DNA of 64,000 nucleotides from a bacterium (lineage in GTDB: Bacteria > Zhuqueibacterota > QNDG01 > JAFGCO01), in contig JAFGCO010000065.1 in the NCBI GenBank assembly GCA_016932575.1, positions 84,465 through 148,464 on the forward strand. The letters are read 5' to 3'. Positions 1 through 64,000 of the stretch are shown here, in pieces. The translations under genes were made by a program, and so were the position numbers. How positions within the stretch are numbered: position 1 is the stretch's first letter; each line of letters opens with the position of its first letter. The notes under the pieces are model-generated. The model was not told where the DNA came from, searched no databases, and worked only from the letters and a program-made list of their open reading frames with translations.

Positions 1-1853
1 GTCTCATGTTCGATAAGTGCATGAGCCAGCCGGTCCAGCGCTTTTCGGTTCTCTTTCAGGATTTGAATGCTCCTGACCTCATTCTCTGTCACAATATGTT
101 TCACTTCTTCATCAATCAGGCGGGCCGTGTCTTCACTGAAATCTTTGGGGCGGGTGATCTCTTTACCCAAAAAGGGATGTTCTTCACCGTGCTTAAAATG
201 AACGGGCCCCACTTTATCACTCATACCCCATTGCGTGACCATTAGTCTTGCAAGCCGGGTTGCGTTCTTCAAGTCACTCGCTGCACCATTGGTTAAATCT
301 TGATAAACGAGTTTTTCTGCAGCTCTCCCCCCCATTGCCACAGCAATCCGTCCCATCAAATAGCTGCGTCTGAGATTATGCCGGTCCGTTTCAGGAATCT
401 GTTCCGTCACGCCCAGAGCCCGTCCGCGCGGAATAATCGTTACTTTCTGAAGCGGATCGGCCTCGTGAAGCATCTTCGCAACAAGAGCATGGCCCGCTTC
501 ATGATATGCAATAATTTTTTTCTCTCCCTCTTCTATTTTTTCTTCTCGTTCTGCTCCCAGTAAAATTTTATCCCGTGCTGAATCAAAATGCTTTTTTTGA
601 ACCGTGTTTCTGTCTTCACGCCCTGCCAGTAAAGCGGCTTCATTAACTAAATTTTTCAAATCGGCACCGGAGAATCCCACGGTTCTTGCCGCCAGATTAT
701 CCAACGCAATATCCCGCGCCAACGGCACGGATCTCGTGTGAATCTTTAAAATATCTTCTCTGGCTTTTTTTTGGGGCAGATCAAGCACGATTTGACGATC
801 AAAACGGCCCGGTCGGGTCAGTGCTGCATCCAATACATCCGGCCGGTTGGTAGCTGCTATCAGCACTACAGATTGATTGGGAGCGAATCCGTCCATCTCG
901 GAAAGAATCTGGTTGAGGGTTTGCTCCCGCTCATCGTGGCCACCCCCCAAACCCGTTCCTCGTGTACGCCCCACGGAATCGATTTCATCAATAAAAATAA
1001 TGGAAGGGGATTCCCGTTTTGCCTGAGCAAACATATCACGCACTCTTGAGGCCCCTACGCCGACAAACATTTCTATAAATTCAGAACCGCTAATGCTGAA
1101 AAATGTGACATCCGCTTCACCAGCCGTGGCCCGGGCCAGCATAGTCTTGCCCGTACCGGGAGGTCCCATCAGTAAAATACCCTTGGGGATATCCGCCCCC
1201 AGTTTGGCAAATTTTTCAGGCTGTTTCAAATAATCGATAATTTCCTGAAGATCCTGTTTGGCATTATTCAGTCCTGCCACATCTCTAAATGTCAGGGTAC
1301 TGCTGGTTTTTCTGTACCGCCTCGCTTTCGATTTTCCCACATCAAACAATCCCCCACCCATACCACCCTTCATGCCGTTCTTCATTCGCCGGCTTGCGTA
1401 AATAAAGTAACCGATAATCAAAATCCATGGAAGCAGCATAATGAGAACCGTTTTAATCCATTGCCCCCTGTCGGGTTTCGCCTGAATCACAACTCCGTGA
1501 TTTTCCAACAGAGAAATCAGCTCCGGATCGTCCACCGGAACTGTGGTTGTTTTAAAGAATTTGTAAAAGGTGGTATCCTCTGAGTCACTGATTTTTTTAA
1601 CGCGATACTTAAATTGACCGTCAATACGTTCGTTATTAAACAGAACGGACTTTATACTGTCCATTTTCACATATTGCTTAAATTGACTGTAAGCAATTGT
1701 CAGCCGGGCCGGTTTCTGTGATCTTCCGAATATTGCCCACACAGCTACAGCAATCAATATCAGCCAAATCAGGCTGGATGGATTCTTACGCTCCGGTTGT
1801 TGAAAATTCTTTTCAGATTTCTCCTTTATGAATCCCTTTGAATCATCAGTCAT
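1..1853 (-). CDS. ftsH: ATP-dependent zinc metalloprotease FtsH (C-terminus cut by window edge)
   Basis: Membrane-anchored AAA+ protease that degrades misfolded membrane and regulatory proteins. I translated the frame from the ATG at 1853: about 617 residues are present and the C-terminus lies beyond base 1. Two N-terminal membrane segments (about residues 25-44 and 120-142) flank a short periplasmic domain. Walker A GPPGTGKT is at residues 230-237, Walker B IIFIDEID follows, and the zinc site HEAGH is at 451-455. A Gly/Met-rich linker after the second membrane segment is typical of the family. The start overlaps the stop of the upstream CBS gene (ATGA), so the two are translationally coupled in an htrA-CBS-ftsH operon. 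Confidence 0.96.
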
Positions 1854-2239
1854 TCGTTTTTACCTCGTGCCAGCTTTCCGGACCATCTTTCAGATATATC
1901 GTATAAAGAAAAAATGCCGCGGAGTTCTTGATTATGATCCAATATAATGGCATACGGGATGGATTGTCGCCGCATCTTTTCAGCAATTGCCTGAATATCC
2001 TGATTTTCAAAACAGAACAGCAGCGACCGGTTCATGACATCTTTGACTTTAAAGCGATGAAAATCATATTCAGAAAGATTAAGAATACTCCGCGCGCTAA
2101 TATAACCGACAATCCGTTTCTGTTTTATGGCCAGAAGTATATTGACGCCATATTTGAGCATCATTTCACTTGCTTCCCGCAATGGAATATTGGGATTGAT
2201 CACCTGAAACTGATTGGATTTAAATTCACTTGCCAACAT
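1850..2239 (-). CDS. CBS-domain pair protein
   Basis: A 129-residue protein made almost entirely of two CBS motifs (about residues 8-65 and 72-122). CBS pairs usually bind adenosine nucleotides and sense energy state; here no catalytic domain is attached. It sits between htrA and ftsH and its stop overlaps the ftsH start, so it may report nucleotide status to the membrane protease operon, which is inference. A second stand-alone CBS pair lies at 28984-29352, also in an operon with a membrane protease. Family assignment is firm; the ligand is unknown. Confidence 0.85.
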   Translation of the reverse strand: MLASEFKSNQFQVINPNIPLREASEMMLKYGVNILLAIKQKRIVGYISARSILNLSEYDFHRFKVKDVMNRSLLFCFENQDIQAIAEKMRRQSIPYAIILDHNQELRGIFSLYDISERWSGKLARGKNE

Positions 2240-2282
2240 AAAATATTGAACTTTCCTCGCAGATTATCAGCGTCTTGGACGC

Positions 2283-3818
2283 TTATTCTTTTTCGGGAAT
2301 TTTTATAAAAGCATGCCGTTTTGTCTGTCCGCTCAGCAGGGTAAATATAACCACCTGACCAGGCTCGGTCTCTTTCATCGCGGATTGATAGTCAGAAACT
2401 GATTTGATGATTTTATCCTCAATTTTCTGAATCAGATTACCAGACCGGATACCGGCTTCAGCAGCCGGACTGTACCGTTTCACAGCGGTGACAATGACAC
2501 CTGCTTCATTCGCATAATAATGATGCTGGAGTTTTGATGATATTTCCGGAGTCAGATTATGTACTTCCATGCCGAGGTCTTTCAATTCTCCGGATTTTCC
2601 TCCCACACTCGTTAAAACCTCGGCCTCTCGTTTTGCCAGCACAGCGTGGATGGTTTTCCTGTCTCCGTTTCTTAACACGGTCAGTGTGATTGCATCTCCC
2701 GGATTCTTCAGCAACACGGCACTTTGCACCTGATTACTCCGATCAATAGTTTTCCCATCCAATTCGACAAGAATATCCAGAGGTTTCAGCCCTGCCTTTT
2801 CGGCCGGACTGTATTCCATGACTTGTTCAATCAAGACACCGTGCGGTCTTTCCATGCCATACCGCTTTGCGATATTGACGGTGACCGGGCGCATCGAAAT
2901 ACCTAGCCATGCCCGTGTAATCTGACCGTCTTCGATCAGATCCCAAGCGACCTTTTTGGCCAGATTAATCGGCACTGCAAATCCGTATCCCTGGTACCCG
3001 CCGGTTTTGGTAGCAATGGCTGTATTAATCCCGATGACTTCGCCATTAAGATTGACGAGCGCTCCTCCACTGTTACCGGGATTGATAGCCGCATCGGTTT
3101 GAAGGAAATTTTCAACAGCATAGGATCCGCCCTTGGGTGAATTTGGATCCCGGATGATTCCCAGAGCCCGGCTCTTCGCACTGATAATACCCGCTGTAAC
3201 AGTTGAATAGAGACGAAGTGGGTTGCCGATAGCCAGAACCCATTCCCCAACCTGAACAGATTCTGAATCTCCCAGCCGGCAGAACTGCAGGTCATCCCCG
3301 TCGATTTTTATAACAGCCAATTCCGTCAGCAGATCCGCACCGATGAGTTCAGCTTCAAACTGCCGTTTATCAAACAGCTCAACCTGGATATCATCTGCAT
3401 TTTGGATGACATGGTTATTGGTTAGAATATAACCGTTTTCATTAAAAAGAACACCCGATCCCAGGGCTTCGAGACGCTGGTTTTCCGGTCTTTTAAATTG
3501 AAAATTATCACCGAAAAAATCATTAAAAAAGTCCCGGAACAGTGGATTCATCTGTCCTGCAGCGGGCTGTTCCACAATCTGGGACGTCCCAATGCTGACC
3601 ACACCGGGCAGCACCGCTTCGGATACAGACACAAATACCTGATTTAAATCACGGGCACCCTGAAGCCCGGCCGGAACTTCCGCACCAATGGCTTCATCAA
3701 AATTCAGTGAATGGAGATTTTCGGAGTATCCACTTCTGACAATTATAAATCCGATAACGATGCCCGTAAGTATAATAACTGCCCATGAAAAAAATTTAAC
3801 CATTTTTTGATATTCCAT
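2283..3818 (-). CDS. htrA: HtrA/DegP-type periplasmic serine protease with two PDZ domains
   Basis: Envelope quality-control protease of 511 residues. An N-terminal membrane anchor (about residues 8-28) precedes a trypsin-like domain with His136 (TNNHV) and Ser250 (GNSGG), then two PDZ domains (about 285-385 and 405-500). The position that holds the catalytic Asp in DegP (SDIAL) and HtrA1 (ADIAL) reads TELAV here, so the triad is His136-Glu166-Ser250; the 30-residue His-to-acid spacing is kept. It is first in the operon with the CBS gene and ftsH, behind promoter site 3863-3907. Activity with Glu is uncertain. Confidence 0.93.
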   Translation of the reverse strand: MEYQKMVKFFSWAVIILTGIVIGFIIVRSGYSENLHSLNFDEAIGAEVPAGLQGARDLNQVFVSVSEAVLPGVVSIGTSQIVEQPAAGQMNPLFRDFFNDFFGDNFQFKRPENQRLEALGSGVLFNENGYILTNNHVIQNADDIQVELFDKRQFEAELIGADLLTELAVIKIDGDDLQFCRLGDSESVQVGEWVLAIGNPLRLYSTVTAGIISAKSRALGIIRDPNSPKGGSYAVENFLQTDAAINPGNSGGALVNLNGEVIGINTAIATKTGGYQGYGFAVPINLAKKVAWDLIEDGQITRAWLGISMRPVTVNIAKRYGMERPHGVLIEQVMEYSPAEKAGLKPLDILVELDGKTIDRSNQVQSAVLLKNPGDAITLTVLRNGDRKTIHAVLAKREAEVLTSVGGKSGELKDLGMEVHNLTPEISSKLQHHYYANEAGVIVTAVKRYSPAAEAGIRSGNLIQKIEDKIIKSVSDYQSAMKETEPGQVVIFTLLSGQTKRHAFIKIPEKE

Positions 3819-3862
3819 TTTTTTAAGACTCCTTTAATTTTATTTTGCCTTGTTCCATTTAT

Positions 3863-3907
3863 AAAATAGAAAATAGCCAGCTAAAATATCAATCAGGGGA
3901 ATCCTGA
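3863..3907 (-). promoter_or_regulatory. Shared stress-promoter motif upstream of htrA
   Basis: The 15-mer TCAGGATTCCCCTGA (minus strand, 3893-3907) abuts TTGATA. After an 18-nt spacer comes TATTTT at 3863-3868. It lies about 75 bp before the htrA start and is one of eleven similar sites in the window. Confidence 0.7.
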
Positions 3908-4093
3908 TTTTACGGACACAGAATACCTAAATCATCTCCTCAAGTATTGAAAATAAATATAATCGAATCTTCCCTATCATATTGAATAAGATCGATACAT
4001 AACAACACTTTACATGATTTATTCACAAATAGAAATGCCAAATCATTGTTTCGAAGGTTAAAAATGATTCGAAAAATGGCTGATGTGGGCAGT

Positions 4094-4867
4094 TTATTTT
4101 ACATGAAAAATAAATATCATCCCGAGAATTTGGTACCGTTCAGCCTGTATGGGTGCACCTTCTCCGGTCATGTGAATCCATGTTTTTGTTTTTGAATTGA
4201 ACATTTGAAACGATTTCAAAAAAATACGCTTTCCCTCCTGAATGACCTCTTGCATCAGGGCTTCTGTATTCCAGTCGGAATCGGTCCCTGTAATCCGGAT
4301 GACATGATTCAAGGATTTACCTGTCAGGTCGTGCTCAGATACAAATCCGGCCTGTTCTTTAACAGCATCATTCATTAATACGATATTGCCTACCCCGTCT
4401 GTTATCAGTACACCATACCCCGTGCACATCAAAGCGAATCGGAGCCGTTTCTCCGCCTTCTTAAAAATGTTTTGCTGATGATGCTGGCTCAGTGCAATGG
4501 CGATTTCACTTTCCAGTTCGGCATCTTTATAGGGTTTGAGCAAAAAACCGTGCGGCGTAGTTGCCTGGATCTGCTGCAGAACTTTCTCTTCGGGAATGTC
4601 GGACAGAAAAACCACCGGCACATCGAAACGGGACTGAATGTCTCTGGAAGCCTGAATCCCGCTGGTTTTCTTTTTCAACTGGATGTCGATCAGCACCAGA
4701 TCAACTCGAACCGATTCAAGTCCCTCCATCACTTCTTTACGCGTCTTCTCCACACCAGAAACAAAATATCCCATGCGTTCCAGGCTTTGTTTTAAATCAC
4801 GGGCCAGGACCGGATCATTTTCAACGATCATAACTTTTAGTTTAGGTTTTTTCTCCTTTAAAATCAT
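4094..4867 (-). CDS. Response-regulator receiver domain fused to a PAS domain
   Basis: A 257-residue soluble signalling protein. The receiver domain (about 10-125) has the acidic pair Glu16/Asp18, phospho-acceptor Asp61 and Lys111. A PAS domain occupies about 140-257 (starting near RLRFALMCTGYGVLITD). No output domain (DNA-binding, kinase or GGDEF) follows, so it probably passes signal by protein contact or phosphate relay. Its ATG overlaps the stop of the upstream glycosyltransferase gene (ATGA), so both are likely expressed from the promoter at 6251-6294. Confidence 0.85.
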   Translation of the reverse strand: MILKEKKPKLKVMIVENDPVLARDLKQSLERMGYFVSGVEKTRKEVMEGLESVRVDLVLIDIQLKKKTSGIQASRDIQSRFDVPVVFLSDIPEEKVLQQIQATTPHGFLLKPYKDAELESEIAIALSQHHQQNIFKKAEKRLRFALMCTGYGVLITDGVGNIVLMNDAVKEQAGFVSEHDLTGKSLNHVIRITGTDSDWNTEALMQEVIQEGKRIFLKSFQMFNSKTKTWIHMTGEGAPIQAERYQILGMIFIFHVK

Positions 4868-6084
4868 TTTTTTATCCTGAATACAGTTTCAAATGAATTA
4901 AAAAGATCCAGATACTGTTCTACAAGACGGGACATGAGAAACTGATCCTGAACAATTTCTCGTCCGCGTTTGCTCATTTGGCTTCTCAATGCCTCATCCT
5001 TAAGCAGCAGAACAATTCGATCCGCAGCATCACGTATGGACGATACCAAAAAGCCGTTCTCTCCGTCTCGGATCTGATACCGGATACCTCCGACCCGGCC
5101 GCCGATCACAGGCGTTCCTTTCCATAAAGCCTCAGATACCGTCAGCCCAAATCCTTCGCGTATGGATTTTTGCAGCACAACGGCCGCTTTTCTCTGCAGG
5201 GCATTGACCAGAAGACTGTTTTCATGGCTGATGATAATAATCCGCTCCTGACGATGCATAAGCAGGGATTCAAACACCTGTTCACCTTCGGGATCATCCA
5301 TGGCAGCATTCCCCAGTAAAACCAGTGTTGCGTCCACTTGTTTTCTTGCCTGTTTAAACGCCTTAATCACTCCGAGAGGATCTTTCCACCGGTCGAACCG
5401 GGATATTTGAACAATCAGGGGCAGATCTGTGGGAATCCCGTGGTTCTCCAGCTGCTTTTTGATTTCTTCCTCACTCAAAGGACGATTTTTCAGCGAAAAC
5501 GGATCAATGGCCGGCATAAAAAGACGTTGCGGCACATGGATCTTTTTTCTGAATTCACGGATACTCACAATCATGGCATCATAATAACAGATATAAGGCT
5601 TCAAATACTGCCACACTGTCCGGTTCGGGGATGACAGATCGATATGACAACGCCAGATCCAGGGACCTTTCTTTTCAAAATAATGAATCAGCGGTAACGG
5701 CTGAGGATCATGAATCACCACAAAATCATGGTCCAGTTTTTTTCGAACCGAGTTTTCATAAATCGTGCTTTCGTAAATTCTTTTTTCCATTTCGTTTATT
5801 TCATTTGGCCTTCCCTGAAGCGCATTGTGCATTTTTTTTGTAATCCCGAAAAAATCCGGTGACCCCTGGATGAGCCGCCACTCGGTTTTAATCCCCAGGC
5901 TGTTCATCAGCAGGGTCAGAACAGATAAAATTTCCGCCACACCTCCTCCATAATAGGTGGAATTAACATGAACCACGTTGCGCTTTTCCAGTGGCTTGGC
6001 TTTCATCCGGATTCTGTTGAGTGCTTCTGATCCCGTTATGGATTCATAATCATCAATGGTTTTCAGCGGATAATCAAATTTCAT
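4864..6084 (-). CDS. treT: GT4 glycosyltransferase, probable trehalose synthase of TreT type
   Basis: 406 residues from the ATG at 6084. The frame stays open further upstream to a GTG at 6153, but the AGGAGG lies between the two, which favours 6084 although the 15-nt spacing is long. The N-terminal block NSTYYGGGVAEIL (about 41-53) is the hallmark of the TreT/trehalose phosphorylase branch of GT4. The C-terminal half has ISRFDRWKDP and EGFGLTVSEALWKGTPVIG, the nucleotide-sugar site of retaining GT-B enzymes. The family makes trehalose from NDP-glucose and glucose, or cleaves it with phosphate; I cannot tell which direction here. It adds a third trehalose route to the two others in this window. 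Confidence 0.8.
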   Translation of the reverse strand: MKFDYPLKTIDDYESITGSEALNRIRMKAKPLEKRNVVHVNSTYYGGGVAEILSVLTLLMNSLGIKTEWRLIQGSPDFFGITKKMHNALQGRPNEINEMEKRIYESTIYENSVRKKLDHDFVVIHDPQPLPLIHYFEKKGPWIWRCHIDLSSPNRTVWQYLKPYICYYDAMIVSIREFRKKIHVPQRLFMPAIDPFSLKNRPLSEEEIKKQLENHGIPTDLPLIVQISRFDRWKDPLGVIKAFKQARKQVDATLVLLGNAAMDDPEGEQVFESLLMHRQERIIIISHENSLLVNALQRKAAVVLQKSIREGFGLTVSEALWKGTPVIGGRVGGIRYQIRDGENGFLVSSIRDAADRIVLLLKDEALRSQMSKRGREIVQDQFLMSRLVEQYLDLFNSFETVFRIKK

Positions 6085-6405
6085 AAAATCGGTTCTTTTC
6101 CTCCTTTCTCGATTGAGAGCCGAGCCTTTGCGATTATCAATATTAAAAGCCACTGCGGTTGTTCTACATGGTTCGAAAAATTACAATAATCGTATCAACC
6201 CATCAATCACGAACGTTGAGATGTTAAAAATTTGTTTCATATCCAATGAGAGTGTATGGATTCTTTTCAGCAATTACTATCGGGAGAATCCTGATATGGA
6301 TAGAAATTTGCCCTGAATGAAATCATGCATATCAGTGGAAAATTTATGTGTAATATCAGGTAAAAAAGGGATTTTTCACATTATTGATGCAGTAGCGGAA
6401 TAAAG
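6085..6405. other. Intergenic region with promoter site
   Basis: About 320 bp between the treT start and the restored stop of the response regulator. I see the promoter motif at 6251-6294 and no credible gene. The rest is AT-rich leader sequence. Confidence 0.6.
6251..6294 (-). promoter_or_regulatory. Shared stress-promoter motif upstream of treT
   Basis: Minus-strand TCAGGATTCTCCCGA (6280-6294) is followed directly by TAGTAA, a 17-nt spacer and TACACT (6251-6256). The right half is the CCCGA variant also seen at 12961 and 37777. The leader to the treT start is about 165 nt. Confidence 0.6.
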
Positions 6406-6773
6406 CTATTGTTCAATATCCTTCAGTATTTTCTGGATGGCCCCCAAATTTACAGGTTTTTCAATAAATGCAATCGGGTGGACTTTTTGAGTACGCTTTT
6501 TGATATATTCGGTCGCATAACCACTGATGAACACAATTGGAATTTTCTTTTTTTATGAATTTCTTCAGATACTTCAATACCATCCAATCCACCGGTCAGC
6601 CGGACGTCCATGATAATAAGATCCGGTTTCTGTTCAAGTGCAATACCGACCGCGTCTTCGCTCTTGACAACCTGGTTGATGACCTTGGCACCGAGATCCA
6701 TAATATCCAGTGCCAGACTTCTAGCCGTTAATCGTTCGTCTTCTAAAATAAGTACTTTTAACGGTTTTTTCAT
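6406..6773 (-). CDS. Single-domain response regulator, interrupted by a -1 frameshift
   Basis: CheY-like receiver with Glu11/Asp12 and phospho-acceptor Asp56, starting 3 nt after the stop of the large sensor kinase, so it is the probable partner of that kinase. The uninterrupted frame ends at 6450 with a non-homologous tail. If one base is added to the run of seven A (6548-6554), the frame continues as IPIVFISGYATEYI, then FIEKPVNLG, and stops at 6406, which restores the conserved Thr/Ser-Gly-Tyr region and the Lys of the KP motif. The cause could be sequencing undercall, a real mutation, or -1 slippage on A AAA AAG. Confidence 0.75.
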
Positions 6774-6776
6774 GGA

Positions 6777-9700
6777 TTATATCCTTGGCCTGTATAATTC
6801 TTTTTTTAATTTAATCTGGCACTTAAGCCCATTTTTACTTTGAAAAAAGACTTCGCCTTTAAGCTGATGTTTCGTCAGTTCAACAACCGTATCCAATCCC
6901 AAATGTGCATGCGTTTCTACACGAAATCCTTCAGGCAAACCGATTCCATTGTCGGATACTTCAATAATTATTCCTTTCCGGGAACTTGCATCCAGCTTCA
7001 CATGGATCTCTCCATTTCTTCCTTCCGGGAATGCATGCTTCACGGCATTTGACAGCAATTCATTCAATATCAGCCCCAGCGGGACAGCCGTATCAATTAA
7101 AACAGGCACATCAACGGCATCATATGTGAACTTGATCCTATTTTTTTTTGTTAAAAAACTTTGCTGAATCAGAGAGATCAAATCATTGAAATAGTATTTT
7201 AAGTTTAAAGAGGAGAGATCTTTGGATTCATACAATTTTTGATGCACGAGCGCCATAGACCTGATTTTATTCTCGATCTCTCGAAAGGTAAATTTCATAT
7301 TTTCATCCGGAAGCGTACGTGCCCTTAACCGCAATAAAGAAGAAATGACCTGCATGTTGTTTTTTGTGCGGTGATAGAGCTCACGCAGGAGAATTTCCTT
7401 TTCTTTCAGATTATTCTGCACTAATTCTTTTGCTTTGTTCGTTTGTTCATGAAGGCTCGCATTCGATATTGCCTGAATAATTGTTTTGGCAAATATATTC
7501 AGCATATCAATATCCTCTTTCGGTACCTGTTCCATAATGCTGGATACAATGAGAGCTCCGATCATCTTTTTCTCAAGTATCAGCGGAACCAGAATATAAC
7601 TTTTACTGTTACTGAGTTTCTCCACCGCTTTGCAAGCCGATTTTGAAATTGTTGAAGGCATAATATCAGAAGGGTGATTTGTTATCACAATTTTACCATC
7701 GAAAGCGGATTTTATAATACGTTCGTTCATCTGATAAGAAGTAAACATCGTATCCTTAATCGGTAGACCTAAGACTTTATTGACCATTGCCACATTGACT
7801 CTGGAGGAATGAAAGGACCTCATATGATAACTTTCATCCTTTTTATCCAGAGTCAGAATAATCGCTGTTGAGAATCCCAATGATTCGACGGCGGCAGTTG
7901 TGATATGTTTAAAAATCACATTCAGATCCAGGCTTTCATGAACAGCTTCGGTTATTCGATGCAAAATCCTCAGCCGTTCATTCACTAAACGGAGTGTTTC
8001 TTCAGCTTGTTTGCGTTCTGTGATGTCAATAATCACGCCCACAGCTTCAAAATGTATTTCACTCATTTGTTTGACTCTGGCGTCTTCATACATCCAGTGA
8101 ATGATGCCATTGGCATCACGCAGCCGGAATTCCTGGTTGTATCGATCAGCGCCGTGTTTGATGGCCTCTGAACTGACACGGTCCATGGCCTTGCGGTCTT
8201 CTTCAAGAATGCTGAAATAATACATATTATCCAGATTATGACTCGGATGATCCTGAAGGGGAATCGTCTCTTTGATAGAGTCCAGATTCAAATAGTGTGT
8301 TTTCCATAAAAATTCCTGACCAGTTCGTTTTTTACCCTTTTGTCTGATAACAGGGGAATGCCAGAGAATGGCCTGAGCCCCTTCCATCACACGGTCAAGA
8401 TCTTCCTCCGCCAGCTTGCGTTTTGTAATATCCCGGACCACACTCAAGATCGCCTTTTCTCCGCGATACGTCACAAGACTTGAGCTGATTTCAACCGGAA
8501 TTTCTTTCCCGTCTTTTGCTCGATGCCGGGTTTCAAAAACCTGCCGTTCACCCCGTTTCATTCCTATTATCAAATCGTTAATCTCATCCTTGCTGAGATG
8601 AGGATCAATATCTATCGGCCCCATTGTAAGCAGCTCTTCTCTTGAATATCCAAGCGCCTTCACAGCTGTTTCATTCACCTCAACAAACTTTCCATGAAAA
8701 TCGATCACAAAAGCGGTGTCGTTCATGCCGTCAATCAGCTGCTTGTATTCCTTTTCATGTTTTTTCCATTCGGTGACATCCTGAACAGTGGCAAAAACTG
8801 TCCGTGATTGATCTATCCGCCGCTCAATCACACCTTCAATGAGCACGTAAATCGATTCACCGTTTTTTCGAATAAGACGCAATTCAATCGGCTTCAGCTC
8901 ATTTTTTCTGGAGACAACACAAGCATTCAACCAGTCTTTCAGACGCTCTTCGTCATCCGGATGATGAATATTTTCACTGATTAAATTATGGTTATCCATT
9001 TCGGATGGATCGTATCCCAAAAGATCGCACATCGTATCTGACCAGATGACTTCATCGGTTTGAACATTCCAGGTAAAATCACCCATTTTTGCAATACGCT
9101 GAGCAGTCATGAGTCTTTTTTCACTTGCTACCAGAGCGGTTTCCGATTGTTTTTTATGGATGACTTCCCATGCCGCATCAGCAAGGTGCCGGACAAGCTC
9201 GGCATCTTTTTCAGTATAATCCCGGGGTTTATTCCGAACTCCAATAATCGCAACTGCCCTGTCTTCCCGTATAATCGGAATGACCATTTGACGAATCACT
9301 GCAGCACAGTTTTCCGGCGGGCCATTCTTTTTATGAAAAGAACGATAATCATTCTTAATCACCGGCTTTTTATGGTCGATGCATTCCTTCCAGGCATCAT
9401 GCTGATCGAATCTGTCATGAAGACTCTTATTTTTACCCCGGCAGAATTCTATCCAGTTTTTATTCGGCCACTTCTGATGACTCAGCAATTTCATTTCGAT
9501 ATCCATCATATGGAAAAATCCAACAGGACTGTTTACAAACGCGCCAATCCTGTCCAGAGACAATGTAATTAATTCATCCAGTGTATGATCAGCCGCATAA
9601 TCGACAAGATCAAGACGGAATTCCCTCAAGTGCCGGGCCAGCCGCTCTTTACTTTGATCCCGGAATACCAGAACCACACCAATAATGACGCTGTTTTCAT

Positions 9701-11036
9701 CACGAATAGGAGCTCCGCTGTACGCAATGGGAATTTCCCGTCCGTCTTTTGCGATTAAAATCGTACGATTGGCCAGCCCAATCACGCCACCTTCTCTGAT
9801 GACTTTGGCAACCGGATCTTCAAGGCTCTCTTTCGTTTTTTCATTGACAATGATGAAAACATCGGTGAGTGATTGACCACAGGCGTTTTCTTCGGTCCAT
9901 CCTGTAAGCCTTTCAGCCACAGGATTCATAAGCTCAACCTGCCCGGCAGAATTCGTTGAAATGACAGCATCACCAATAGAATTCAGGGTAACGGCGTGCT
10001 TCTCCATACTGACACGCAACGCCTCCTCAGAATGGTACAGTTTTTGATAATATGTTCTCAAATACCGCTGTCTGAAAACCAATCCGGACACGATTACCAG
10101 GCATACAATTCCCGCAATGAGAAGAAGAATCAGCAGGGAACGGAAATGCCAGTCCGCAAATGCTTCATCAGCATCCATCTTGGATACAATGAACCAGGGA
10201 GAATCCGGAACCGGAAGCACGGCTGCCAGCACGTCGATGCCGCGATAGTCTTTTCCCTCAACAATCCCGGTTTGACCTTGAACCGCCATGGCCGAAGGAA
10301 ATTCGGCCCGGCTGACGGGAATCCTGAGTTTCAGAGCCGTATCTGTCCTGTGACGCAGATCGTTCAGAAAGAGAACTTCGTGACCTTCCTGACGGATAAG
10401 CAGGGTTTCGGCAGTTTTGCTGGGCGTCGGCCAGGACTGAATAAGGGGGTATAAAAATTGTTTTGCATTACAAATCATGATGACGGTTGCCAACAGTTCC
10501 TGATCATTTTTTTGAGTAAAAAGCGGCGTAACAACAGAAAGATGTGGAAATGAATATTCAGGCTCCCGATGCAAGGAGGTCCAGACAGGCTTTCGTACAG
10601 TCATTGCTTCTTCCAGCGTCGCATTGAATTCCTGATGCAAATCCATTTTGCCGCTCATACTCAACCGAACATGTTTTTCATAATCGACAAGCAGGATGTC
10701 GGCAAAATGATAACGTTCGATAATCGGACGGAAACGTCGTTTGATTTCCGATGCCTCCCATTCTGATGATGTCATTAAGAATCGTTCGATTGAAGTCATC
10801 AGAGAGCGTCGTTCCATCAATACGGCTGCGTCAGCCAGTCGCTCTGCACGCCAGTCTGCGATTTGGCGCGCTTTCAGATGAGCAATATCCATAAGTCGCG
10901 ATTCAACAATCCGCCGCTGATGTGTTTGCTGTGCCTTAAAAAATAAAAACCCAATACAAAGAAGAGACAGAATAAACGTTGTGAAGATGATGACTATCCA
11001 GCGGGGAAAAACAATATGATTGCCTGAATTGATCAT
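6777..11036 (-). CDS. Membrane sensor histidine kinase with four PAS and two GAF domains (HisKA_2 type)
   Basis: About 1,419 residues from the ATG at 11036; the frame is open to a TTG at 11072 and neither start has a strong ribosome site. Two membrane segments (about 13-34 and 300-321) enclose a periplasmic sensor of roughly 265 residues. Inside follow PAS, GAF, three PAS and a second GAF. The phospho-acceptor His is in YHRTKNN (about residue 1222), the HisKA_2/HWE-like form often paired with single-domain regulators, and an HATPase (NELLSNAVKHAF, DNGIGLP) ends the protein. The downstream receiver at 6406-6773 is 3 nt away and is the likely target. Ligands are unknown. Confidence 0.9.
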   Translation of the reverse strand: MINSGNHIVFPRWIVIIFTTFILSLLCIGFLFFKAQQTHQRRIVESRLMDIAHLKARQIADWRAERLADAAVLMERRSLMTSIERFLMTSSEWEASEIKRRFRPIIERYHFADILLVDYEKHVRLSMSGKMDLHQEFNATLEEAMTVRKPVWTSLHREPEYSFPHLSVVTPLFTQKNDQELLATVIMICNAKQFLYPLIQSWPTPSKTAETLLIRQEGHEVLFLNDLRHRTDTALKLRIPVSRAEFPSAMAVQGQTGIVEGKDYRGIDVLAAVLPVPDSPWFIVSKMDADEAFADWHFRSLLILLLIAGIVCLVIVSGLVFRQRYLRTYYQKLYHSEEALRVSMEKHAVTLNSIGDAVISTNSAGQVELMNPVAERLTGWTEENACGQSLTDVFIIVNEKTKESLEDPVAKVIREGGVIGLANRTILIAKDGREIPIAYSGAPIRDENSVIIGVVLVFRDQSKERLARHLREFRLDLVDYAADHTLDELITLSLDRIGAFVNSPVGFFHMMDIEMKLLSHQKWPNKNWIEFCRGKNKSLHDRFDQHDAWKECIDHKKPVIKNDYRSFHKKNGPPENCAAVIRQMVIPIIREDRAVAIIGVRNKPRDYTEKDAELVRHLADAAWEVIHKKQSETALVASEKRLMTAQRIAKMGDFTWNVQTDEVIWSDTMCDLLGYDPSEMDNHNLISENIHHPDDEERLKDWLNACVVSRKNELKPIELRLIRKNGESIYVLIEGVIERRIDQSRTVFATVQDVTEWKKHEKEYKQLIDGMNDTAFVIDFHGKFVEVNETAVKALGYSREELLTMGPIDIDPHLSKDEINDLIIGMKRGERQVFETRHRAKDGKEIPVEISSSLVTYRGEKAILSVVRDITKRKLAEEDLDRVMEGAQAILWHSPVIRQKGKKRTGQEFLWKTHYLNLDSIKETIPLQDHPSHNLDNMYYFSILEEDRKAMDRVSSEAIKHGADRYNQEFRLRDANGIIHWMYEDARVKQMSEIHFEAVGVIIDITERKQAEETLRLVNERLRILHRITEAVHESLDLNVIFKHITTAAVESLGFSTAIILTLDKKDESYHMRSFHSSRVNVAMVNKVLGLPIKDTMFTSYQMNERIIKSAFDGKIVITNHPSDIMPSTISKSACKAVEKLSNSKSYILVPLILEKKMIGALIVSSIMEQVPKEDIDMLNIFAKTIIQAISNASLHEQTNKAKELVQNNLKEKEILLRELYHRTKNNMQVISSLLRLRARTLPDENMKFTFREIENKIRSMALVHQKLYESKDLSSLNLKYYFNDLISLIQQSFLTKKNRIKFTYDAVDVPVLIDTAVPLGLILNELLSNAVKHAFPEGRNGEIHVKLDASSRKGIIIEVSDNGIGLPEGFRVETHAHLGLDTVVELTKHQLKGEVFFQSKNGLKCQIKLKKELYRPRI

Positions 11037-11203
11037 CCAATACCCCAGAATAGGATCAAAGTCAGAAACCAAAATACGATGTTTATTCCTGTTATTTGAT
11101 TATTTCCCGTAACTCCTGAAATCCGTTTCCAAAAGATAAAAATCAAACGGAACATTCGCAAGGGTTTAATTCAGGTAATTTATTTTTTCCAGTGATTCGC
11201 GGT

Positions 11204-11971
11204 TTACCTGGCTACAAATCCTCCGTCGACTACCAGAGGGTGACCCGTAACGAAAGAAGCCTGATCGGAACAAAGCCAGATCACCGCATCGGCCACTTCT
11301 TGCGGTTTTCCCATCCTGCCCACCGGCTCCATGGCTGTCATTTGTTCAATGGCCTTTTTGTCTCCACCAGTGAAACGGTCGATCATTTCCGTGTGAATCA
11401 CTCCCGGGCAGACCGCATTGACCCGGATTCCCTGAGTCGCATACTCAAGTGCAGCGGTTTTGGTTAATCCGTTCACGCCATGTTTACTGGCTGTGTAAGC
11501 ACAGATATTGGTAAAACCCACACGTCCCGCCACCGAGGCCATGTTCACAATCGAACCGCCCCCGTGTTTCAGCATTTCGGAAATTTCATATTTCATGCAA
11601 AGCCAGACACCGGTCAGGTTGATGCCGATGACCCGGTCCCAGTTTTCCAGGGTGCAATCGGCTGTCGGGGCCTGTTTGCCTTCGATACCCGCGTTGTTGA
11701 ACGCACAGTCCAGTCTGCCGAAAGTATCCACTGTTTTTTGGACCATGGATTCGACTGCTTCGGGATTGGAAACATCCATCTTAATAAAGATGGCTTCTTC
11801 TCTTGTCTCCCGGATGGTTTCAACGGTCTTATTACCGGCTTCCTCCTTGATATCCGCCACGACAACCCGGGAACAGGATTCGGCAAATGCAAGCGCAGTG
11901 GCCCGGCCGATACCCGTACCACCACCGGTAACCAGTGCAACTCTTTTCGCATTCTGATTATTCTCATTCAT
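11204..11971 (-). CDS. Short-chain dehydrogenase/reductase (SDR)
   Basis: 255-residue classical SDR. Cofactor motif TGGGTGIG (15-22), NNAG at 92-95, and catalytic Ser146, Tyr159 and Lys163 (YTASK) are all present. The C-terminal WLCSDQASFVTGHPLVVDGG is typical. Asp40 at the end of beta-2 (VVVAD) suggests NAD(H) rather than NADP(H), which is inference. The substrate cannot be named; relatives include 3-oxoacyl-ACP reductases and glucose dehydrogenases. It stands alone, with no shared-motif promoter in front. Confidence 0.9.
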   Translation of the reverse strand: MNENNQNAKRVALVTGGGTGIGRATALAFAESCSRVVVADIKEEAGNKTVETIRETREEAIFIKMDVSNPEAVESMVQKTVDTFGRLDCAFNNAGIEGKQAPTADCTLENWDRVIGINLTGVWLCMKYEISEMLKHGGGSIVNMASVAGRVGFTNICAYTASKHGVNGLTKTAALEYATQGIRVNAVCPGVIHTEMIDRFTGGDKKAIEQMTAMEPVGRMGKPQEVADAVIWLCSDQASFVTGHPLVVDGGFVAR

Positions 11972-12007
11972 AATATGAACTCCTTTTAATTAAGGCTTCA
12001 GTCATTC

Positions 12008-12313
12008 TCATGTGGATTTATAAAGCCACTTTCGTATTTTTACTTCAGCAGAATCAAGAAATTTCGCCATCCACAAAGATTCTCCCGAAACAATCGCAGC
12101 TCCGACAAAAACAATTGCCCATCCGGGACCAGGTAAAAACCAGAGAGCCGCGCCGATGAACATAACAACCAAACCGGTGAATATTCTCAGCAGTTTTTCA
12201 ATCCTGAAGCTCGGACCCCGCTGTTTGGAACATCTGTCATACCGGTCTTGAAACCGATTTCCAGGCCTGCTTTTTTTAAATTTGTGCCAGTTTTGTTTTA
12301 ATTGATTGAACAT
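12008..12313 (-). CDS. PGPGW-family small membrane protein
   Basis: About 101 residues from the ATG at 12313; the frame extends upstream but the N-terminal extension looks non-coding. Two adjacent hydrophobic stretches carry the sequence LPGPGWAIVFVG, the signature of the PGPGW putative transmembrane family. The N-terminus is basic and the C-terminus ends in a charged helix. Function is unknown for the family. It lies downstream of the superoxide reductase gene and may be co-transcribed with it. Confidence 0.75.
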   Translation of the reverse strand: MFNQLKQNWHKFKKSRPGNRFQDRYDRCSKQRGPSFRIEKLLRIFTGLVVMFIGAALWFLPGPGWAIVFVGAAIVSGESLWMAKFLDSAEVKIRKWLYKST

Positions 12314-12470
12314 GTTCGAGTCGTTTATTGAGAAAGTGGAATCCCGTCTCACTTGTGTTCGGTCTTATGAATGTCGTTCCGGAAATGTTGATACACGCTT
12401 CCCACGGGTGGGGTTTGTATCGGATACCCTGGTTTTAAACTCACGGAAACCTCCCTCCCATACGCTATGC

Positions 12471-12865
12471 TTACTGCACTTGAATGTCTTTGCTGCTTTC
12501 CCATAATCCGTGAATATTGCAGAATGCCAGGGCGTGGAGCGTCCCGGATTCGGCAGTTTTCATGCTGACCGTGATCTGATGATGCGTATAAACGGAGCCT
12601 TTATCAGGCCCCTCTGCGGATTCGCCGTGGGAGCAAATTCAGCATGCCCGATTTCATAGGGAAATTTCGCTCCGTCCGGATGAAAGTACAGGCTGATCCA
12701 CCGGATATGATGTTCGGTTTTATTGGGATGAGATGCTTCCCTGCCCAATCCGACTTTCACTTCGAAGATTTGATCCGACTGGACTTGATCTTCACATTCG
12801 ATCACAGGTACATGTTTTTCGGTTTTCCAATCCGCATGCTGGATATGCTCACTCAGGCGGTTCAT
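12471..12865 (-). CDS. Superoxide reductase (neelaredoxin class), frameshifted
   Basis: Non-heme iron enzyme reducing superoxide to peroxide without making O2, typical of anaerobes. The first frame gives Glu16-Lys17-His18 (EKHVPVI), His46 and His52, then breaks. Adding one C to the CCC at 12629-12631 restores the frame to a TAA at 12471 and recovers CNIHGLW with Cys116 and His119. The restored 131 residues contain all five iron ligands, at spacing close to that of Desulfoarculus baarsii enzyme. There is no N-terminal desulforedoxin domain. Without the correction the product would lack two ligands and be inactive. A shared-motif promoter lies at 12932-12975. Confidence 0.82.
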
Positions 12866-13178
12866 CTTTTCCTCCTTAATTTTTTTATATACTAGTGCGT
12901 ATATTCAGATAGTTATTTTTCGGTTCAACGAATGATAGGGACGCCGGGAGAAAATTGCCATCGGGATAATCCTGAAAAGATCGGGTGGTTTTCCTGACAT
13001 GAGAGTCAATATCGTAGTTGGAGAATATATATAGAAAATAGCGAAATATTCGAATTTGTCCCGTTGATACGACAGCAACCGGGTGAATTCCGGGCGGGGA
13101 TTCCCGATTCCCCGTAAAGCGGGAATGTCCAGAGTCACGTGATGGAAACGGCATGTTTTGAATCGGGCATTCGGACAA
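12866..13178. other. Intergenic region upstream of superoxide reductase
   Basis: About 310 bp. It holds the promoter at 12932-12975 and, at 13107-13126, a small GC-rich hairpin (ATTCCC/GGGAAT arms) that could end the hemerythrin transcript, although no T-run follows. Two short frames here have no family features and I do not call them. Confidence 0.5.
12932..12975 (-). promoter_or_regulatory. Shared stress-promoter motif upstream of superoxide reductase
   Basis: Minus-strand TCAGGATTATCCCGA (12961-12975) abuts TGGCAA; a 17-nt spacer leads to TATCAT (12932-12937). It is about 67 bp before the superoxide reductase start. Confidence 0.65.
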
Positions 13179-13706
13179 TCATTGAAACTGTTCGAGAACC
13201 TGTTTGTATTTTTCGTGAATCATGGCTTGATCAAACCGGCGGAATTCTTCAAGCATGCTCTCCAATTCATCTCCGCTGAAGTACTTTTCGGAATCAGGAA
13301 AAAATAATTTATCCTCTTTTTCAATATGCTTTGGATAAAAACAGGTCAGATCAGTCAGTTTTTCCATGATGATATTCAATGTATCATGGCCTTTCACATA
13401 ATTCTCTTTGGCCTCCATCAGCTCGGCTATGATTTTCCGCCCGTATTTGTGTTCGTCGATCAGGTCATTCATGATATTCTGATCGCTTTCGGAAAGTTTC
13501 TTTCCGGCGCAATCCCGGAACAGGATATCCTCCTCTTTGCCGTGATGTGTCTGGTCCGCATACATCCGGATAAAATCGACGGCTGTGTCAATAAAACGGG
13601 GATCCGCTTTATGACTTGTCTTGATTTCCTGCACTTTTTGTCTGATCACCCCGATCATTTTTTCGATCAGCCGGTGCTCCTTCATCAGCATTCCTCTCGG
13701 TTTCAT
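13179..13706 (-). CDS. Hemerythrin-like HHE domain protein
   Basis: 175 residues from the ATG at 13706, which has AAAGGAG nine bases upstream. The order of helices and metal-ligand type residues (KEHRLIEKM near the start, THHGKEEDILF, DEHKYGR, YPKHIEKEDKLFF) matches the hemerythrin HHE cation-binding family, which binds a di-iron centre. Likely roles are oxygen, NO or iron handling. The start lies inside the 3' end of the preceding gene. Placement between superoxide reductase and OsmC fits an oxidative-stress function. Confidence 0.85.
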   Translation of the reverse strand: MKPRGMLMKEHRLIEKMIGVIRQKVQEIKTSHKADPRFIDTAVDFIRMYADQTHHGKEEDILFRDCAGKKLSESDQNIMNDLIDEHKYGRKIIAELMEAKENYVKGHDTLNIIMEKLTDLTCFYPKHIEKEDKLFFPDSEKYFSGDELESMLEEFRRFDQAMIHEKYKQVLEQFQ

Positions 13707-14043
13707 GGTCCTGACTCCTTTCCGAGGCATTCTTTCTCTGCTTTTTTTCCGGTTTTTGATTTGTTGAATCCGAATTGCCAAGCAACTCACGCATGCGTTC
13801 CCAGTTCAGTGACTCTGTAAATTTGGGCAATACATGCAATAAAAACTGCAGTTTCTGCCGGTCCGTCAAATTTTCAAACAATCCAGACATGAGTTTATCC
13901 AGAAGCTGCAATGTTTCCTGAAATTCCATTTCATTGAGCATGCGGTCAATCAAGCGTTCGAATAAAGCCTCTTTTTCCTCTTCGTCCATAATAGCCACGG
14001 AATGCTCAATAACAGGCCGCATCAGTTTTTTAAAAAGACTCAT
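13609..14043 (-). CDS. Uncharacterised helical acidic protein
   Basis: Up to 144 residues. I do not recognise a family. Residues 1-90 look like amphipathic helices rich in Glu, Leu and Met (for example EEEKEALFERLIDRML). The last 45 residues are charged, low-complexity and overlap the hemerythrin gene by 98 nt. If one base is added to the run of seven A at 13742-13748 the protein would instead end at 13703, giving an ATGA overlap with the hemerythrin start, as seen elsewhere in this window. The true C-terminus is therefore uncertain. Confidence 0.6.
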   Translation of the reverse strand: MSLFKKLMRPVIEHSVAIMDEEEKEALFERLIDRMLNEMEFQETLQLLDKLMSGLFENLTDRQKLQFLLHVLPKFTESLNWERMRELLGNSDSTNQKPEKKQRKNASERSQDHETERNADEGAPADRKNDRGDQTKSAGNQDKS

Positions 14044-14122
14044 AAAAAAACCTCATTAAAAGTCACTTTATCATGTCATCAAAAATATCCTGCCGTGTCA
14101 AAACGATATAATATGCTCATTA

Positions 14123-14220
14123 CATGTCATTTTGAGTGAAGCGAGAAATCTTTAAAATTGATTATATTAAAAAAGCTTTTAAGATTTATCATCCGCTTCA
14201 GGCGGATTCGAAATGACATG
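14123..14220. repeat. MITE-like palindromic element with terminal inverted repeats
   Basis: A 98-bp intergenic element bounded by CATGTCATTTTGA and its near-perfect reverse complement TCGAAATGACATG (12 of 13 match). Inside each end are related GAGAAATCTT / AAGATTTATC blocks. It resembles the TGTCATT...GAAGC...AATCTT intergenic repeats seen in many bacterial genomes. No other copy is visible in this window. Confidence 0.65.
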
Positions 14221-14253
14221 CTAAAATTCAGCCAGTAGATTCATACGAATCAA

Positions 14254-14688
14254 TTACTCTCCGCTCTGAAGATCCGTTTTGAGTCTGATCTCCACCCCTG
14301 CCAGGGCTCTGGATACCGGACAGGCGGATTTTGCCTGTTCGGCAATTTTGTTGAACGTATCCGAATTCACATCCGGCACTTCGGCCCGCGTGTTCAATGT
14401 AATTGTGGAAATGGAAAATCCCTCTTCTGTTTTATCCAACTGCACCTCGGCTTCCGTTTTGATGGACAGCGGCTTATAACCCTGTTGATCCAGTTCATGG
14501 GCCAGCGCCATGGAAAAACAGCCGGCATGGGCCGCGCCGATCAGTTCTTCCGGGTTGGTTCCCTGAACCTTTTCAAAACGGGACCCGAATGAATAGGCGC
14601 CTTCGAAATAACCGCTCCCCAGTTTCATTTGTCCTTTTCCTTCTTTCAAATTGCCCTGCCATTCGGCTGATGATTTGCGAACAGGCAT
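14254..14688 (-). CDS. osmC: OsmC-family peroxiredoxin
   Basis: 144 residues from the ATG at 14688 (AAAGGAG six bases upstream). OsmC enzymes reduce organic hydroperoxides with two cysteines; here Cys57 (HAGCFSMAL) and Cys123 (SACPVSRAL) are both present in the usual contexts. The KGQMKLGSGYF block and TNPEELIGAAHAGC are typical of the osmotically inducible OsmC subgroup. It follows the PfpI gene by about 20 nt, so the two probably form one operon. Confidence 0.92.
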   Translation of the reverse strand: MPVRKSSAEWQGNLKEGKGQMKLGSGYFEGAYSFGSRFEKVQGTNPEELIGAAHAGCFSMALAHELDQQGYKPLSIKTEAEVQLDKTEEGFSISTITLNTRAEVPDVNSDTFNKIAEQAKSACPVSRALAGVEIRLKTDLQSGE

Positions 14689-14707
14689 AAAATGCTCCTT
14701 TCTTAAC

Positions 14708-15217
14708 TTAAGGATTTTGAGATAAAAATTTGAGTATCTCCCGGCAGAATACAGGCAGATCATACGGATTTCTCGAAGTGATCAGATTGCCGTCGACCAC
14801 CACCTCCTGATCCAGATATTCGACGCCCGCGTTGATCATATCGTCTTTGACGGCCATAAAGGAAGTGGCTTTTCTGCCGTTTAAAATGCCGGCGGAAACC
14901 GGCACCCAACCACCGTGACAGATGGCCGCAACAAGTTTACCGGATTCAAATAAATCTTTAACAAATAAATTCACTTCTTTGTATCTGCGCAAGTGATCGG
15001 GTGCATATCCTCCGGGAATCACGACTCCGTCAAACTTTTCCGGATTGGCCTTCTGGATCGGAAGCTCTTCACGGGCCGGATACCCTTCCTTGCTCTGGTA
15101 CTCATTCTTCCCGGTTCCCACCAATACAGTCTCAATGCCGGCTTCCCGTAGCCGCAGATAAGGATACCACACCTCGAGCACCTGATAATGATTTTCCAGC
15201 AGTACAGCGATTTTCAT
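14708..15217 (-). CDS. DJ-1/PfpI family protein
   Basis: 169 residues from the ATG at 15217, preceded by GAGGAG. The nucleophile elbow AICHGGW places Cys100-His101, and Glu8 (LLENH) matches the acidic residue that tunes the Cys. The family includes intracellular proteases, deglycases and stress chaperones, so the exact reaction is open. It is upstream of osmC and directly downstream of the decayed pfkB copy. Confidence 0.88.
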   Translation of the reverse strand: MKIAVLLENHYQVLEVWYPYLRLREAGIETVLVGTGKNEYQSKEGYPAREELPIQKANPEKFDGVVIPGGYAPDHLRRYKEVNLFVKDLFESGKLVAAICHGGWVPVSAGILNGRKATSFMAVKDDMINAGVEYLDQEVVVDGNLITSRNPYDLPVFCREILKFLSQNP

Positions 15218-15238
15218 TTTGAATCGTCTCCTCATTTT

Positions 15239-15532
15239 TTACTGGACAATGGTAAAGCTCTGCCTGGTGCTGCTACGAATGGCCACAGGATCGTGTTCAA
15301 ATCCCCTCCTTTTCCAGCATTTGCTCCAGCATCCGGCTGGTGGGTGCTCCCGAAGGATAGACTGCCCGGCTTTTTCCGCCTAACCGGTGAATCGCTCTGG
15401 AAACATTGATCCCGCCTCCGCCTGGATCATATCTCAGAGCATGGCAGTGTAGTTTGCGTTCAGCGGCTACATTTTCAATGGATGTGATGATGTCAATCGC
15501 CGGATTCATGGTCAGGGTAAAACCATTTTCAT
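15239..15532 (-). pseudogene. pfkB: Remnant of a PfkB-type sugar kinase (6-phosphofructokinase II-like)
   Basis: Only about the first third of a ribokinase-family phosphofructokinase is present. MNPAID, DPGGGGINVSRA and HRLGGKSRAVYPSG are its N-terminal substrate-binding blocks. Two single-base shifts are needed to read it: one extra T at the run near 15519-15522 to reach MKMVFTLTMNPAID, and one fewer G at 15303-15306 to continue as FEHDPVAIRSSTRQSF. The frame then stops and all of the ATP-binding half is missing. The gene therefore cannot make an active kinase. Confidence 0.8.
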
Positions 15533-15546
15533 AGAATTTTCCATTT

Positions 15547-16341
15547 CTATTGTTTTCTTTTCTCTTCGTATTCCTTTTCCTGTTTATCCTGCTGAACCAT
15601 ACGGTTCTTTTGTTCACTGACAGCCTGCTCATGTTCCACATCACCAAGCCCCCCTTTTCTCCGGCGGTCCAGTTCTTTAAGATCACCGGCACGACCGTAT
15701 AAAATCAGCCGGTCTCCTTCAAACATCTTCGTGCCTCCCTTGGGAACTCCCACATACTTCCCGTCGCTTCGGAGTATACCCAATATATTCACACCCTCTT
15801 TTCTCAGCTGGCAGTCATTTAAGTGCTTATCCACCATCCAGTCCTCTCTATTCAAATGCATTTGCATGACTGTATATCCGTCGGACAATTTCAACAGTCC
15901 GGCATAGTCCCGCAAATCGATATCCGCCCATCTCCGCAAACCGTGCTTGATCAGAAAATTTACTGCCGTGTTCACAACAGACAGACGACTGAGAAAAAGC
16001 AGAGCGAGTATACTGCCGGCTAATATAATCAGCCGCCGATAGAGTGTTTCATCCGGCGCGCTTCCCATAAAAGAAAGGATAAGTGATAAAATAATGGAAA
16101 TCAATCCGGCACTTCGAATGACCATCAGGATCATAATAATGTTTCGCCGGACGGGATGATCGACCACGGTTTCTGCTTCCCTGGTGGTAAATCCCGTTCC
16201 TGTAAAGGCGGAACGCGCCTGAAACCTGGCTGCGTCTTCCGACAATCCGGTACTGGTCAACGCAATCGTGGCCAGCCGCGTAATCAACATAGACAGGGCT
16301 AAAATGGTGATCAATGCGATAATGCCGATAAGGCCAATCAT
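15547..16341 (-). CDS. Membrane protein with C-terminal TrkA-C (RCK_C) domain
   Basis: 264 residues. The N-terminus has three to four hydrophobic segments (about 2-25, 70-95, 105-125). After the first comes SAFTGTGFTTREAE, which resembles the K+-filter segment of TrkH/Ktr transporters. A TrkA-C domain (about 150-235: DGYTVMQMHL, VPKGGTKMFEGDRLILYG) follows; such domains bind regulatory ligands such as cyclic di-AMP or nucleotides. The last 30 residues are charged coiled coil. It may control ion flux, but it is too short for a full transporter. The start has AGGAG ten bases upstream. Confidence 0.75.
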   Translation of the reverse strand: MIGLIGIIALITILALSMLITRLATIALTSTGLSEDAARFQARSAFTGTGFTTREAETVVDHPVRRNIIMILMVIRSAGLISIILSLILSFMGSAPDETLYRRLIILAGSILALLFLSRLSVVNTAVNFLIKHGLRRWADIDLRDYAGLLKLSDGYTVMQMHLNREDWMVDKHLNDCQLRKEGVNILGILRSDGKYVGVPKGGTKMFEGDRLILYGRAGDLKELDRRRKGGLGDVEHEQAVSEQKNRMVQQDKQEKEYEEKRKQ

Positions 16342-16405
16342 CTCTGCTCAACTCCTATCATCACGGATTAAAATATAATGAATGAAATCTGTTAAATTCC
16401 GAATT

Positions 16406-16987
16406 TTACGATGAACGGTACTCCGTGACTGTCACTTCAAAATCAGGATCGTTACGGTACTTCTTCAACCGCAATGCCATTACTATCTGTAAAATTCCGA
16501 AAAGAATCAGAAACAAACCGAGTATCCAGATCAGAGATACGGCGCCAACCCGTGGATTGAAAAAAAGAACAATACTCAATAAAATCGAGACGATCCCTGT
16601 CAGTATCATCAGCCATTCTCCGGACAGCATATGACGACGCATTTGAATCCCTGAAAGAATTTCAAGCAGACCCGTGATGAGTGCCCAGAAAGCAAACAGG
16701 TAAACCAATATCAACGCGGTCATACCGGGCCAAATCAGAGCAAATAATCCCAATATTAATCCCAGGAATCCTTCAACAAAGAATACTCTCCACTGTTTCG
16801 CAACGCTCCGGTGAAGAAAAGCAAGCGTTCCGGTAACCAAGCCATCCAACAGCAGGTATACAACAAAAAAAATCAGTACAACATTGAATGTCTCTATAGG
16901 CCGTGCCAATGCGAGTGCGCCAATAATCAGGGCAATTAAACCGCGCAACAGTGAAACCCACCATTTTTCTGTATAGACATAAATCAT
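16406..16987 (-). CDS. HdeD/DUF308 family membrane protein
   Basis: 193 residues with six predicted membrane segments in three hairpin-like pairs, spaced as in HdeD. Features include LLRGLIALIIGALAL and FWALITGLLEILSGIQMRRH. HdeD of enteric bacteria is linked to acid resistance at high cell density; other members are uncharacterised. The start ATG overlaps the stop of the truncated sodC remnant (ATGA) and uses GGAAAGGA inside that remnant as ribosome site. Confidence 0.85.
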   Translation of the reverse strand: MIYVYTEKWWVSLLRGLIALIIGALALARPIETFNVVLIFFVVYLLLDGLVTGTLAFLHRSVAKQWRVFFVEGFLGLILGLFALIWPGMTALILVYLFAFWALITGLLEILSGIQMRRHMLSGEWLMILTGIVSILLSIVLFFNPRVGAVSLIWILGLFLILFGILQIVMALRLKKYRNDPDFEVTVTEYRSS

Positions 16988-17247
16988 AGCATGGCATCCT
17001 TTCCATTTTGTTTATGAATATGAAATCCGTGTTTGCCCGGAGTCAATTTATATACATCAGCTTCGATACGTATCAATCCACCACCCTGATCGTAAAACAG
17101 AACCGTTCCCTGAACATTGCTGTTCCTGGCAGGTTCAAGCCGGGCAATTGCCATGGTCACGCCGGCTTCCGGCATTTTAATCTTTGCACACGTCAGGAAA
17201 CTGAAAGCAATGATTAAAACTCCCCAGATATATTGTTTTTTCATCAT
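16984..17247 (-). pseudogene. sodC: N-terminal half of a Cu/Zn superoxide dismutase lipoprotein (truncated)
   Basis: 87 residues starting with a signal peptide and lipobox-like LTCAK. The body (GTVLFYDQGGGLIRIEADVYKL as two blocks, then TPGKHGFHIH) matches the first strands of Cu/Zn superoxide dismutase and keeps the first two copper His of HGFHIH. It then ends in KQNGKDAML, which is just the ribosome-site region of the next gene. The zinc loop, the remaining His ligands and the disulfide Cys are all missing. A deletion that joined sodC to the DUF308 gene is the simplest reading. Confidence 0.7.
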
Positions 17248-17301
17248 GTTCCTCCTTTTATCAAGTCAAGTATAACAATGATGGATAAAAAAATAATCCA
17301 A

Positions 17302-17341
17302 GAGAATCCCCGGCAGCTTTTTGCATTTCCCAGGGATTCTC
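17302..17341. promoter_or_regulatory. Inverted repeat upstream of the sodC remnant/DUF308 unit
   Basis: Perfect 9-bp arms GAGAATCCC and GGGATTCTC separated by 22 bp, 55-95 bp upstream of the remnant start. It may be an operator or a hairpin. It shares GGGATTC-type sequence with the stress motif but does not fit its spacing. Confidence 0.35.
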
Positions 17342-17464
17342 ATGGTCACTGAACATTTCATCCACTAACATCCATCTGTTTTTGTTAAGAACATTCCCTG
17401 AACTGAACTTATTTTAAAACATGGGTTTGCGTTCATGTACACAATCCCTGCGTTGTCTGTCCTG

Positions 17465-18976
17465 TTACATTCCATAATAAGGGTAAAAACCAGGATTATA
17501 GTATTTCCATTCGTAAAGACCTCCGTTGGACGGCCCCCACGCAACCTCCATATTGTCTATAACGGACCGGGCGCCGCCCTGAAATGCATTGTCAATGGCC
17601 GCTTCCGCTTCATAGGGAGAATCCACTGTACCGCTCAATGTGGCCATTCCGTTTTCAACCTCAACCTCAATATTATCATTCACCAGAAGACTCCAGAAAA
17701 ACTGATCTTCAATATCTTCTTCGATTTCTGAATCGGTCTTGAATGTCCATGCATCTTCCACAATAATATCATTATCCATGGACACTACGCCGGGTTGTGC
17801 TGCTGCGATCGCTTCTGCTTTTTCTTTCTCAAAATCAAATTCGACGCGGCCGTTCAAAAATGCCTTGCCTTTGATCACTATCGCATCCAGTTCATAAGCT
17901 TCAACAACCGGATCCGTCAGGAATGCCTGTTCAATATTTGCTTCCACGGTTTCATCCAGATAGCTCTGACCGGGTCTGACTTTCAGATAATTTTTCACAC
18001 GCCAGACACCGACCGTATTGGCAGCATCCTTTTCTGCGGCCCGTTTGGCACTGAGATTATCCACGACTCCGGTTAACGTCACAATACCGTTATTCACGTC
18101 AATTTCAGGTTCAAATGAATAGATCCTTGGATCATAAAGCAGGGCATCCCGCAAGGCCTTTTCGATCTCCTGATCACTTACATGGGGATATTGGGTTGAT
18201 TTTTTCATGGAATCTTTTGCCCACCATTCCACCTTGAGTGCACCATCATTAACTGAATGGACACCATAAGTCCACGCGCCTGTACGGGCTCTGTGCTTCT
18301 CAGCAGCACTGCCGACGGTTCCTGATAATTCAACGATTCCATTTTCAACTTCAACATCAATCAGATGGTGGTCCACCCAGATATCATAGGCCAGAGATTG
18401 TTCTATTTCTTTTTGGATGTCAAAATCCGACCGGCTTTTAGGATAGTCGATTCCGATTTCATTTTTCAGGCCGGTTACGCCCCTGACGCCTTTGGCGACT
18501 TTGGCTGCCAGTTCTTTCTCGGCCCAGGATTGAACCGTTCCGGTCAATGTCGTGAATCCATCTTTGTTGACTTTAACCTGAACATCAAAAGATTCCGTCG
18601 CCGGATCCAGCAACAGTGCATGCTCGATATCCCGGCGAATTTTATTCGCTTCTCTGTCTTTTCTGGGAGATACTCTGATCATATCAACGACTGCACGTAC
18701 ACCCTTGACTGATTCGGCTATCTGAATCGCACGATCTTTAGCCAGAATATGGTCGACCTGCCCTTTCATAGTGACGATTCCATCTTTTATGGTCAGGTCG
18801 ATTTTATTGGGAACCACCATATCATCAACCAGAAATTCGGTTTCGATAGCATTGATAATATGTATAGGTTCAAGCGTTTTCTCATCCACGCCGAACAGAG
18901 GCGCTGTCATTAGAAAGCTCATCATCAGGGTTATACATATAAATCCGCTTAAATATCTCGATTTTCTTTGATACAT
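17465..18976 (-). CDS. Exported protein with six tandem BON domains
   Basis: 503 residues from the ATG at 18976 (GGAGGTGG upstream). A signal peptide (about 1-30) is followed by six BON repeats of about 70 residues, each with a core such as DGIVTMKGQV, NGIVELSGTV, NGIVTLTGVV or NGMATLSGTV. A short Tyr/Pro/Gly-rich tail closes the protein. BON domains bind membranes or ligands in the periplasm (OsmY has two), so a periplasmic, envelope-stress role is likely. It lies 60 bp downstream of hsp20 and probably shares its promoter. Confidence 0.9.
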   Translation of the reverse strand: MYQRKSRYLSGFICITLMMSFLMTAPLFGVDEKTLEPIHIINAIETEFLVDDMVVPNKIDLTIKDGIVTMKGQVDHILAKDRAIQIAESVKGVRAVVDMIRVSPRKDREANKIRRDIEHALLLDPATESFDVQVKVNKDGFTTLTGTVQSWAEKELAAKVAKGVRGVTGLKNEIGIDYPKSRSDFDIQKEIEQSLAYDIWVDHHLIDVEVENGIVELSGTVGSAAEKHRARTGAWTYGVHSVNDGALKVEWWAKDSMKKSTQYPHVSDQEIEKALRDALLYDPRIYSFEPEIDVNNGIVTLTGVVDNLSAKRAAEKDAANTVGVWRVKNYLKVRPGQSYLDETVEANIEQAFLTDPVVEAYELDAIVIKGKAFLNGRVEFDFEKEKAEAIAAAQPGVVSMDNDIIVEDAWTFKTDSEIEEDIEDQFFWSLLVNDNIEVEVENGMATLSGTVDSPYEAEAAIDNAFQGGARSVIDNMEVAWGPSNGGLYEWKYYNPGFYPYYGM

Positions 18977-19035
18977 GTTTTCCACCTCCAGTTTTTGTTG
19001 GTTATTCATGTCTTATTAAAATTAACGGCATTACG

Positions 19036-19464
19036 CTACTTGATTTCAATGTGTTTTACCTTGGAAGCTTTTGTTTTTGGCAGGGTCATAAACAGCACTC
19101 CGTCTTTCAGATTTGCATTCACATTGTCGGCGTCCACAGAAGCCGGCAGCCTGAAATGACGTTCCACCCGCGAATAACGGCGTTCTGTCAGATGTTCCTT
19201 GCCTTTCTTCTCCTGTTCCTTTCTTTCTGCATGAATGTGGAGTGCATCGTCTTCCACATCCACTTGAATGTCCTCTTTCTGAAATCCGGGCATTTCCGCT
19301 TCTACCTCGACATTGCCATCCTTTTCCCGAATATCCACCGGGTATCCCGTAATTCCTGTTCTTTCAGGAAAAATCCGGTTGAGCCATCGATCCCAGTCAT
19401 AATCATATTTTGTCAATTCCAGAGGATCATTCCAATCACGAAATCTTCGTATCATCGGTAACAT
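19036..19464 (-). CDS. Small heat-shock protein, Hsp20/alpha-crystallin
   Basis: 142 residues with an alpha-crystallin domain (about 40-140: VDIREKDGNVEVEAEMPG, then LKDGVLFMTLPK). The final KHIEIK replaces the usual I-x-I tail motif region. It holds unfolding proteins until ATP-dependent chaperones act. AGGAAAGGAGG precedes the ATG. The operon with the BON gene starts at the motif promoter 19535-19578. Confidence 0.95.
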   Translation of the reverse strand: MLPMIRRFRDWNDPLELTKYDYDWDRWLNRIFPERTGITGYPVDIREKDGNVEVEAEMPGFQKEDIQVDVEDDALHIHAERKEQEKKGKEHLTERRYSRVERHFRLPASVDADNVNANLKDGVLFMTLPKTKASKVKHIEIK

Positions 19465-19534
19465 GATAAACCTCCTTTCCTGCTTAAATTGAGATACCTG
19501 TTTAATAAATCATTTATTTATGTCTTTCACTTTA

Positions 19535-19578
19535 TAAATAAAGAAAAAGGGATGCAGAATCAATCAGGCAAATCCTGA
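19535..19578 (-). promoter_or_regulatory. Shared stress-promoter motif upstream of hsp20
   Basis: Minus-strand TCAGGATTTGCCTGA (19564-19578) abuts TTGATT; a 17-nt spacer leads to TATTTA (19535-19540), overlapped by TATAAA. A further half-site (TTCAGGATTAA) lies about 20 bp upstream. Confidence 0.72.
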
Positions 19579-19635
19579 AAAATATGAGAGTTAATCCTGA
19601 AAATTGAGGCTGGAGTGTCTTAAATATTAACTGCT

Positions 19636-21690
19636 TTACTTCAGCAGTTTCTTAAAATCCGATTCATCCAGAATTTCAACACCTTCTTCTTTGGCTTTGT
19701 CAAGTTTGCTGCCCGGATCTTCTCCGGCAACTACATAATCCGTCTGTCCGCTCACACTGGAAGCGGCCCGGCCGCCCAGGGATTCCACAGCCTGTTGGGC
19801 TTTCTTGCGTGTATACCTGGAAAGTGCTCCGGTAAACACAAAGGTTTTGCCGGATAATGTTTTTTTGGAGGGTTGTGAAACCGGCTTGACATGCACACCG
19901 AGCTTTTCAAACCGCTTCAGTATTTTCTGATTCTCTTTTTCCTGAAAAAAATGAACAATACTCTCCGCAATTTCGGGTTCGATTTCATCGATACGCTCAA
20001 GATCACTCACAGAAGCCTGAGCCAGCGAGTCCAGATCACCGAAAGCACGGGCTGCCACGCGGGCAATATGCTCACCCACATGACGGATACCCAGGGCGCA
20101 TAAAAAGATATCCAGAGAAAGGGTCTTGTTTTCATGGATCGCGTCAAACAGTTTTTGTGCGGATTTTTTGGCGAATCCCTCAAGGGATTCAAACTCTTCC
20201 ACGGATAGTGTATATAAATCCGGCAGGCTATGCACCATACCCCGTTCCACCAGCTGCTGAGCCACTTTATCTCCCAATGTATCAATATTCACGGCAGACC
20301 GGGATGCATAATGCTCAAGCCGTCCCTTGAGCTGGGCTTTGCATGACAAGCCGGCCGGACAAAGGGTATAGGCCCCTTCACGGACCAGTTTCGTCTGACA
20401 AACGGGGCATTTCGCAGGCATGGAAAAATGCTTGGTTCGTTTTTTCCCGGGCTCCTTGATTCGGGAATGAATTTCCGGGATCACATCTCCTGCCCGTATC
20501 ACCCGTACCTTGTCCTCAGGCCGCACATCTTTCTTTTGTACTTCCTCTTCATTATGCAGGGTGGCACGGCTGACCGTCACACCGCCTACATGAACCGGTT
20601 CCAATAAGGCAACCGGAGTTAAAATGCCGGTGCGCCCCACCTGAACCACAATGTCTTTCAGCCGGGTTACTTCTTTTTTGGGGGGAAATTTCCAGGCCAT
20701 CGCCCATCTGGGGCTGCACTGACGCTTACCCAGGGTATTTCTGCCCTGCAGATGATTCAATTTAATGACAATCCCGTCGATTTCAAAGTCCAGATCCTCC
20801 CGCTGATCACTGAGTTTTTGCCTGTAATCTTCAATTTCATCAAATGTCGACCCATGCTGATTCAAGTTGTGAGTCCGGAGTCCCCACTCCTGCAGTCTGT
20901 TTAATTTATCCCAGTGGGATGCAAACTGACCATCTTCGATCCGCAGCACTTCATAAAAGAAAATCGTCAGAGGCTTATCCGCCACCTGCCGGGAATCAAG
21001 CTGACGGACAATACCTGCAACTGCATTCCTTGGATTGGCGAACGAGGCCTGGTTTTCCTCCACCCGTCTGCGGTAGACATCCTGAAAACCGGATTTGGAC
21101 AGCAGCACTTCACCGCGTACCGCAATAAAGGAAGGCAGGTTTACGTCTGATTGCAGCCGGAGCGGAAGGGTTTGAATGGTTTTGATATTTTTCGTAATAT
21201 CTTCACCTGTCCGGCCGTCGCCCCGGGTGGTGTCTCTCATAAATTCTCCTTGCTCATAAACGACTTCTATGGACAATCCGTCCCATTTGGGTTCCAGGAC
21301 GTACAAAGGTTTTCCCCAGTCTCCGGATGCCTGAATATGCCGGTGAAAATCCCGGATTTTCTCGTTCTCCAGGGCTGAATCCAGGCTCAGCATAATGGAT
21401 TCATGTTTCACTTTCTTCAGAGCATCCACGGGTACTGTCCCGATCCTTTGGGTGGGAGAACTCTCCGAAGCCAGGTCGGGAAATTCGGATTCCAGTTCCT
21501 GCAGACGGTGAAACAGCCGGTCGAATGCCGCATCCGATATCCGGGGATTATTTTTGATATAATACTGCACATTGTGATATTCGACCGCTTCTTCGAGCTC
21601 ATGCATCTGATTTTCGGCTTCTTTTCTGGAAAGAGACTCCGGGGGTTCAAATTTTGCAGGAGGATTCCCGATGTATGGATTTTCCGCCAT
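19636..21690 (-). CDS. ligA: NAD-dependent DNA ligase LigA
   Basis: 684 residues from the ATG at 21690 (AAGGTG seven bases upstream). The adenylation Lys135 is in LEPKWDG, a variant of the common KIDG. NTase, OB fold, four-Cys zinc finger (CPVCQTKL and LCPAGLSC), helix-hairpin-helix repeats and a C-terminal BRCT (about 610-684, GKTFVFTGALSRYTR) are in the usual order and length. It joins nicks in replication and repair. It follows polX by about 30 nt, so the pair may form a repair operon. As a second ligA elsewhere cannot be excluded, I do not claim it is essential. Confidence 0.96.
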   Translation of the reverse strand: MAENPYIGNPPAKFEPPESLSRKEAENQMHELEEAVEYHNVQYYIKNNPRISDAAFDRLFHRLQELESEFPDLASESSPTQRIGTVPVDALKKVKHESIMLSLDSALENEKIRDFHRHIQASGDWGKPLYVLEPKWDGLSIEVVYEQGEFMRDTTRGDGRTGEDITKNIKTIQTLPLRLQSDVNLPSFIAVRGEVLLSKSGFQDVYRRRVEENQASFANPRNAVAGIVRQLDSRQVADKPLTIFFYEVLRIEDGQFASHWDKLNRLQEWGLRTHNLNQHGSTFDEIEDYRQKLSDQREDLDFEIDGIVIKLNHLQGRNTLGKRQCSPRWAMAWKFPPKKEVTRLKDIVVQVGRTGILTPVALLEPVHVGGVTVSRATLHNEEEVQKKDVRPEDKVRVIRAGDVIPEIHSRIKEPGKKRTKHFSMPAKCPVCQTKLVREGAYTLCPAGLSCKAQLKGRLEHYASRSAVNIDTLGDKVAQQLVERGMVHSLPDLYTLSVEEFESLEGFAKKSAQKLFDAIHENKTLSLDIFLCALGIRHVGEHIARVAARAFGDLDSLAQASVSDLERIDEIEPEIAESIVHFFQEKENQKILKRFEKLGVHVKPVSQPSKKTLSGKTFVFTGALSRYTRKKAQQAVESLGGRAASSVSGQTDYVVAGEDPGSKLDKAKEEGVEILDESDFKKLLK

Positions 21691-21720
21691 ATTAACACAC
21701 CTTATCAAATACTTTCATTT

Positions 21721-23448
21721 TCAATCCCTTTTCAACAGCTTTTTCACATTTCTCCACGATCGTGTATTCAGAACATCCTCCGCAGTCAGCCAGGCACGCC
21801 GGGCCTGGGCAACCCCCCATTTCATATGATTCAGTCCGTTCATGCTATGTGCATCCGTGGAAATGGTCAGTTTTATGCCCATTTCCCCGGCCATTTTGGC
21901 ATGTACATCGGAGAGATCCAGCCGGTCCGGCTGTGCATTGATCTCAATAAAACAATTCCGTTCTTTCACGGCTTCTAGGATTTTTTCAAAATCCATGTCG
22001 ATCGGATCCCGTTTATTGATGATCCGGCCGAAAGGATGGGCCAGAATATGGACATGTGGATTATCCAGAGCCCGGATGATGCGTTCGGTCTGTTCTTTCC
22101 TGGGAAGATCCCGGTAATAATGCGTACTGGCGACAACCACATCCAGTTTCTCAAGCACGTCATCTGGCAGATCCAGCTTACCGTTTTTCAGAATATCCAC
22201 TTCAACGCCCTTCAGGACATGAATACCGCCTAATTGTTCATTCACCTGATCAATATCCTCCATGTGCCTCCGGAGCCGGTCCGCATCCAGGCCATTGGCC
22301 ACGGAGACCCGCTTGGAATGATCGGTAATGGCCAGATAATTATATCCCTTTTCTTTGGCCGCCTTGGCCATATCTTCGATAGTATCTTTGCCGTCCGACG
22401 CTTTGGAGTGGCATTGCAGGTCACCCTGCATGTCTTCCAGGGTAATCAATTCAGGCAGTTCCCCTTTTTGGGTGGCTTCGATTTCCCCCCGGTTTTCCCG
22501 CAGTTCCGGCGGAATCCATTGAAGACCCAAAATCTCATAAACGGAGGCTTCGGTCTCACCGGCCATGGATTTATCACCGCGAAATACACCGTATTCATTG
22601 ATTTTCAAATTCTCTTTCTTTGCCATTTTTCGAAGGGACACATTATGATCTTTTGATCCGGTAAAATATACCATAGCCGCGCCGTAGCTTGATTTTTCAA
22701 ACACGCGCAGATCCACCTGAAAGCCGCTGCGCAGCCGGACGCTGGTTTTGGCTTCGCCTTTGGCAACAACCTCTTTTACATCCTCATATTCCGCGAAACG
22801 TTCCATAACCGGTGTGCCTTTGCGGCGGGTCACCAGAATATCCAGATCACCCACTGTCTCTTTCCGGCGGCGATAGCTACCCGCCACTTCCACTTCCCTC
22901 ACACCCTCGATTTCGCGAAGCATTTTTATCAGCGGCTCGACCACTTGTTCGGCCTCGATCAGAAGAAATCGTTTTTCTCCGCCGGCTGACTGCCATCGTT
23001 CAACCGACTGAACAATTTTATCCTCCGTCTTTTCACCAAATCCTTCCAGCTCCCGGATTTTGTGATTCAAGGCCGCTTTTTTTAATGCGCCCAGACTGTC
23101 GATGCCCAGTTCATGATACAATTTTTTTACGCGCTTGGGTCCCATCTCCGGCAGTTGCATCAGGTCAATGAGTTCTCCGGGGACTTCCTTTTCAAGTTTC
23201 TTGAGCTGGGGCAGATTTCCGCTCCGGACAATCGTCTCGATTTTTCCGGCCAGGTCTTTTCCGATCCCTGAAAGTGAGCTCAGGTCCTTGCCCTCATCCA
23301 CCATATCACGAACATTCCTCGACAGCCCGGAAATCATTTGGGCTGCCTGGCGGTAAGCCCGGATCCGGAAGGGATTTTCATTCTTGATGTCCAGCAGATC
23401 GGCGATACGGCTGAATATTTCAGCAATGTCTTTGTTTTGAACAGGCAT
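21721..23448 (-). CDS. polX: Family X DNA polymerase with PHP domain
   Basis: 575 residues from the ATG at 23448. The N-terminal half has the helix-hairpin-helix and nucleotidyltransferase core with GSYRRRKETVGDLDIL (metal Asp pair). The C-terminal half is a PHP phosphoesterase (CHSKASDG, ITDHSKR, AHPFGR, STDAHS). Bacterial PolX fills gaps and its PHP domain has 3'-5' exonuclease and AP-endonuclease activity, so it works in base-excision repair. It lies between a PEBP gene and ligA. Confidence 0.95.
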   Translation of the reverse strand: MPVQNKDIAEIFSRIADLLDIKNENPFRIRAYRQAAQMISGLSRNVRDMVDEGKDLSSLSGIGKDLAGKIETIVRSGNLPQLKKLEKEVPGELIDLMQLPEMGPKRVKKLYHELGIDSLGALKKAALNHKIRELEGFGEKTEDKIVQSVERWQSAGGEKRFLLIEAEQVVEPLIKMLREIEGVREVEVAGSYRRRKETVGDLDILVTRRKGTPVMERFAEYEDVKEVVAKGEAKTSVRLRSGFQVDLRVFEKSSYGAAMVYFTGSKDHNVSLRKMAKKENLKINEYGVFRGDKSMAGETEASVYEILGLQWIPPELRENRGEIEATQKGELPELITLEDMQGDLQCHSKASDGKDTIEDMAKAAKEKGYNYLAITDHSKRVSVANGLDADRLRRHMEDIDQVNEQLGGIHVLKGVEVDILKNGKLDLPDDVLEKLDVVVASTHYYRDLPRKEQTERIIRALDNPHVHILAHPFGRIINKRDPIDMDFEKILEAVKERNCFIEINAQPDRLDLSDVHAKMAGEMGIKLTISTDAHSMNGLNHMKWGVAQARRAWLTAEDVLNTRSWRNVKKLLKRD

Positions 23449-23465
23449 CACTTCACTTCCATTCT

Positions 23466-23897
23466 TCAGGATTTTTGATATTTACCCATCAGTTCCGTGG
23501 ATTCCAGTATCAGCCCCTGCATTTTACCAATCACATCATGACTGGAAGCGCCCCTTTCCAGAGGCAATTCAGCAGTTAATGCATAGCATTTGAAAAAATA
23601 CCGGTGAATGCCTGACGGCGGGCAGGGACCTATGTACTTTACTTCGCGTTGACTGTTGACTCCCTGAACACCGGGCGTGTAATTCACTGATATCTCATGG
23701 ATAACCGGAATATTGAAAACCACCCAATGCACAAACGGTCTGCCGGGCGCATCCGGATCCTCCATAATCAATACAAGGGTTTTCGCATTTTCAGGCACAT
23801 CATGGAAAATAAGAGGCGGATTGACATTCTCTCCCTGACAGGTAAACCGGCGGGGAATCATTCCTCCGGATTCAAATGCATCGCTTGTCAGTTTCAT
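23466..23897 (-). CDS. YbhB/YbcL-type PEBP family protein (copy 1)
   Basis: 143 residues from the ATG at 23897. Family hallmarks are TCQGENVNPPL, the DPDAPG ligand-binding loop, HWVVFNIP and GPCPPSGIHRYFF. Bacterial members are named after Raf kinase inhibitor but their ligand is unknown. A paralogue with the same layout is at 52574-53005. It is 18 bp upstream of polX. Confidence 0.9.
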   Translation of the reverse strand: MKLTSDAFESGGMIPRRFTCQGENVNPPLIFHDVPENAKTLVLIMEDPDAPGRPFVHWVVFNIPVIHEISVNYTPGVQGVNSQREVKYIGPCPPSGIHRYFFKCYALTAELPLERGASSHDVIGKMQGLILESTELMGKYQKS

Positions 23898-23952
23898 CAC
23901 TGGTTACTCCTTTTGGATAATCGTATTATTGCATCAGACTCTTCACAATCAA

Positions 23953-24555
23953 TCATGAAACCGGGGGCAGAGAAGGCCCAAATCCGTTCAGGATCCAATT
24001 TGTAATCAGATTGATTACGGTATAAATCACAACAGCCGAAAAAAGAATCAATATAGAGTAAAGCAGCAATTTCTTCTCTGGTATCTTGAGCAATAACTTA
24101 ATACCCTGCCATAGAATATAAAGCCCATAAATCGCTGCAAAACCAATCAGAATTGACAATTGCGGAAAGATATAAAAAATCCCGGCAAGCAACATTGGTG
24201 TATGGCTATACAATGACAATTGAAAAGACCGCGTTGCATCCTGTCCGGACTGAAACCACAGCGTATATAAAAAAATCAGTTTAGCCAGCATCCAGCCACC
24301 TGCAACAGTTAAAATATACTGAATAATCACCAGGATAAGGGCATTCCCGAAACTCATTCGATAAACTCCCGAAAATGGAATTCGAATACCGACCACGGAT
24401 AAACCGATCAAATACGCTACGGCCGGTATAACAGTCAGAATTAAAAAATATGAGGTAAACAACTGGATGGGTTTAGGATGTTCTTGACCGATGTCAGACC
24501 ATATCATCTTGGGTTTTTGAACAACCTGTATTGCACGATTCCATATTGATTCCAT
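23953..24555 (-). CDS. Yip1-domain membrane protein
   Basis: 200 residues from the ATG at 24555, six bases after AAGGAGG. About five membrane segments and the starting motif of the Yip1 family (WNRAIQVVQKPKMIWSDI) are visible, including the internal LIGLSVVGIRIPF. Bacterial Yip1-family proteins have no settled function. It heads the PEBP-polX-ligA run. Confidence 0.8.
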   Translation of the reverse strand: MESIWNRAIQVVQKPKMIWSDIGQEHPKPIQLFTSYFLILTVIPAVAYLIGLSVVGIRIPFSGVYRMSFGNALILVIIQYILTVAGGWMLAKLIFLYTLWFQSGQDATRSFQLSLYSHTPMLLAGIFYIFPQLSILIGFAAIYGLYILWQGIKLLLKIPEKKLLLYSILILFSAVVIYTVINLITNWILNGFGPSLPPVS

Positions 24556-24803
24556 TCTGAACCTCCTTGTTATCATTGATGTATACACGGATACTAGTAT
24601 CAGTCATAATGTTCAGCTGATACGTAAATTCCGGGTTCTGTGCTTCATCAGGTCTGACTGTTGTTTGAATCAAATTCACTTCTCACACAAATAGTTATTC
24701 CATTGCTTTGTTGTTTTCATTGCCGTCTGGTATAGGTTGGATAAATAACAGATTTAAAAAAATCAAAATGCTTTCCGGATATTGAAACATCGAATTGATT
24801 AAT

Positions 24804-25133
24804 CTAAACTAGCGCGTCTATTTTCGCCGCCATAATAAAATCATTCGGATGCAGGCTGCCGATTTTATGCGTTGAGAGCCGGATCTCCACCTGATTATAG
24901 GAAATACACATATCCGGATGATGATTCTGATCGATGGCAATATCCGCAACCTGATTCACGAACAGCATGGCCTGCTCGAAGCCGTCGAATTCAAAATGAC
25001 GCTGAATTCGATGCGGATCGTCCCGCACCAGCTCCCACTCATGTATTTGATGTATCAACCGGTTTTCTTCATCTTTTGAAAGGGGTGCGCTGCCTTCGGG
25101 ACTTGTACACTGTTTTTCTTTCAATAATGCCAT
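24804..25133 (-). CDS. phhB: Pterin-4a-carbinolamine dehydratase
   Basis: 109 residues, the usual length. The signature DQNHHPDMCISYNQVEI and THKIGSLHPNDFIMA contains the catalytic His pair and third His. The enzyme dehydrates 4a-hydroxy-tetrahydropterin; in bacteria without phenylalanine hydroxylase it may act in molybdopterin or pterin recycling. No hydroxylase is visible here. It sits downstream of the Rieske-FAD reductase. Confidence 0.93.
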   Translation of the reverse strand: MALLKEKQCTSPEGSAPLSKDEENRLIHQIHEWELVRDDPHRIQRHFEFDGFEQAMLFVNQVADIAIDQNHHPDMCISYNQVEIRLSTHKIGSLHPNDFIMAAKIDALV

Positions 25134-25165
25134 ACGCTATCTTTTCCTGTATTTTTTCCTGATAA

Positions 25166-26719
25166 TTACTGCAGATCCCCCGATTCCAATCGTGCGGCCG
25201 AAAGACCATCACTCCGTTTCAAATGTTTTTCCACTTCGAACAGTTCGGCGTCCATCCCGATCGATGCAGCAGCTGATAACCGTCCCCCGGAATAATACCC
25301 GATTAAAAACTCGCCCTTCCGGATGTCTCCCAGCACGGCTGTGCGGTCAAACTGCGGGGCATTTCCGATATATTTTAAAGACTGTCCGTATTGCCGGGTC
25401 CAGAAGAACGGCACTTCATTGTAATTATCTTCGGCACCCAACATGGACAAAGCAGCGTGTTTTCCCTGGCGCTGGGCTTCCACCCAATGCTCGAACCGAT
25501 GCGGTTCCCCGGTAACCGGGTCCGGAATCCGCGCGATGTCTCCTGCCGCAAAAATTTCAGGATGATGCGTTTGCAAACGTCCGTCCACCAGTACCTCCCC
25601 GTTTTCCAGCAGACCGGTTCCTTTCAGATAATCGACTGCCGGATCGATGCCCAATCCTTCGATCACCAGCTCCACCGGAAGCAGAGTGCCGTCGGACAAT
25701 TCCGCTTCACGGACATATCCCATTTTATCTCCATGATATTCCTTGACTGTATGACCCAGGTGGAAACGCACACCCCGGCTTTCATGCTGACTGAGCAGAT
25801 ATTTTCCCACTGCTTCACCGAATACCGGAGCTAAAAATACTTTCTCAGGAGCCACCAAATGAACCCGGACACCCGCATCACGCAGGGAGGCAGCGGCTTC
25901 CAGGCCGATAAAACCGGCTCCGACGATCAGCACCTGTTTCACCTTTTTCAATGCAGATCTTATTTTCCTTCCGTCATCCCAGCTGCGCAGAGTGACCACA
26001 TTGTTCAGGTCTTCCCCCGGAATACCCGGTTTCCGGGGTATTCCTCCGGTGGCAAGAAGACATTGCGTATAAATAAAAGATTCCCCCTGACCGGCATAGG
26101 CTTTTCTTTTACTGATATCGATCTCGTGCACCATACAGCCGGTCATGACTTCGATCTCGAGATCCTCATAGAATTCTTGGCTTCTCAGCAGCATGTTTTC
26201 ATCGGTTTTTTGTCCGGATAAATAGGGTTTGGATAACAAGGTCCGGTCGTAGGGCAGATCTTTTTCCCGGGTCAGCATTTGAATTTTTCCGGCAAATCCC
26301 TGTCGGCGAAACGTTTCTGCGGCGGACTGTGCGGCCGCCCCTGCTCCGACGATGAGTATCACCCGGGGTTCCGGACCTTCCGGTTTGGATATTGCAGGTT
26401 CTTTTTTGGCCCGAATGAAAACAGCCCCTTTGTCTACACGCGTTTCATAAACAGGCAGCCCATCCAGCGCAGGCGGTGAGATCGGCTGTCCATGCTGCAG
26501 ATCGAACCGGGCATTATGCCAGGGACAAACCAGTTCATGATCCGTAATAAATCCTTCGTTCAAGGGAGCTCCATGATGAGGACATTCATTCCCGACCGCA
26601 ACGACATCATTGTCCTGTCGCAACAGGAAAATTTCATGGTCATCCACCTTGATGACAACAGGTTGGTTGTTCTGTAAGTCCGCCAACTCTGCCACTCGTC
26701 GCCACGCTGATTTGTTCAT
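25166..26719 (-). CDS. Rieske-domain FAD/NAD-dependent oxidoreductase (AIFM3/ferredoxin-reductase type)
   Basis: 517 residues from the ATG at 26719 (GGAG nine bases upstream). The N-terminal Rieske domain (about 1-105) has CPHHG and CPWHN for the 2Fe-2S cluster. The rest is a two-dinucleotide-domain disulfide-reductase fold: FAD motif VGAGAAAQSA, NAD motif VGAGFIGLEAA and the second FAD motif FAAGDIARIPD. The reductase C-terminal domain completes the protein. It probably moves electrons between NAD(P)H and a ferredoxin; the 4Fe-4S ferredoxin 57 nt upstream is the obvious partner. Confidence 0.93.
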   Translation of the reverse strand: MNKSAWRRVAELADLQNNQPVVIKVDDHEIFLLRQDNDVVAVGNECPHHGAPLNEGFITDHELVCPWHNARFDLQHGQPISPPALDGLPVYETRVDKGAVFIRAKKEPAISKPEGPEPRVILIVGAGAAAQSAAETFRRQGFAGKIQMLTREKDLPYDRTLLSKPYLSGQKTDENMLLRSQEFYEDLEIEVMTGCMVHEIDISKRKAYAGQGESFIYTQCLLATGGIPRKPGIPGEDLNNVVTLRSWDDGRKIRSALKKVKQVLIVGAGFIGLEAAASLRDAGVRVHLVAPEKVFLAPVFGEAVGKYLLSQHESRGVRFHLGHTVKEYHGDKMGYVREAELSDGTLLPVELVIEGLGIDPAVDYLKGTGLLENGEVLVDGRLQTHHPEIFAAGDIARIPDPVTGEPHRFEHWVEAQRQGKHAALSMLGAEDNYNEVPFFWTRQYGQSLKYIGNAPQFDRTAVLGDIRKGEFLIGYYSGGRLSAAASIGMDAELFEVEKHLKRSDGLSAARLESGDLQ

Positions 26720-26776
26720 AGAATTCACTCCGTTATTTTGGTTGTACTGGAGATAATCGCCCGTCGTTTGTCCCTG

Positions 26777-27019
26777 CTATTCCAGAATTTCATAACGAAT
26801 AATTTCTACAGGGCAGCCTTCAGCCGCTTCTTCCACACAGGATTCCAGATCTTCCGGCAACAGGCCTTCCCCTTCATCATTTTCTGAGCGATATGCTTCT
26901 GTTATCCGCGACAATCCATCTTCCGGACTTTCCTCAAACACATCAGGACAGGATTCCCAGCAGACCTGACAACTCGTGCATTCCTCCCGATCAATGGTCA
27001 CCTTGAGTTTCTCAGCCAT
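26777..27019 (-). CDS. Single-cluster ferredoxin
   Basis: 80 residues from the ATG at 27019 (AAGGAG six bases upstream). Cys spacing CTSCQVCWESCP and a distal CP (EGCPVEI) fits a one-cluster [4Fe-4S] or [3Fe-4S] ferredoxin of the Fer4_13/15 type. A strongly acidic insert lies between. It is likely the electron carrier for the adjacent Rieske-FAD reductase, in one operon driven from 27116-27159. Confidence 0.9.
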   Translation of the reverse strand: MAEKLKVTIDREECTSCQVCWESCPDVFEESPEDGLSRITEAYRSENDEGEGLLPEDLESCVEEAAEGCPVEIIRYEILE

Positions 27020-27115
27020 CACAATCTCCTTATAATTTATAATCAAATATTAACGCTTCATGAACTCTGGTTCCGAGACTTTTTATCGATTAAATATCTC
27101 ACTCACAACCATTAC

Positions 27116-27159
27116 ATGGTAAGTTTTGCAATGAAGAATCTCAATCAGGAACTTTCTGA
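27116..27159 (-). promoter_or_regulatory. Shared stress-promoter motif upstream of ferredoxin
   Basis: Minus-strand TCAGAAAGTTCCTGA (27145-27159) abuts TTGAGA, then a 17-nt spacer and TACCAT (27116-27121). One half-site is weaker (TCAGA). Confidence 0.55.
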
Positions 27160-27313
27160 TATTTCCGGTAATATTCCCTGAGCTTCGAATACCGGCATAT
27201 TTTTTTATATAAAAGCTCCCGTAAAATTGATATTCCGCATCCTCGCGGATCTCCCGGTCGCTCTTAGAGGTGACCGTTCATGGATCATCAGAATATCATT
27301 CTTATCAGGTTAT

Positions 27314-28444
27314 TCACGACAAATCAAAATCCATTTTTAATGAAAGCACGTTCATGATATCACGCAAAGCAATGATGCCTACCAGTTTCCCGTTCCTGGT
27401 GACCATTAAGCGGCTCAGACTGTTTTTCTTCATTTTATGAAGTCCTTGCATCGCATCATCATCCGGGCCGATGGTATTGTTCTCATGACACATTTCCACG
27501 ATAGACTGAATGTTCGCATTTTTTCTTTCGTTTTCAGGAATCTGTTTAATCTGTTTTAAATGAACACACCCCAGCAATTCTCCATTTTCGACCACTGGAT
27601 ACATTTTATGGTGGTATTTATATACAATTTGATGGATTAAGTCATCCACAGTAGTATCGGGATTGACTGTAACCGGTTCATCATTCATAAAATCCCGGAC
27701 TTTTTCGCCTTCCAGCGATTTTCGTAGAATTACCTGTTTATAAGACATTTGCGAAGCTGATCTGAGGAAAAATCCGATCATGATCCACCAGATACCCGAA
27801 ACCAGATTTCCTCCCAGGGCATTCAGGAAACCCAGAAAAATGAGGAACCAGCCGAATCCGTTACCGATCCGGTAGGCGATGCGCGTGGCCTGTCGGATAT
27901 CCTTTTTCCAGGCCCACAGAGCCGCCCGGAAAATACGGCCTCCGTCCAGAGGAAAAGCGGGAAGCAGATTAAAACCTGCTAAAATCAGATTAATCATGCC
28001 CAGATACCGGATGACACCTGAAACCGCGGAGGAGGGTAACGATCGACCCAGGCCGTAATATATTCCAAAAAATAAGAGGCCTAATACAATACTGGACACG
28101 GGGCCCGCCACTGCCATCAGCAATTCTGTTTTGGGATCCTGAGGCTGTTCATCCATCTCTGCAATGCCGCCGAAAATAAACAGCGTAATGCCTTTCATCG
28201 GCATACCGCGTTTTCTTGCAATATAGGAATGACAGAATTCATGAAACACAATGGAAAAAAATAATCCCACGGCTCCGAAAGCTCCCATGATCCAGTAAGT
28301 GCTTAAAGACAGATTGTCGTATTGATTCGGAAAATATCCCTTCGCAAGCGTCCAGGTGACCAGAAAACCCAGTATCAGCCAGCTCAGGTCAATCTTGACT
28401 CGAAATCCGAACAATCGGAAAAGTGTAATACCTCGTTCATTCAT
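27314..28444 (-). CDS. Site-2 (M50) membrane metalloprotease with CBS pair
   Basis: 376 residues. Six membrane segments carry the zinc motif HEFCHS (about residue 64) and the third-ligand motif FNLLPAFPLDGGR. A CBS pair (about 240-370) follows, which in this subfamily probably gates the protease by nucleotide binding. Substrates of M50 proteases are membrane-bound regulators or signal-peptide remnants; none is evident here. It ends the CBS-UspA-protease operon, 20 bp after uspA. Confidence 0.93.
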   Translation of the reverse strand: MNERGITLFRLFGFRVKIDLSWLILGFLVTWTLAKGYFPNQYDNLSLSTYWIMGAFGAVGLFFSIVFHEFCHSYIARKRGMPMKGITLFIFGGIAEMDEQPQDPKTELLMAVAGPVSSIVLGLLFFGIYYGLGRSLPSSAVSGVIRYLGMINLILAGFNLLPAFPLDGGRIFRAALWAWKKDIRQATRIAYRIGNGFGWFLIFLGFLNALGGNLVSGIWWIMIGFFLRSASQMSYKQVILRKSLEGEKVRDFMNDEPVTVNPDTTVDDLIHQIVYKYHHKMYPVVENGELLGCVHLKQIKQIPENERKNANIQSIVEMCHENNTIGPDDDAMQGLHKMKKNSLSRLMVTRNGKLVGIIALRDIMNVLSLKMDFDLS

Positions 28445-28464
28445 ATTTTTTTCCTTTTATTGTA

Positions 28465-28950
28465 TCATTTTGAATAGCCCTGTCTACGTTCTGAAATACG
28501 AATAATTAAAACGGGCGGTCCGGCATGCCGGATTACCCCTTCCGCGACAGAACCCATCAAAAGCCATTTCAATCCGGTTTTTCCGTGTGTCGCGATGATA
28601 ATGAGATCGACATTTTCTTCCTCGGCTGCTTCGGTGATTTTATCTTCCGCTCTTCCGGTATCAATCCGTGTTTCCACATCGAACTCAGCATTCTTCAGAT
28701 ATTTTTCAACCGTCTGTTCCATTGATTTCTGAGCCGATCGGTTCAATTCTTTTTGATACAAACTGACATTGAAATCCATACTGGGAGCATTGTATCCGAT
28801 ATTTCCACCCTGAAAAACAGGAGTGACCACATGAATCAGAACCAGCGTCGCCTGAAAATGCAATGCCATGTCTTCGGCAGATTCCAGCGCTTTCAGGGAG
28901 TTTTCACTAAAATCCAACGGACATAAAATCTTTTTAAAAGGAAGCACCAT
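28465..28950 (-). CDS. uspA: Universal stress protein UspA family (copy 1)
   Basis: 161 residues, one Usp domain. The ATP-binding signature THGKTGLKWLLMGSVAE and the N-terminal KKILCPLDFS are clear. Start is ATG (28950) directly after AGGAGG, or more likely the adjacent GTG (28947), which has better spacing. The 14-kDa-type Usp binds ATP and supports survival under stress. A close relative is at 54041-54514. Confidence 0.93.
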   Translation of the reverse strand: MVLPFKKILCPLDFSENSLKALESAEDMALHFQATLVLIHVVTPVFQGGNIGYNAPSMDFNVSLYQKELNRSAQKSMEQTVEKYLKNAEFDVETRIDTGRAEDKITEAAEEENVDLIIIATHGKTGLKWLLMGSVAEGVIRHAGPPVLIIRISERRQGYSK

Positions 28951-28983
28951 CCTCCTCCTTTATTTGGCTTCATAATCGGTGGA

Positions 28984-29352
28984 TTATGATTTCAGCCCGA
29001 CATCTTTCCGCGCACAGATTCCCCGGATTTTATTATTTCGATCCAGTACAATCAAATGCGACATTTTTTTTTCTTTCATCACTGTTTTTACCAGCTGTAC
29101 GGATTGGTCGTCGTAAACGAACCGTATATTGGGATTCATCACATCACGTACTTTCAACTTTCTGAGCTTGTCCTTATGGATACCGTGACGCATCAATACA
29201 TCTTTGGCAGACAGAATGCCGTATATATGATGATCATTTTTGACCAGCATCACGCCTGTATTGTTGTGTTTCATACGCGATAATGCTTCAATCAAATGCA
29301 TTTCTTCAGGGACAACCCGGACTTTCGAATTCATGATTTCTTTGATTTTCAT
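28984..29352 (-). CDS. CBS-domain pair protein (copy 2)
   Basis: 122 residues, two CBS motifs (about 5-60 and 67-120) and nothing else. First in an operon with uspA and the M50 protease, behind the promoter motif at 29393-29436. With the htrA-operon CBS gene this makes two stand-alone CBS pairs each linked to a membrane protease. Confidence 0.88.
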   Translation of the reverse strand: MKIKEIMNSKVRVVPEEMHLIEALSRMKHNNTGVMLVKNDHHIYGILSAKDVLMRHGIHKDKLRKLKVRDVMNPNIRFVYDDQSVQLVKTVMKEKKMSHLIVLDRNNKIRGICARKDVGLKS

Positions 29353-29903
29353 TATAGTCTCCTGTCATCATTCATTTGGCTCTTCATGATTAAAAATAAC
29401 CAGGCATGTTTATGGGATCAATCAGGGAAGCCCCCATTTTTATAACCGATCTTCCCTACCATCTCTGAGCGAGAACAAATCTATGAAATGATTATCCTTA
29501 TCCAGCTGCATAATACATTACTATTCTTCTTAATATGAATATAAACCGTATACTTATATGTAGTTACATTTTCAATAACTTCAGCGGTTTTGATCATTGA
29601 TGTGGATTCATCATTAAAGAGGAATAACCTTCTTAACAATCAGGTATTTTCTTAAAATGTGGATTTTTTTGAATGATTCTCAGTTCTATATAGGAAGTAG
29701 AATTAGTACTGTATGAATAAAAGCATGACGGAAATAAACGGCTCCATCTGGTTTATATCTGAAAAATCCGAATCCCAGCTTTCGCAGGAGTGCTATAAAT
29801 AAAAAACATCATTAAAAGAATTTAATCCGATTATGTCTTTTGCAGGATTCAGCAGGTGAAAATTTCGGGCGGCAGCCGGGAATAAACATGGCAGTTGACT
29901 GAT
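29353..29903. other. Long intergenic region
   Basis: About 550 bp, strongly AT-rich. Besides the promoter at 29393-29436, a lone half-site (TCAGGTATTTT) sits near 29639. I see no open frame with family features and no clear RNA fold. Confidence 0.5.
29393..29436 (-). promoter_or_regulatory. Shared stress-promoter motif upstream of the CBS-uspA-protease operon
   Basis: Plus-strand TCAGGGAAGCCCCCA (29422-29436) has one good and one weak half-site. On the minus strand it abuts TTGATC, a 17-nt spacer and TATTTT (29393-29398). Confidence 0.6.
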
Positions 29904-30503
29904 TTACGACATCGAGATCCAATCACGCACAAATCGTGTTTGCAACTTTTCAACCTCATCCGTATCGATTTCCAAATCACCAGCCAGTTGCAAAATACTT
30001 TTTCCGGCACTCAATCCATAAATCACTTTTTGTTCTGTTTCAGACAATTCACTTTTTAATAAACATTTTTCTGTAAGTATTCTCTGGTAATCCTTGAATA
30101 CAGTCATCTGAGCTTCTTGGCCCAATACAATATAACCCTTCAGGACCAACTGAATGGCATTTCGGATATCTTGAAAAGCGTTGCTCTTGATCAGATATCC
30201 TGATGCCCCCGCACCCAGCATGCCCAGTATAAACTGCCTTTCACAATATATGGAAAGTCCGATGATATGCATGTCCGGAAATTGCTGCTTGATCAGTTGT
30301 GTGGTTGCCATGCCGTTCAATTCAGGCATATTGATATCCATGAGAATCACATCCGGTGCCAAAATCTGTGCTTTCTGCCGTACGGATATGCCGTTCGGTG
30401 CTTCTCCGACGACCTCCATATCCGGATGGTTTGAAAAAAGGCTTCTCAACCCTTCCCGGAGAATCGCATGATCATCTGCCAATAAAATTTTTGTTTTCAT
30501 CAT
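29904..30503 (-). CDS. NarL-type response regulator with degenerate HTH
   Basis: 199 residues. The receiver is intact (Asp10/Asp11, phospho-acceptor Asp56, SGYLIKSNAF with Lys). The C-terminal region aligns with a LuxR-type HTH (LSETEQKVIYGLSAGKS) but the recognition helix, normally VS..TV..H...I..KL, reads IDTDEVEKLQTRF. It may bind DNA weakly or not at all. It follows the seven-PAS kinase gene by 165 nt and has its own motif promoter (30612-30657), the only perfect palindrome of the set. Confidence 0.85.
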   Translation of the reverse strand: MMKTKILLADDHAILREGLRSLFSNHPDMEVVGEAPNGISVRQKAQILAPDVILMDINMPELNGMATTQLIKQQFPDMHIIGLSIYCERQFILGMLGAGASGYLIKSNAFQDIRNAIQLVLKGYIVLGQEAQMTVFKDYQRILTEKCLLKSELSETEQKVIYGLSAGKSILQLAGDLEIDTDEVEKLQTRFVRDWISMS

Positions 30504-30611
30504 ACATCAAAACTGTCTGCTGTTAATTGATAAATGAATAAGAGTCATCAACCATCCCGCAATTATTCAGTAAATAAATAGCACCCTTTTCCCGTTTACT
30601 CATAACAATTA

Positions 30612-30657
30612 TAAGTAAGGGAATGTATCGGTATAAAATCAATCAGGGAAACCCTGA
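30612..30657 (-). promoter_or_regulatory. Perfect copy of the shared stress-promoter motif, upstream of the response regulator
   Basis: TCAGGGAAACCCTGA (30643-30657) is a perfect 15-bp palindrome. It abuts TTGATT; TACTTA follows after 19 nt and TATAAT after 23. It lies about 140 bp before the regulator start, just past the kinase stop. Confidence 0.72.
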
Positions 30658-30668
30658 TTTTACTTCAT

Positions 30669-33600
30669 TTATTCACCCAGATCAAGCGGTGCCTTCAGCC
30701 GGATGTATGTGCCCTTGTTTTTTTCTGAAATCAACTTGAACTGCCCCTTCATGAATTCGATCCTTTCCTGGATATTGAATAATCCGAATCCGGATGTCGT
30801 TTCCATATCTGCTTTCAACTGGTCCGGATTAAAACCGCATCCGTCATCCTTGACCTCGATCTGTATCTTTGCTCCTGCTTTCATCGCCCGGATATGGACA
30901 TTTTCAGCGTCTGCATGCTTGACAACATTCATGAGAAGTTCATGGACCGCCTGAAATAGCATGTTGCGCATATCCTCACTGACGGGCTTTTCTGTATGAT
31001 CATGGGTAAAATGACAGGTCAGTCCATATTCTTTTTCAAATTGTTCGCTGAGCCACTCCAGTGCCGGGATCAGCCCCAGCTCGTAAAGTACCGGAGGGCT
31101 GATCTGAAACGTCATGGATCTCAATTCCCGTATGGTTTCTTCCAGATGATTGTGAACCTCTTCCATGACAGGTTTCTGAGATTCGGAGGAATCGATGTTT
31201 ATCGCCTGATCGAGTTTCATATTGGACAGCACGAGCATCTGTATAATGCTGTCGTGCAGTCCGGCTGCAATCTCCCTTCGCTGGCGCTCTTCTGCCCGTA
31301 TCAATTCTGCTGTCAGCGAACGCAGTTTATCCTGAAATTCACTTCGCTGTCTGATCTGCTTCTTTAATTCCCGGTTCGTTTTCCGGAGTTCTTTTGTCCT
31401 TTCCTGAACCTGCCGTTCGAGCTGCTGCTTGGCCTCGCGCAATGCATGTTCATTGAGAACGCGTTCTGTAATATCATGCTCAATTGTGGCAACCGCATAA
31501 ACCGTATTGTCTATATCCCGGAGCGGGGAAAAACTAATGGCCACATATATACTTCGGTTGTCCTTTCGAATCCGATTGGTTTCGTAATGTCGAATATGCT
31601 CGCCTTTTTTTGTGCGCTCTATTAAACGGGCCTCTTCGTCGCGTTTATCTTCCGGTAAAATCCGGTCGATCATATGGCCGATCATTTCCTCGGTTGCATA
31701 TCCATAAATCCGTTCGGCTCCGGTATTCCAGGCCGTAATGATGCTATTCATGTCACGTACCACAATGGCATCCTGAGATTCAGCCACGATTTCAGCAAGC
31801 AGCCGTTGATTTTCCACAGCCTGTTTCTGATCAGTGATATCCTGAACCATGCCCAGCATGCGTACGGCCAGGCGATTTTGATCGCGGATGACATTGCCGG
31901 TCTGGCGTAGCCATCGAATGCTGCCATCCATACATATCACCCGGTGTTCCACATCATAAAGACTGTCTTCTTCTATACAGGCATTAATGGCCTGAGTCAC
32001 CCGTCTGCGGTCCTCCGGATGAATCAGCCGCAGAAAAGAACGGTAAGACCGGTCGATCCTGCTTTGTTTCATGCAGAAAAGCTGTTCCAGGGTATTCGAG
32101 TATTCCACCTTGCCGGATCGGATATCCCAGTCCCAGTTGCCGATACCGGCCAGCTGCTGAGCCAGACAATATCGTTGTTCGCTTTCCTGAAGTTTTTCCT
32201 GCCGCTGGCGCCTATCTGTAATATCATGCCAGGTGACCACTGCACCATTCATTTCGAAGGGATCCTCAATCGGGGAGGCGGAGACTAGAACATAACGCAT
32301 CTGATTCTCTGTATTTTTAAAGAGGCAAAGTTCATCCTTAATCATCTCTCCGGAAAGCGCGCGACGGTATATCACTTTATCTCTTGGACATTCTGCCGAG
32401 CTTTCCGGAGGGATCAGCAGGCTGTTCAGTGCTTTTTCCTCCTGAATGGAAACCGGTTCGCGTCCGAGGGCCGCATGGGCAGCCGGATTGGCTTTGATAA
32501 TTTTTCCCCCGGGATTGAAGACCAATATGGGATCCGTCAGAGAGCCGATGACTGCTTCCAGCCTGGCAGTCTGGTTCTTCAGGTCCCGGCTCAGAGACTG
32601 GATATCATCGATAAACCGCTCTCGTTCTGCAATGGCCCGTTGATCTTCGGTAACATCGACCAGGGAATAAACCAGGCCGGTCACTTCGCCGATGCTGTCT
32701 TTCACCGGAACAAGCGACCAGTCCCAGTAGGTCATGCCCCGGTCCGGATCCCCCGGAAACTCGAAGGGCTTGGCCTCTGTCATAAACGGTTTTCCTGTTT
32801 TTCGTACTTGCTTAAAAATAGCCTGGTTTTCTTTATCCGGGAAAATGTCGAAATGATTATTTCCGATTAACTCCTCTTCGCTGTAGCCGCATCCCCGGGC
32901 ATAGGCACTGTTGACCATGACAAAATTAAATTCCCGGTCCAGATAAGCCAGATGGGTGTTGGTGTTGTCCATGACCACTTCGAGCAGATCCCGCTCTTTT
33001 TTAAGATCCCTCTCCGCCCGTCGCCTGGGTGTTACATCCCGGGCCACACTCAGCACGGTCTCTACCCGACCGTCCTGATCAAATTCCGGAATCAAGCTGC
33101 AATAAAATATGCGTTTTTCTCCGGATTCAGGAAATTCAAATTCCACGGTATCCGGTTTTTCGCTTTTTATGACCTTGTCAATCCTTTTCTCCCACAGATC
33201 GCACAGGAAATCAGGTAAATCCAGATTGCGGCTTGTTTTTCCAATTAATTTCTCGGGAGGCATCCCGGTAAGACCGCTGATGGTCTGATTGATGTACACA
33301 AGGTGAAAATCCCGGTCAAACCGGGCAATAATATCCGGAGAATGATCGGCCAGTGTCTGGAGGCGTTTCTCACTTCCGAGTATCGCCTGTTCCGCCTTTT
33401 TCTGCCGGCGGATATCAATACCAATGCCGATCCGGGTATCATCGTTCAGTTTGATATTGGTCCACTCGGAGGGAACTGTATCTCCTGTTTTGGTGGTCAC
33501 ATTGAATTCCCGCCACCCGGGATGAAGCGAATCCATAAAGTTGCTGACTTTTTTACGGTAGGCGGGATCCGGGTAGACCTTGCTCATGAAATCGCCCTGA

Positions 33601-34154
33601 TTGGCATCCTTATTTGTCCAGCCAAGCACATCCCGGGCATGTTTGTTGAGTGTAAACCGCTCGAGTTTCGGATCATACAACACAAGCATAACGGGGATGG
33701 TATCCACGAGGGACTGAAGCAGATTACGTTCCCGGCTCAGCGCCTCTTCCACCTGCTTGCGCTCGGTGATGTCCAAATGGATCCCCCTCGTGCGGATCAC
33801 CTCCCCCTGTTCATTACGGTAAATACGGCCGGAAGCGACCAGCCACCGGATATCGCCGTCTTCCCGTACGATGCGGAATTCATCGCGAAACTCATTACCG
33901 GATTGAACGACTTTTTCGAGATGTTTCCGGACGCGGACCCGGTCCGCTTCATGGATATATTCGAAAAAGGTCTCACCGGTGACGGATTCGCCTTCGGGAT
34001 CACGGCCCAGCATCTCGTACAGCAGGAGATTCCACTTGGTTCGTCCAGTCCGGTAATCCCGGGCCCATATACCCAGTCGAGCAGTTTCAACAGCGAGCTG
34101 ATAACTGTCTTCAGTGCCGGGCAGTTCATTTTTCACTGTCTTTTGTTTATTCAT
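30669..34154 (-). CDS. Soluble multi-PAS histidine kinase (NarL/HisKA_3 type)
   Basis: 1,161 residues from the ATG at 34154 (a TTG at 34169 is also in frame). I count seven PAS domains with their PAC tails between about 15 and 910, a coiled coil, then HisKA_3 with phospho-acceptor His967 (GLHDSIIQML) and an HATPase (DDGCGFNPD, GFGLFNIQERI). There is no membrane segment, so it senses cytoplasmic signals such as redox or gas ligands. HisKA_3 kinases phosphorylate NarL-type regulators; candidates are at 29904 and 51595. Confidence 0.92.
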   Translation of the reverse strand: MNKQKTVKNELPGTEDSYQLAVETARLGIWARDYRTGRTKWNLLLYEMLGRDPEGESVTGETFFEYIHEADRVRVRKHLEKVVQSGNEFRDEFRIVREDGDIRWLVASGRIYRNEQGEVIRTRGIHLDITERKQVEEALSRERNLLQSLVDTIPVMLVLYDPKLERFTLNKHARDVLGWTNKDANQGDFMSKVYPDPAYRKKVSNFMDSLHPGWREFNVTTKTGDTVPSEWTNIKLNDDTRIGIGIDIRRQKKAEQAILGSEKRLQTLADHSPDIIARFDRDFHLVYINQTISGLTGMPPEKLIGKTSRNLDLPDFLCDLWEKRIDKVIKSEKPDTVEFEFPESGEKRIFYCSLIPEFDQDGRVETVLSVARDVTPRRRAERDLKKERDLLEVVMDNTNTHLAYLDREFNFVMVNSAYARGCGYSEEELIGNNHFDIFPDKENQAIFKQVRKTGKPFMTEAKPFEFPGDPDRGMTYWDWSLVPVKDSIGEVTGLVYSLVDVTEDQRAIAERERFIDDIQSLSRDLKNQTARLEAVIGSLTDPILVFNPGGKIIKANPAAHAALGREPVSIQEEKALNSLLIPPESSAECPRDKVIYRRALSGEMIKDELCLFKNTENQMRYVLVSASPIEDPFEMNGAVVTWHDITDRRQRQEKLQESEQRYCLAQQLAGIGNWDWDIRSGKVEYSNTLEQLFCMKQSRIDRSYRSFLRLIHPEDRRRVTQAINACIEEDSLYDVEHRVICMDGSIRWLRQTGNVIRDQNRLAVRMLGMVQDITDQKQAVENQRLLAEIVAESQDAIVVRDMNSIITAWNTGAERIYGYATEEMIGHMIDRILPEDKRDEEARLIERTKKGEHIRHYETNRIRKDNRSIYVAISFSPLRDIDNTVYAVATIEHDITERVLNEHALREAKQQLERQVQERTKELRKTNRELKKQIRQRSEFQDKLRSLTAELIRAEERQRREIAAGLHDSIIQMLVLSNMKLDQAINIDSSESQKPVMEEVHNHLEETIRELRSMTFQISPPVLYELGLIPALEWLSEQFEKEYGLTCHFTHDHTEKPVSEDMRNMLFQAVHELLMNVVKHADAENVHIRAMKAGAKIQIEVKDDGCGFNPDQLKADMETTSGFGLFNIQERIEFMKGQFKLISEKNKGTYIRLKAPLDLGE

Positions 34155-34395
34155 ACCTCTTCTATCCAACGTCTCTTTTCATTATATTGATTGATGCTGT
34201 TAGCCCGTTGCCGGAAAATACCGCTGAGGTTCAAAACACGGTTTCATAAAAACAGGCGCGGTCATTCACAAGATAATTGCTTTGCACAATAATGTAAAGT
34301 CCTATATTAAAATAACAGGTTATAAATGCCGGCATTCTTAATTCATATGATTGTTTGATATTGTATATTTTTTCTGGATTCAAAAAATTCAAAGT

Positions 34396-36594
34396 TTATT
34401 TCTCACTTATCTCCTGAAACCCGGCAAGCTGATCCAGAAGTCTTTGCACTTCTTCAGGTTTGGATATCCAGAATCGTGCTTTGGACCATTCGGATCCGAT
34501 TTTGATCGAATAGGCGGACGAAGGCAGTACGCTGAATATTTCTTCATCGGTCCAGTCGTCGCCGATGGCCAGAATGAAATCCCAGGATCGGCTCGACAGC
34601 CAGAAAGAGACGTTTCTGGCCTTGCTCAAACCGCTGCTCCGGACTTCAATGTAAGAATATCCATGCCCCACTTTCACATCATGATTGGCCGTCAAGCCAA
34701 TCAAGGTGCTCTTTAATTCGGCAATACGTGCCTCCCGCAATTTGGGAGACACCTTTTCATAATGCCAGAAGAGCGAATATGCCTGCTCATCGATGTATGA
34801 CCCGGGTGTTCGTGAGACAAACGAATCCAGGATGGGAGTGATGATCTGTTTCCATGAGGTATCCGGCCGGAGATATTCGTGCCATTCCTCTTCATACTCC
34901 CGGATCCAAGCACCCTGGCTGGCGTACAGGTGCACGGAACTCTTTTCGAACATATCCGTCAGCTTGTCCTGATCCAGACCGCTTAACAAAACCACTTCAT
35001 TGTCCGGTTCCCTGGAGAGCCGCATAAGAATCTCTGCCATGATCGGCCGCTCCGGGGATTCGGATTTCATCCTATCCGGATCCATAAGAAACTCATCCAG
35101 GTCAAACAGCAGCAGACGATGCGCGCTCCGCCGGTAATTCGTAATCAATTGCTCCTCATCTTTTTGCCGGAATCGATGTGTGCCGATCGACTGATCTTTC
35201 CGCACTACGGATTCCAGATGCTGCATAAAATCATGAACCCAGGTATAGATATCATACCGGCGGATCCGCTCCCGCATAAACCGGTTGCGGCGGGACCATT
35301 CTTCCGCAGGGATCTCGAGTGCGCGATAAATCGCCTCGGCAACGGCCTTGGTGTCATTCGGATTGACGATCAAAGCCTCGGGCAGCTCATTGGCGGCCCC
35401 TGCCATTTCGCTCAGAATAAGGCCTCCCTGTTTATCAACCTGGGCAGCGACAAATTCTTTGGCGATTAAATTCATGCCGTCCCGGATCGGTGTCAGCAGG
35501 GCCACATCCGCAATACGATACAATTCAATCAATTTCTCCAGAGAAAATCCGCGATAAAAATACCATACCGGCATCCAATTGATGGAAGCATATTTACCGT
35601 TCAACCGGCCGATGACCTGGTCCAGCTGGTCCTTGAGTTCACGATATGAAGCCACATGCGTCCTTGATGGCACAGCAATCAGAAGCATCGTAACTTTATA
35701 ATGATATTCCGGATGTTTTTCCAGGAACTGATCAAAAGCAGCCAGCCGGTGCAAAATACCTTTGGTATAATCCAGGCGGTCAACCGATAATATAATTTTC
35801 GTGTTCTCATCCCACTTCGATTGAACATGTTCTTTTTTTTGTTTGCCCTCCGTTTTTCCGGCAAATCGCTTATAATCAATGCCCATGGGAAATGCATCCA
35901 CGATCAGTGCATGATTGTTCACCATATACTGGCCAAAACTGTGCTCCATGCCGATAAGACGCCGGACACTGTTGAAAAAATGATTGACATAATCATGGGT
36001 ATGAAATCCGATCAGATTGGCGCCCATAAGCCCCTTGAGAATTTCCTTCCGCCAGGGAAGGAGGCGGTAGATTTCATAGGAAGGAAAGGGGGTATGAAGG
36101 AAAAATCCGATCTTTGCATCGGGAAGTGCCTGCCGCAGCAGTCCCGGCAAAAGCATCAGATGATAATCGTGCACCCAAATGGTATCGTCGGGTTGTGCAT
36201 AATTTAAAACGGCATCTCTGAATCTTTCATTCATATTCCGGTAACATTGCCACTGGTTTTCATCATAGGCGACGAAAGTCGGAAAATTATGAAAAAGCGG
36301 CCAAAGCGTCCTGTTGCAAAAGCCGTAATAATATAGATTGAGCTCGCCGGAAGAGATAAAAATACTGTGACAGTGATCGTGTTCCCATAACAGCCGGTTG
36401 ATTTCTTCGGGTTCTTTTTGCCTTAATTCGTCTGAAGCGATACCGTTCCAGCCGATCCAGATACTTTCCCTGTTTTGATGATAGGAAGACAAGCCCGTTG
36501 CAAGGCCGCCCATGCTTTGCTGCAGTTTAAATTCTTCCGCTTCTTTTTCCACACTGACCGGCAGGCGGTTTGAGACAATAATGAGCTGACTCAT
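34396..36594 (-). CDS. otsA-otsB: Bifunctional trehalose-6-phosphate synthase/phosphatase
   Basis: 732 residues from the ATG at 36594 ([13 protein letters not shown]). The GT20 synthase half (about 1-470) joins UDP-glucose and glucose-6-phosphate; it has GGLATGL, VHDYHL and DRLDYTKGI. The HAD phosphatase half (about 490-732) has [10 protein letters not shown] for the nucleophile motif, a variant of DYDGTL, and GDDWTDEE. Because DYDGTL is altered to DLDEFL (both Asp kept), phosphatase activity is probable but not certain. The frame runs further upstream into a porin remnant, so the start was chosen by the OtsA N-terminus and AGAGAGG. Confidence 0.93.
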
Positions 36595-36648
36595 TATAAT
36601 CAACCTCTCTCTTTTGTTTAATAGTACCATTGAAACGAAAAATACGCA

Positions 36649-36840
36649 AAATCTAAAATCGATTTCTCCCATACATCCAACGGGAATACGAAGACGGATG
36701 GCATCCACACCGCGCCGGTCTTCGGTATCCAGAGATCCGAAAGAAAAAGGAGCAATCACATCCATGGGATTGACCGTGCGTGCGCTTCCCCAGACAATGT
36801 CCTGCCGGCCGCAATAAACAGCAGCAGGTCCGATTCGCAA
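36649..36840 (-). pseudogene. Fragment of an outer-membrane porin-like gene
   Basis: The minus frame immediately upstream of the TPS start reads about 64 residues with GRQDIVWGSARTVNPMDVI and EDRRGVDAIRLRIPVG. These resemble the strand motifs of beta-barrel proteins of the DUF1302/alginate-export type (GRQ..WG....NP.D and R.GVDALR). No start, signal peptide or remainder of the barrel is present. It is in frame with the TPS gene, so an automatic caller would fuse them. Confidence 0.55.
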
Positions 36841-36848
36841 TAATATGT

Positions 36849-36900
36849 AAAGCCGCGCTCCACGAAGTCAAAAAATACAAAAACACGTGAGCGCGGCTTT
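36849..36900. terminator. Long-stem inverted repeat, possible terminator of the BON gene
   Basis: Perfect 12-bp arms AAAGCCGCGCTC (36849-36860) and GAGCGCGGCTTT (36889-36900). The pairing extends by ACG/CGT across one bulged C, leaving a 21-nt AT-rich loop. It sits 60 bp past the stop of the three-BON gene. No long T-run follows, so termination is likely but unproven. Confidence 0.5.
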
Positions 36901-36959
36901 CATTGTTCTCAAATCGAGGGGCCGGATTTAATATAATGGTTGAATCAACAGGCTGTCAC

Positions 36960-37694
36960 TTACTTACCTTCTTCATATTCCACATACAGTCCGTTCACGA
37001 TATCCACCACGCCAATCAGGTGCGCAATATCTTCTTCAATGGCATGTTTTGCCCAAAGGTTTGTTGTTTTACCGGTTAATGTGACGACACCCTCCTCCAC
37101 CATCACGCGCACATTGTACTGAAACGGATACCGGTTGTTCAATATTTCATGAACCATATCCTTGATATTGGCATCGGTGTAGCGTTCAACCGAAGGGGTT
37201 ATTTTTATCTCATTGATGATTCCCTTGACGCCTTTCTGCCAGGATGCGGCAGTTTGAGCCATCATTTTTTCCCGGTAGAAATCAACCTCACCGGTTAATT
37301 TCACAATGCCGTTCGCCACAGTTACCCCGATATCATCAGGATCCTTAATTGTGTAAATGTAATTTAACTCGTCAATAATATTATTTTTAATAATCTCATC
37401 CGGTAAAAGTGCGGCATTGACTATGACCTGATTGGAAATTTTATTGACATTTGGAAATTGAGAAGCGATTTCAAAGACTCTCAATTTGTCGTACATCAGG
37501 TCCACAGTTCCTTCAAGCTCAACCGTTCCTTCTTTCATTACCGACGCGTTGACTGTGTCGTATCCTTCATTCCCCAAAGCCGCTTCAATTTTATTGATGG
37601 ATATTTTATCCCCGGCGCCGATTACAGCCTGAGTTATAATAAACGAAAGCGCCAGAATGCTGATGATCAAATATATTTTTGTGCGATACCACAT
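36960..37694 (-). CDS. Exported protein with three BON domains
   Basis: 244 residues: signal peptide (about 1-27, ending QAVIGAG), then three BON repeats (about 30-92, 95-165, 170-240) with EGTVELEGTV, NGIVKLTGEV and EGVVTLTGKT cores. It is a shorter relative of the six-BON protein at 17465-18976. AAGGAGG precedes the ATG. It is monocistronic, with the motif promoter at 37748-37791 and a hairpin downstream. Confidence 0.9.
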   Translation of the reverse strand: MWYRTKIYLIISILALSFIITQAVIGAGDKISINKIEAALGNEGYDTVNASVMKEGTVELEGTVDLMYDKLRVFEIASQFPNVNKISNQVIVNAALLPDEIIKNNIIDELNYIYTIKDPDDIGVTVANGIVKLTGEVDFYREKMMAQTAASWQKGVKGIINEIKITPSVERYTDANIKDMVHEILNNRYPFQYNVRVMVEEGVVTLTGKTTNLWAKHAIEEDIAHLIGVVDIVNGLYVEYEEGK

Positions 37695-37747
37695 AAAGAC
37701 CTCCTTGTCTTGGTCATGTTTTTCAACAATGATCTTTCTTATACTTT

Positions 37748-37791
37748 ATAATAATCCGTGTTTTTATGACTTTCCATCGGGAAAATCCTGA
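37748..37791 (-). promoter_or_regulatory. Shared stress-promoter motif upstream of the three-BON gene
   Basis: Minus-strand TCAGGATTTTCCCGA (37777-37791) abuts TGGAAA; a 17-nt spacer leads to TATTAT (37748-37753). About 55 bp separate the -10 from the start codon. Confidence 0.68.
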
Positions 37792-37874
37792 AAGCTGATT
37801 ATAAATGCCCTGATTTGATAAATCGAGGCAGGATTTTTATTCCTATTATATTCAGCAGAAAAAGTATAGCAATT

Positions 37875-39560
37875 TTATAAGTGGCCTGATCGCAGTATGT
37901 TGAACACAAGCCACAAACCCATGATTCCCGCCAGTAAAAAACCAATCAATCCGAATATGGGGAGATCCCACAGTTTGGGCCCTTTGTCTATTTGAACAAC
38001 CAGTGAAGATCCAACCACAAGCGAGGCAATGATCATACTGAAAGACAGCCGGTTGGCAAAGCGGTCCATTTCATTCAGTATATCATCGATACGCATGTGG
38101 TGCAAATTGATGCCCATTTGTCCCCATCTGGCTTTTTTAAGAATCTGAGTTAACATGCGGGGCGCCACAACCAGCAGATCTGTATAATCTTCCCACATTA
38201 ACGTCATATTTCGGAAGAATTTTTCCGCTTCCGCCCGTCCGATCATCGTACTGGTAAAATAGGATTTAGCGGTTGAGATAATATCGAATTTCGGATCGAG
38301 TTTCTGCGCGATACTCTCCATGACCATTTGTGCTTTGCCCATCAGGTAAAGGCTCCGGGGAAACTGAATACGGTTGTCCCGGATCACTTTGACCAGGTCG
38401 TTGAAAAAATTTCCGAATTTCAGCATATGCAGCGGTACAGCATGATATCTCGCCAGTAAATCAGAGACATCAATTCGCAGGGTCTCCCGGTCAACATCGG
38501 TTTTCAAACGATTCAAATTGATCAGTGTATGAACGATCATCAAGGCGTCATTGCGGATGATCCCCCGAAGCAATTCTCCGATCTCACTGACAAGCTCATC
38601 GTCCAGCCGACCCATCAGGCCGTAATCCAACGGCGCAATCCTTTGATCGGGAAGCACCAGCAGGTTGCTCGGGTGCGGATCTCCGTGGAAAAAGTGATAT
38701 TCGAATATCTGTCTTAACACGAATAATGTTCCGTTTTTGGCAATCTGCACAGGATCAAGGCCCGACTTTTTCAGCGATTCCACCTGATCAATATAAATGC
38801 CTTCAATATATTCAAGCGTTAAAACTCTTTCCGTGGTACATTTCCAAAATACAGCGGGTACGTATACAGTCTCGTCGTCTGTAAAATTTGTCTTGAAACG
38901 GTGTATATTCCGGCCTTCCTGTATAAAATTCAATTCCTCGCTGATCCATTTTTTAAATTGTGAAACCAGGCCGGAAGGATCGAACACATGGCTTTCGGGT
39001 ATGTATCGTTCAATAAGACCGGCCAGGTCTTTTAAAATGGGAATATCCCGCTGGATGATTTCAATTATATCAGGCCGCATCACTTTAACCACCACTTCTT
39101 CACCGGATTGTGTACAGGCACGATGTACCTGGGCTATAGATGCAGCTGCAACCGGCTCTTTATCATAAGACTTGAAAATGGTTCGGACAGACTGCCCCAG
39201 TTCCTCCTCGATAATACGGATACTTTCATCAGCCGGAAAGGGAGGCACTTTGTCCTGCAATTTTCGAAGTTCGCTGACATAGGCCACAGGCAGAAGGTCA
39301 TAGCGGGTGCTGAGCATTTGTCCGAGTTTGATAAAAGTCGGCCCAAGCTCCTCCAGTGCCAGACGCACCCGTTCGGGCCGGGATTTATTTTGATGAGGCT
39401 CTTGTGCCCGCTTAAGGGATTTGGATCTGATTTTTTTTAATGCAATGTCCACATTCAGCTGATCAATCACATCCTCAAATCCATATTTGAGTAAAATTGA
39501 GATAATTTCACGGTATCTTCCAAGATGTTGAATGGATTTTTTCAGATTAAATATGGACAT
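37875..39560 (-). CDS. ABC1/UbiB-family atypical kinase
   Basis: 561 residues from the ATG at 39560 (GAAGGTC upstream). UbiB hallmarks are KLGQMLSTR (KxGQ), the Ala-rich AAASIAQVH loop, VVKVMRP with the ATP Lys, and GDPHPSN plus LDYGLMGR for metal binding. Two membrane segments at the C-terminus (about 500-555) anchor it. The family is an ATPase that supports quinone synthesis or lipid transport. It lies downstream of a phasin-like gene, a pairing seen in other bacteria. Confidence 0.92.
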   Translation of the reverse strand: MSIFNLKKSIQHLGRYREIISILLKYGFEDVIDQLNVDIALKKIRSKSLKRAQEPHQNKSRPERVRLALEELGPTFIKLGQMLSTRYDLLPVAYVSELRKLQDKVPPFPADESIRIIEEELGQSVRTIFKSYDKEPVAAASIAQVHRACTQSGEEVVVKVMRPDIIEIIQRDIPILKDLAGLIERYIPESHVFDPSGLVSQFKKWISEELNFIQEGRNIHRFKTNFTDDETVYVPAVFWKCTTERVLTLEYIEGIYIDQVESLKKSGLDPVQIAKNGTLFVLRQIFEYHFFHGDPHPSNLLVLPDQRIAPLDYGLMGRLDDELVSEIGELLRGIIRNDALMIVHTLINLNRLKTDVDRETLRIDVSDLLARYHAVPLHMLKFGNFFNDLVKVIRDNRIQFPRSLYLMGKAQMVMESIAQKLDPKFDIISTAKSYFTSTMIGRAEAEKFFRNMTLMWEDYTDLLVVAPRMLTQILKKARWGQMGINLHHMRIDDILNEMDRFANRLSFSMIIASLVVGSSLVVQIDKGPKLWDLPIFGLIGFLLAGIMGLWLVFNILRSGHL

Positions 39561-39840
39561 GCATTTGACCTTCACAATTAAAAAGGGGATTGAAGAATAC
39601 CGCACCCTTCTGACGACATATAAGAATGTACTCTGATGAGCAACAGATACTGTTCATTCGCTCTTATTGTCAAGAAAATGAACCGGGATTCACCTCCCTA
39701 CAAAAAAAACTCATACCGCTTCTTACATTTTAAGGAGGCTTCTCCCGATTCATTCATGGAAAATATCGAAATGTTTAAAAAAGACTGGCATATTACTTCA
39801 TCTGGCTGAAATCAGAATTATGAATATATCCGAAAATTTT

Positions 39841-40143
39841 TTATCCCTGTTTTTCCTGAGATTTCAACAATTTATCCAGCTTTTTATTGATCTCATCAAT
39901 ATCCTTCCGAGTCGCCAGATGCAGATTTTTTACAGTATCTTCGATAATCTGATTCAATTTCTTATCAAAGTGGCTTTTTTCCTTTTCTGCCCGGTCCATT
40001 AGATCACGAACTGCTTTGGCGCTTTCGTCCTTGGATACCTTGCCCTTTTCCACCAGATCATTGATAATTTCTTCCGCCCGGTCTTTGGTCATGGAAAAAA
40101 TACCCAATCCCAGATACAGTGTTTTTTCGAATAAATCAGCCAT
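39841..40143 (-). CDS. Phasin/PhaF-like coiled-coil protein
   Basis: 100 residues, almost wholly helical and charged. The start (LFEKTLYLGLGIFSMTKDRA) and EEIINDLVEKGKVSKDE match the polyhydroxyalkanoate-regulator phasin-like family, and the C-terminal half is a heptad coiled coil with ATRKDIDEINKKLDKL. No PHA synthase is visible, so a PHA role should not be assumed. It precedes the ubiB-like gene. Confidence 0.82.
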   Translation of the reverse strand: MADLFEKTLYLGLGIFSMTKDRAEEIINDLVEKGKVSKDESAKAVRDLMDRAEKEKSHFDKKLNQIIEDTVKNLHLATRKDIDEINKKLDKLLKSQEKQG

Positions 40144-40243
40144 GGTTACACCTCCGTTTTTTTATTTATATGGCAATCGTATTATTAATAAATTTTTCAT
40201 GGATGACCCACCCACGATTTTCAGCATAATTATATCATTTCAA

Positions 40244-40286
40244 ATATTATAATTAAAAGAGGAAAGTTCAATCAGGGATAACCTGA
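40244..40286 (-). promoter_or_regulatory. Shared stress-promoter motif upstream of the phasin-like gene
   Basis: TCAGGGATAACCTGA (40272-40286, plus) abuts TTGAAC on the minus strand; TAATAT follows after 16 nt at 40244-40249. A second TATAAT-like block is nearby. Confidence 0.6.
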
Positions 40287-40323
40287 GAATTTAAACATAA
40301 AATCCTGATCAGCAACCTGAAAA

Positions 40324-41244
40324 TCAGCTTAACAGGCCCTGAATGATGAGCTCCACAGCGTCGTCTTCAGATAATCCCCGGGCCATCAGTGTCTGAAGCT
40401 GACGGCTGTCCACGCTGCCGATGGATGCTTCATGGGTTACATGCGCTTTCGGATGGTTCACTTCAACGATGGGGATAGCAACCGCTGTTCCCTGATCCTG
40501 AATAATTTCCTTACAGTCCACATGCCCCCTTGCCTTGGGTGCAGAAGCCGTTAATTTATTATGCACTTCTGCCTTCGCCCGGTCTCGGACCGCCACTTTA
40601 GTGGTTAAAACACCCCTTGCGCTCTGTCCGTTTAAATGTCCGGTTTCATGAATACGAATGATATCATCATGTGTCCCATTGATTTTCGCAGTCATCTCCA
40701 TCACGCTGCCTGCAGCACAGATGGTTTCATAATTCATATCGATAAGGCCCACCCGGCCCTGTATCAATTCAAAATCCGTTCGGAAACGGGCATTCTCCCC
40801 AAGATGGATTCTGGCATTCGGAATAACCGAGATGCCCCCGTCCTGGCTGTGAATATGCCGCTCCAGATAAGAATACCGGGCATTCTTCTCCAGGGTAATG
40901 ACTGCATCCATCAAGTGTTTAACATCAACGGCTTGCGGAAAAACACAGTGTGCCATGACTTGAATTTGAGCGCCTTCCTCAACATGGATATCCATTTTAA
41001 TCCGTTGCACGGCCTGTTCGTCCGTGACACCAAAACACAGATGAACGGGACGGGAAATCACCACGCCTTTCTGTATATTGATTTGAACATCCACACCGGA
41101 TTCCGTTTCCCGCGTGTCCACGTCCAGCCCTTTGGTAAGCTGAGAATCAACCACTCGGTTGAGATTGATCGAAAGTTTCGGCGCCTCAGGATCGTGAAAA
41201 GTGGACAGCAGATTGGCTGCTTTATATATTTGATCAATATCCAT
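40324..41244 (-). CDS. sufB: SufB/SufD-family Fe-S scaffold subunit
   Basis: 306 residues, shorter than enteric SufB (about 495) because the N-terminal domain is missing. The beta-helix core and C-terminal helices are present: DRAKAEVHNKLTA, ARGHVDCKEIIQDQ, HEASIGSVDSRQL and RGLSEDDAVELIIQGLL. It builds Fe-S clusters with SufC. Its ATG directly follows the sufC TAA. There is no sufS, sufE or second SufB/D here, so this looks like the minimal two-gene SUF (SmsCB-like) form. Confidence 0.9.
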   Translation of the reverse strand: MDIDQIYKAANLLSTFHDPEAPKLSINLNRVVDSQLTKGLDVDTRETESGVDVQINIQKGVVISRPVHLCFGVTDEQAVQRIKMDIHVEEGAQIQVMAHCVFPQAVDVKHLMDAVITLEKNARYSYLERHIHSQDGGISVIPNARIHLGENARFRTDFELIQGRVGLIDMNYETICAAGSVMEMTAKINGTHDDIIRIHETGHLNGQSARGVLTTKVAVRDRAKAEVHNKLTASAPKARGHVDCKEIIQDQGTAVAIPIVEVNHPKAHVTHEASIGSVDSRQLQTLMARGLSEDDAVELIIQGLLS

Positions 41245-41979
41245 TTATGGATTCTCCTTTGGATCAGGCACATTTTTATGGTCGCATGACATACATTCTT
41301 CTTCAAAATAGCGGCTGATTTTTTCTATGTCACCTTTGTCAATCAGCTGTCCGTGACAGATTAAAAAGGCATGATCCGCTTGTTTCAATACATCAAGGCT
41401 GTGTGTAATCAAAATAACCGTTGTCCCCATCGCTTTCAGGGTATGAATAATATTAAAAATTTTACGCAGCGATGAAACATCGATTCCCGAATCCGGTTCA
41501 TCAAATAAAATAAGCTCGGGTTTCATGGCAAGTGTTGAAGCCAACTCGATTTTTTTCCTCTCGCCCCCGCTTAATGATTTATCCACGGCTCTATGCAGAT
41601 AATCTTTGGGTGTTAAACCGACTTTTTCCAGCACATCATTGATTGCATGATCCGATTTATCCTTCGCCGAAGCGCGAATAAAATGCTGAACCGCCAATCC
41701 TTCATATCGGGCCGGTTCCTGCCAGGCCAGAGTCATTCCCATCCGGGCACGTTCATCAATGCTCAGCCCGTTGATGGATCTCCCTTTGAAAAGGATACTT
41801 CCCTGGATATTCTGATATCCGTCGAGCCCCATGATCGTATAGGCCAGCGTGGATTTTCCTGCGCCGTTCGGTCCCACAATCGCATGGATATGACCTTTCC
41901 AAAAATCAATATTCAAATGATCCAGTATGGGATTCCCGTTCAAGGATAGAGTCAAATCAATCACCCGGAGAAATTCCAT
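41245..41979 (-). CDS. sufC: SufC-type ABC ATPase
   Basis: 244 residues. Walker A GPNGAGKST, ABC signature LSGGERKKIE and Walker B LILFDEPDSGID (SufC uses this form) are present, with a switch His in LITHSL. It powers the SufB scaffold and has no membrane partner. The C-terminal end DHKNVPDPKENP is extra compared with the family. AAAGGAG precedes the start. Confidence 0.94.
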   Translation of the reverse strand: MEFLRVIDLTLSLNGNPILDHLNIDFWKGHIHAIVGPNGAGKSTLAYTIMGLDGYQNIQGSILFKGRSINGLSIDERARMGMTLAWQEPARYEGLAVQHFIRASAKDKSDHAINDVLEKVGLTPKDYLHRAVDKSLSGGERKKIELASTLAMKPELILFDEPDSGIDVSSLRKIFNIIHTLKAMGTTVILITHSLDVLKQADHAFLICHGQLIDKGDIEKISRYFEEECMSCDHKNVPDPKENP

Positions 41980-42176
41980 ATGATTCTCCTTTTTAAGCTT
42001 GTATTTTTTGTTGAATATTTTTTCTCAATTTGAAATTATATATCACAAAAGCATTGAGCAAAACCGGACATTTTTCCTTTTGAAAAACCGGTAAATTCGA
42101 TCCCATTAATGCAGGACTTGTCATTTTTCTCTTCGCATTCAATCATCAGCATCAGAAGGAGAATACCCGCTCTGAT

Positions 42177-42827
42177 TTAAGCTTCACCCGACCCAGTCTC
42201 TCTCTGCTCAAATCCGCGGAGTATGTCGATCACCTCCCGGTCCGAAACATCATACCAGTTCTCATAGACTTGAGCGATCGCTCTGAAATAAGGAGGTGTT
42301 TCCAGAATAACGCATTCATCCGCCAGTTCCGTCATTTCCTGTTTGACGCGCGAGCCCGTAACAGGAGCAGCCGCAACAATTTTACCGGCTTTTTGATTTC
42401 TGCACATCATAATCGAGGCCCGCATGGTGGATCCCATGGCAATACCGTTGTCCACCAGAATAACCGTTCTCCCGGCCAACTCAGGAAGTGGCTTATTCTG
42501 CCTTAAGACGCGAATCCGTTCCTTGACGACTTGTCTCTGTTTTTTAACAATATCATGGATGACCGGTTCCCGCACCCAGTACGCAGCACTTTCCAGAATA
42601 AATGTGCTGCCGTCCTCAGCCACAGCTCCGAATCCGGATTCCGGATTGGTCAGAAAAGGCAGCTTTCTGGAAACAATAATGGAAAAATCCGAATTCAGGG
42701 TATCGGCTACTTCGACACCGACTTCCACGCCGCCCCTCGGGATAGCCAAAACAAGTACGTGCTGATTCTTATATACTTGCAGAGCTTTCGCCAGTTTTTG
42801 ACCGGCATCTTTTCTGTCGACAAACAC
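42177..42827 (-). CDS. Phosphoribosyltransferase-domain protein
   Basis: 216 residues from a GTG start (GGAGG nine bases upstream). The PRPP-binding motif VILVDNGIAMGSTM is clear and the N-terminal block LAIPRGGVEVGVEVADTL is typical of a PRTase group often seen next to stress genes. The substrate base is unknown; some relatives are fused to hydrolases. The first Asp of the usual acidic pair is kept and the second is Asn (VDN), which could reduce PRPP turnover. Confidence 0.82.
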   Translation of the reverse strand: MFVDRKDAGQKLAKALQVYKNQHVLVLAIPRGGVEVGVEVADTLNSDFSIIVSRKLPFLTNPESGFGAVAEDGSTFILESAAYWVREPVIHDIVKKQRQVVKERIRVLRQNKPLPELAGRTVILVDNGIAMGSTMRASIMMCRNQKAGKIVAAAPVTGSRVKQEMTELADECVILETPPYFRAIAQVYENWYDVSDREVIDILRGFEQRETGSGEA

Positions 42828-43238
42828 GATGCATCTCCTCCGGATCGTTCTTTTAAAGGATCAAATCGATCTTTTCATGACAAAAAGCACATTGATCCCT
42901 GTCCAAATGCATAAGGCGCAAGGATAATGCCCGCCGCTCGATTACATTCTTTGAATAATACCCACGGCTTTTGATCCAATTTCATATCATCGAAATGGAT
43001 CTAACTGAAAATTCCGAGAAAAAAACGGAAAGCCCGGTGAAAAAGAAGAGTTTAAAAATGCCCGGATATCTCAACCGGCAGGGCAGCGAATTCCCCCGCT
43101 GTTTCCGTTCTCTTCTTCTCGCCTTAAACCAAATTTCAATATGCTGAATATTTCAAGAACCAGGATCGACAGGATGTTCATCCCGGAGGCGGAACAGAGC
43201 ATATCCAAAACAACTGTAATACCAGTATTGACATGATA
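42828..43238. other. Intergenic region, no gene recognised
   Basis: About 410 bp between the PRTase start and the GAPDH stop. A 36-codon frame on the minus strand (43071-43181) lacks a ribosome site and family features. I see no copy of the shared promoter motif. Confidence 0.5.
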
Positions 43239-44259
43239 TTATTTCGCTCTGGGAACGGACCATGCGTTATCCATGCGTTCGGCTTCGCGGATCATCTGGC
43301 TGACATACCCCCATTCATTGTCATACCAGCTCATGATTTTTACCAGATCCCCGTCCACAACCTGTATCATGGATAAATCTACAATGGAGGCCCGTGTATC
43401 TCGAATGATATCAGATGAAACCAACAGTTCGTCCGTCACACCAAGGACACCTGAATACCGGTCTGTCTTTGATTCTTCAATGAATATATCGTTGATTTCC
43501 TGCTTGGAAGTGGATCGATTGGTCAGAATCACAATATCCGCGATCGAACCAGCAGGCACAGGGCCCCTGACGGCCACACCGTCGAATTTTCCTTTCAGTT
43601 CGGGAATCACCCGGGTCGTGGCGACGGCGGCACCGGTGGAGGTCGGTACAAAATTGGCCGCTCCTGCCCGGCCCCGCCGCATTTTCCCAGCGGGCCTGTC
43701 GATAATTCCCTGAGTGGATGTATAGGCATGAATGGTGGTCATCAGAGCCTTTTTAATTCCCATCCGGCGGTTTATCACCTCAACCACCGGTGCGATGCAA
43801 TTGGTGGTACAGCTCGCACATGAAAACATTTGCACATTGTCATCTTCGGTCCGGTTGGCTGCGTGCACAACCATAGGCACACCCTCCCCTTTCACCGGAG
43901 CGGACAGAATGACATGTTGGGCGCCGGCGATCAGATGTTTCCTGAGATCTTCCGGTTCGGAGAAGACTCCGGAGCATTCAAAAACCAAATCCACGTCAAG
44001 GTCTTTCCATGGAAGTCTGGCCGGATCTTTTTCCGACAGTACCTTGATTTCGGATCCATTGATCACTAAATTACCTTGATCAACATGTACTTCGTTTTCG
44101 TAATGTCCGTATACCGTATCATATTTCAACAGGTAAGCCAGATTATCAACCGGCACCAGATCATTAACCGCCACCGGAATCATCATTTTATTTACAAAAA
44201 GCTGCTTCAGAGCAGCCCGGCCGATCCGGCCCAGACCCATTGATTGCAACACGTCTCAT
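43239..44259 (-). CDS. gap: Glyceraldehyde-3-phosphate dehydrogenase, frameshifted at codon 8
   Basis: Glycolytic enzyme; the restored protein is 339 residues. The natural start is the ATG at 44259 with AAAAGGAG upstream, giving MRRVAINGLGRIGRAALK, but one extra G in 44236-44238 throws the frame. The uninterrupted frame would need a GTG start at 44252 that destroys the first beta strand. The catalytic Cys150 (SCASCTTNC), the His of TTIHAYTSTQ and the C-terminal WYDNEWGY are intact. Because the rest is undamaged, a sequencing error or a very recent mutation is more likely than old decay. Confidence 0.85.
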
Positions 44260-44362
44260 TATATGACTCCTTTTATTTGTTCGATGATTAGTGATTTATT
44301 CAATAACTGAAAAGCGGTTGAAATGCAGTTTGAAATTATGTACGAATAACTTTTTCACAGGC

Positions 44363-45100
44363 TTACTTCTTGTCTTCCAGCATGTCATTCAGAGTTTGAG
44401 CGTTCTGCACGGCATACCCCGCCTCATCATTGTCGAAATAGCAAAATACGGTCTTCCCCTGACGCATCCAGGTTGAAATGGCGCCTGCCCATCCGGCCAG
44501 TGTCCGATTGTCATACAAGCCTTCATAGGCACTTCCGGGACCATGCAGACGAATATAAACAAAATCAGCCATCACCCACTTCGGGCTCTGCAGGCCCGCA
44601 AGTTCATATATACAAAAGGCGGCATTTTTCTTTTTCAGCAAGTCCGAAACCTGGTCATTCCACCAGGAAGCCTCCCGGAATTCAAAGGTATATCGAAATC
44701 CCTCGGGCAATTGATCCAGAAACGATGCCAGCCGTTCCGGATTGCACTTCCATTTCGGAGGCAGTTGAAACAATACAGGCCCGAGTTTCTCGTCCAGAAC
44801 TTTCATGCGGTCAAGAAAATGGCGAACAGGTTCTTCCGGATCTTTTAGTTTCTTCATATGCGTGATATACCGGCTCGCTTTCACTGAAAAAAGAAAACTT
44901 TTCGGGGACTTGTTATGCCAAGTACGGACGCTTTTTTCACTGGGCAGCACATAAAAAGAATTGTTGATTTCAACCGATTGAAACGTTTCCGCGTAAAATT
45001 CCAGCCACTTTTTCTGCGGGAGAATTTCAGGATAAAATACGTCTTTCCAATGGGAATAATTCCATCCCGAAGTTCCGATATATAACGATCTCTTTTTCAT
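44363..45100 (-). CDS. DUF72 family protein (YecE-like)
   Basis: 245 residues, a TIM-barrel-like family. The start LYIGTSGWNYSHWKDVFYP and EINNSFY, FEFREASWW and YFDNDEAGYAVQNA are typical. Function is unknown across the family. It lies between gap and the GH65 gene, 27 bp after GH65, and is likely co-transcribed with it. Confidence 0.9.
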   Translation of the reverse strand: MKKRSLYIGTSGWNYSHWKDVFYPEILPQKKWLEFYAETFQSVEINNSFYVLPSEKSVRTWHNKSPKSFLFSVKASRYITHMKKLKDPEEPVRHFLDRMKVLDEKLGPVLFQLPPKWKCNPERLASFLDQLPEGFRYTFEFREASWWNDQVSDLLKKKNAAFCIYELAGLQSPKWVMADFVYIRLHGPGSAYEGLYDNRTLAGWAGAISTWMRQGKTVFCYFDNDEAGYAVQNAQTLNDMLEDKK

Positions 45101-45127
45101 GTTATTTACTATAATTATCCGGCCGGA

Positions 45128-47548
45128 TCAGAGTTTGAATACTTTTTTATCACCCTGACTCATGACATAAATGTCTTCACGGAATCCGATTTTCACTTCC
45201 GGTGAATATCCTTTTTCAAATTCAACGCAGAGTATGTCCGAATCAAACCGCATGCGTATCCAGTGCCCCCTGTATCGGATACGCATTTGTATGCGGTTCA
45301 ATTCTTCGGGTAAAGCGGGATTGATCCATAAAATATGATCGCGTATTTCAATCCCTGTATAACAGCGCTGCACCATATCCACAGTACCGGCCATCGCACC
45401 CAGATGAATGCCTTCCTCCGTTGTACCGCCCTGAATATCATGAAAATCCACATCCAGCGCTTCCAGAAAATATTTCCATGATGCTTCACGATCCAATCGG
45501 GCCAGCACCCAGGAATATACCAGCCGGCTGAGAGAAGAACCGAATGAACTGCGTTTGACATAGTAATGAATATTCCGCGGAATCATTACCTGCGGATCAA
45601 AATCATACTCAAGCTGTTCCAAAATTCCTTTCAGTTCTTCTGCTGAAAAAAGATAGAATAGCATCAGCACATCGGCCTGTTTACCGGCTTTGTATCGATT
45701 CGGTGAGTCTCCCTCTGCACGAAGAATTCGGTCCAGGCGCTCGATATTTCCATATTTTTTCCGGTAGTCATTCCAGTCCAACTCTTCAAGCTGCTCATAT
45801 CCTTCAAATTGACTGATGATACCTTCATCATGAAACGGGACATACATTTTTTTAGAAATATGCTCCCAGCGCGACAGGTCTTCTTCACGGACATCCAACA
45901 TATCCATCAGTTCTGCTTGACGGTCTTGGGCCAGAACCCTCAGCTTTTCCAGCACATTCTTCAGAACGAAAGCAGTCATGATATTGGTATAGGCATTGTT
46001 ATTCAACCCGGGTTCATCAGAATCAGGATAGGCCGTATGAAATTCATCCGGCCCCACAATATGATGAATTTCAAAGCGCTCACGGCTGGGATTGAAATCC
46101 GTAAGGCTCGCCAGAAACTGGGCAATATTGAGCAGCATTTCAACACCATAATACGACATAAATTCGATATCCAGCGTACTTTCAAAATACTGGCAGATAT
46201 TATAGGCAATGGCTGCATTGACATGACGCTGCAGATGGGTATTGTCAGGCTCCCATTTGCCGGATTTCGGATTTAGATGGATTTCCTGGCTTTCTTCCCG
46301 TCCGTCACTGCCGCTCTGCCAGGGATACATCGCCCCACGGTATCCGGATTTTGAAGCAGCAGACCGGGCTTCCCCGAGTCGTCGATATCGGTATAGTAAA
46401 AGCTCTCGTGTGAGTTCAGGAATACGCAGATTCAGAAACGGAAAAACAAACAGTTCATCCCAGAAAATATGACCCCGGTAGGCTTCTCCGTGCCATCCTC
46501 TGGAAGGAATGCCGATATCCATATCAATGGAATTAAAGGATGCGGTCTGCAGCAGATGAAAAATATGCAGCCGCAATATGGGCTGGCTTTCCTTTCTGGC
46601 TTTGGACAATTCAATATTACATCGATGCCATAATCGCTCCCACGCTTTTTCATGCTGCACACGCAACTCGTCAAATTGTCCGGCCCGCCGGATCATGGTG
46701 CGGGCCCGGGACAATTCTTCGGTAATTGCGTGATCCTGAGAGGTGTGGATGGATACAATTTTCTCAATTCGGATGGCTTCTTTTTTATCGCATGTAACGA
46801 CGAGCTCCTGCATAACCAGCCCGTCTTCTGAAATCATGTTTCGGCTGACCGGCAGCAGGACATTATTTTTAAAGACCTGCACTCTCTCAGCCTGGGCCAT
46901 ACGTATATGGGACTGGTTGGTTTGTACATGTAAATAAATACCGTCCTCCCCTGCCCGGCCGGTCTCCAGTATTTCCAGATGTTTTCCATTCAAAGGCCGG
47001 TAGCGTTCGACTCCGCTATTGACCACAGAACCGTCCAGACCGCATCGTACATATACAGTTCCCGACCAGTTCTCCGGCCGGATCTCCCATTCCAGGGCTG
47101 CCATATTTTTTTGTCCCATATGAACAAATCTCCGACTTTTCAATACAGTTATATGGCCGTTTTTATTCTGAAACTGGATTTGACGCGACAAAACCCCTTT
47201 CTGCATATCCAATTCATGATGATAGGATTGGATGTCCACATGATTTAAATCGAACCAGTCACTGTCCTCAATCCGAAAGGTAAGATACAGCCAGTTCGGC
47301 CAGTTGACCAGGTCTTCATTTTCAATAATCCGGCCGAAGACTTTTGATTTGAGCCGGTTATATCCGCATGCCAGATACGTTCCGGGGTAATGAACACCAC
47401 CCGCGCGGGCTTCTTCCACTGCACCCCGGGTAACCAGATAACCATTACCCAGTGCCAGCAATGTTTCACGGAGCGGCTGCTGTTCAGGAACCCACTCTTT
47501 ATAGATTATCTTCCATGATTTCATTTCTTTTATTGACTCTCTTGCCAT
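45128..47548 (-). CDS. GH65 family trehalose/maltose phosphorylase-like enzyme
   Basis: 806 residues. Order: N-terminal beta-sandwich (about 10-280), linker, (alpha/alpha)6 barrel (about 320-690) and C-terminal beta domain. FWDELFVFPFL, WEPDNTHLQ and the general acid Glu in IVGPDEFH are the catalytic landmarks. GH65 enzymes mostly phosphorolyse alpha-linked disaccharides to beta-glucose-1-phosphate. The neighbouring beta-PGM/TPP fusion fits trehalose or trehalose-6-phosphate as substrate. I cannot exclude kojibiose or maltose activity. AAAGGAG lies upstream. Confidence 0.88.
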   Translation of the reverse strand: MARESIKEMKSWKIIYKEWVPEQQPLRETLLALGNGYLVTRGAVEEARAGGVHYPGTYLACGYNRLKSKVFGRIIENEDLVNWPNWLYLTFRIEDSDWFDLNHVDIQSYHHELDMQKGVLSRQIQFQNKNGHITVLKSRRFVHMGQKNMAALEWEIRPENWSGTVYVRCGLDGSVVNSGVERYRPLNGKHLEILETGRAGEDGIYLHVQTNQSHIRMAQAERVQVFKNNVLLPVSRNMISEDGLVMQELVVTCDKKEAIRIEKIVSIHTSQDHAITEELSRARTMIRRAGQFDELRVQHEKAWERLWHRCNIELSKARKESQPILRLHIFHLLQTASFNSIDMDIGIPSRGWHGEAYRGHIFWDELFVFPFLNLRIPELTRELLLYRYRRLGEARSAASKSGYRGAMYPWQSGSDGREESQEIHLNPKSGKWEPDNTHLQRHVNAAIAYNICQYFESTLDIEFMSYYGVEMLLNIAQFLASLTDFNPSRERFEIHHIVGPDEFHTAYPDSDEPGLNNNAYTNIMTAFVLKNVLEKLRVLAQDRQAELMDMLDVREEDLSRWEHISKKMYVPFHDEGIISQFEGYEQLEELDWNDYRKKYGNIERLDRILRAEGDSPNRYKAGKQADVLMLFYLFSAEELKGILEQLEYDFDPQVMIPRNIHYYVKRSSFGSSLSRLVYSWVLARLDREASWKYFLEALDVDFHDIQGGTTEEGIHLGAMAGTVDMVQRCYTGIEIRDHILWINPALPEELNRIQMRIRYRGHWIRMRFDSDILCVEFEKGYSPEVKIGFREDIYVMSQGDKKVFKL

Positions 47549-47616
47549 AAATAATGATCTCCTTTGGGGGGACTCGTCCTGTTTCTTCTTGTCGCGATTT
47601 CAGTCAGACAGCGGAT

Positions 47617-49152
47617 TTATTCAACAAAGTGCCCCAAAAAGCGCCGGGTTTCCTCCACATCCTGCAGACGATAGCGGGCGGAAGTGAATTGTCCGTGATC
47701 ACCGATCAATATTCCGATTCCGGAATTTTGTATTGAACGAAACGCATCTTCATCCGTTATATCATCCCCCAGATAAAACGGCAGAGTGTTCAACGGACTC
47801 AAACCCAACCGGTGCATAAGCCAAAGGACGGCTTTACCCTTGTGCCACTCGATATCCGGTTGAAGTTCCAACACTTTTTTCCCTGTTCCCTGCCTTAATG
47901 TGTCACAGCCGGATAAAATCTGCCCGACGATATTTTTCACTTCCAGGATCTTGCCGGGATCCACATTCCGATAATGTACAGCCACTGCGAATCGTTTACG
48001 CTCCACCAGAGCTCCCGGGACCGGTTTCAGTTTTTGTCGGAGCTTCTGTTCGGCCCTGTCCAGATCCGGCATTGCGGATTTGGCTGCATCATATTGCATC
48101 CGGGTTCCATCAGGCATCCGGATGTCGAATCCGTGACTGCCGGCATAGATCAGTTCGTCCAAGCAAACAAAATCCATGAGGATTTTCAGATCCCTCCCGC
48201 TTACAACCGCGGTTGGTGTGCGATTGCCCAGCTTCTTCAATAGGGTACGCATCGATTCAGAAAGAACGGCTTCTTCCGGTCTTTTGACAATGGGTGTCAA
48301 GGTACCGTCATAATCTAAAAACAGGGGACAATCTTTATCAGCCATCATATGCTTAATGGATTGTATTTTTTCCAGCGCGGAAGGCAATCCATCCGGACGG
48401 AATTTAAAATTCCCTGAATCAGAAATCCGGATATCCTGAAAAGATCGAATGGTCATATCGGCTCCCTTTTTACGGAGCTGATGCTCCTGACCCTCTCTGG
48501 CCACACCAATCACCAGGCCGAATTCTCCGGACTTGCCGGCCTGCACACCGGCTTCTGCGTCTTCCATCAGGAGGGCTGCCCTGGGAGGAATACCAAGTTT
48601 ACCGGCTGCATGAATGAAAAGATCAGGGGCCGGTTTTCCCTGAAGCTTTTTCGTTTCGGCAGTCAAGCCGTCCACGCGCACATCGAATAAAGACACCAAG
48701 TTTGTTGATTTGAGGACGGCTTCACAATTTTTACTCGAGGATACGACAGCAGCTTTCAATCCCATTTTTTTCCATTTACGGATTTTTTCAACCGAATCGC
48801 TGAATACCTCAGCTCCTTCCTGGTTCAGTAACCGGTTAAATATCTCATTCTTCCGGTTGCCGACAGCACAGACCGTATCCCATCCGGCCCGATCATTCGG
48901 TTTTCCTCGCTGCAGTTGAATGCCGCGTGACTTCAGATAACTTTGAACCCCGTCATACCTGGGCTTGCCGTCGACATACTGCCGGTAGTCTTTATCAGGA
49001 TCAAACGGCTCATACCCGGATTGTCCCTCGTGCTTCCGGTGGTCCAAATAATCATCAAATACCTGTTTCCAGGCTTTTGCATGCAGAGAGGCGGTTCTTG
49101 TAATAACGCCGTCCAGGTCCAGAATGATTGCTTGTATCCTGTTTAAACGCAT
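47617..49152 (-). CDS. Fusion of beta-phosphoglucomutase and trehalose-6-phosphate phosphatase
   Basis: 511 residues, two HAD domains. The first (about 1-250) has LDLDGVITR (Asp12/Asp14) and LMEDAEAGVQAG, as in beta-phosphoglucomutase, which turns beta-glucose-1-phosphate into glucose-6-phosphate. The second (about 270-511) has DYDGTLTP (Asp280/Asp282), VVSGRD and YLGDDITDEDAF, as in OtsB. Together with the GH65 gene 68 bp downstream, trehalose-6-phosphate could be dephosphorylated, phosphorolysed and returned to glycolysis. Confidence 0.9.
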   Translation of the reverse strand: MRLNRIQAIILDLDGVITRTASLHAKAWKQVFDDYLDHRKHEGQSGYEPFDPDKDYRQYVDGKPRYDGVQSYLKSRGIQLQRGKPNDRAGWDTVCAVGNRKNEIFNRLLNQEGAEVFSDSVEKIRKWKKMGLKAAVVSSSKNCEAVLKSTNLVSLFDVRVDGLTAETKKLQGKPAPDLFIHAAGKLGIPPRAALLMEDAEAGVQAGKSGEFGLVIGVAREGQEHQLRKKGADMTIRSFQDIRISDSGNFKFRPDGLPSALEKIQSIKHMMADKDCPLFLDYDGTLTPIVKRPEEAVLSESMRTLLKKLGNRTPTAVVSGRDLKILMDFVCLDELIYAGSHGFDIRMPDGTRMQYDAAKSAMPDLDRAEQKLRQKLKPVPGALVERKRFAVAVHYRNVDPGKILEVKNIVGQILSGCDTLRQGTGKKVLELQPDIEWHKGKAVLWLMHRLGLSPLNTLPFYLGDDITDEDAFRSIQNSGIGILIGDHGQFTSARYRLQDVEETRRFLGHFVE

Positions 49153-49221
49153 GTTTCCCTTCCGTTTGTTAATGCTTGTTATAAGTAAGGTCCATGATTA
49201 TTTAAAAAAATTAATTTTCAT

Positions 49222-49617
49222 TCATTCGGAGCGGACATGCAGTGTGAGTCCTTCTCTTTTTTGAACAACAATCCGGGTTCCGGTTGGCAAAGATTTTTTC
49301 CGGTCCTCGATAACAGCCTGCCAGGGAGTGCCATGGATTTCCACGCTCCCTTCGGGCTTGCAGGGTTTGATAACAAAACCTCTCTGTCCGACCATGGGAT
49401 CCGGCTCTTTTTCAGGAGGACAATAACTCGGCCATACCCGGAAAAAAAGAAGGATATCTTTGAGTATCCATATTCCGAAACCTGTCCAGATAATCCAGGA
49501 AGGCCATGGCGTATAATACATCAGCAAATAAACACCGAAAAGCGCCAGGAGCGTTCCCGGTATCTGCATCGCAATGTAACGCAACGTGGTATGTTTGTCA
49601 GGTTTTTTCCGTTGCAT
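49222..49617 (-). CDS. NfeD-like membrane protein
   Basis: 131 residues: two membrane segments (about 12-55), then a small beta-barrel OB fold with MVGQRGFV and VEIHGTPWQAV and the closing GLTLHVRSE. This is the arrangement of short NfeD proteins, which partner slipin/stomatin proteins in membrane quality control. No slipin gene is present here. It starts 13 bp after fpg, so the two may be co-transcribed. Confidence 0.75.
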   Translation of the reverse strand: MQRKKPDKHTTLRYIAMQIPGTLLALFGVYLLMYYTPWPSWIIWTGFGIWILKDILLFFRVWPSYCPPEKEPDPMVGQRGFVIKPCKPEGSVEIHGTPWQAVIEDRKKSLPTGTRIVVQKREGLTLHVRSE

Positions 49618-49629
49618 AGACCAGGATAA

Positions 49630-50427
49630 TCATGCCGGCGGTTTTTGATGCTTTTCACAAAAAAACGCAGACCTTCCACCGACTTTGATTTTTTTTATCT
49701 TTCCGCCGCATTTCGGGCACTGGTGTCCTTCTTCACGATTTGGCAATAACGTGTCCACGGGAAACATTTCCGGGTCCACCTTCTTCTCGATTGCGAGATC
49801 CAATATCCGTTTCATTTGATAAAACAGACCGAATTGATCCTCATCCTTCAGGGCATCAAGCGAAGTTTCGGGATGCACGCCGGCCTGAAATAAAATTTCA
49901 TCTGTATAAATATTCCCCAGACCCGCAATTATGCTTTGATTCATCAGGCGGGATTTAATGGTCCCCCGGTTCCCATGGATAAGATCCTTAAAATTCTCTT
50001 CATCAAGCTCATCACTGAATGCATCCGGCCCTAAATCATGAATTTTAAGATATTCGGATATATCGCCTGTCCATCCGATCTTACCCAGCTTGCGCTGACA
50101 TATATATGCCAGAGCGAAGCCGTTTTTAAAATGAAGGAGCATCCTGGCATGTTCAGGCGTGCCGTTGGTATGCTTAAAGTATTCCAAAAAACCAGTCATT
50201 CCGAAATGCAATATTAACCAGTCTCCGCCTGACACACGGGCAAATAAATACTTACCGTGCCGCTTTGTCTGATTGAATTGGGAGTTTGTCATACGCCTGG
50301 CAAGCTGCGCCGCAGAGACATCTTCCAGCAGGTCTGTTTCGAACACCTGCGTTTTGATGATTTTCTTGGACAAGGCAGTTGCATTCATATACCGGCGAAA
50401 TACTTCGACATCCGGTAATTCTGGCAT
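49630..50427 (-). CDS. mutM: Formamidopyrimidine-DNA glycosylase (Fpg/MutM family)
   Basis: 265 residues. Pro2 and Glu3 (MPELPDVE) form the catalytic N-terminus and the Lys of KRHGKYL is in place; the helix-two-turn-helix QSIIAGLGNIYTDEILF is clear. It excises oxidised purines. The zinc finger is CPKC...FFCEKHQ, where the last Cys of the usual CxxC is replaced by His, so it would be C3H if it still binds zinc. AGAGAGG precedes the ATG. Confidence 0.92.
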   Translation of the reverse strand: MPELPDVEVFRRYMNATALSKKIIKTQVFETDLLEDVSAAQLARRMTNSQFNQTKRHGKYLFARVSGGDWLILHFGMTGFLEYFKHTNGTPEHARMLLHFKNGFALAYICQRKLGKIGWTGDISEYLKIHDLGPDAFSDELDEENFKDLIHGNRGTIKSRLMNQSIIAGLGNIYTDEILFQAGVHPETSLDALKDEDQFGLFYQMKRILDLAIEKKVDPEMFPVDTLLPNREEGHQCPKCGGKIKKIKVGGRSAFFCEKHQKPPA

Positions 50428-50603
50428 GGATTATCCTCTCTTTCATGCCTTATTTTCTTGAATTATTACCTTTCTTACGAATAAAATTCTCCGCAATATC
50501 CACCGCCTGAACAATGTATTGGCATGTCCTGAACAATTCAACAGGGATTTGCCTGATGAATGATCCATTGAAAAGCCCCGGTTGTTATGATATCCATAAA
50601 CTA

Positions 50604-51143
50604 CTATTTGGTCTTTACCGATTTTGAAGTTTTACCAGTTGTTCGTGCTGAATTATTTTTTTGAGACAGAACGGATTTGTATGTTTTTTTGTGAGAAACG
50701 AACAGTCCGATTGCTACAAGCAGTGCTGCTATCCCCAATATAAAAAGAACTATCGAAATGATCCAAAGACGATCGATTCGTTTTTCCTTTTGGATCAACT
50801 GCTGTTCTTTTTCCATCACAGACTGTTCCCGCTCTTCCAGCAAATCCAGAAAACGGTTCATTCTTGCTTCCACATCTTTTCTCTTGCTCACCAATTCCGG
50901 TTCCTGTTCCCGGCTTTTTTTTGTCAACATTCTTGTTTGTATCTCTGTTCGTAAAGTATCTGTTTCTAATGTATCCGGTTTGGCTGCAGGCACTGCTGTG
51001 GAATCGGATTCAGAAGAGTTCACCTGGGGCTGATCGACTTTTCCGTTACAGTGAATGAAAATCATGAACCCTACTGTCAATCCGAAAAGAATGAAGGGCG
51101 ATATTCTTCCCCTCGTCTCGGTAATCATGGTTTGAAGACGCAT
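50604..51143 (-). CDS. Membrane-anchored coiled-coil protein of unknown function
   Basis: 179 residues from the ATG at 51143 (AAAAGGAG upstream). No family recognised. A hydrophobic N-terminal stretch with a lipobox-like IFIHCNG (Cys about 30) suggests a lipoprotein or anchor. It is followed by a Ser/Thr/Asp-rich linker, a Glu/Arg/Gln-rich coiled coil (about 80-125), a membrane segment (about 130-155) and a basic Lys/Ser tail. The two membrane anchors would place the coiled coil in the periplasm. A motif promoter precedes it. Confidence 0.65.
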   Translation of the reverse strand: MRLQTMITETRGRISPFILFGLTVGFMIFIHCNGKVDQPQVNSSESDSTAVPAAKPDTLETDTLRTEIQTRMLTKKSREQEPELVSKRKDVEARMNRFLDLLEEREQSVMEKEQQLIQKEKRIDRLWIISIVLFILGIAALLVAIGLFVSHKKTYKSVLSQKNNSARTTGKTSKSVKTK

Positions 51144-51594
51144 GGATTTCTCCTTTTCAAATAGTTCATCCTGATTCAACTCATTTATTGATGTTTTATC
51201 GGATCCGAAATCATGATGAAGTATCTTTCACAGACATCCTCTCCTCCGGATCCCCGACCTTCAGTCGTCCTTCATATCTGTATTTAATTCAATAAACGAA
51301 TTCATGCGTAGAGAATCAATCAGGTGAATCCTGAAATACCGGGATTATATTCCTGAAATGAATTTTGCAAACCATTCAATCAGGGATGCTGTATTTACCG
51401 CTCCGTTTGGACAAGCTGGTGAATACGGGACTGAAATAGCAAATCTGGATAAAAAATCAGAATAAAGCAAGAATTGGATGTGTTAATTAAAAATTGAACT
51501 TCGGCGAATATCAAATTTATGAGAATCTCATAGAAGATTACCTTTTCACTGATATTTTAAATGAATTTTTATACTGATTATTTGATTCTTGTCA
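51144..51594. other. Intergenic region with motif promoter and extra half-sites
   Basis: About 450 bp. It contains the promoter at 51289-51334, a half-site TCAGGGATGCTGTAT at 51380-51394 and TCCTGA at 51351. No gene seen. Confidence 0.5.
51289..51334 (-). promoter_or_regulatory. Shared stress-promoter motif upstream of the coiled-coil membrane gene
   Basis: Minus-strand TCAGGATTCACCTGA (51320-51334) abuts TTGATT; TATTGA follows after 19 nt (51289-51294). About 145 bp of leader precede the gene. Confidence 0.6.
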
Positions 51595-52245
51595 TCATTC
51601 AAGAGTAATGACGCCGTGTTTTATGGCATATTTGACCAAATCCTGAACGCTGTAAATGTCCAGTTTGTGCATCAAATTCTGGCGATGGGTTTCAATGGTC
51701 TTCACGCTGACCGAAAGATCTGAGGCGATTTGTTTGGTATTTTTACCCTCCGCAATCAACTGCAAAACCTCCCGTTCCCGCTCGGTTAGCAGCGAATACG
51801 GACTTTCTTCTTTTTGAAGTAAAAATTTGCGGTAATCTCCGATAACCGTGCCCATAATTTTCCGGTCGATAAAAATTTCATTACGCCGCACGGCAAATAT
51901 CGCTTCTGTCAATTCATCCGGTTCACAGTCTTTTAACAAATAGCCTGAAGCACCTGCCCTCAGCATTCCTGAAATATACACCTTATCCGAGTAGATTGAC
52001 AAACCAATCACCTTGATTGCAGGGTCAAATTCAACAATTTTCCGGGTGGCTTCGATTCCATTCAAGTCCGGCATATTGATATCCATCAGAATAATATCCG
52101 GTTTTAATTCCTGGGCCAACCGAACCGTTTCGCGCCCGTTTGAGGCCTCGGCAACAACATCAAAAAGATCCCTGTCTTCAATCAGGCTTTTAAAACCCGT
52201 TCGGACCAATGTATGATCATCTGCCAGTAATATGCTTACGGACAT
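51595..52245 (-). CDS. NarL/FixJ-family response regulator
   Basis: 216 residues. The receiver has Asp9/Asp10, phospho-acceptor Asp55 and a Lys in YLLKDCEP. The LuxR-type HTH is intact (LTEREREVLQLIAEGKNT, then SVSVKTIETHRQNLMHKL). It is therefore the best candidate in this window for a DNA-binding stress regulator. No kinase gene is adjacent; the seven-PAS HisKA_3 kinase 17 kb away is a possible partner. A half-copy of the shared motif lies upstream at 52427. Confidence 0.93.
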   Translation of the reverse strand: MSVSILLADDHTLVRTGFKSLIEDRDLFDVVAEASNGRETVRLAQELKPDIILMDINMPDLNGIEATRKIVEFDPAIKVIGLSIYSDKVYISGMLRAGASGYLLKDCEPDELTEAIFAVRRNEIFIDRKIMGTVIGDYRKFLLQKEESPYSLLTEREREVLQLIAEGKNTKQIASDLSVSVKTIETHRQNLMHKLDIYSVQDLVKYAIKHGVITLE

Positions 52246-52573
52246 CGCTGATACTCCTTATGTATATTATAAGTTCAATTCATCACAGGATGACACCTCA
52301 AATCGATCTTTCTTAACTGTAAAATAACCCGATGAACGCTCGAGTCGCTCCCGTTCCTGAATTTCTCCGGGATTGAGTTTTATATATTGAATAATACAGA
52401 CAATTTCTTGGAAAAACAACAGTAAATCAGGGAAAATTATGATCTACTCCGGCACTCGGCATTATAAAGTAATGTTTTTGAATGGACCTTTCGACAGGTC
52501 AGCGTATCTTTTATGCTTCAATTTCGGATTTTACTTGGTGTTTTCCTCTGGATCCCGGTGTACGGTTTTCATA
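52246..52573. other. Intergenic region with a motif half-site
   Basis: About 330 bp. TCAGGGAAAATTATG at 52427-52441 keeps the left half of the shared motif but not the right. Otherwise no gene or repeat seen. Confidence 0.45.
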
Positions 52574-53005
52574 TTATTGTTTCATATAGAATCCCATCAG
52601 TTCTGCTTGATCCAGTATATGGCCCTCCATTCTTTTCAGTAAAGTGTCTCTGTCCGCACCTTCTTCTGCAGTTAATTTTTCATTTAACGCGTACAGCCGA
52701 AAAAAATACCGGTGAGTTCCGATGGGGGGACATGGCCCGCCATAATCCTGCTTGCCAAAATCATTCATTCCGGCTTTTCCCGGTGTGGCATTTTCGGGAA
52801 TGACTTCTATCACAGGAATATTGTAAACCACCCAGTGAACAAAATCACCATTCGGTGCATCAGGATCATCAACGATCAACGCCAAAGATTTGGTTTGATC
52901 AGGAATGTCCTGGATCTGAAGCGGAGGATTGATATCCTGTCCCTGACAGGTATATTTTTTAGGAATCATCTGGTTTTGCTGAAATGCAGCACTTTTCAAC
53001 TCCAT
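52574..53005 (-). CDS. YbhB/YbcL-type PEBP family protein (copy 2)
   Basis: 143 residues, parallel to the 23466-23897 protein: TCQGQDINPPL, DPDAPNGDFVHWVV, GGPCPPIGTHRYFF and the AELMGFY end. The two are clear paralogues in one window. AAAAAGGAGG precedes the ATG. Ligand unknown. It lies between MsrB and the NarL-type regulator. Confidence 0.9.
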   Translation of the reverse strand: MELKSAAFQQNQMIPKKYTCQGQDINPPLQIQDIPDQTKSLALIVDDPDAPNGDFVHWVVYNIPVIEVIPENATPGKAGMNDFGKQDYGGPCPPIGTHRYFFRLYALNEKLTAEEGADRDTLLKRMEGHILDQAELMGFYMKQ

Positions 53006-53132
53006 TGGTTTTCCTCCTTTTTGAATAACCGATTCTCATTTTCAATTGCCACATTCGGCATCATCCATATTTCTTTTCGTTGGAACCCTTTGGATAATAA
53101 TCATTGCATCTTCTCCTGAATAAATGCAATCT

Positions 53133-53597
53133 TCACGACTCAGTTTTGGAACTTTCATAAGGTTCAGGCTGGAATGATAGAGCCGCGGAATTAATGCAGT
53201 AACGGTTCCCGGCGGGCAGCGGACCATCCTCAAACAAGTGTCCTAAATGCGCATTACAACGGGCGCATACTACTTCAATGCGCTTGGTAAATAATTTCCT
53301 ATCCGGCTGCATGCGAACATTCAGTTCGGATACAGGTGCAATGAAACTGGGCCACCCGGTTCCGGAATCATATTTATCCCGTGAATAAAACAGATCCGTT
53401 CCGCAGCACACACACCGAAAAACACCTTTCCCCTGAAATGCATAATATTTTCCCTGCATCGGTTCTTCGGTGCCTTTTTTCCGGGCGATCAAATATTGTT
53501 CCCGGGATAAAATTTGACGCCATTCCAAATCGGTTTTTTTTATTTTGTCTACTTCCTTGACTTCATTTGTTTCTGCATCATAGATTTTAATCGACAT
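53133..53597 (-). CDS. msrB: Peptide methionine-R-sulfoxide reductase MsrB
   Basis: 154 residues from the ATG at 53597. It repairs methionine-R-sulfoxide in proteins. Two CxxC pairs (CVCCG, CARCN) hold zinc, YDSGTGWPSF is the fold signature and the catalytic Cys is in RYCINSAAL. GGAAGG precedes the start. It clusters with PEBP, UspA and other stress genes. Confidence 0.95.
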   Translation of the reverse strand: MSIKIYDAETNEVKEVDKIKKTDLEWRQILSREQYLIARKKGTEEPMQGKYYAFQGKGVFRCVCCGTDLFYSRDKYDSGTGWPSFIAPVSELNVRMQPDRKLFTKRIEVVCARCNAHLGHLFEDGPLPAGNRYCINSAALSFQPEPYESSKTES

Positions 53598-53665
53598 GTT
53601 AAAAACCTTCCAATAATACGCTGATGCGCGAGTTTTATTCAATCACAGGCAATAATTTTTAACCA

Positions 53666-53914
53666 TCAATCATAAGTGTCAATCCACCGTTCAATGCTCA
53701 TTTTCAAATCTTCAATATCAAACCGCAGGGCTTCCTGCTCAGAAACTTGCATGAAGGCGGACGATTCCCGCCAATGGCCAAGCCTGTTTTCCAGGCTCTC
53801 TTTCTTTTTTCCCAATGCACCCAATTGTTCAACCTGTTTTTCAGAGGACACATTGTCTTTCTTAATTTTATCTTGCAATATATCAAGCCGCGCATCCAGA
53901 TCTGCAAGCAACAT
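53666..53914 (-). CDS. Small coiled-coil protein of unknown function
   Basis: 82 residues, almost entirely helical: a heptad stretch with LDARLDILQDKIKKD and a second helix ending in Trp-Ile-Asp. No family recognised. The ribosome site is weak. Position between msrB and uspA and an all-soluble, charge-balanced sequence make it plausible, but it could be spurious. Confidence 0.5.
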   Translation of the reverse strand: MLLADLDARLDILQDKIKKDNVSSEKQVEQLGALGKKKESLENRLGHWRESSAFMQVSEQEALRFDIEDLKMSIERWIDTYD

Positions 53915-54040
53915 TTCAGATTATCCGATAAATTCATTTTTCAAAATAAATCACACTCCTACATTCGAATAATAGCTGGCAGGCTGCTTTGAATCCTGCG
54001 ATCCCTCCATTTCATCTTCGGGTCAATACGATAAAATAGA

Positions 54041-54514
54041 TCAATCAGCCTTGTTAATCCGAATGCTGAGTACCGGACATGATGCATGACGAATCACACC
54101 TTCTGCAACTGATCCCAAAAAAATTCTTTTCAGACCGGTCCGGCCGTGTGTGGTCAGGACGATCAAATCGGTCTGTTCTTCTTCAGCCAATTTTATTATT
54201 TCATCCGCGGGCATTCCTGCAGCCACTTTCTTTTTCAGGGAGACATTTTTATTATTATATTTTTCTATAAGCTGATCCATACTGTCATAGGATGCTTTTT
54301 CCATTTCCTGCATGAATGCCTTCAAATTCAACCAGGGTGTATTATAATGAACCATACCATAAGTCGTTCCGATACCGGGAATATCTGTAACAATATGGCA
54401 CATGATTACAGTCGCCTTGAATTTCTCCGCCATTTCCATAGATATTTTAAGCGCTTTCACAGAATAGTCACTGAAATCTAGAGGACAAAGTATTTTTTTT
54501 AAAGGGAACATCAT
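54041..54514 (-). CDS. uspA: Universal stress protein UspA family (copy 2)
   Basis: 157 residues from the ATG at 54514 (AAGGAG upstream); a longer frame upstream lacks a ribosome site. KKILCPLDFSDYSVKALK and THGRTGLKRIFLGSVAEG, the ATP-binding loop, are nearly identical to the copy at 28465-28950. The promoter motif sits about 100 bp upstream. Confidence 0.93.
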   Translation of the reverse strand: MMFPLKKILCPLDFSDYSVKALKISMEMAEKFKATVIMCHIVTDIPGIGTTYGMVHYNTPWLNLKAFMQEMEKASYDSMDQLIEKYNNKNVSLKKKVAAGMPADEIIKLAEEEQTDLIVLTTHGRTGLKRIFLGSVAEGVIRHASCPVLSIRINKAD

Positions 54515-54612
54515 AAGATACTCCTTCTCAAATAGGGGTGTCTGGTAAAAATATGTTCGGATATCCTTCATTTATAAAAATGGTTATCCAATTCATATCC
54601 ACAACTAATCCA

Positions 54613-54656
54613 ATAATAGCCTTAAATACCTGAAATAGCAATCAGGGATCTCCCCA
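54613..54656 (-). promoter_or_regulatory. Shared stress-promoter motif upstream of uspA copy 2
   Basis: Plus-strand TCAGGGATCTCCCCA (54642-54656) has one strong half. On the minus strand it abuts TTGCTA, a 17-nt spacer and TATTAT (54613-54618). Confidence 0.6.
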
Positions 54657-54767
54657 AAAACAAAGGAGAATAGCCTGAGTATCCTGAGATTGATGTCGGG
54701 GCTTGCATGTATATTTTCATTCCAGATAATTAAAACTCATCTGCATCACGAACAGATGGTCAATTAC

Positions 54768-54793
54768 TCCTCCCCCCTCCCCCCCACCTCCCA
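54768..54793. repeat. C-rich homopolymer tract
   Basis: Runs of six and seven C separated by single T/A bases. The minus strand carries four or more G-runs and could form a G-quadruplex. It ends 30 bp before the -35 of the rightward promoter. Confidence 0.7.
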
Positions 54794-54822
54794 CACAATT
54801 TCGGTTAATTTTTGAATCTCCC

Positions 54823-54851
54823 TTGACATTTTCTTGTCATTGACGTATATT
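54823..54851 (+). promoter_or_regulatory. Sigma-70-type promoter for the rightward signalling cluster
   Basis: Consensus TTGACA (54823-54828), 17-nt spacer, TATATT (54846-54851), about 57 bp before the receiver gene. No copy of the leftward 15-mer is next to it. Confidence 0.7.
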
Positions 54852-54908
54852 TTCTTTAACTTTAACAGTATATATCTTCACCTATTTTTAGATAAAGGAA
54901 TATTTTCC

Positions 54909-55292
54909 ATGAAATATGAAGTCATGATTGTCGATGATGAGATCTCAGTCCTGCATACCGTAAAATCCTTACTGGATGAAGCCAACATTCCGACACGCAC
55001 AGCATTAAGCGGTCTCGAATGTCTGCGTGAACTTGAAAAAGGATTTAAGGGTTTGATATTAATGGACATCGTCATGCCTGAAATGAATGGCTATGAAACA
55101 ATTCAGGCGATTTCAGACAAAGGATATAAAAAGGATATTCTAATATGCCTTTTGACCGGACAGCAGACTTTAGAAACACAAATACAAAAATATCAGGATT
55201 ATGTCCTTGACTATATAAAAAAACCCATCGATACAAAAACCCTTGTAAATGCGGTCAAACAATACCTGGCCTACCTGAAACCGAAAAAATAA
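54909..55292 (+). CDS. Single-domain response regulator
   Basis: 127 residues from the ATG at 54909 (AAAGGAAT upstream). MIVDDE, phospho-acceptor Asp in ILMDIVMPEMNG (about 52) and the Lys-Pro in YIKKPID are all present. No output domain. The next gene encodes a CheB-like methylesterase domain, so the two may be a split CheB, or the receiver may serve another output. Confidence 0.9.
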   Translation: MKYEVMIVDDEISVLHTVKSLLDEANIPTRTALSGLECLRELEKGFKGLILMDIVMPEMNGYETIQAISDKGYKKDILICLLTGQQTLETQIQKYQDYVLDYIKKPIDTKTLVNAVKQYLAYLKPKK

Positions 55293-55334
55293 TTCGATGA
55301 TTATTCATTCCAAATCAATGAAGATGGGGATAAC

Positions 55335-55907
55335 ATGCGACCCAATAGCATCGTAATCATTGGTGCCTCAGGAGGTGGCCCCCGGGCACTGAACATGATT
55401 TTCACCGGCCTTCCTTCACTTGCAGGCAGTATTATTGTTGTACAGCAAATGCCCAAATATATCAATGCTTCATTCTGTGAATCTTTAAATCAGTTGACGG
55501 AAATGAATGTCATTGAAGCGGCCGATGAGACACCATTGAATGAAGGCTGTGTATATATTGCCCCCAGTGAGAAACATATTCAAATTACTAAAAACAGGAT
55601 GATTCATCTTTTTAACGGCGATAAAGTGAACTGGGCATGCCCTTCGGTTGATGTGTTAATGAAATCCATCGAATGGGAACCTCCCATGAGAGTGATCGGC
55701 ATCATTCTGTCAGGTCTGGGGCAGGATGGCGCAGAAGGAATAAAGCATTTAAAAAAAATCGGCGGATTTACAATCGCTCAGGATGAATCCAGTGCTGCCA
55801 TTTATGGTATGCCCAAAAGCGCTGTGGAAACCAACCAGATTGACTGGCAATTAACACCTGAACAGATCAGGCTTAGATTAATTCATCTTGTGGGCAGAAG
55901 ACAATAA
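55335..55907 (+). CDS. CheB-like methylesterase domain lacking the catalytic His
   Basis: 190 residues, the length of an isolated CheB catalytic domain. The Ser of GASGGG (Ser12) and the Asp of GLGQDGAEG (Asp131) are kept, but the QHMP motif reads QQMP, putting Gln38 where CheB has its catalytic His. Normal CheB demethylates chemoreceptors; this copy is probably inactive or does something else. No chemotaxis receptor, cheR or cheA is near. It is 42 bp after the receiver gene. Confidence 0.85.
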   Translation: MRPNSIVIIGASGGGPRALNMIFTGLPSLAGSIIVVQQMPKYINASFCESLNQLTEMNVIEAADETPLNEGCVYIAPSEKHIQITKNRMIHLFNGDKVNWACPSVDVLMKSIEWEPPMRVIGIILSGLGQDGAEGIKHLKKIGGFTIAQDESSAAIYGMPKSAVETNQIDWQLTPEQIRLRLIHLVGRRQ

Positions 55908-55920
55908 AAAGGGGAATTAA

Positions 55921-56145
55921 ATGGATTGTGAATGTCTGGCAACATGTCCTTTTTTTAATGATCAGATGGCAGATAAGCCGGCTACATCTGAGTTGTTGAA
56001 AAACCAGTTTTGTAAAGGGAATTTTGAAGCATGCGCTCGTTATATTATTTTTAAATCTGCCGGGCGGGAACATATTCCTGCCAATCTTTTTCCCACACAG
56101 CGTGACCACGTCGATCAAATCCTTAAAGATCTTCAAATTCAATAA
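55921..56145 (+). CDS. Small Cys-rich CPFFN-type protein
   Basis: 74 residues with CECLATCPFFND, QFCKGNFEACARY and IPANLFPTQ. I recognise this as a small family, often found near signalling genes, with a conserved CPFF...C...CARY pattern, but its function is unknown. Five Cys suggest metal or Fe-S binding. AAAAGGGG precedes the ATG, 13 bp after the CheB-like gene. Confidence 0.8.
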   Translation: MDCECLATCPFFNDQMADKPATSELLKNQFCKGNFEACARYIIFKSAGREHIPANLFPTQRDHVDQILKDLQIQ

Positions 56146-56155
56146 AGGAAAATCC

Positions 56156-56638
56156 ATGACCCATCAGCGTCCGACCTGGGATGAATACTTCCTGGAAGTC
56201 GCTAACATTGTCGCCAAACGGGCCACCTGTGACCGGGGCCGCAGCGGATGTGTGATTGTCAAAGATAAGCGTATTCTTGTGACCGGATATGTCGGATCGC
56301 CTTCCGGGCTGCCGCATTGTGATGATGTCGGGCATCAAATGAAAAAGATGATACACGAAGACGGCAGTATCACACAGCATTGCGTAAGGACAGTTCATGC
56401 AGAACAGAACGCAATCACACAGGCCGCAAAATTCGGCATTGCCATTGACAGCGCTACCCTTTACTGCCGCATGACTCCGTGCAGGGTCTGCGCCATGCTG
56501 ATTATCAACAGCGGCATTTCCCGGGTTGTATGCGAACGCAAATATCATGCTGGTGATGAATCTGAAGCCCTGTTTGAGCAGGCAGGTATTGAACTGAAAT
56601 ATCAATATAATGAAATCCAGTCTTATGAAAATCAATAA
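56156..56638 (+). CDS. dCMP deaminase family protein
   Basis: 160 residues from the ATG at 56156. The zinc motifs HAEQNAI and TPCRVCAMLI are those of deoxycytidylate/cytidine deaminases, and RATCDRGRSGCVIV with SPSGLPHC is typical of the dCMP branch. It would convert dCMP to dUMP for dTTP supply. It starts 10 bp after the Cys-rich gene. Specificity for free nucleotide is inferred from family. Confidence 0.9.
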   Translation: MTHQRPTWDEYFLEVANIVAKRATCDRGRSGCVIVKDKRILVTGYVGSPSGLPHCDDVGHQMKKMIHEDGSITQHCVRTVHAEQNAITQAAKFGIAIDSATLYCRMTPCRVCAMLIINSGISRVVCERKYHAGDESEALFEQAGIELKYQYNEIQSYENQ

Positions 56639-56732
56639 CATGACGATTTTAACAACTTTTTACTTGTATGATTCATTGTATCATTTAAACGCTTTCATCT
56701 CATGATATAAAATATTTGAAAGGATAAAGCCA

Positions 56733-56990
56733 TTGGCTGTTAATTTACCGTGCCCCAACTGCAATGAACAAGCGTTACACAGGTCCAGATCAAGGAATAA
56801 AGCAGAAAAATTGATTAAAAAAATATTGCCATATCGCCTTTATCGATGTCATCAATGTCAATGGCGCGGATGGATCAGCAATCGTCGCGTTAAGGGGCAG
56901 TCGGCATTTATTCAGCTCGGTTTTTTTTATATAGGTGTCATGGCATTATCATTTCTCGTGGCTCTGGCCTTATGGACATTATTGCATTAG
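56733..56990 (+). CDS. Zinc-ribbon plus single-membrane-segment protein
   Basis: 85 residues from a TTG start (AAAGGATAAAG upstream). Two CxxC pairs (CPNCNEQAL, CHQCQWRGW) form a zinc ribbon, and a membrane segment (about 62-83) ends the protein. No family name. It is one base from the following gene and clearly in the same operon. Confidence 0.7.
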   Translation: MAVNLPCPNCNEQALHRSRSRNKAEKLIKKILPYRLYRCHQCQWRGWISNRRVKGQSAFIQLGFFYIGVMALSFLVALALWTLLH

Positions 56991-56991
56991 T

Positions 56992-57720
56992 ATGTTAAAC
57001 CCTATCTTCCAGGCAGTAAAAATTCTTCCGGAACTTCGTTGGTCTTTTCCCATGTTCTCACTTTATGTGATACTTGCCGCTTTGATTGCCGGACGGATCA
57101 AAGCGACGTATCACTGGCAGTCGGGCTATACCCGTAAAATATTTCATTTTATGATTTTCACTGCAGCAGCAGTCATTCAACTCATATGGTCGCTGCCGGG
57201 CGTTATACTCTTTGGAGGAATTGTTGCATCTGTTATTTTATGGGCCTGTTTTCGTAAAAGCCAATCGCCTTTTTATCAATCTATTGCAAGGCCTAAAGAT
57301 GCCCCTCATCAAACACTCTTTATTATTATACCATTGATTTCAACTGCTTTGGGAGGGCTGCTTTCTAATCTTTTATTTCATGAATACGCTGTCTTTGGAT
57401 ATCTCGTGGCGGGATGGGGAGATGCGGCTGCCGAACCTGTGGGGATACATTGGGGAAAACATCCATATTCAGTGCCTTCGCTTGCGGGCGTCAAAGTGCT
57501 TCGTTCTCTTGAAGGCTCGCTTGCTCTTTTTATCACTGGTATCATGTCTTGTATTTTATTCATGAGTCTATTCTTTCATCAGAATCCCGAAAACATACTC
57601 TCTGTTGCATTTTTCTGCGCTCTGACCGGTACGCTGGTGGAAGCAGTCAGCTATCATGGTCTGGATAATCTGACTGTACAGTTAGCAGTATCCGGAATGG
57701 CATTTCTCATAATGAATTAA
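56992..57720 (+). CDS. CTP-dependent lipid kinase/cytidylyltransferase-like membrane protein
   Basis: 242 residues from the ATG at 56992. About seven membrane segments with the signature GWGDAAAEPVGIHWGKH and VLRSLEGSLALF, seen in the dolichol/phytol kinase and CdsA-like family (CTP-using lipid enzymes). KIFHF near the N-terminus is the common HK-type motif. The exact lipid is unknown. It starts one base after the zinc-ribbon gene. Confidence 0.8.
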   Translation: MLNPIFQAVKILPELRWSFPMFSLYVILAALIAGRIKATYHWQSGYTRKIFHFMIFTAAAVIQLIWSLPGVILFGGIVASVILWACFRKSQSPFYQSIARPKDAPHQTLFIIIPLISTALGGLLSNLLFHEYAVFGYLVAGWGDAAAEPVGIHWGKHPYSVPSLAGVKVLRSLEGSLALFITGIMSCILFMSLFFHQNPENILSVAFFCALTGTLVEAVSYHGLDNLTVQLAVSGMAFLIMN

Positions 57721-57733
57721 AAAAGGATGACCC

Positions 57734-58669
57734 ATGCGTATTAAAATCATCCCCCTGTATCCAATACTCTTCCTTATCGCCTGTGCTCACCTTAAAGAAG
57801 CCAGGCAATTCTATAACAATCGGGAATATGAAAAAGCAATCTCTTTATGTCGGAAGGCTATTGACAAAGATACAACAGATATTGAGGCAAGATTGTTCAT
57901 GAGCCGGATTTATCTGGCTATGGATTCGACCGATCAATCACTTGATATTTTGTCCCGCTTTCATGCATCAGACAATCTTTCCCGTTTACAAAAGAAACAA
58001 ATGATCCGTCAATATCTCGTTCATTCAAGGAAAACCAGAAATACAGATCGATCAACAGCACTCTTAATTCAGGCTGAACAATTGGACTCCATGCATGTCA
58101 ATCTGCTGGACACCCTGGCAGCACTGTTCTATAATCAGGGGAAATTCGAAGAGGCAAAAATTCGATATAATCGTTTAATCGATATATCCAGGGATCCTTT
58201 GCCATATATGAGCCGTATCAATGCCATTGAAAACAGACAGACCTTTACAATCGATGAATTTGAAAAAGGCATGGAGGCATTAAAAGCTGGCAAAAGGCGC
58301 AAAGCGGAAGAACATTTGAAAAAAGCAGCAGAGACCAATCCTCACTTTGCCGACGCGGTTTATGAATACGGCATGCTGGCAGGGAAACGATTGTATAAAG
58401 AGGGGACTCAAGAAACACTTGACAAAGCGGTCTCTGTGTTGCGACAGGCAGTAAAAATGAAACCGCGGGATATCGAGGTCCATTATCTTTTGGCTAAGGT
58501 ATGCGATCGCAAAGGGCAAGGGACTCTGGAAGAGGCCATTAATCACTATCAGAAGGTCATTCGTCTCGCGTCGGATGGAAAATATGTAAAAAACTGCCAG
58601 AAAAGAATTCGGGTTCTGAAAAAACGAAAAGCATTCTGGGAGAAGGGTCAAAAACAGACCCGTCAGTAA
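57734..58669 (+). CDS. TPR-repeat lipoprotein
   Basis: 311 residues. The signal peptide ends in LIACAH (lipobox, Cys about 17). Several tetratricopeptide helices follow (about 25-120, 130-160, 185-290) with YEKAISLCRKAI, GKFEEAKIRYNRLI and RQAVKMKPRDIEVHYLLAK. It is likely a protein-protein scaffold in the outer or inner membrane. Start has AAAAAGGATG upstream. Confidence 0.85.
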   Translation: MRIKIIPLYPILFLIACAHLKEARQFYNNREYEKAISLCRKAIDKDTTDIEARLFMSRIYLAMDSTDQSLDILSRFHASDNLSRLQKKQMIRQYLVHSRKTRNTDRSTALLIQAEQLDSMHVNLLDTLAALFYNQGKFEEAKIRYNRLIDISRDPLPYMSRINAIENRQTFTIDEFEKGMEALKAGKRRKAEEHLKKAAETNPHFADAVYEYGMLAGKRLYKEGTQETLDKAVSVLRQAVKMKPRDIEVHYLLAKVCDRKGQGTLEEAINHYQKVIRLASDGKYVKNCQKRIRVLKKRKAFWEKGQKQTRQ

Positions 58670-58713
58670 AACTTACATATTCTGCACTTTCATTCTTGAT
58701 ATTCAGAATCGGA

Positions 58714-59313
58714 TTATATCAATAATATACGGCTTGGCTTCAATAACTCTCCGATTTCCGGAGAGGGACCCAGAAAGCGATTTCGAAAATCATCAAAAAA
58801 TCCGAGTGTTTTATCTGAAAGCAGCTCCATCATTTCTTCCATTGCTTCATCACAAATCATATAGGGCATAAATGTAAACAGCATTCGGTTTCCCATACAT
58901 TCACATATGGTCTGGTATTCTGTACACGCCTGAATCGCTTTGTTTTTAATCATACAGCTGCCAATCCAGCCATCGATGTCAAGGCCTTCAGTCTGGATAA
59001 GCTGCTGACGCCTCCCGATTAAATTAACATGATCATTAAGATAGCTCTCAAGATTCTGAACCGATTCATCAGAAAGCGATTTTCGCAGTTCCATATAACA
59101 GTCAATACAAATGGCATATTCAAAAATTGTATCATTGGTTTTTAATTCAGGATAGTATTTATGCACTTTTTCGATCATGTAATGGGTATTATGGTCAAGA
59201 AGATAACGGCTGCAATGGATACAGCGCTCGAATGGCTTACCCGTTGCATCTGAATAAAAGGGTTTTGGAATTGCAATATGCTCAGGAATGAATGTCGATT
59301 GAGGAGAATTCAT
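58714..59313 (-). CDS. Uncharacterised protein with two CxxC motifs
   Basis: 199 residues from the ATG at 59313 (AAAGGATTG upstream). No family recognised. CIHCSRYL and CIDCYMELRKSL suggest a zinc-binding N-terminal half; CECMGNRMLFTFMPYMICDEAMEE as two blocks lies in the C-terminal half. The soluble, Met/Glu-rich body has no membrane segment. It is convergent with the TPR gene and lies 9 bp after the glutaredoxin-like gene. Confidence 0.75.
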   Translation of the reverse strand: MNSPQSTFIPEHIAIPKPFYSDATGKPFERCIHCSRYLLDHNTHYMIEKVHKYYPELKTNDTIFEYAICIDCYMELRKSLSDESVQNLESYLNDHVNLIGRRQQLIQTEGLDIDGWIGSCMIKNKAIQACTEYQTICECMGNRMLFTFMPYMICDEAMEEMMELLSDKTLGFFDDFRNRFLGPSPEIGELLKPSRILLI

Positions 59314-59328
59314 AAACAATCCTTTATT

Positions 59329-59799
59329 CTAATCCAGCCCCAGCAGGAAGCGGACCATTTCTTCATTCCACCCTTTTACTTTTTTTTCACCAACCAAAAT
59401 AAATGGCACACCTTCACCGCCAAGTGCCTGAAATTTTTGATAATATTCTTCCGATTCTTCAATGTGATAATCCTTGTAAGGGATGCGGTTCTGTTTAAAA
59501 AAGTTACGTGCAATTTGACAGGTATTGGATTCCCGGGTTGAATACATAACAATCCGCGGAAATCGACCGGCACTTCTTTGTTTTTCCTGTTCGGCTATCG
59601 CCTCTTCCAATGCTTTTCTCTCTTGCTCAAGCTCTTCAGGAGATGCTGTTTCTTTTTCTTTATAATCTTCCACCTTTGCTTCTTCAGGTGGTGGCGTGCT
59701 CGAATAATGTTTGACTCCATTTTCATCTACCCAGAAATAAATCTGAGCCAATAACAATACCGGGATGAACACGACCAAAGTGGTTTGCCACAAATTCAT
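59329..59799 (-). CDS. DUF4124 plus glutaredoxin-like protein with an S-x-x-C active site
   Basis: 156 residues. A membrane anchor (about 5-20) leads into the DUF4124-type IYFWVDENGVKHYSSTPP, a charged coiled coil and then a glutaredoxin fold (about 82-156). The active site reads SNTC (Ser91-Cys94) where glutaredoxins have CxxC or CxxS, so the N-terminal Cys is lost. The cis-Pro loop GVPFILVGEKKVKGW is normal. The orientation suggests a periplasmic domain. Redox activity in the usual sense is unlikely. Confidence 0.82.
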   Translation of the reverse strand: MNLWQTTLVVFIPVLLLAQIYFWVDENGVKHYSSTPPPEEAKVEDYKEKETASPEELEQERKALEEAIAEQEKQRSAGRFPRIVMYSTRESNTCQIARNFFKQNRIPYKDYHIEESEEYYQKFQALGGEGVPFILVGEKKVKGWNEEMVRFLLGLD

Positions 59800-60020
59800 G
59801 ATCGTTCCCTTCAGTTTAATGATCCGGGCATATGGCTTTATAAAATATATAATCTATATTTTAAAAATGCAAATTTCCTGCCAAAAAATAAGTTTTCTCT
59901 CACATTGAACTGATCATCAGGATAAAATTCACTTTCCTTGGATATTTGCAGGCTTCTTATTACATTGCCAAATATTCATAAGGACAAATTCTGTTTTTAT
60001 GTTAATAAGGCCAGTATTAA

Positions 60021-60221
60021 GGAAAAATCGACCTGATCATTTCACTCTTACTTGTTATTCTGACAGGATGCGGAAAAGATGACAATTCTGTCAATCCGAC
60101 TCGGAATCAAGCGCTCTTCGGTACCTGGGAATTGAATCAAATCACCATCATTACTGCAGATGAAACAGAAGTTCCGGAAAGCGATTTTCTGACTTTTTTT
60201 CAAATGATCCGTTTTCATTGA
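60021..60221 (+). pseudogene. Truncated lipoprotein reading frame without start codon
   Basis: An open frame of 66 codons after a TAA reads a signal peptide with lipobox ILTGCGK, then LFGTWELNQITI, which resembles lipocalin-like lipoproteins. It ends in FQMIRFH and a stop that overlaps the ribosome site of the next gene. No ATG, GTG or TTG fits the N-terminus and the rest of the domain is missing. It looks like a remnant. Confidence 0.5.
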
Positions 60222-60235
60222 GGAGATATGAAATC

Positions 60236-60922
60236 ATGCTGCGAAAGCATTCTCTTGTATCTTTATTGAATTTATCTGTTCTCCTGTTGCTGAATACCCA
60301 TGCTCAATCCCCCGTTCCAAATCCGGATCCTCTTCGCTTTCAGTCTGAAATCAATGCATTTATTTGGTGGGACCAAAAAAACAGCCCTCCTGCAGATGCC
60401 GTTCTCTTTATCGGCAGTTCAAGCATCCGCATGTGGAAAACCCATGAGTCATTTCCAAACCTTCCGGTGATCAACCGCGGATTCGGTGGGGCACATATCT
60501 CGGACATTCTCTACTTCTATAATCAGATTATCCAAAAATACGATGTAAAAATGATTATTTTTTACTGCGGGGACAATGATATTGCCGCCGGCAAATCTGC
60601 AGATCAAGTGTTTAATGACTATCAGGAGTTGATCCGCCTGATATTGCTGGACATGCCCGATGTCAAATTCCTATATCTGTCAATAAAACCTAGTGTAAGC
60701 CGCTGGAATTTCTGGAACAAAATGTCTGAAATGAACCAAATGGTTCAGAACTACAACAGGGCCCGGAGCAGGCTCTATTATCTTGATATGTCCTCTCCTC
60801 TTCTTGATGCCTCGGGTCAGCCTGATCCCTGTTTGCTGCTTGAAGATGGACTTCATTTGAATGAGAAGGGATATAAAGAATGGAACAAATTATTGAATCA
60901 TCATCTTAGCCTGTATCATTGA
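60236..60922 (+). CDS. SGNH/GDSL-family secreted hydrolase
   Basis: 228 residues from the ATG at 60236 (GAGGAG upstream). The signal peptide ends near HAQSP. The blocks FIGSSSIRMW (catalytic Ser), NRGFGGAHISD (Gly), YCGDNDIAAG (Asn) and EDGLHLNEKGY (Asp-x-x-His) give the full SGNH set. Substrate is unknown; esters on lipids or carbohydrates are common. It follows a broken lipoprotein frame. Confidence 0.9.
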   Translation: MLRKHSLVSLLNLSVLLLLNTHAQSPVPNPDPLRFQSEINAFIWWDQKNSPPADAVLFIGSSSIRMWKTHESFPNLPVINRGFGGAHISDILYFYNQIIQKYDVKMIIFYCGDNDIAAGKSADQVFNDYQELIRLILLDMPDVKFLYLSIKPSVSRWNFWNKMSEMNQMVQNYNRARSRLYYLDMSSPLLDASGQPDPCLLLEDGLHLNEKGYKEWNKLLNHHLSLYH

Positions 60923-61195
60923 GATTTATCATGAATTGACCAGACAAGTATCACCCCTGCATTGTATTGAAAGACTCGCGATGCTGATAAGCAAATTTCT
61001 TTTTTTACTTGAATATTCTCACTCAATCAATTATATTCCCGTGTTCAGCATATTATCTTCACTTAAGACCAGAAAAATTGAAAAACATTAATAATTTGAT
61101 GATACCTATTTACTTTGAAAATTCGTATTATTCAATTTTAAGACAATACATTGTATGATTTTTAAACGGGTTAAACAAACCAAAGGATCTTTTCC

Positions 61196-61609
61196 ATGGA
61201 TGCCATTAAAAATTCATCACCCAACAATATTGATCAGATTCGAAACCTGATATTCGGTGAACAGATTCAAGATTACGAACGGCGTTTCCAGGAACTTATA
61301 AAAAAGTTTGAAAATTTAAAAAAATCCCTCCAGATTCAAAAAAATGAATTGGATGAGCAACTCAATAAAATGGAATTCAATTTTAAACAGTCATTGTCTG
61401 ATCAACATAACGATTTACAGAAAGAACTGAAGAAACAAACACAATTTATAAAGCAGGAAATCCTCACGGTCGAAGAGCATCTGTCTAAGCTGACAGAGGA
61501 TAAACTCGATAAAAATCAGATGGCCGATCTGCTGATTAACCTTGCCATGCAGTTAAAAGGCGAATCCATTTTAGATCAAATTGACAGGGATATCACTCCT
61601 CATGAGTAA
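61196..61609 (+). CDS. Coiled-coil protein of the GTPase cluster
   Basis: 137 residues. The N-terminus has QIRNLIFGEQIQDYERRF, then a long Lys/Glu/Gln-rich coiled coil to about residue 105 and a final helix. I recognise this only as a short protein that co-occurs with the next two genes in other bacteria. Its stop overlaps the start of the 306-aa-frame gene by 8 nt, so it is coupled to it. Confidence 0.75.
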   Translation: MDAIKNSSPNNIDQIRNLIFGEQIQDYERRFQELIKKFENLKKSLQIQKNELDEQLNKMEFNFKQSLSDQHNDLQKELKKQTQFIKQEILTVEEHLSKLTEDKLDKNQMADLLINLAMQLKGESILDQIDRDITPHE

Positions 61610-62501
61610 AAACAGAGATCTAATAAACGTAACGAATGATCAGGCATTTGAACAGTTAAAAGCCCTGCTTTTGAGTGATGACTGGAAAAATTTCAGTGAG
61701 ATTCGGGATCAGGTGGAATCACTGGCAAAGGAAGTGCATGATAAAGATCAGCTTATTGAAATGCTAGATCCGATTATTGCTGACCTGCTTGACCGCAAAA
61801 TCCATGAATCCAGATCTGAAATGGCCGAAGCCCTTGCCCCTATCATGGGAGACGCTATTAAACGGCAGATCGAAGATGCCAAAGAAGACATGGTAGATGC
61901 GCTCTATCCGATCATAGGCAGGATGGTCACCAAAGCCATCAATGAAGCAATGAAAAAATTGATCGAAGAGATCAATTCACGCATTCAACAGGCGGCCAAT
62001 ACCCGTTTTATGATATTTGTTAAATCCAAGGTATTCAAGATACAGCCGGCAGAAGTTGTGCTTGCCGATGGTGTTTTATTCTGCCTGGAGGAATTATTCC
62101 TCATTGAAAAAAAATCCGGTTTGCTGATTGGATATCAGAGTCAAAATAACGATCAATCGGAAAAAAATGCACATATTCTTGGCGGCATGCTGACCGCTAT
62201 ACGGCAATTCGTGAATGACGCATTCGCAAAAGATGAAAAAAGCAATTTAATTGAAATTCAGCATGAAGATCACAATATTAGGATTGACACAGCGAGGTAT
62301 ACGGTTCTCGCCGCTGTGTACCGGGGAATTTCACCCCACGATTTTCAAGACAATCTTCACGGGCTGCATCACCGAATCCATAACAGATACTACAGACGGC
62401 TCAGGGATTTTAAGGGAGAAACATCCGAATTCCAGGGTGTCAGTCCGGTCATGAAACGGCTTTTTCAGAAATACAGGCATCATGGCTCAAATAATAAATA
62501 A
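61602..62501 (+). CDS. Uncharacterised GTPase-cluster protein
   Basis: 299 residues from the ATG at 61602. The N-terminal third has repeated amphipathic segments ending in IADLLDRKIHE, IMGDAIKRQIED and IIGRMVTKAINEA, three near-equal helical units. A helical connection leads to a globular part with LADGVLFCLEELFLIEKKSGLLIGY and GGMLTAIRQFVNDAF, which matches a domain I know from the N-termini of certain OmpA-family proteins, where it lacks a defined role. It overlaps the GTPase gene by 20 nt. Confidence 0.7.
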   Translation: MSKNRDLINVTNDQAFEQLKALLLSDDWKNFSEIRDQVESLAKEVHDKDQLIEMLDPIIADLLDRKIHESRSEMAEALAPIMGDAIKRQIEDAKEDMVDALYPIIGRMVTKAINEAMKKLIEEINSRIQQAANTRFMIFVKSKVFKIQPAEVVLADGVLFCLEELFLIEKKSGLLIGYQSQNNDQSEKNAHILGGMLTAIRQFVNDAFAKDEKSNLIEIQHEDHNIRIDTARYTVLAAVYRGISPHDFQDNLHGLHHRIHNRYYRRLRDFKGETSEFQGVSPVMKRLFQKYRHHGSNNK

Positions 62502-63009
62502 AAAAATATGTCTGCTTGGAGAATATGGCGCGGGCAAAACCAGCATGATCCGTCGGTTTGTTTTTGATTTGTTCAGTGATGATTATATCACTACAATCGG
62601 TGTGAAGGTCACTGAAAAAGTGCTGCCTCCAATTGAAAGAGAAAATAAATTGCAGCAATTCCGTTTCATGATCTGGGATATTGCCGGATCTGAAGAGGGT
62701 AAAATCAAGCATGAAAACTATTGGATGGGTGCATCAGGCGCACTGATTGTCACAGATCTTTGCCGGCCGAAGACCTTCTCCTGCACATCATCACTCATCG
62801 AAAAATTTCTGGCCTTGAATAATAATCCCCCGATCGTTATTGTGGGCAATAAAACAGATCTGATACCCTTGACCGAACTCAATTCCCTTGAAACCACTCT
62901 GCAGGAAATGGCTCACACTTATCGATGTCCGGCTCTTCTCACCAGTGCAAAAACAGGACAGCAGGTTGAAGAGAGTTTTATCCGGCTGGCCCAATGTATG
63001 ATGGAATAA
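62482..63009 (+). CDS. Ras-superfamily small GTPase
   Basis: 175 residues with all five G motifs: GEYGAGKT (13-20), Thr of TTIGV (switch I), WDIAG (65-69), NKTD (123-126) and TSAKTG (154-159). The residue after DIAG is Ser70 instead of the catalytic Gln of Rab/Ras, so intrinsic GTP hydrolysis is probably slow and may need a partner. There is no C-terminal prenylation motif. The overall form is Rab-like rather than MglA or elongation-factor-like. It is translationally coupled to the upstream gene. Confidence 0.9.
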   Translation: MAQIINKKICLLGEYGAGKTSMIRRFVFDLFSDDYITTIGVKVTEKVLPPIERENKLQQFRFMIWDIAGSEEGKIKHENYWMGASGALIVTDLCRPKTFSCTSSLIEKFLALNNNPPIVIVGNKTDLIPLTELNSLETTLQEMAHTYRCPALLTSAKTGQQVEESFIRLAQCMME

Positions 63010-63012
63010 TCC

Positions 63013-64000
63013 ATGACAGAATCATCTTTAAGCACAATCATTTTAGAGTCACTGCAAGCCGGATGGATCTTTCTTGATCAGGATTTACGGATCGTTCAAT
63101 TCAATTCTCTCTTTCAAACATGGCATCCACATTATCAAACATTTGATAAACTGTCAGTCACAGAAGTGCTGCCAGAAACCGTCGGACTGGATCTGCTCTT
63201 TAAAGAGTTGATCTCAGGTAAACAAACCGCGTTCACACTGTCTCACATCGAAAAAGAGTCATTAAAAAAAGAGACTGGCTATTTCAACCTTATTTTCCTC
63301 TCGACTAAAATACCAGAAAAACCCATACTCATCTTACTGTTTAATGATACAGACTTTGCTCTAATAGTGCAAAAAGTCCAGCAGCAATCATATGAAATTA
63401 AACTGATGCGCAGTTTGCTGCACACAAAAACAGCCATGGCTTCCGGACTAATCGGTTCTTCCGAGCCCATAAATCGATTAAGAAATATGATCGAAAAAGT
63501 AGCATCGGTTCCCTACTCCACCATTCTTATTCAGGGGGAGACAGGAACTGGGAAAAGCCTTGTGGCATACATGATACATCACCTGACAGACAAAAGAGAC
63601 CGGCCATTTATTGAATTCAATTGTGCTGCAGTGCCTGAGACACTGCTGGAATCAGAACTATTTGGATATGAAAAGGGAGCATTTACGCATGCTGCTGCAC
63701 TTAAAAAAGGACTTTTGGAAGAAGCCAATGGCGGCACATTATTCCTCGATGAGATCGGAGATGTCCCTATAAATCTTCAGTCCAAATTGTTAACCGTGCT
63801 TGAATCCCGAAAATTCCGCCGGCTCGGCAGTACCAGAGAAACGACTTCAAAATTTCGTCTGATAGCCGCAACAAACCGAAATTTAAAAATAATGCTTGAA
63901 AAAAACAAATTCCGGGAAGATTTATTTTACCGGATACAGGTTGTTACTATAAACTGCCCTCCTCTGCGCGATCTGGGAGATGACCTGATATCCATTGCAC
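63013..64000 (+). CDS. PAS-domain sigma-54-dependent activator (C-terminus cut by window edge)
   Basis: About 329 residues are present. A PAS-like sensor (about 1-125) precedes an AAA+ sigma-54 activator core with Walker A GETGTGKS (175-182) and Walker [12 protein letters not shown]. The GAFTGA loop that contacts sigma-54 reads GAFTHA (222-227). The DNA-binding domain lies past the window end. It starts 3 bp after the GTPase gene, so the GTPase may feed into its control. Confidence 0.92.

Follow-up and report, generated by a model that had tools for sequence, protein, structure and literature searches.

The window, a stretch of 64,000 nucleotides of bacterial DNA, carries eleven similar 15-mers, each placed upstream of a gene or gene cluster. 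The locus raises the question of whether these elements belong to a single regulon and, if so, which protein reads them and to what effect. An earlier note on this DNA had described them as palindromes of the form TCAGG-N5-CCTGA or TCAGG-N5-CCCGA in front of stress-type units. All eleven of its coordinates proved correct, and each 15-mer is on the minus strand. The palindromic form is exact in eight of the eleven sites, but those at 27145, 29422 and 54642 are imperfect. The sites and the genes that follow them, with operon extents inferred from gene order, are these:

3893..3907, minus strand: operator TCAGGATTCCCCTGA, with a weak upstream element TAGGT (3925-3929) and the -35 hexamer TTGATA (3887-3892), before HtrA (2283-3818).
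6280..6294, minus strand: operator TCAGGATTCTCCCGA, upstream TCAGG at 6312-6316, before the trehalose synthase TreT (4864-6153).
12961..12975, minus strand: operator TCAGGATTATCCCGA, upstream TCAGG at 12993-12997, before desulfoferrodoxin (12560-12865).
19564..19578, minus strand: operator TCAGGATTTGCCTGA, an exact match to the full consensus, upstream TCAGG at 19596-19600, before Hsp20 (19036-19464) and a protein with six BON domains (17465-19009).
27145..27159, minus strand: imperfect operator TCAGAAAGTTCCTGA (TCAGA-N5-CCTGA), upstream TCAGG at 27177-27181, before a ferredoxin (26777-27046) and a Rieske/oxidoreductase protein (25166-26728).
29422..29436, minus strand: imperfect operator TGGGGGCTTCCCTGA (TGGGG-N5-CCTGA), upstream TAGGG at 29454-29458, before CBS (28984-29352), Usp (28465-28950) and M50-CBS (27314-28444) genes.
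30643..30657, minus strand: operator TCAGGGTTTCCCTGA, upstream TGGGT at 30675-30679 overlapping the final codons of the kinase gene, ahead of the regulator paralogue RR2.
37777..37791, minus strand: operator TCAGGATTTTCCCGA, upstream TCAGG at 37809-37813, before a BON protein (36960-37694).
40272..40286, minus strand: operator TCAGGTTATCCCTGA, upstream TCAGG at 40304-40308, before a phasin-like gene (39841-40143) and ABC1 (37875-39605).
51320..51334, minus strand: operator TCAGGATTCACCTGA, an exact match to the full consensus, upstream TCAGG at 51352-51356, 261 bp after the regulator gene RR1 and before orf191 (50604-51179), then Fpg, NfeD, HAD-TPP, GH65, DUF72 and GAPDH.
54642..54656, minus strand: imperfect operator TGGGGAGATCCCTGA (TGGGG-N5-CCTGA), upstream TCAGG at 54674-54678, before Usp (54041-54571), orf82, MsrB and PEBP.

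The targets make up one stress island, in line with the stress-type units of the earlier note, with the correction that one of them, RR2, is a damaged regulator paralogue.

The palindrome is far more frequent in the window than chance would produce. The pattern has 14 strand matches, which fall in nine distinct places, where 0.26 would be expected, and no dinucleotide-shuffled sequence reached 14. One extra exact match, at 1471, is without promoter context. The earlier note had called the sites almost all intergenic; in fact all eleven palindromes are, and 85.4% of the stretch is coding (probability under random placement about 6e-10). Each lies 70-141 bp upstream of a start codon.

Directly after the palindrome the sequence is promoter-like. 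The bases TTG come next at eight of the eleven sites, with an exact TTGAT at five, in agreement with the abutting TTGATN-like hexamer reported before. The best -10 element is 17 bp further on in seven of the eleven, which reproduces the earlier count. At this spacing the -10 scores average 2.9 bits, compared with roughly -1 to -3 bits at spacings of 12-16 and 18-21. Several sites have weak -35 hexamers, such as TAGTAA, TGGCAA and TGGAAA. The arrangement, a palindrome abutting the -35 with a normally spaced (17 bp) -10, is that of a class II-type activator site.

The operator had been described with two half-sites, and this has to be corrected to three. Alignment of the eleven sites reveals a further TCAGG whose first base precedes the palindrome by exactly 22 bp, two helical turns from its left half. 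At least four of the five bases are present in eight sites, the first T and the G at the fourth position are invariant in all eleven, and no other offset in the alignment comes close to -22. Together with the -35 and the phased -10, the third half-site defines the unit TCAGG-N17-TCAGG-N5-CCTGATTGAT-N17-TATWAT. Assuming a transcription start 7 nt downstream of the -10, the centre of the palindrome falls near -43 and the additional half-site lies near -70. The site at 29422 has a matrix score of 34.3 with the full set and 16.3 when left out, the latter within the range of the shuffled maxima, which reach 17.6; the case for this site is therefore made by its CCTGATTGAT element, its -10 at 17 bp and its position before a stress unit.

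Eleven alike elements in one block and in a single orientation might also be copies of a mobile or duplicated repeat, with no regulatory meaning. This is extremely improbable, since conservation is confined to the half-sites, the -35 and the -10, the spacers and flanks vary from site to site, different genes follow each element, and the unit is also found in other families amid unrelated flanks.

The distribution of the unit in the genome (4.41 Mb in 72 contigs) was examined by pattern searches. With up to 3 mismatches allowed, the full unit has 10 matches in the genome, all of them island sites and all on one strand, and the reversed control pattern has none at the same tolerance. The island site missing from the ten is the weaker one at 29422. 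The bare palindrome does occur elsewhere in the genome, but the promoter-linked form is restricted to the island: TTG follows none of the 31 bare non-island palindromes versus eight of the eleven island sites, and the -22 half-site accompanies one of the 31 (Fisher p = 1e-5 for the island excess). No full operator was found at up to 2 mismatches in other genomes of the same order and class. Phasing, intergenic placement, confinement to the island and the lack of further copies of the unit all speak for the class II-like activator predicted earlier to act near -43.

A candidate reader and its likely partners are encoded within the island:

51595..52245, minus strand: RR1, a NarL/FixJ-type response regulator with a receiver and a GerE helix-turn-helix, the proposed operator-binding activator.
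30669..34169, minus strand: HK, a multi-PAS histidine kinase of 1166 amino acids with HisKA_3 and HATPase_c domains, the proposed kinase of RR1.
29904..30503, minus strand: RR2, a paralogue of RR1 with an intact receiver and a degenerate, truncated helix-turn-helix, the proposed feedback component.

RR1 has the complete NarL/FixJ layout (Pfam Response_reg, 1e-29; GerE, 8e-20), and its D55 is conserved in the alignment. The kinase has PAS, HisKA_3 and HATPase domains and gave no match to a GAF domain. Its gene is 17 kb from that of RR1, and no clear operator is present directly upstream of either gene.

The association of RR1 with the operator was approached from two sides. The DNA-only operator search of 82 genomes of the phylum gave mostly chance matches, with clear ones in the genomes G056, G064, G041 and G016; loose matches at 3 mismatches were likewise mostly chance. 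In the protein search with RR1, the best-scoring relatives in the phylum were those of G041 (59%), G056 (54%), G064 (49%) and G044 (47%), so that the top three belong to genomes already flagged by the DNA-only search. In these three genomes an operator lies less than 200 bp from a REC-GerE regulator gene which adjoins a histidine kinase gene, and in G056 all three exact operator matches are on the regulator's 25-kb contig. Scanning of the flanks in G044 located a match 60 bp after the regulator, which is near the shuffled background by itself and counts because of its position. In four other families, then, an operator and an RR1-like regulator are less than 200 bp apart, and in two of these the order is kinase, regulator, operator, receiver. 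In G044 the receiver is an RR2-like protein with the phospho-acceptor Asp replaced by His, and G064 has a receiver-only protein in its place. The kinases adjoining these regulators match the window kinase at 1e-58 to 1e-111, and the promoters of the different families align at the palindrome and the -35. The operator of G041 precedes Usp, phasin-like and ABC1 genes, homologues of the window's Usps and of the 40272 unit, the phasin and ABC1 proteins being 44% and 48% identical to those of the window. Proteins with Por-secretion tails were also seen in relatives and may hint at a phylum of the FCB group. This linkage of the operator to a kinase-regulator pair across families gives independent support to the putative regulator at 51595-52245.

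The recognition segment KT[IV]ET[HY]R is common to RR1 and the four phylum regulators. It is also present in some phylum regulators without flanking sites, and is therefore necessary rather than sufficient. The Planctomycete relatives examined, which are the best named matches of RR1, have EADRR or EANRR in its place; a kinase match is nearby, but there is no operator, and they were set aside. In the sequences flanking the more distant homologues in the phylum and the Planctomycete relatives, no operator clearly above the shuffled background was detected. In G009 a relative of RR1 (53%) and a kinase lie beside SufBD/SufC, and there is no operator on that regulator's contig. The regulator tree is poorly resolved and poorly supported and was not used as proof. 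Among viral contigs, the exact full operator has one match (L173), which is GC-rich and coding-like and was judged to be chance.

A different regulator might instead read the operators, such as one of the Crp/Fnr type or another GerE-type protein encoded elsewhere, RR1 being a neighbour by coincidence. G016, which is 98% complete, lends some weight to this reading. Two operator-like promoters stand there in front of genes for secreted repeat proteins, but no full-length RR1-like regulator is present (the G056 regulator finds at best a receiver-only match, 1.4e-10), so another protein may read a similar site in that genome. That RR1 and the kinase are not adjacent in the window and are without clear operators of their own points the same way. 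The proximity of operators to RR1-like regulators in four other families argues against a different reader, and an FNR-type site was rejected because the TTGAT-N4-ATCAA dyad is absent from the eleven sites. On balance a reader other than RR1 appears unlikely.

The eleven elements are probably the operator-promoters of one regulon run by RR1, with HK acting upstream and RR2 damping the response. The scheme that follows, from the signal through RR1 binding and promoter activation to damping by RR2, is inferred. A signal would reach the multi-PAS kinase, which would phosphorylate RR1. Dimers of phosphorylated RR1 would then bind the palindrome, and a further subunit or dimer would occupy the TCAGG two turns upstream. 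Bound RR1 would recruit a sigma-70-type RNA polymerase to the often weak -35 hexamers with their 17-bp-spaced -10 elements, so that the chaperone, redox, trehalose, Usp/CBS, BON and repair genes are turned on together. RR2, made from its own operator and without a working DNA-binding domain, would probably damp the response by taking up phosphate or by pairing with RR1.

The abutment of the palindrome on the -35 could also suit a repressor, and RR1 might hold these promoters silent until stress relieves the repression. The palindrome, however, is outside the core promoter, on its upstream side; several of the -35 hexamers are weak; and the constant position of a second element, 22 bp upstream, fits activator geometry. 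In addition, DevR-type regulators activate through a -35-proximal box (PMC3029386). Repression by RR1 is accordingly regarded as very unlikely, and activation is retained.

RR2 lacks several features of a functional GerE protein: it has no GerE match, the KTIETHR recognition motif is lost and the C-terminal (last) helix is missing. A profile of the decayed C-terminus has convincing matches only in the window and in G044. As a presumably non-binding paralogue under predicted RR1 control, RR2 may plausibly serve as a feedback brake. The Asp-to-His change in the G044 protein argues against a pure phosphate sink there.

The system is comparable to the DosR/DevR-DosS system, in which a NarL-family regulator is likewise paired with a two-component kinase. 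The DosR targets include Hsp20, ferredoxin and Usp genes, matching targets found here. The DosR half-site is of the GGGACT type, unlike TCAGG, and the DosS kinase is GAF-based, whereas the window kinase is multi-PAS without a GAF match and so does not have the haem GAF sensor of that system. In both systems the operator adjoins the -35 of stress or dormancy genes and has an adjacent second site; DevR promoters have a box that overlaps the -35 and depend on cooperative binding at neighbouring sites (PMC3029386). The DosR regulon of Mycobacterium tuberculosis includes otsB1 and hrp1 (PMC5484546), which are paralleled here by the HAD-TPP and GH65 genes and by the CBS genes. The present regulon differs in being confined to one island. 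RR1 is nearer to VraR and NarL (137 and 126 bits) than to DevR (97 bits); among solved sequences VraR, NarL and DesR all outrank DevR. VraR and NarL, the closest solved relatives, share the receiver and GerE layout, but their function and operator differ and the likeness is at the level of the family only.

A parallel in organization is OsdR-OsdK of Streptomyces coelicolor, also a stress regulon physically clustered around its regulator. Eight sites close to osdR govern 20 of the 22 genes around it, Usp and hemerythrin genes among them (PMC5069765). The OsdR/DevR-type operator consensus given there is AGGGCCGATCGGCCCT, in contrast to TCAGG-N5-CCTGA; the OsdR regulon also reaches across the chromosome, and the sections consulted mention no third half-site at fixed spacing (PMC5069765). 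The system thus works like DosR/OsdR but falls outside that group by its operator, its sensor domains and its sequence rank. The kind of system is known; what is new is the operator and its layout of three half-sites, together with the lineage, the restriction to one island and the RR2 element. A literature search for the motif or for a CCTGA-type LuxR regulator found none.

To our knowledge, no regulon has been defined for this deep uncultured lineage. The present analysis assigns to a complete programme of stress survival a predicted operator, regulator and kinase, and suggests that clustered dormancy-type NarL/FixJ regulons extend beyond Actinobacteria. Because the regulon is on one DNA segment, it could be tested whole or piecewise in a laboratory surrogate host. 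A more far-reaching proposal, which is put forward tentatively and with some doubt, is that the island is self-contained. Its eleven promoters, spread over 51 kb, would be the sole targets in the genome of one kinase-regulator pair acting through the operator with three half-sites, and a co-regulated paralogue with a decayed DNA-binding domain would be a built-in brake. On this view the core of kinase, regulator and operator recurs in other families of the phylum with different cargo, stress genes in the window and in G041 but secreted proteins in G056.

Variant operators in G056 and G016, two other genomes of the phylum, have their half-sites separated by TTTTTCGAACC-like sequence.

L174:5544, L174:8049 and L221:3062: variant operator, G056
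L175:2705 and L176:9927: variant operator, G016

Downstream of them are genes whose secreted products carry a Por-tail, BNR or FG-GAP repeats, a cargo that differs from that in the window. Another genome, G009, encodes a kinase with a regulator resembling RR1, the NarL/FixJ-type proposed reader of the window's operators.

L150:7274-10827: kinase and RR1-like regulator, G009

An operator was not detectable at this locus, which is adjoined by convergent SufBD/SufC homologues of window 40324-41979.

Further features belong to the window itself.

6450-11072: large PAS/GAF kinase (HisKA_2) and short receiver protein
15297-15692: PfkB match, 131 aa
19636-23451: NAD-dependent DNA ligase and family X polymerase genes
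45128-49152: adjacent HAD-TPP and GH65 genes

The PAS/GAF kinase, accompanied by the receiver protein, is a second large kinase inside the stress island, and no operator was found directly upstream of it. Both the ligase and polymerase genes lie inside the island, which suggests a dedicated repair pair. The HAD-TPP and GH65 genes look like a split version of mycobacterial OtsB1, judged by the domain layout of that protein. The PfkB match is limited to the N-terminal portion of the family, positions 4-77 of the 302 in the profile, and another reading frame overlaps it; it is possibly a remnant or a frameshift. Upstream of the palindrome at 51320, at a distance of about 60 bp, is an additional CCCTGATTGAA half-operator (51384).

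What the first reader, a model, noticed from the sequence alone, without database searches (positions are those of the whole stretch)
61196..64000. Four-gene Ras-like GTPase and sigma-54 module
Coiled-coil protein, three-repeat/OmpA-associated domain protein, Rab-like GTPase and PAS/sigma-54 activator overlap or abut (8-nt overlap, 20-nt overlap, 3-nt gap). Ras-like GTPases with a dedicated activator neighbour are unusual in bacteria, and the unknown proteins could act as GAP, GEF or effector. This is the best candidate for an undescribed signalling system here.
Basis: inference. Interest (0 to 1): 0.75.

Follow-up and report, generated by a model that had tools for sequence, protein, structure and literature searches.

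The report
Bacterial Ras-like switch with sigma-54 output
This is a conserved bacterial gene set in which a Ras/Rab-like molecular switch, a wall-linked partner that resembles the proteins that switch on Rabs in our own cells, and a gene activator travel together; the basic operon was described in 2014, but the gene-activator output and the Rab-regulator-like partner appear to be new.

Summary
Coiled-coil (61196-61609), repeat+domain (61602-62501), Ras/Rab-like GTPase (62482-63009) and PAS/sigma-54 activator (63013 to 64389 equivalent, past the window end) have exactly the stated overlaps. On the full contig a fifth gene, an OmpA-domain protein, follows the activator.

It is not an undescribed system. 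It matches the "Group 1 Rup" operon of Wuichet & Søgaard-Andersen 2014 (PMC4316618): coiled coil, unknown domain with OmpA, Rup GTPase without the G3 glutamine, and an output protein whose N-terminal region carries an invariant glutamine (here Q124).

Two things look new. First, the output is a sigma-54 enhancer-binding protein in 25 of 29 evaluable genomes of this phylum and in none of 26 neighbourhoods fetched from other phyla, where outputs are kinases, diguanylate cyclases, HD-GYP, PP2C or nucleotide cyclases. These activators never carry GAFTGA (GAFT[N/H/D]A in 25/25). Second, the unknown domain probably has a longin fold closest to TRAPPC1/Bet5, part of the eukaryotic Rab1 exchange factor; profile-profile support is moderate (probability 45-73%) and no confident structure model was possible.

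Best reading: an envelope-linked Rab-like switch that gates sigma-54 transcription.

The parts
61196..61609 (+). Gene 1: cytosolic coiled-coil protein, 137 aa, with conserved N-terminal motif NNIDQIRNLIFG
   Evidence: ORF; homologue directly upstream of gene 2 in nearly all loci, including cyanobacteria (GNIDQIRDIIFG)
61602..62501 (+). Gene 2: 299-aa repeat + longin-like-domain protein (fused to TM+OmpA in most relatives)
   Evidence: Alignments; relatives in 30 of 82 phylum genomes; OmpA fusion
61764..61970 (+). Three 23-aa repeats (xP[IV][IM]G... units) of gene 2
   Evidence: P56, P79, P102 at 23-residue spacing, invariant in the six-sequence alignment
62046..62438 (+). C-terminal longin-like domain (inferred bb-a-bbb-a), including GMLTAIRQF helix
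   Evidence: PDB profile search hits BET5/TRAPPC1 (E 0.5-1.5), Pfam longin families among the weak hits, hhalign to TRAPPC1 family with nulls
62482..63009 (+). Gene 3: Rup-type Ras/Rab-like GTPase, 175 aa
   Evidence: Pfam Ras 3.1e-27; tree with the cyanobacterial Rups, apart from MglA, 100/100
62518..62541 (+). P-loop GEYGAGKT, aromatic at Ras Gly12 position
   Evidence: F/Y in 51 of 52 Rups
62674..62697 (+). G3 motif WDIAGSEE, no catalytic glutamine
   Evidence: 0 of 25 phylum members have Gln at this place (alignment)
63013..64000 (+). Gene 4: PAS-like + sigma-54 AAA+ enhancer-binding protein, 458 aa; continues past the window to equivalent 64389. Gene 5 (OmpA protein) follows at equivalent 64386-65036, outside the window
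63013..63429 (+). N-terminal PAS-like domain shared with other Rup outputs; invariant Gln124 at 63382-63384
   Evidence: Alignment of 54 output proteins, Gln in 53
63676..63693 (+). Variant sigma-54 contact loop GAFTHA
   Evidence: GAFT[N/H/D]A in 25 of 25 Rup-linked activators; GAFTGA or GSFTGA in most other activators of the same genome

Best explanation
The locus is a Group 1 Rup signalling operon whose output has become a sigma-54 transcription activator. Gene 2 presents a longin-like domain that binds the Rab-like GTPase and sets its nucleotide state, most likely as an exchange factor or loading platform, as the TRAPPC1/Bet5 longin pair does for Rab1. It is tied to the envelope by an OmpA peptidoglycan-binding domain, fused in most relatives and encoded by gene 5 here, so envelope state is the likely input. 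GTP-bound Rup then docks on the PAS-like N-terminal domain of the activator and relieves or imposes inhibition of its AAA+ motor, which opens sigma-54 promoters; the invariant Gln124 in the linker helix may complete the GTPase active site in trans and end the signal. The coiled-coil protein is a scaffold. Shown: gene order and conservation, the domain content, loss of the G3 Gln, the shared Gln-bearing input domain, rpoN in the genome. Inferred: longin fold, GEF role, GTPase-activator contact, envelope input, coiled-coil role, and any target genes.
For: Order coiled coil - gene 2 - Rup - sigma-54 activator in 25 of 29 evaluable genomes. The same first three genes with other outputs in cyanobacteria and other phyla. 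PAS-like domain with Gln in 53 of 54 outputs, including all the sigma-54 ones. G3 Gln absent in 25 of 25 phylum members, F/Y at Ras12 in 51 of 52. Gene 2 domain: BET5 and TRAPPC1 are two of only three PDB matches at E<10; Pfam Intu_longin_1, Fuz_longin_3 and Fuz_longin_1 among weak matches; hhalign to the TRAPPC1 family 73%, and 61% and 45% for two subsets, against 0.1-0.5% for reversed profiles and 0 of 60 block shuffles for each alignment. OmpA fused or as gene 5. rpoN present.
Against: No physical interaction shown. The PDB matches have E 0.5-1.5, and a reversed-sequence control profile also gave two matches at E near 1; subset profiles A9 and A10 did not find TRAPP in the PDB by hmmsearch; the profile of this phylum's own members alone reached only 15% in hhalign. 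AlphaFold with two sequences gave unusable models (pLDDT 37 and 45). The sigma-54 contact loop departs from GAFTGA in all 25, so sigma-54 activation is not certain. No -24/-12 site lies upstream of the window operon.
Confidence: 0.6

Rival explanations
1. Gene 2 is not a Rab-GEF-like longin protein but a GAP or passive anchor; the fold is unrelated or roadblock-like, as in MglB.
For: MglB, the known bacterial GAP, is a roadblock protein, and gene 2 aligns collinearly with roadblock profiles over 74-79 columns.
Against: Roadblock scores are weak (probability about 5%) and reached by 10-column block shuffles in 14 of 100 cases; TRAPPC1-type longin scores are far higher. The 2014 survey found no Rup coupled to MglB.
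Confidence: 0.2
2. The GTPase works beside the activator, not upstream of it: the activator's PAS-like domain senses a small ligand and the GTPase operon merely shares an input (co-location without direct contact).
For: The N-terminal domain is PAS-like and could bind a ligand; no interaction data exist.
Against: The same domain is kept in Rup-linked outputs of entirely different chemistry and follows the GTPase gene in most loci, which points to the GTPase as the shared partner.
Confidence: 0.15
3. The activator no longer activates sigma-54; it is an AAA+ regulator of another kind because the GAFTGA loop is changed.
For: GAFT[N/H/D]A in 25 of 25, while most other activators in this genome have GAFTGA or GSFTGA.
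Against: P-loop, catalytic motifs and the Fis-type HTH are intact; one other activator of the genome has GAFTDA; a perfect -24/-12 site lies upstream of the operon in two sister genomes.
Confidence: 0.15

Closest known systems
Group 1 Rup system (Wuichet & Søgaard-Andersen 2014, PMC4316618)
   Same: Coiled-coil gene, unknown-domain/OmpA gene, Rup GTPase without G3 Gln, output protein with invariant-Gln N-terminal region, no MglB
   Different: Output is a sigma-54 activator instead of a c-di-GMP enzyme or histidine kinase; OmpA is a separate fifth gene here; the unknown domain is now assigned, tentatively, to longin
TRAPP core longin pair TRAPPC1-TRAPPC4 (Bet5-Trs23) with Rab1/Ypt1
   Same: Rab-like GTPase beside a protein with a TRAPPC1-like longin domain
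   Different: Bacterial, linked to peptidoglycan-binding OmpA, Bet3-type subunits not searched for, activity untested
MglA-MglB and actinobacterial conservons
   Same: Bacterial Ras-like GTPase with neighbouring partner and a signalling output
   Different: GTPase is Rup, not MglA; no roadblock gene in the operon; this genome has a separate MglB-type roadblock gene and MglA at contig C18
NtrC/NifA-type sigma-54 enhancer-binding proteins
   Same: Sigma-54 AAA+ domain and Fis HTH
   Different: Input domain is the Rup-output PAS-like domain; GAFTGA loop is GAFT[N/H/D]A

Membership tests
Group 1 Rup system | Rup-family GTPase, distinct from MglA | tested here: met
   Groups with cyanobacterial Rups, MglA separate at 100/100; no published Group 1 reference sequence was placed in the tree
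Group 1 Rup system | G3 lacks the catalytic glutamine | tested here: met
   WDIAGSEE; 0 of 25 phylum members have Gln. Four Rups outside the phylum do (DIEGQT or DVEGQT)
Group 1 Rup system | Neighbouring coiled-coil gene | tested here: met
Group 1 Rup system | Neighbouring unknown-domain protein, often with TM and OmpA | tested here: met
   Fused in most relatives; separate gene 5 here
Group 1 Rup system | Output module with N-terminal region holding an invariant Gln | tested here: met
   Q124; Gln in 53 of 54 aligned outputs. That this is the same Gln as in the 2014 figure is inferred, as figures are not held
Group 1 Rup system | Output typically c-di-GMP enzyme or histidine kinase | tested here: not met
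   Sigma-54 activator; the paper calls these outputs typical, so this is not a defining feature
MglA/MglB system | Adjacent MglB roadblock gene | tested here: not met
   Only roadblock gene found in the genome is on contig C18
Longin domain (TRAPPC1/Bet5-like) | Sequence-profile relationship | tested here: inconclusive
   hhalign 45-73%, above nulls; PDB E 0.5-1.5; reversed control also gives matches near E 1
Longin domain (TRAPPC1/Bet5-like) | Longin three-dimensional fold and GTPase-binding face | not testable with these tools
   Models with two sequences failed; relatives from the genome search were not among the sequences listed as allowed for modelling
Sigma-54 enhancer-binding proteins | AAA+ sigma-54 interaction domain and DNA-binding domain | tested here: met
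   Sigma54_activat 9e-66, HTH_8 2e-15; rpoN present
Sigma-54 enhancer-binding proteins | GAFTGA loop | tested here: not met
   GAFTHA here; GAFT[N/H/D]A in 25 of 25. The AAA+ family assignment does not rest on this loop, but the claim that it activates sigma-54 is weakened

The most novel reading that the evidence does not exclude
Bacteria hold an ancient operon pairing a Rab-like GTPase with a TRAPPC1-type longin regulator, so the Rab-longin exchange machinery has a bacterial counterpart with its own conserved gene order; in this phylum it gates sigma-54 transcription from the cell envelope.
Probability: 0.45. Interest if true: 0.85.

Novelty: new variant of a known kind. Interest (0 to 1): 0.62.

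Why it matters
Group 1 Rups were reported as very similar to the eukaryotic Rab/Ran/Ras/Rho group, and no member had been characterised in the 2014 survey (PMC4316618). A longin-type partner in the same operon would give these bacterial GTPases a regulator of the same fold that acts on Rabs, and would bear on how Rab control arose: PMC3521125 derives longin domains from roadblock domains, and PMC10933270 notes that in the Asgard archaeon MK-D1 GTPase genes do not generally share operons with longin genes. A sigma-54 output would also make the pathway readable by simple transcription assays.

Tried and rejected
Roadblock (MglB-like) fold for gene 2: only weak hhalign scores that block shuffles can match. 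Viral contigs: no relatives. Genome contig scan with one protein: one relative only. Sigma-54 promoter scan: no site before this operon; recurrent sites inside the Rup genes are coding sequence. Pfam and NCBIfam name neither gene 1 nor gene 2. Surveys centred on two small phyla added nothing new.

Full report
Observation. Translation and Pfam confirm the four ORFs and all three stated junctions: with the ATG at 61602 the overlap is 8 nt, then 20 nt, then a 3-nt gap. The window ends inside the activator. The contig (G000:C16) shows that this protein is 458 aa, with a sigma-54 AAA+ domain, AAA lid and Fis-type HTH, and that a 216-aa OmpA-domain protein follows, overlapping it by 4 nt (window-equivalent 64386-65036). 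The module is therefore five genes, not four.

Neighbourhood survey. Gene 2 relatives occur in 30 of 82 genomes of the phylum. In 25 of the 29 that can be judged (one contig ends after gene 2), gene 2 is followed by the Rup GTPase and a PAS/sigma-54 activator; in one of these (G080) another ORF intervenes, in two (G070, G071) there is a gap before Rup, and in G007 the run is split over two contigs. The four exceptions are one genus (G074-G077), which keeps only genes 1 and 2. In most genomes gene 2 is fused to TM+OmpA; in G000, G007, G019 and G038 OmpA is a separate gene after the activator.

Other phyla. The family is rarer outside: 6 further genomes among about 306 of other phyla, 33 of 291 genomes of the phylum of G127, and plasmids of Nostoc, Rhizobium and Mesorhizobium. 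The phylum of G127 is Cyanobacteriota: contig G551:C7 has the same length, 1036473, as the Nostoc plasmid NZ_CP117772.1, and the two carry identical Rups. Of 20 cyanobacterial loci, 19 have the Rup directly downstream of gene 2 or one ORF further. Outputs there and elsewhere are histidine kinases, hybrid kinases, GGDEF, HD-GYP, a SpoIIE-type phosphatase and nucleotide cyclases; a sigma-54 profile found none among the 26 loci scanned, nor in the three plasmid loci.

What it is. Wuichet and Søgaard-Andersen (PMC4316618) described Group 1 Rup GTPases as lying with a coiled-coil gene, a gene for an unknown domain often followed by a TM helix and OmpA, and an output protein, typically a c-di-GMP enzyme or histidine kinase, with an N-terminal region holding an invariant glutamine. 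Their text does not mention sigma factors, enhancers or NtrC. The window locus meets these features apart from the typical kind of output. The GTPase has WDIAGSEE in G3, and none of 25 phylum members has the glutamine; F or Y replaces Ras Gly12 in 51 of 52. A tree puts all 52 Rups apart from MglA at 100/100, with the phylum's Rups as one group at weak support (74/5). In an alignment of 54 output N-domains, one linker-helix glutamine is present in 53, including the window's Q124. That this is the residue of the 2014 figure is my inference.

The unknown domain. The C-terminal part of gene 2 has the inferred order bb-a-bbb-a. A profile of 50 members found only three PDB sequences at E<10, two of them TRAPP longin subunits (BET5 E 0.53, TRAPPC1 E 1.5), and the Pfam scan of the members listed three longin families among 22 weak ones, Intu_longin_1 first (E 0.0074). 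The shared core reads GMLTAIRDFV against GMLFSIRSFV. These E-values alone are at noise level: a reversed-sequence profile also gave two matches near E 1, and two subset profiles missed TRAPP in the PDB. Profile-profile comparison is stronger: 73% for all members, 61% for cyanobacterial and 45% for other members against a four-sequence TRAPPC1 family. Scores for four alignments, which share some members, beat all 60 block shuffles each, and reversed profiles fell to 0.5% or less; the phylum's own members alone reached only 15%. The TRAPPC1 family was chosen because it was the hit, so this is support, not proof.

Mechanism. I infer an envelope-linked longin protein that loads or positions Rup, and Rup-GTP acting on the shared PAS-like input domain. 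The domain's retention across unrelated outputs is the main argument that the GTPase, not a ligand, is its common partner. The genome has rpoN and about 20 sigma-54 activators. All 25 Rup-linked activators have GAFTNA, GAFTHA or GAFTDA, whereas 13 of 15 loops recovered from this genome read GAFTGA or GSFTGA. This is a coherent, unexplained signature of the branch. A perfect -24/-12 site lies about 180 bp upstream of gene 1 in two sister genomes but not here, so autoregulation is possible there only.

Verdict. A known, experimentally unexplored operon type, with a new output class and a probable new assignment for its unknown domain.

Noticed in passing
63676-63693 and 24 homologous activators: The sigma-54 contact loop is GAFT[N/H/D]A in every Rup-linked activator, never GAFTGA.
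   Followed up: partly
L063 and L065, sites at 2384 and 1049 counted in the direction of the operon: Perfect TGGCAC-N5-TTGCA sites about 180 bp upstream of the coiled-coil gene in two sister genomes.
   Followed up: partly
L006 8993-9442 and L016 3386-3910: A single-domain response regulator follows the OmpA gene in two genomes of the same order.
   Followed up: no
L073-L076: One genus (G074-G077) keeps the coiled-coil and gene 2 proteins without Rup, OmpA or activator nearby.
   Followed up: no
G000:C18:245045-246027: A separate MglB-type roadblock gene and MglA GTPase in the same genome.
   Followed up: partly
G483, G422, G579, G587 gene 2 proteins: Cyanobacterial gene 2 proteins lie in open frames of 900-1220 aa with many extra matches to the repeat region.
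   Followed up: no
L056 3195-4136 and L031: The gene 2 reading frame is interrupted by a stop in G062; a stop also lies in the match in G069.
   Followed up: no
L168, L169, L171: In some cyanobacteria the gene after Rup is a stand-alone N-domain-like protein of about 132-135 aa without any output domain.
   Followed up: partly
59329-59799: DUF4124 plus glutaredoxin domain protein on the minus strand.
   Followed up: no
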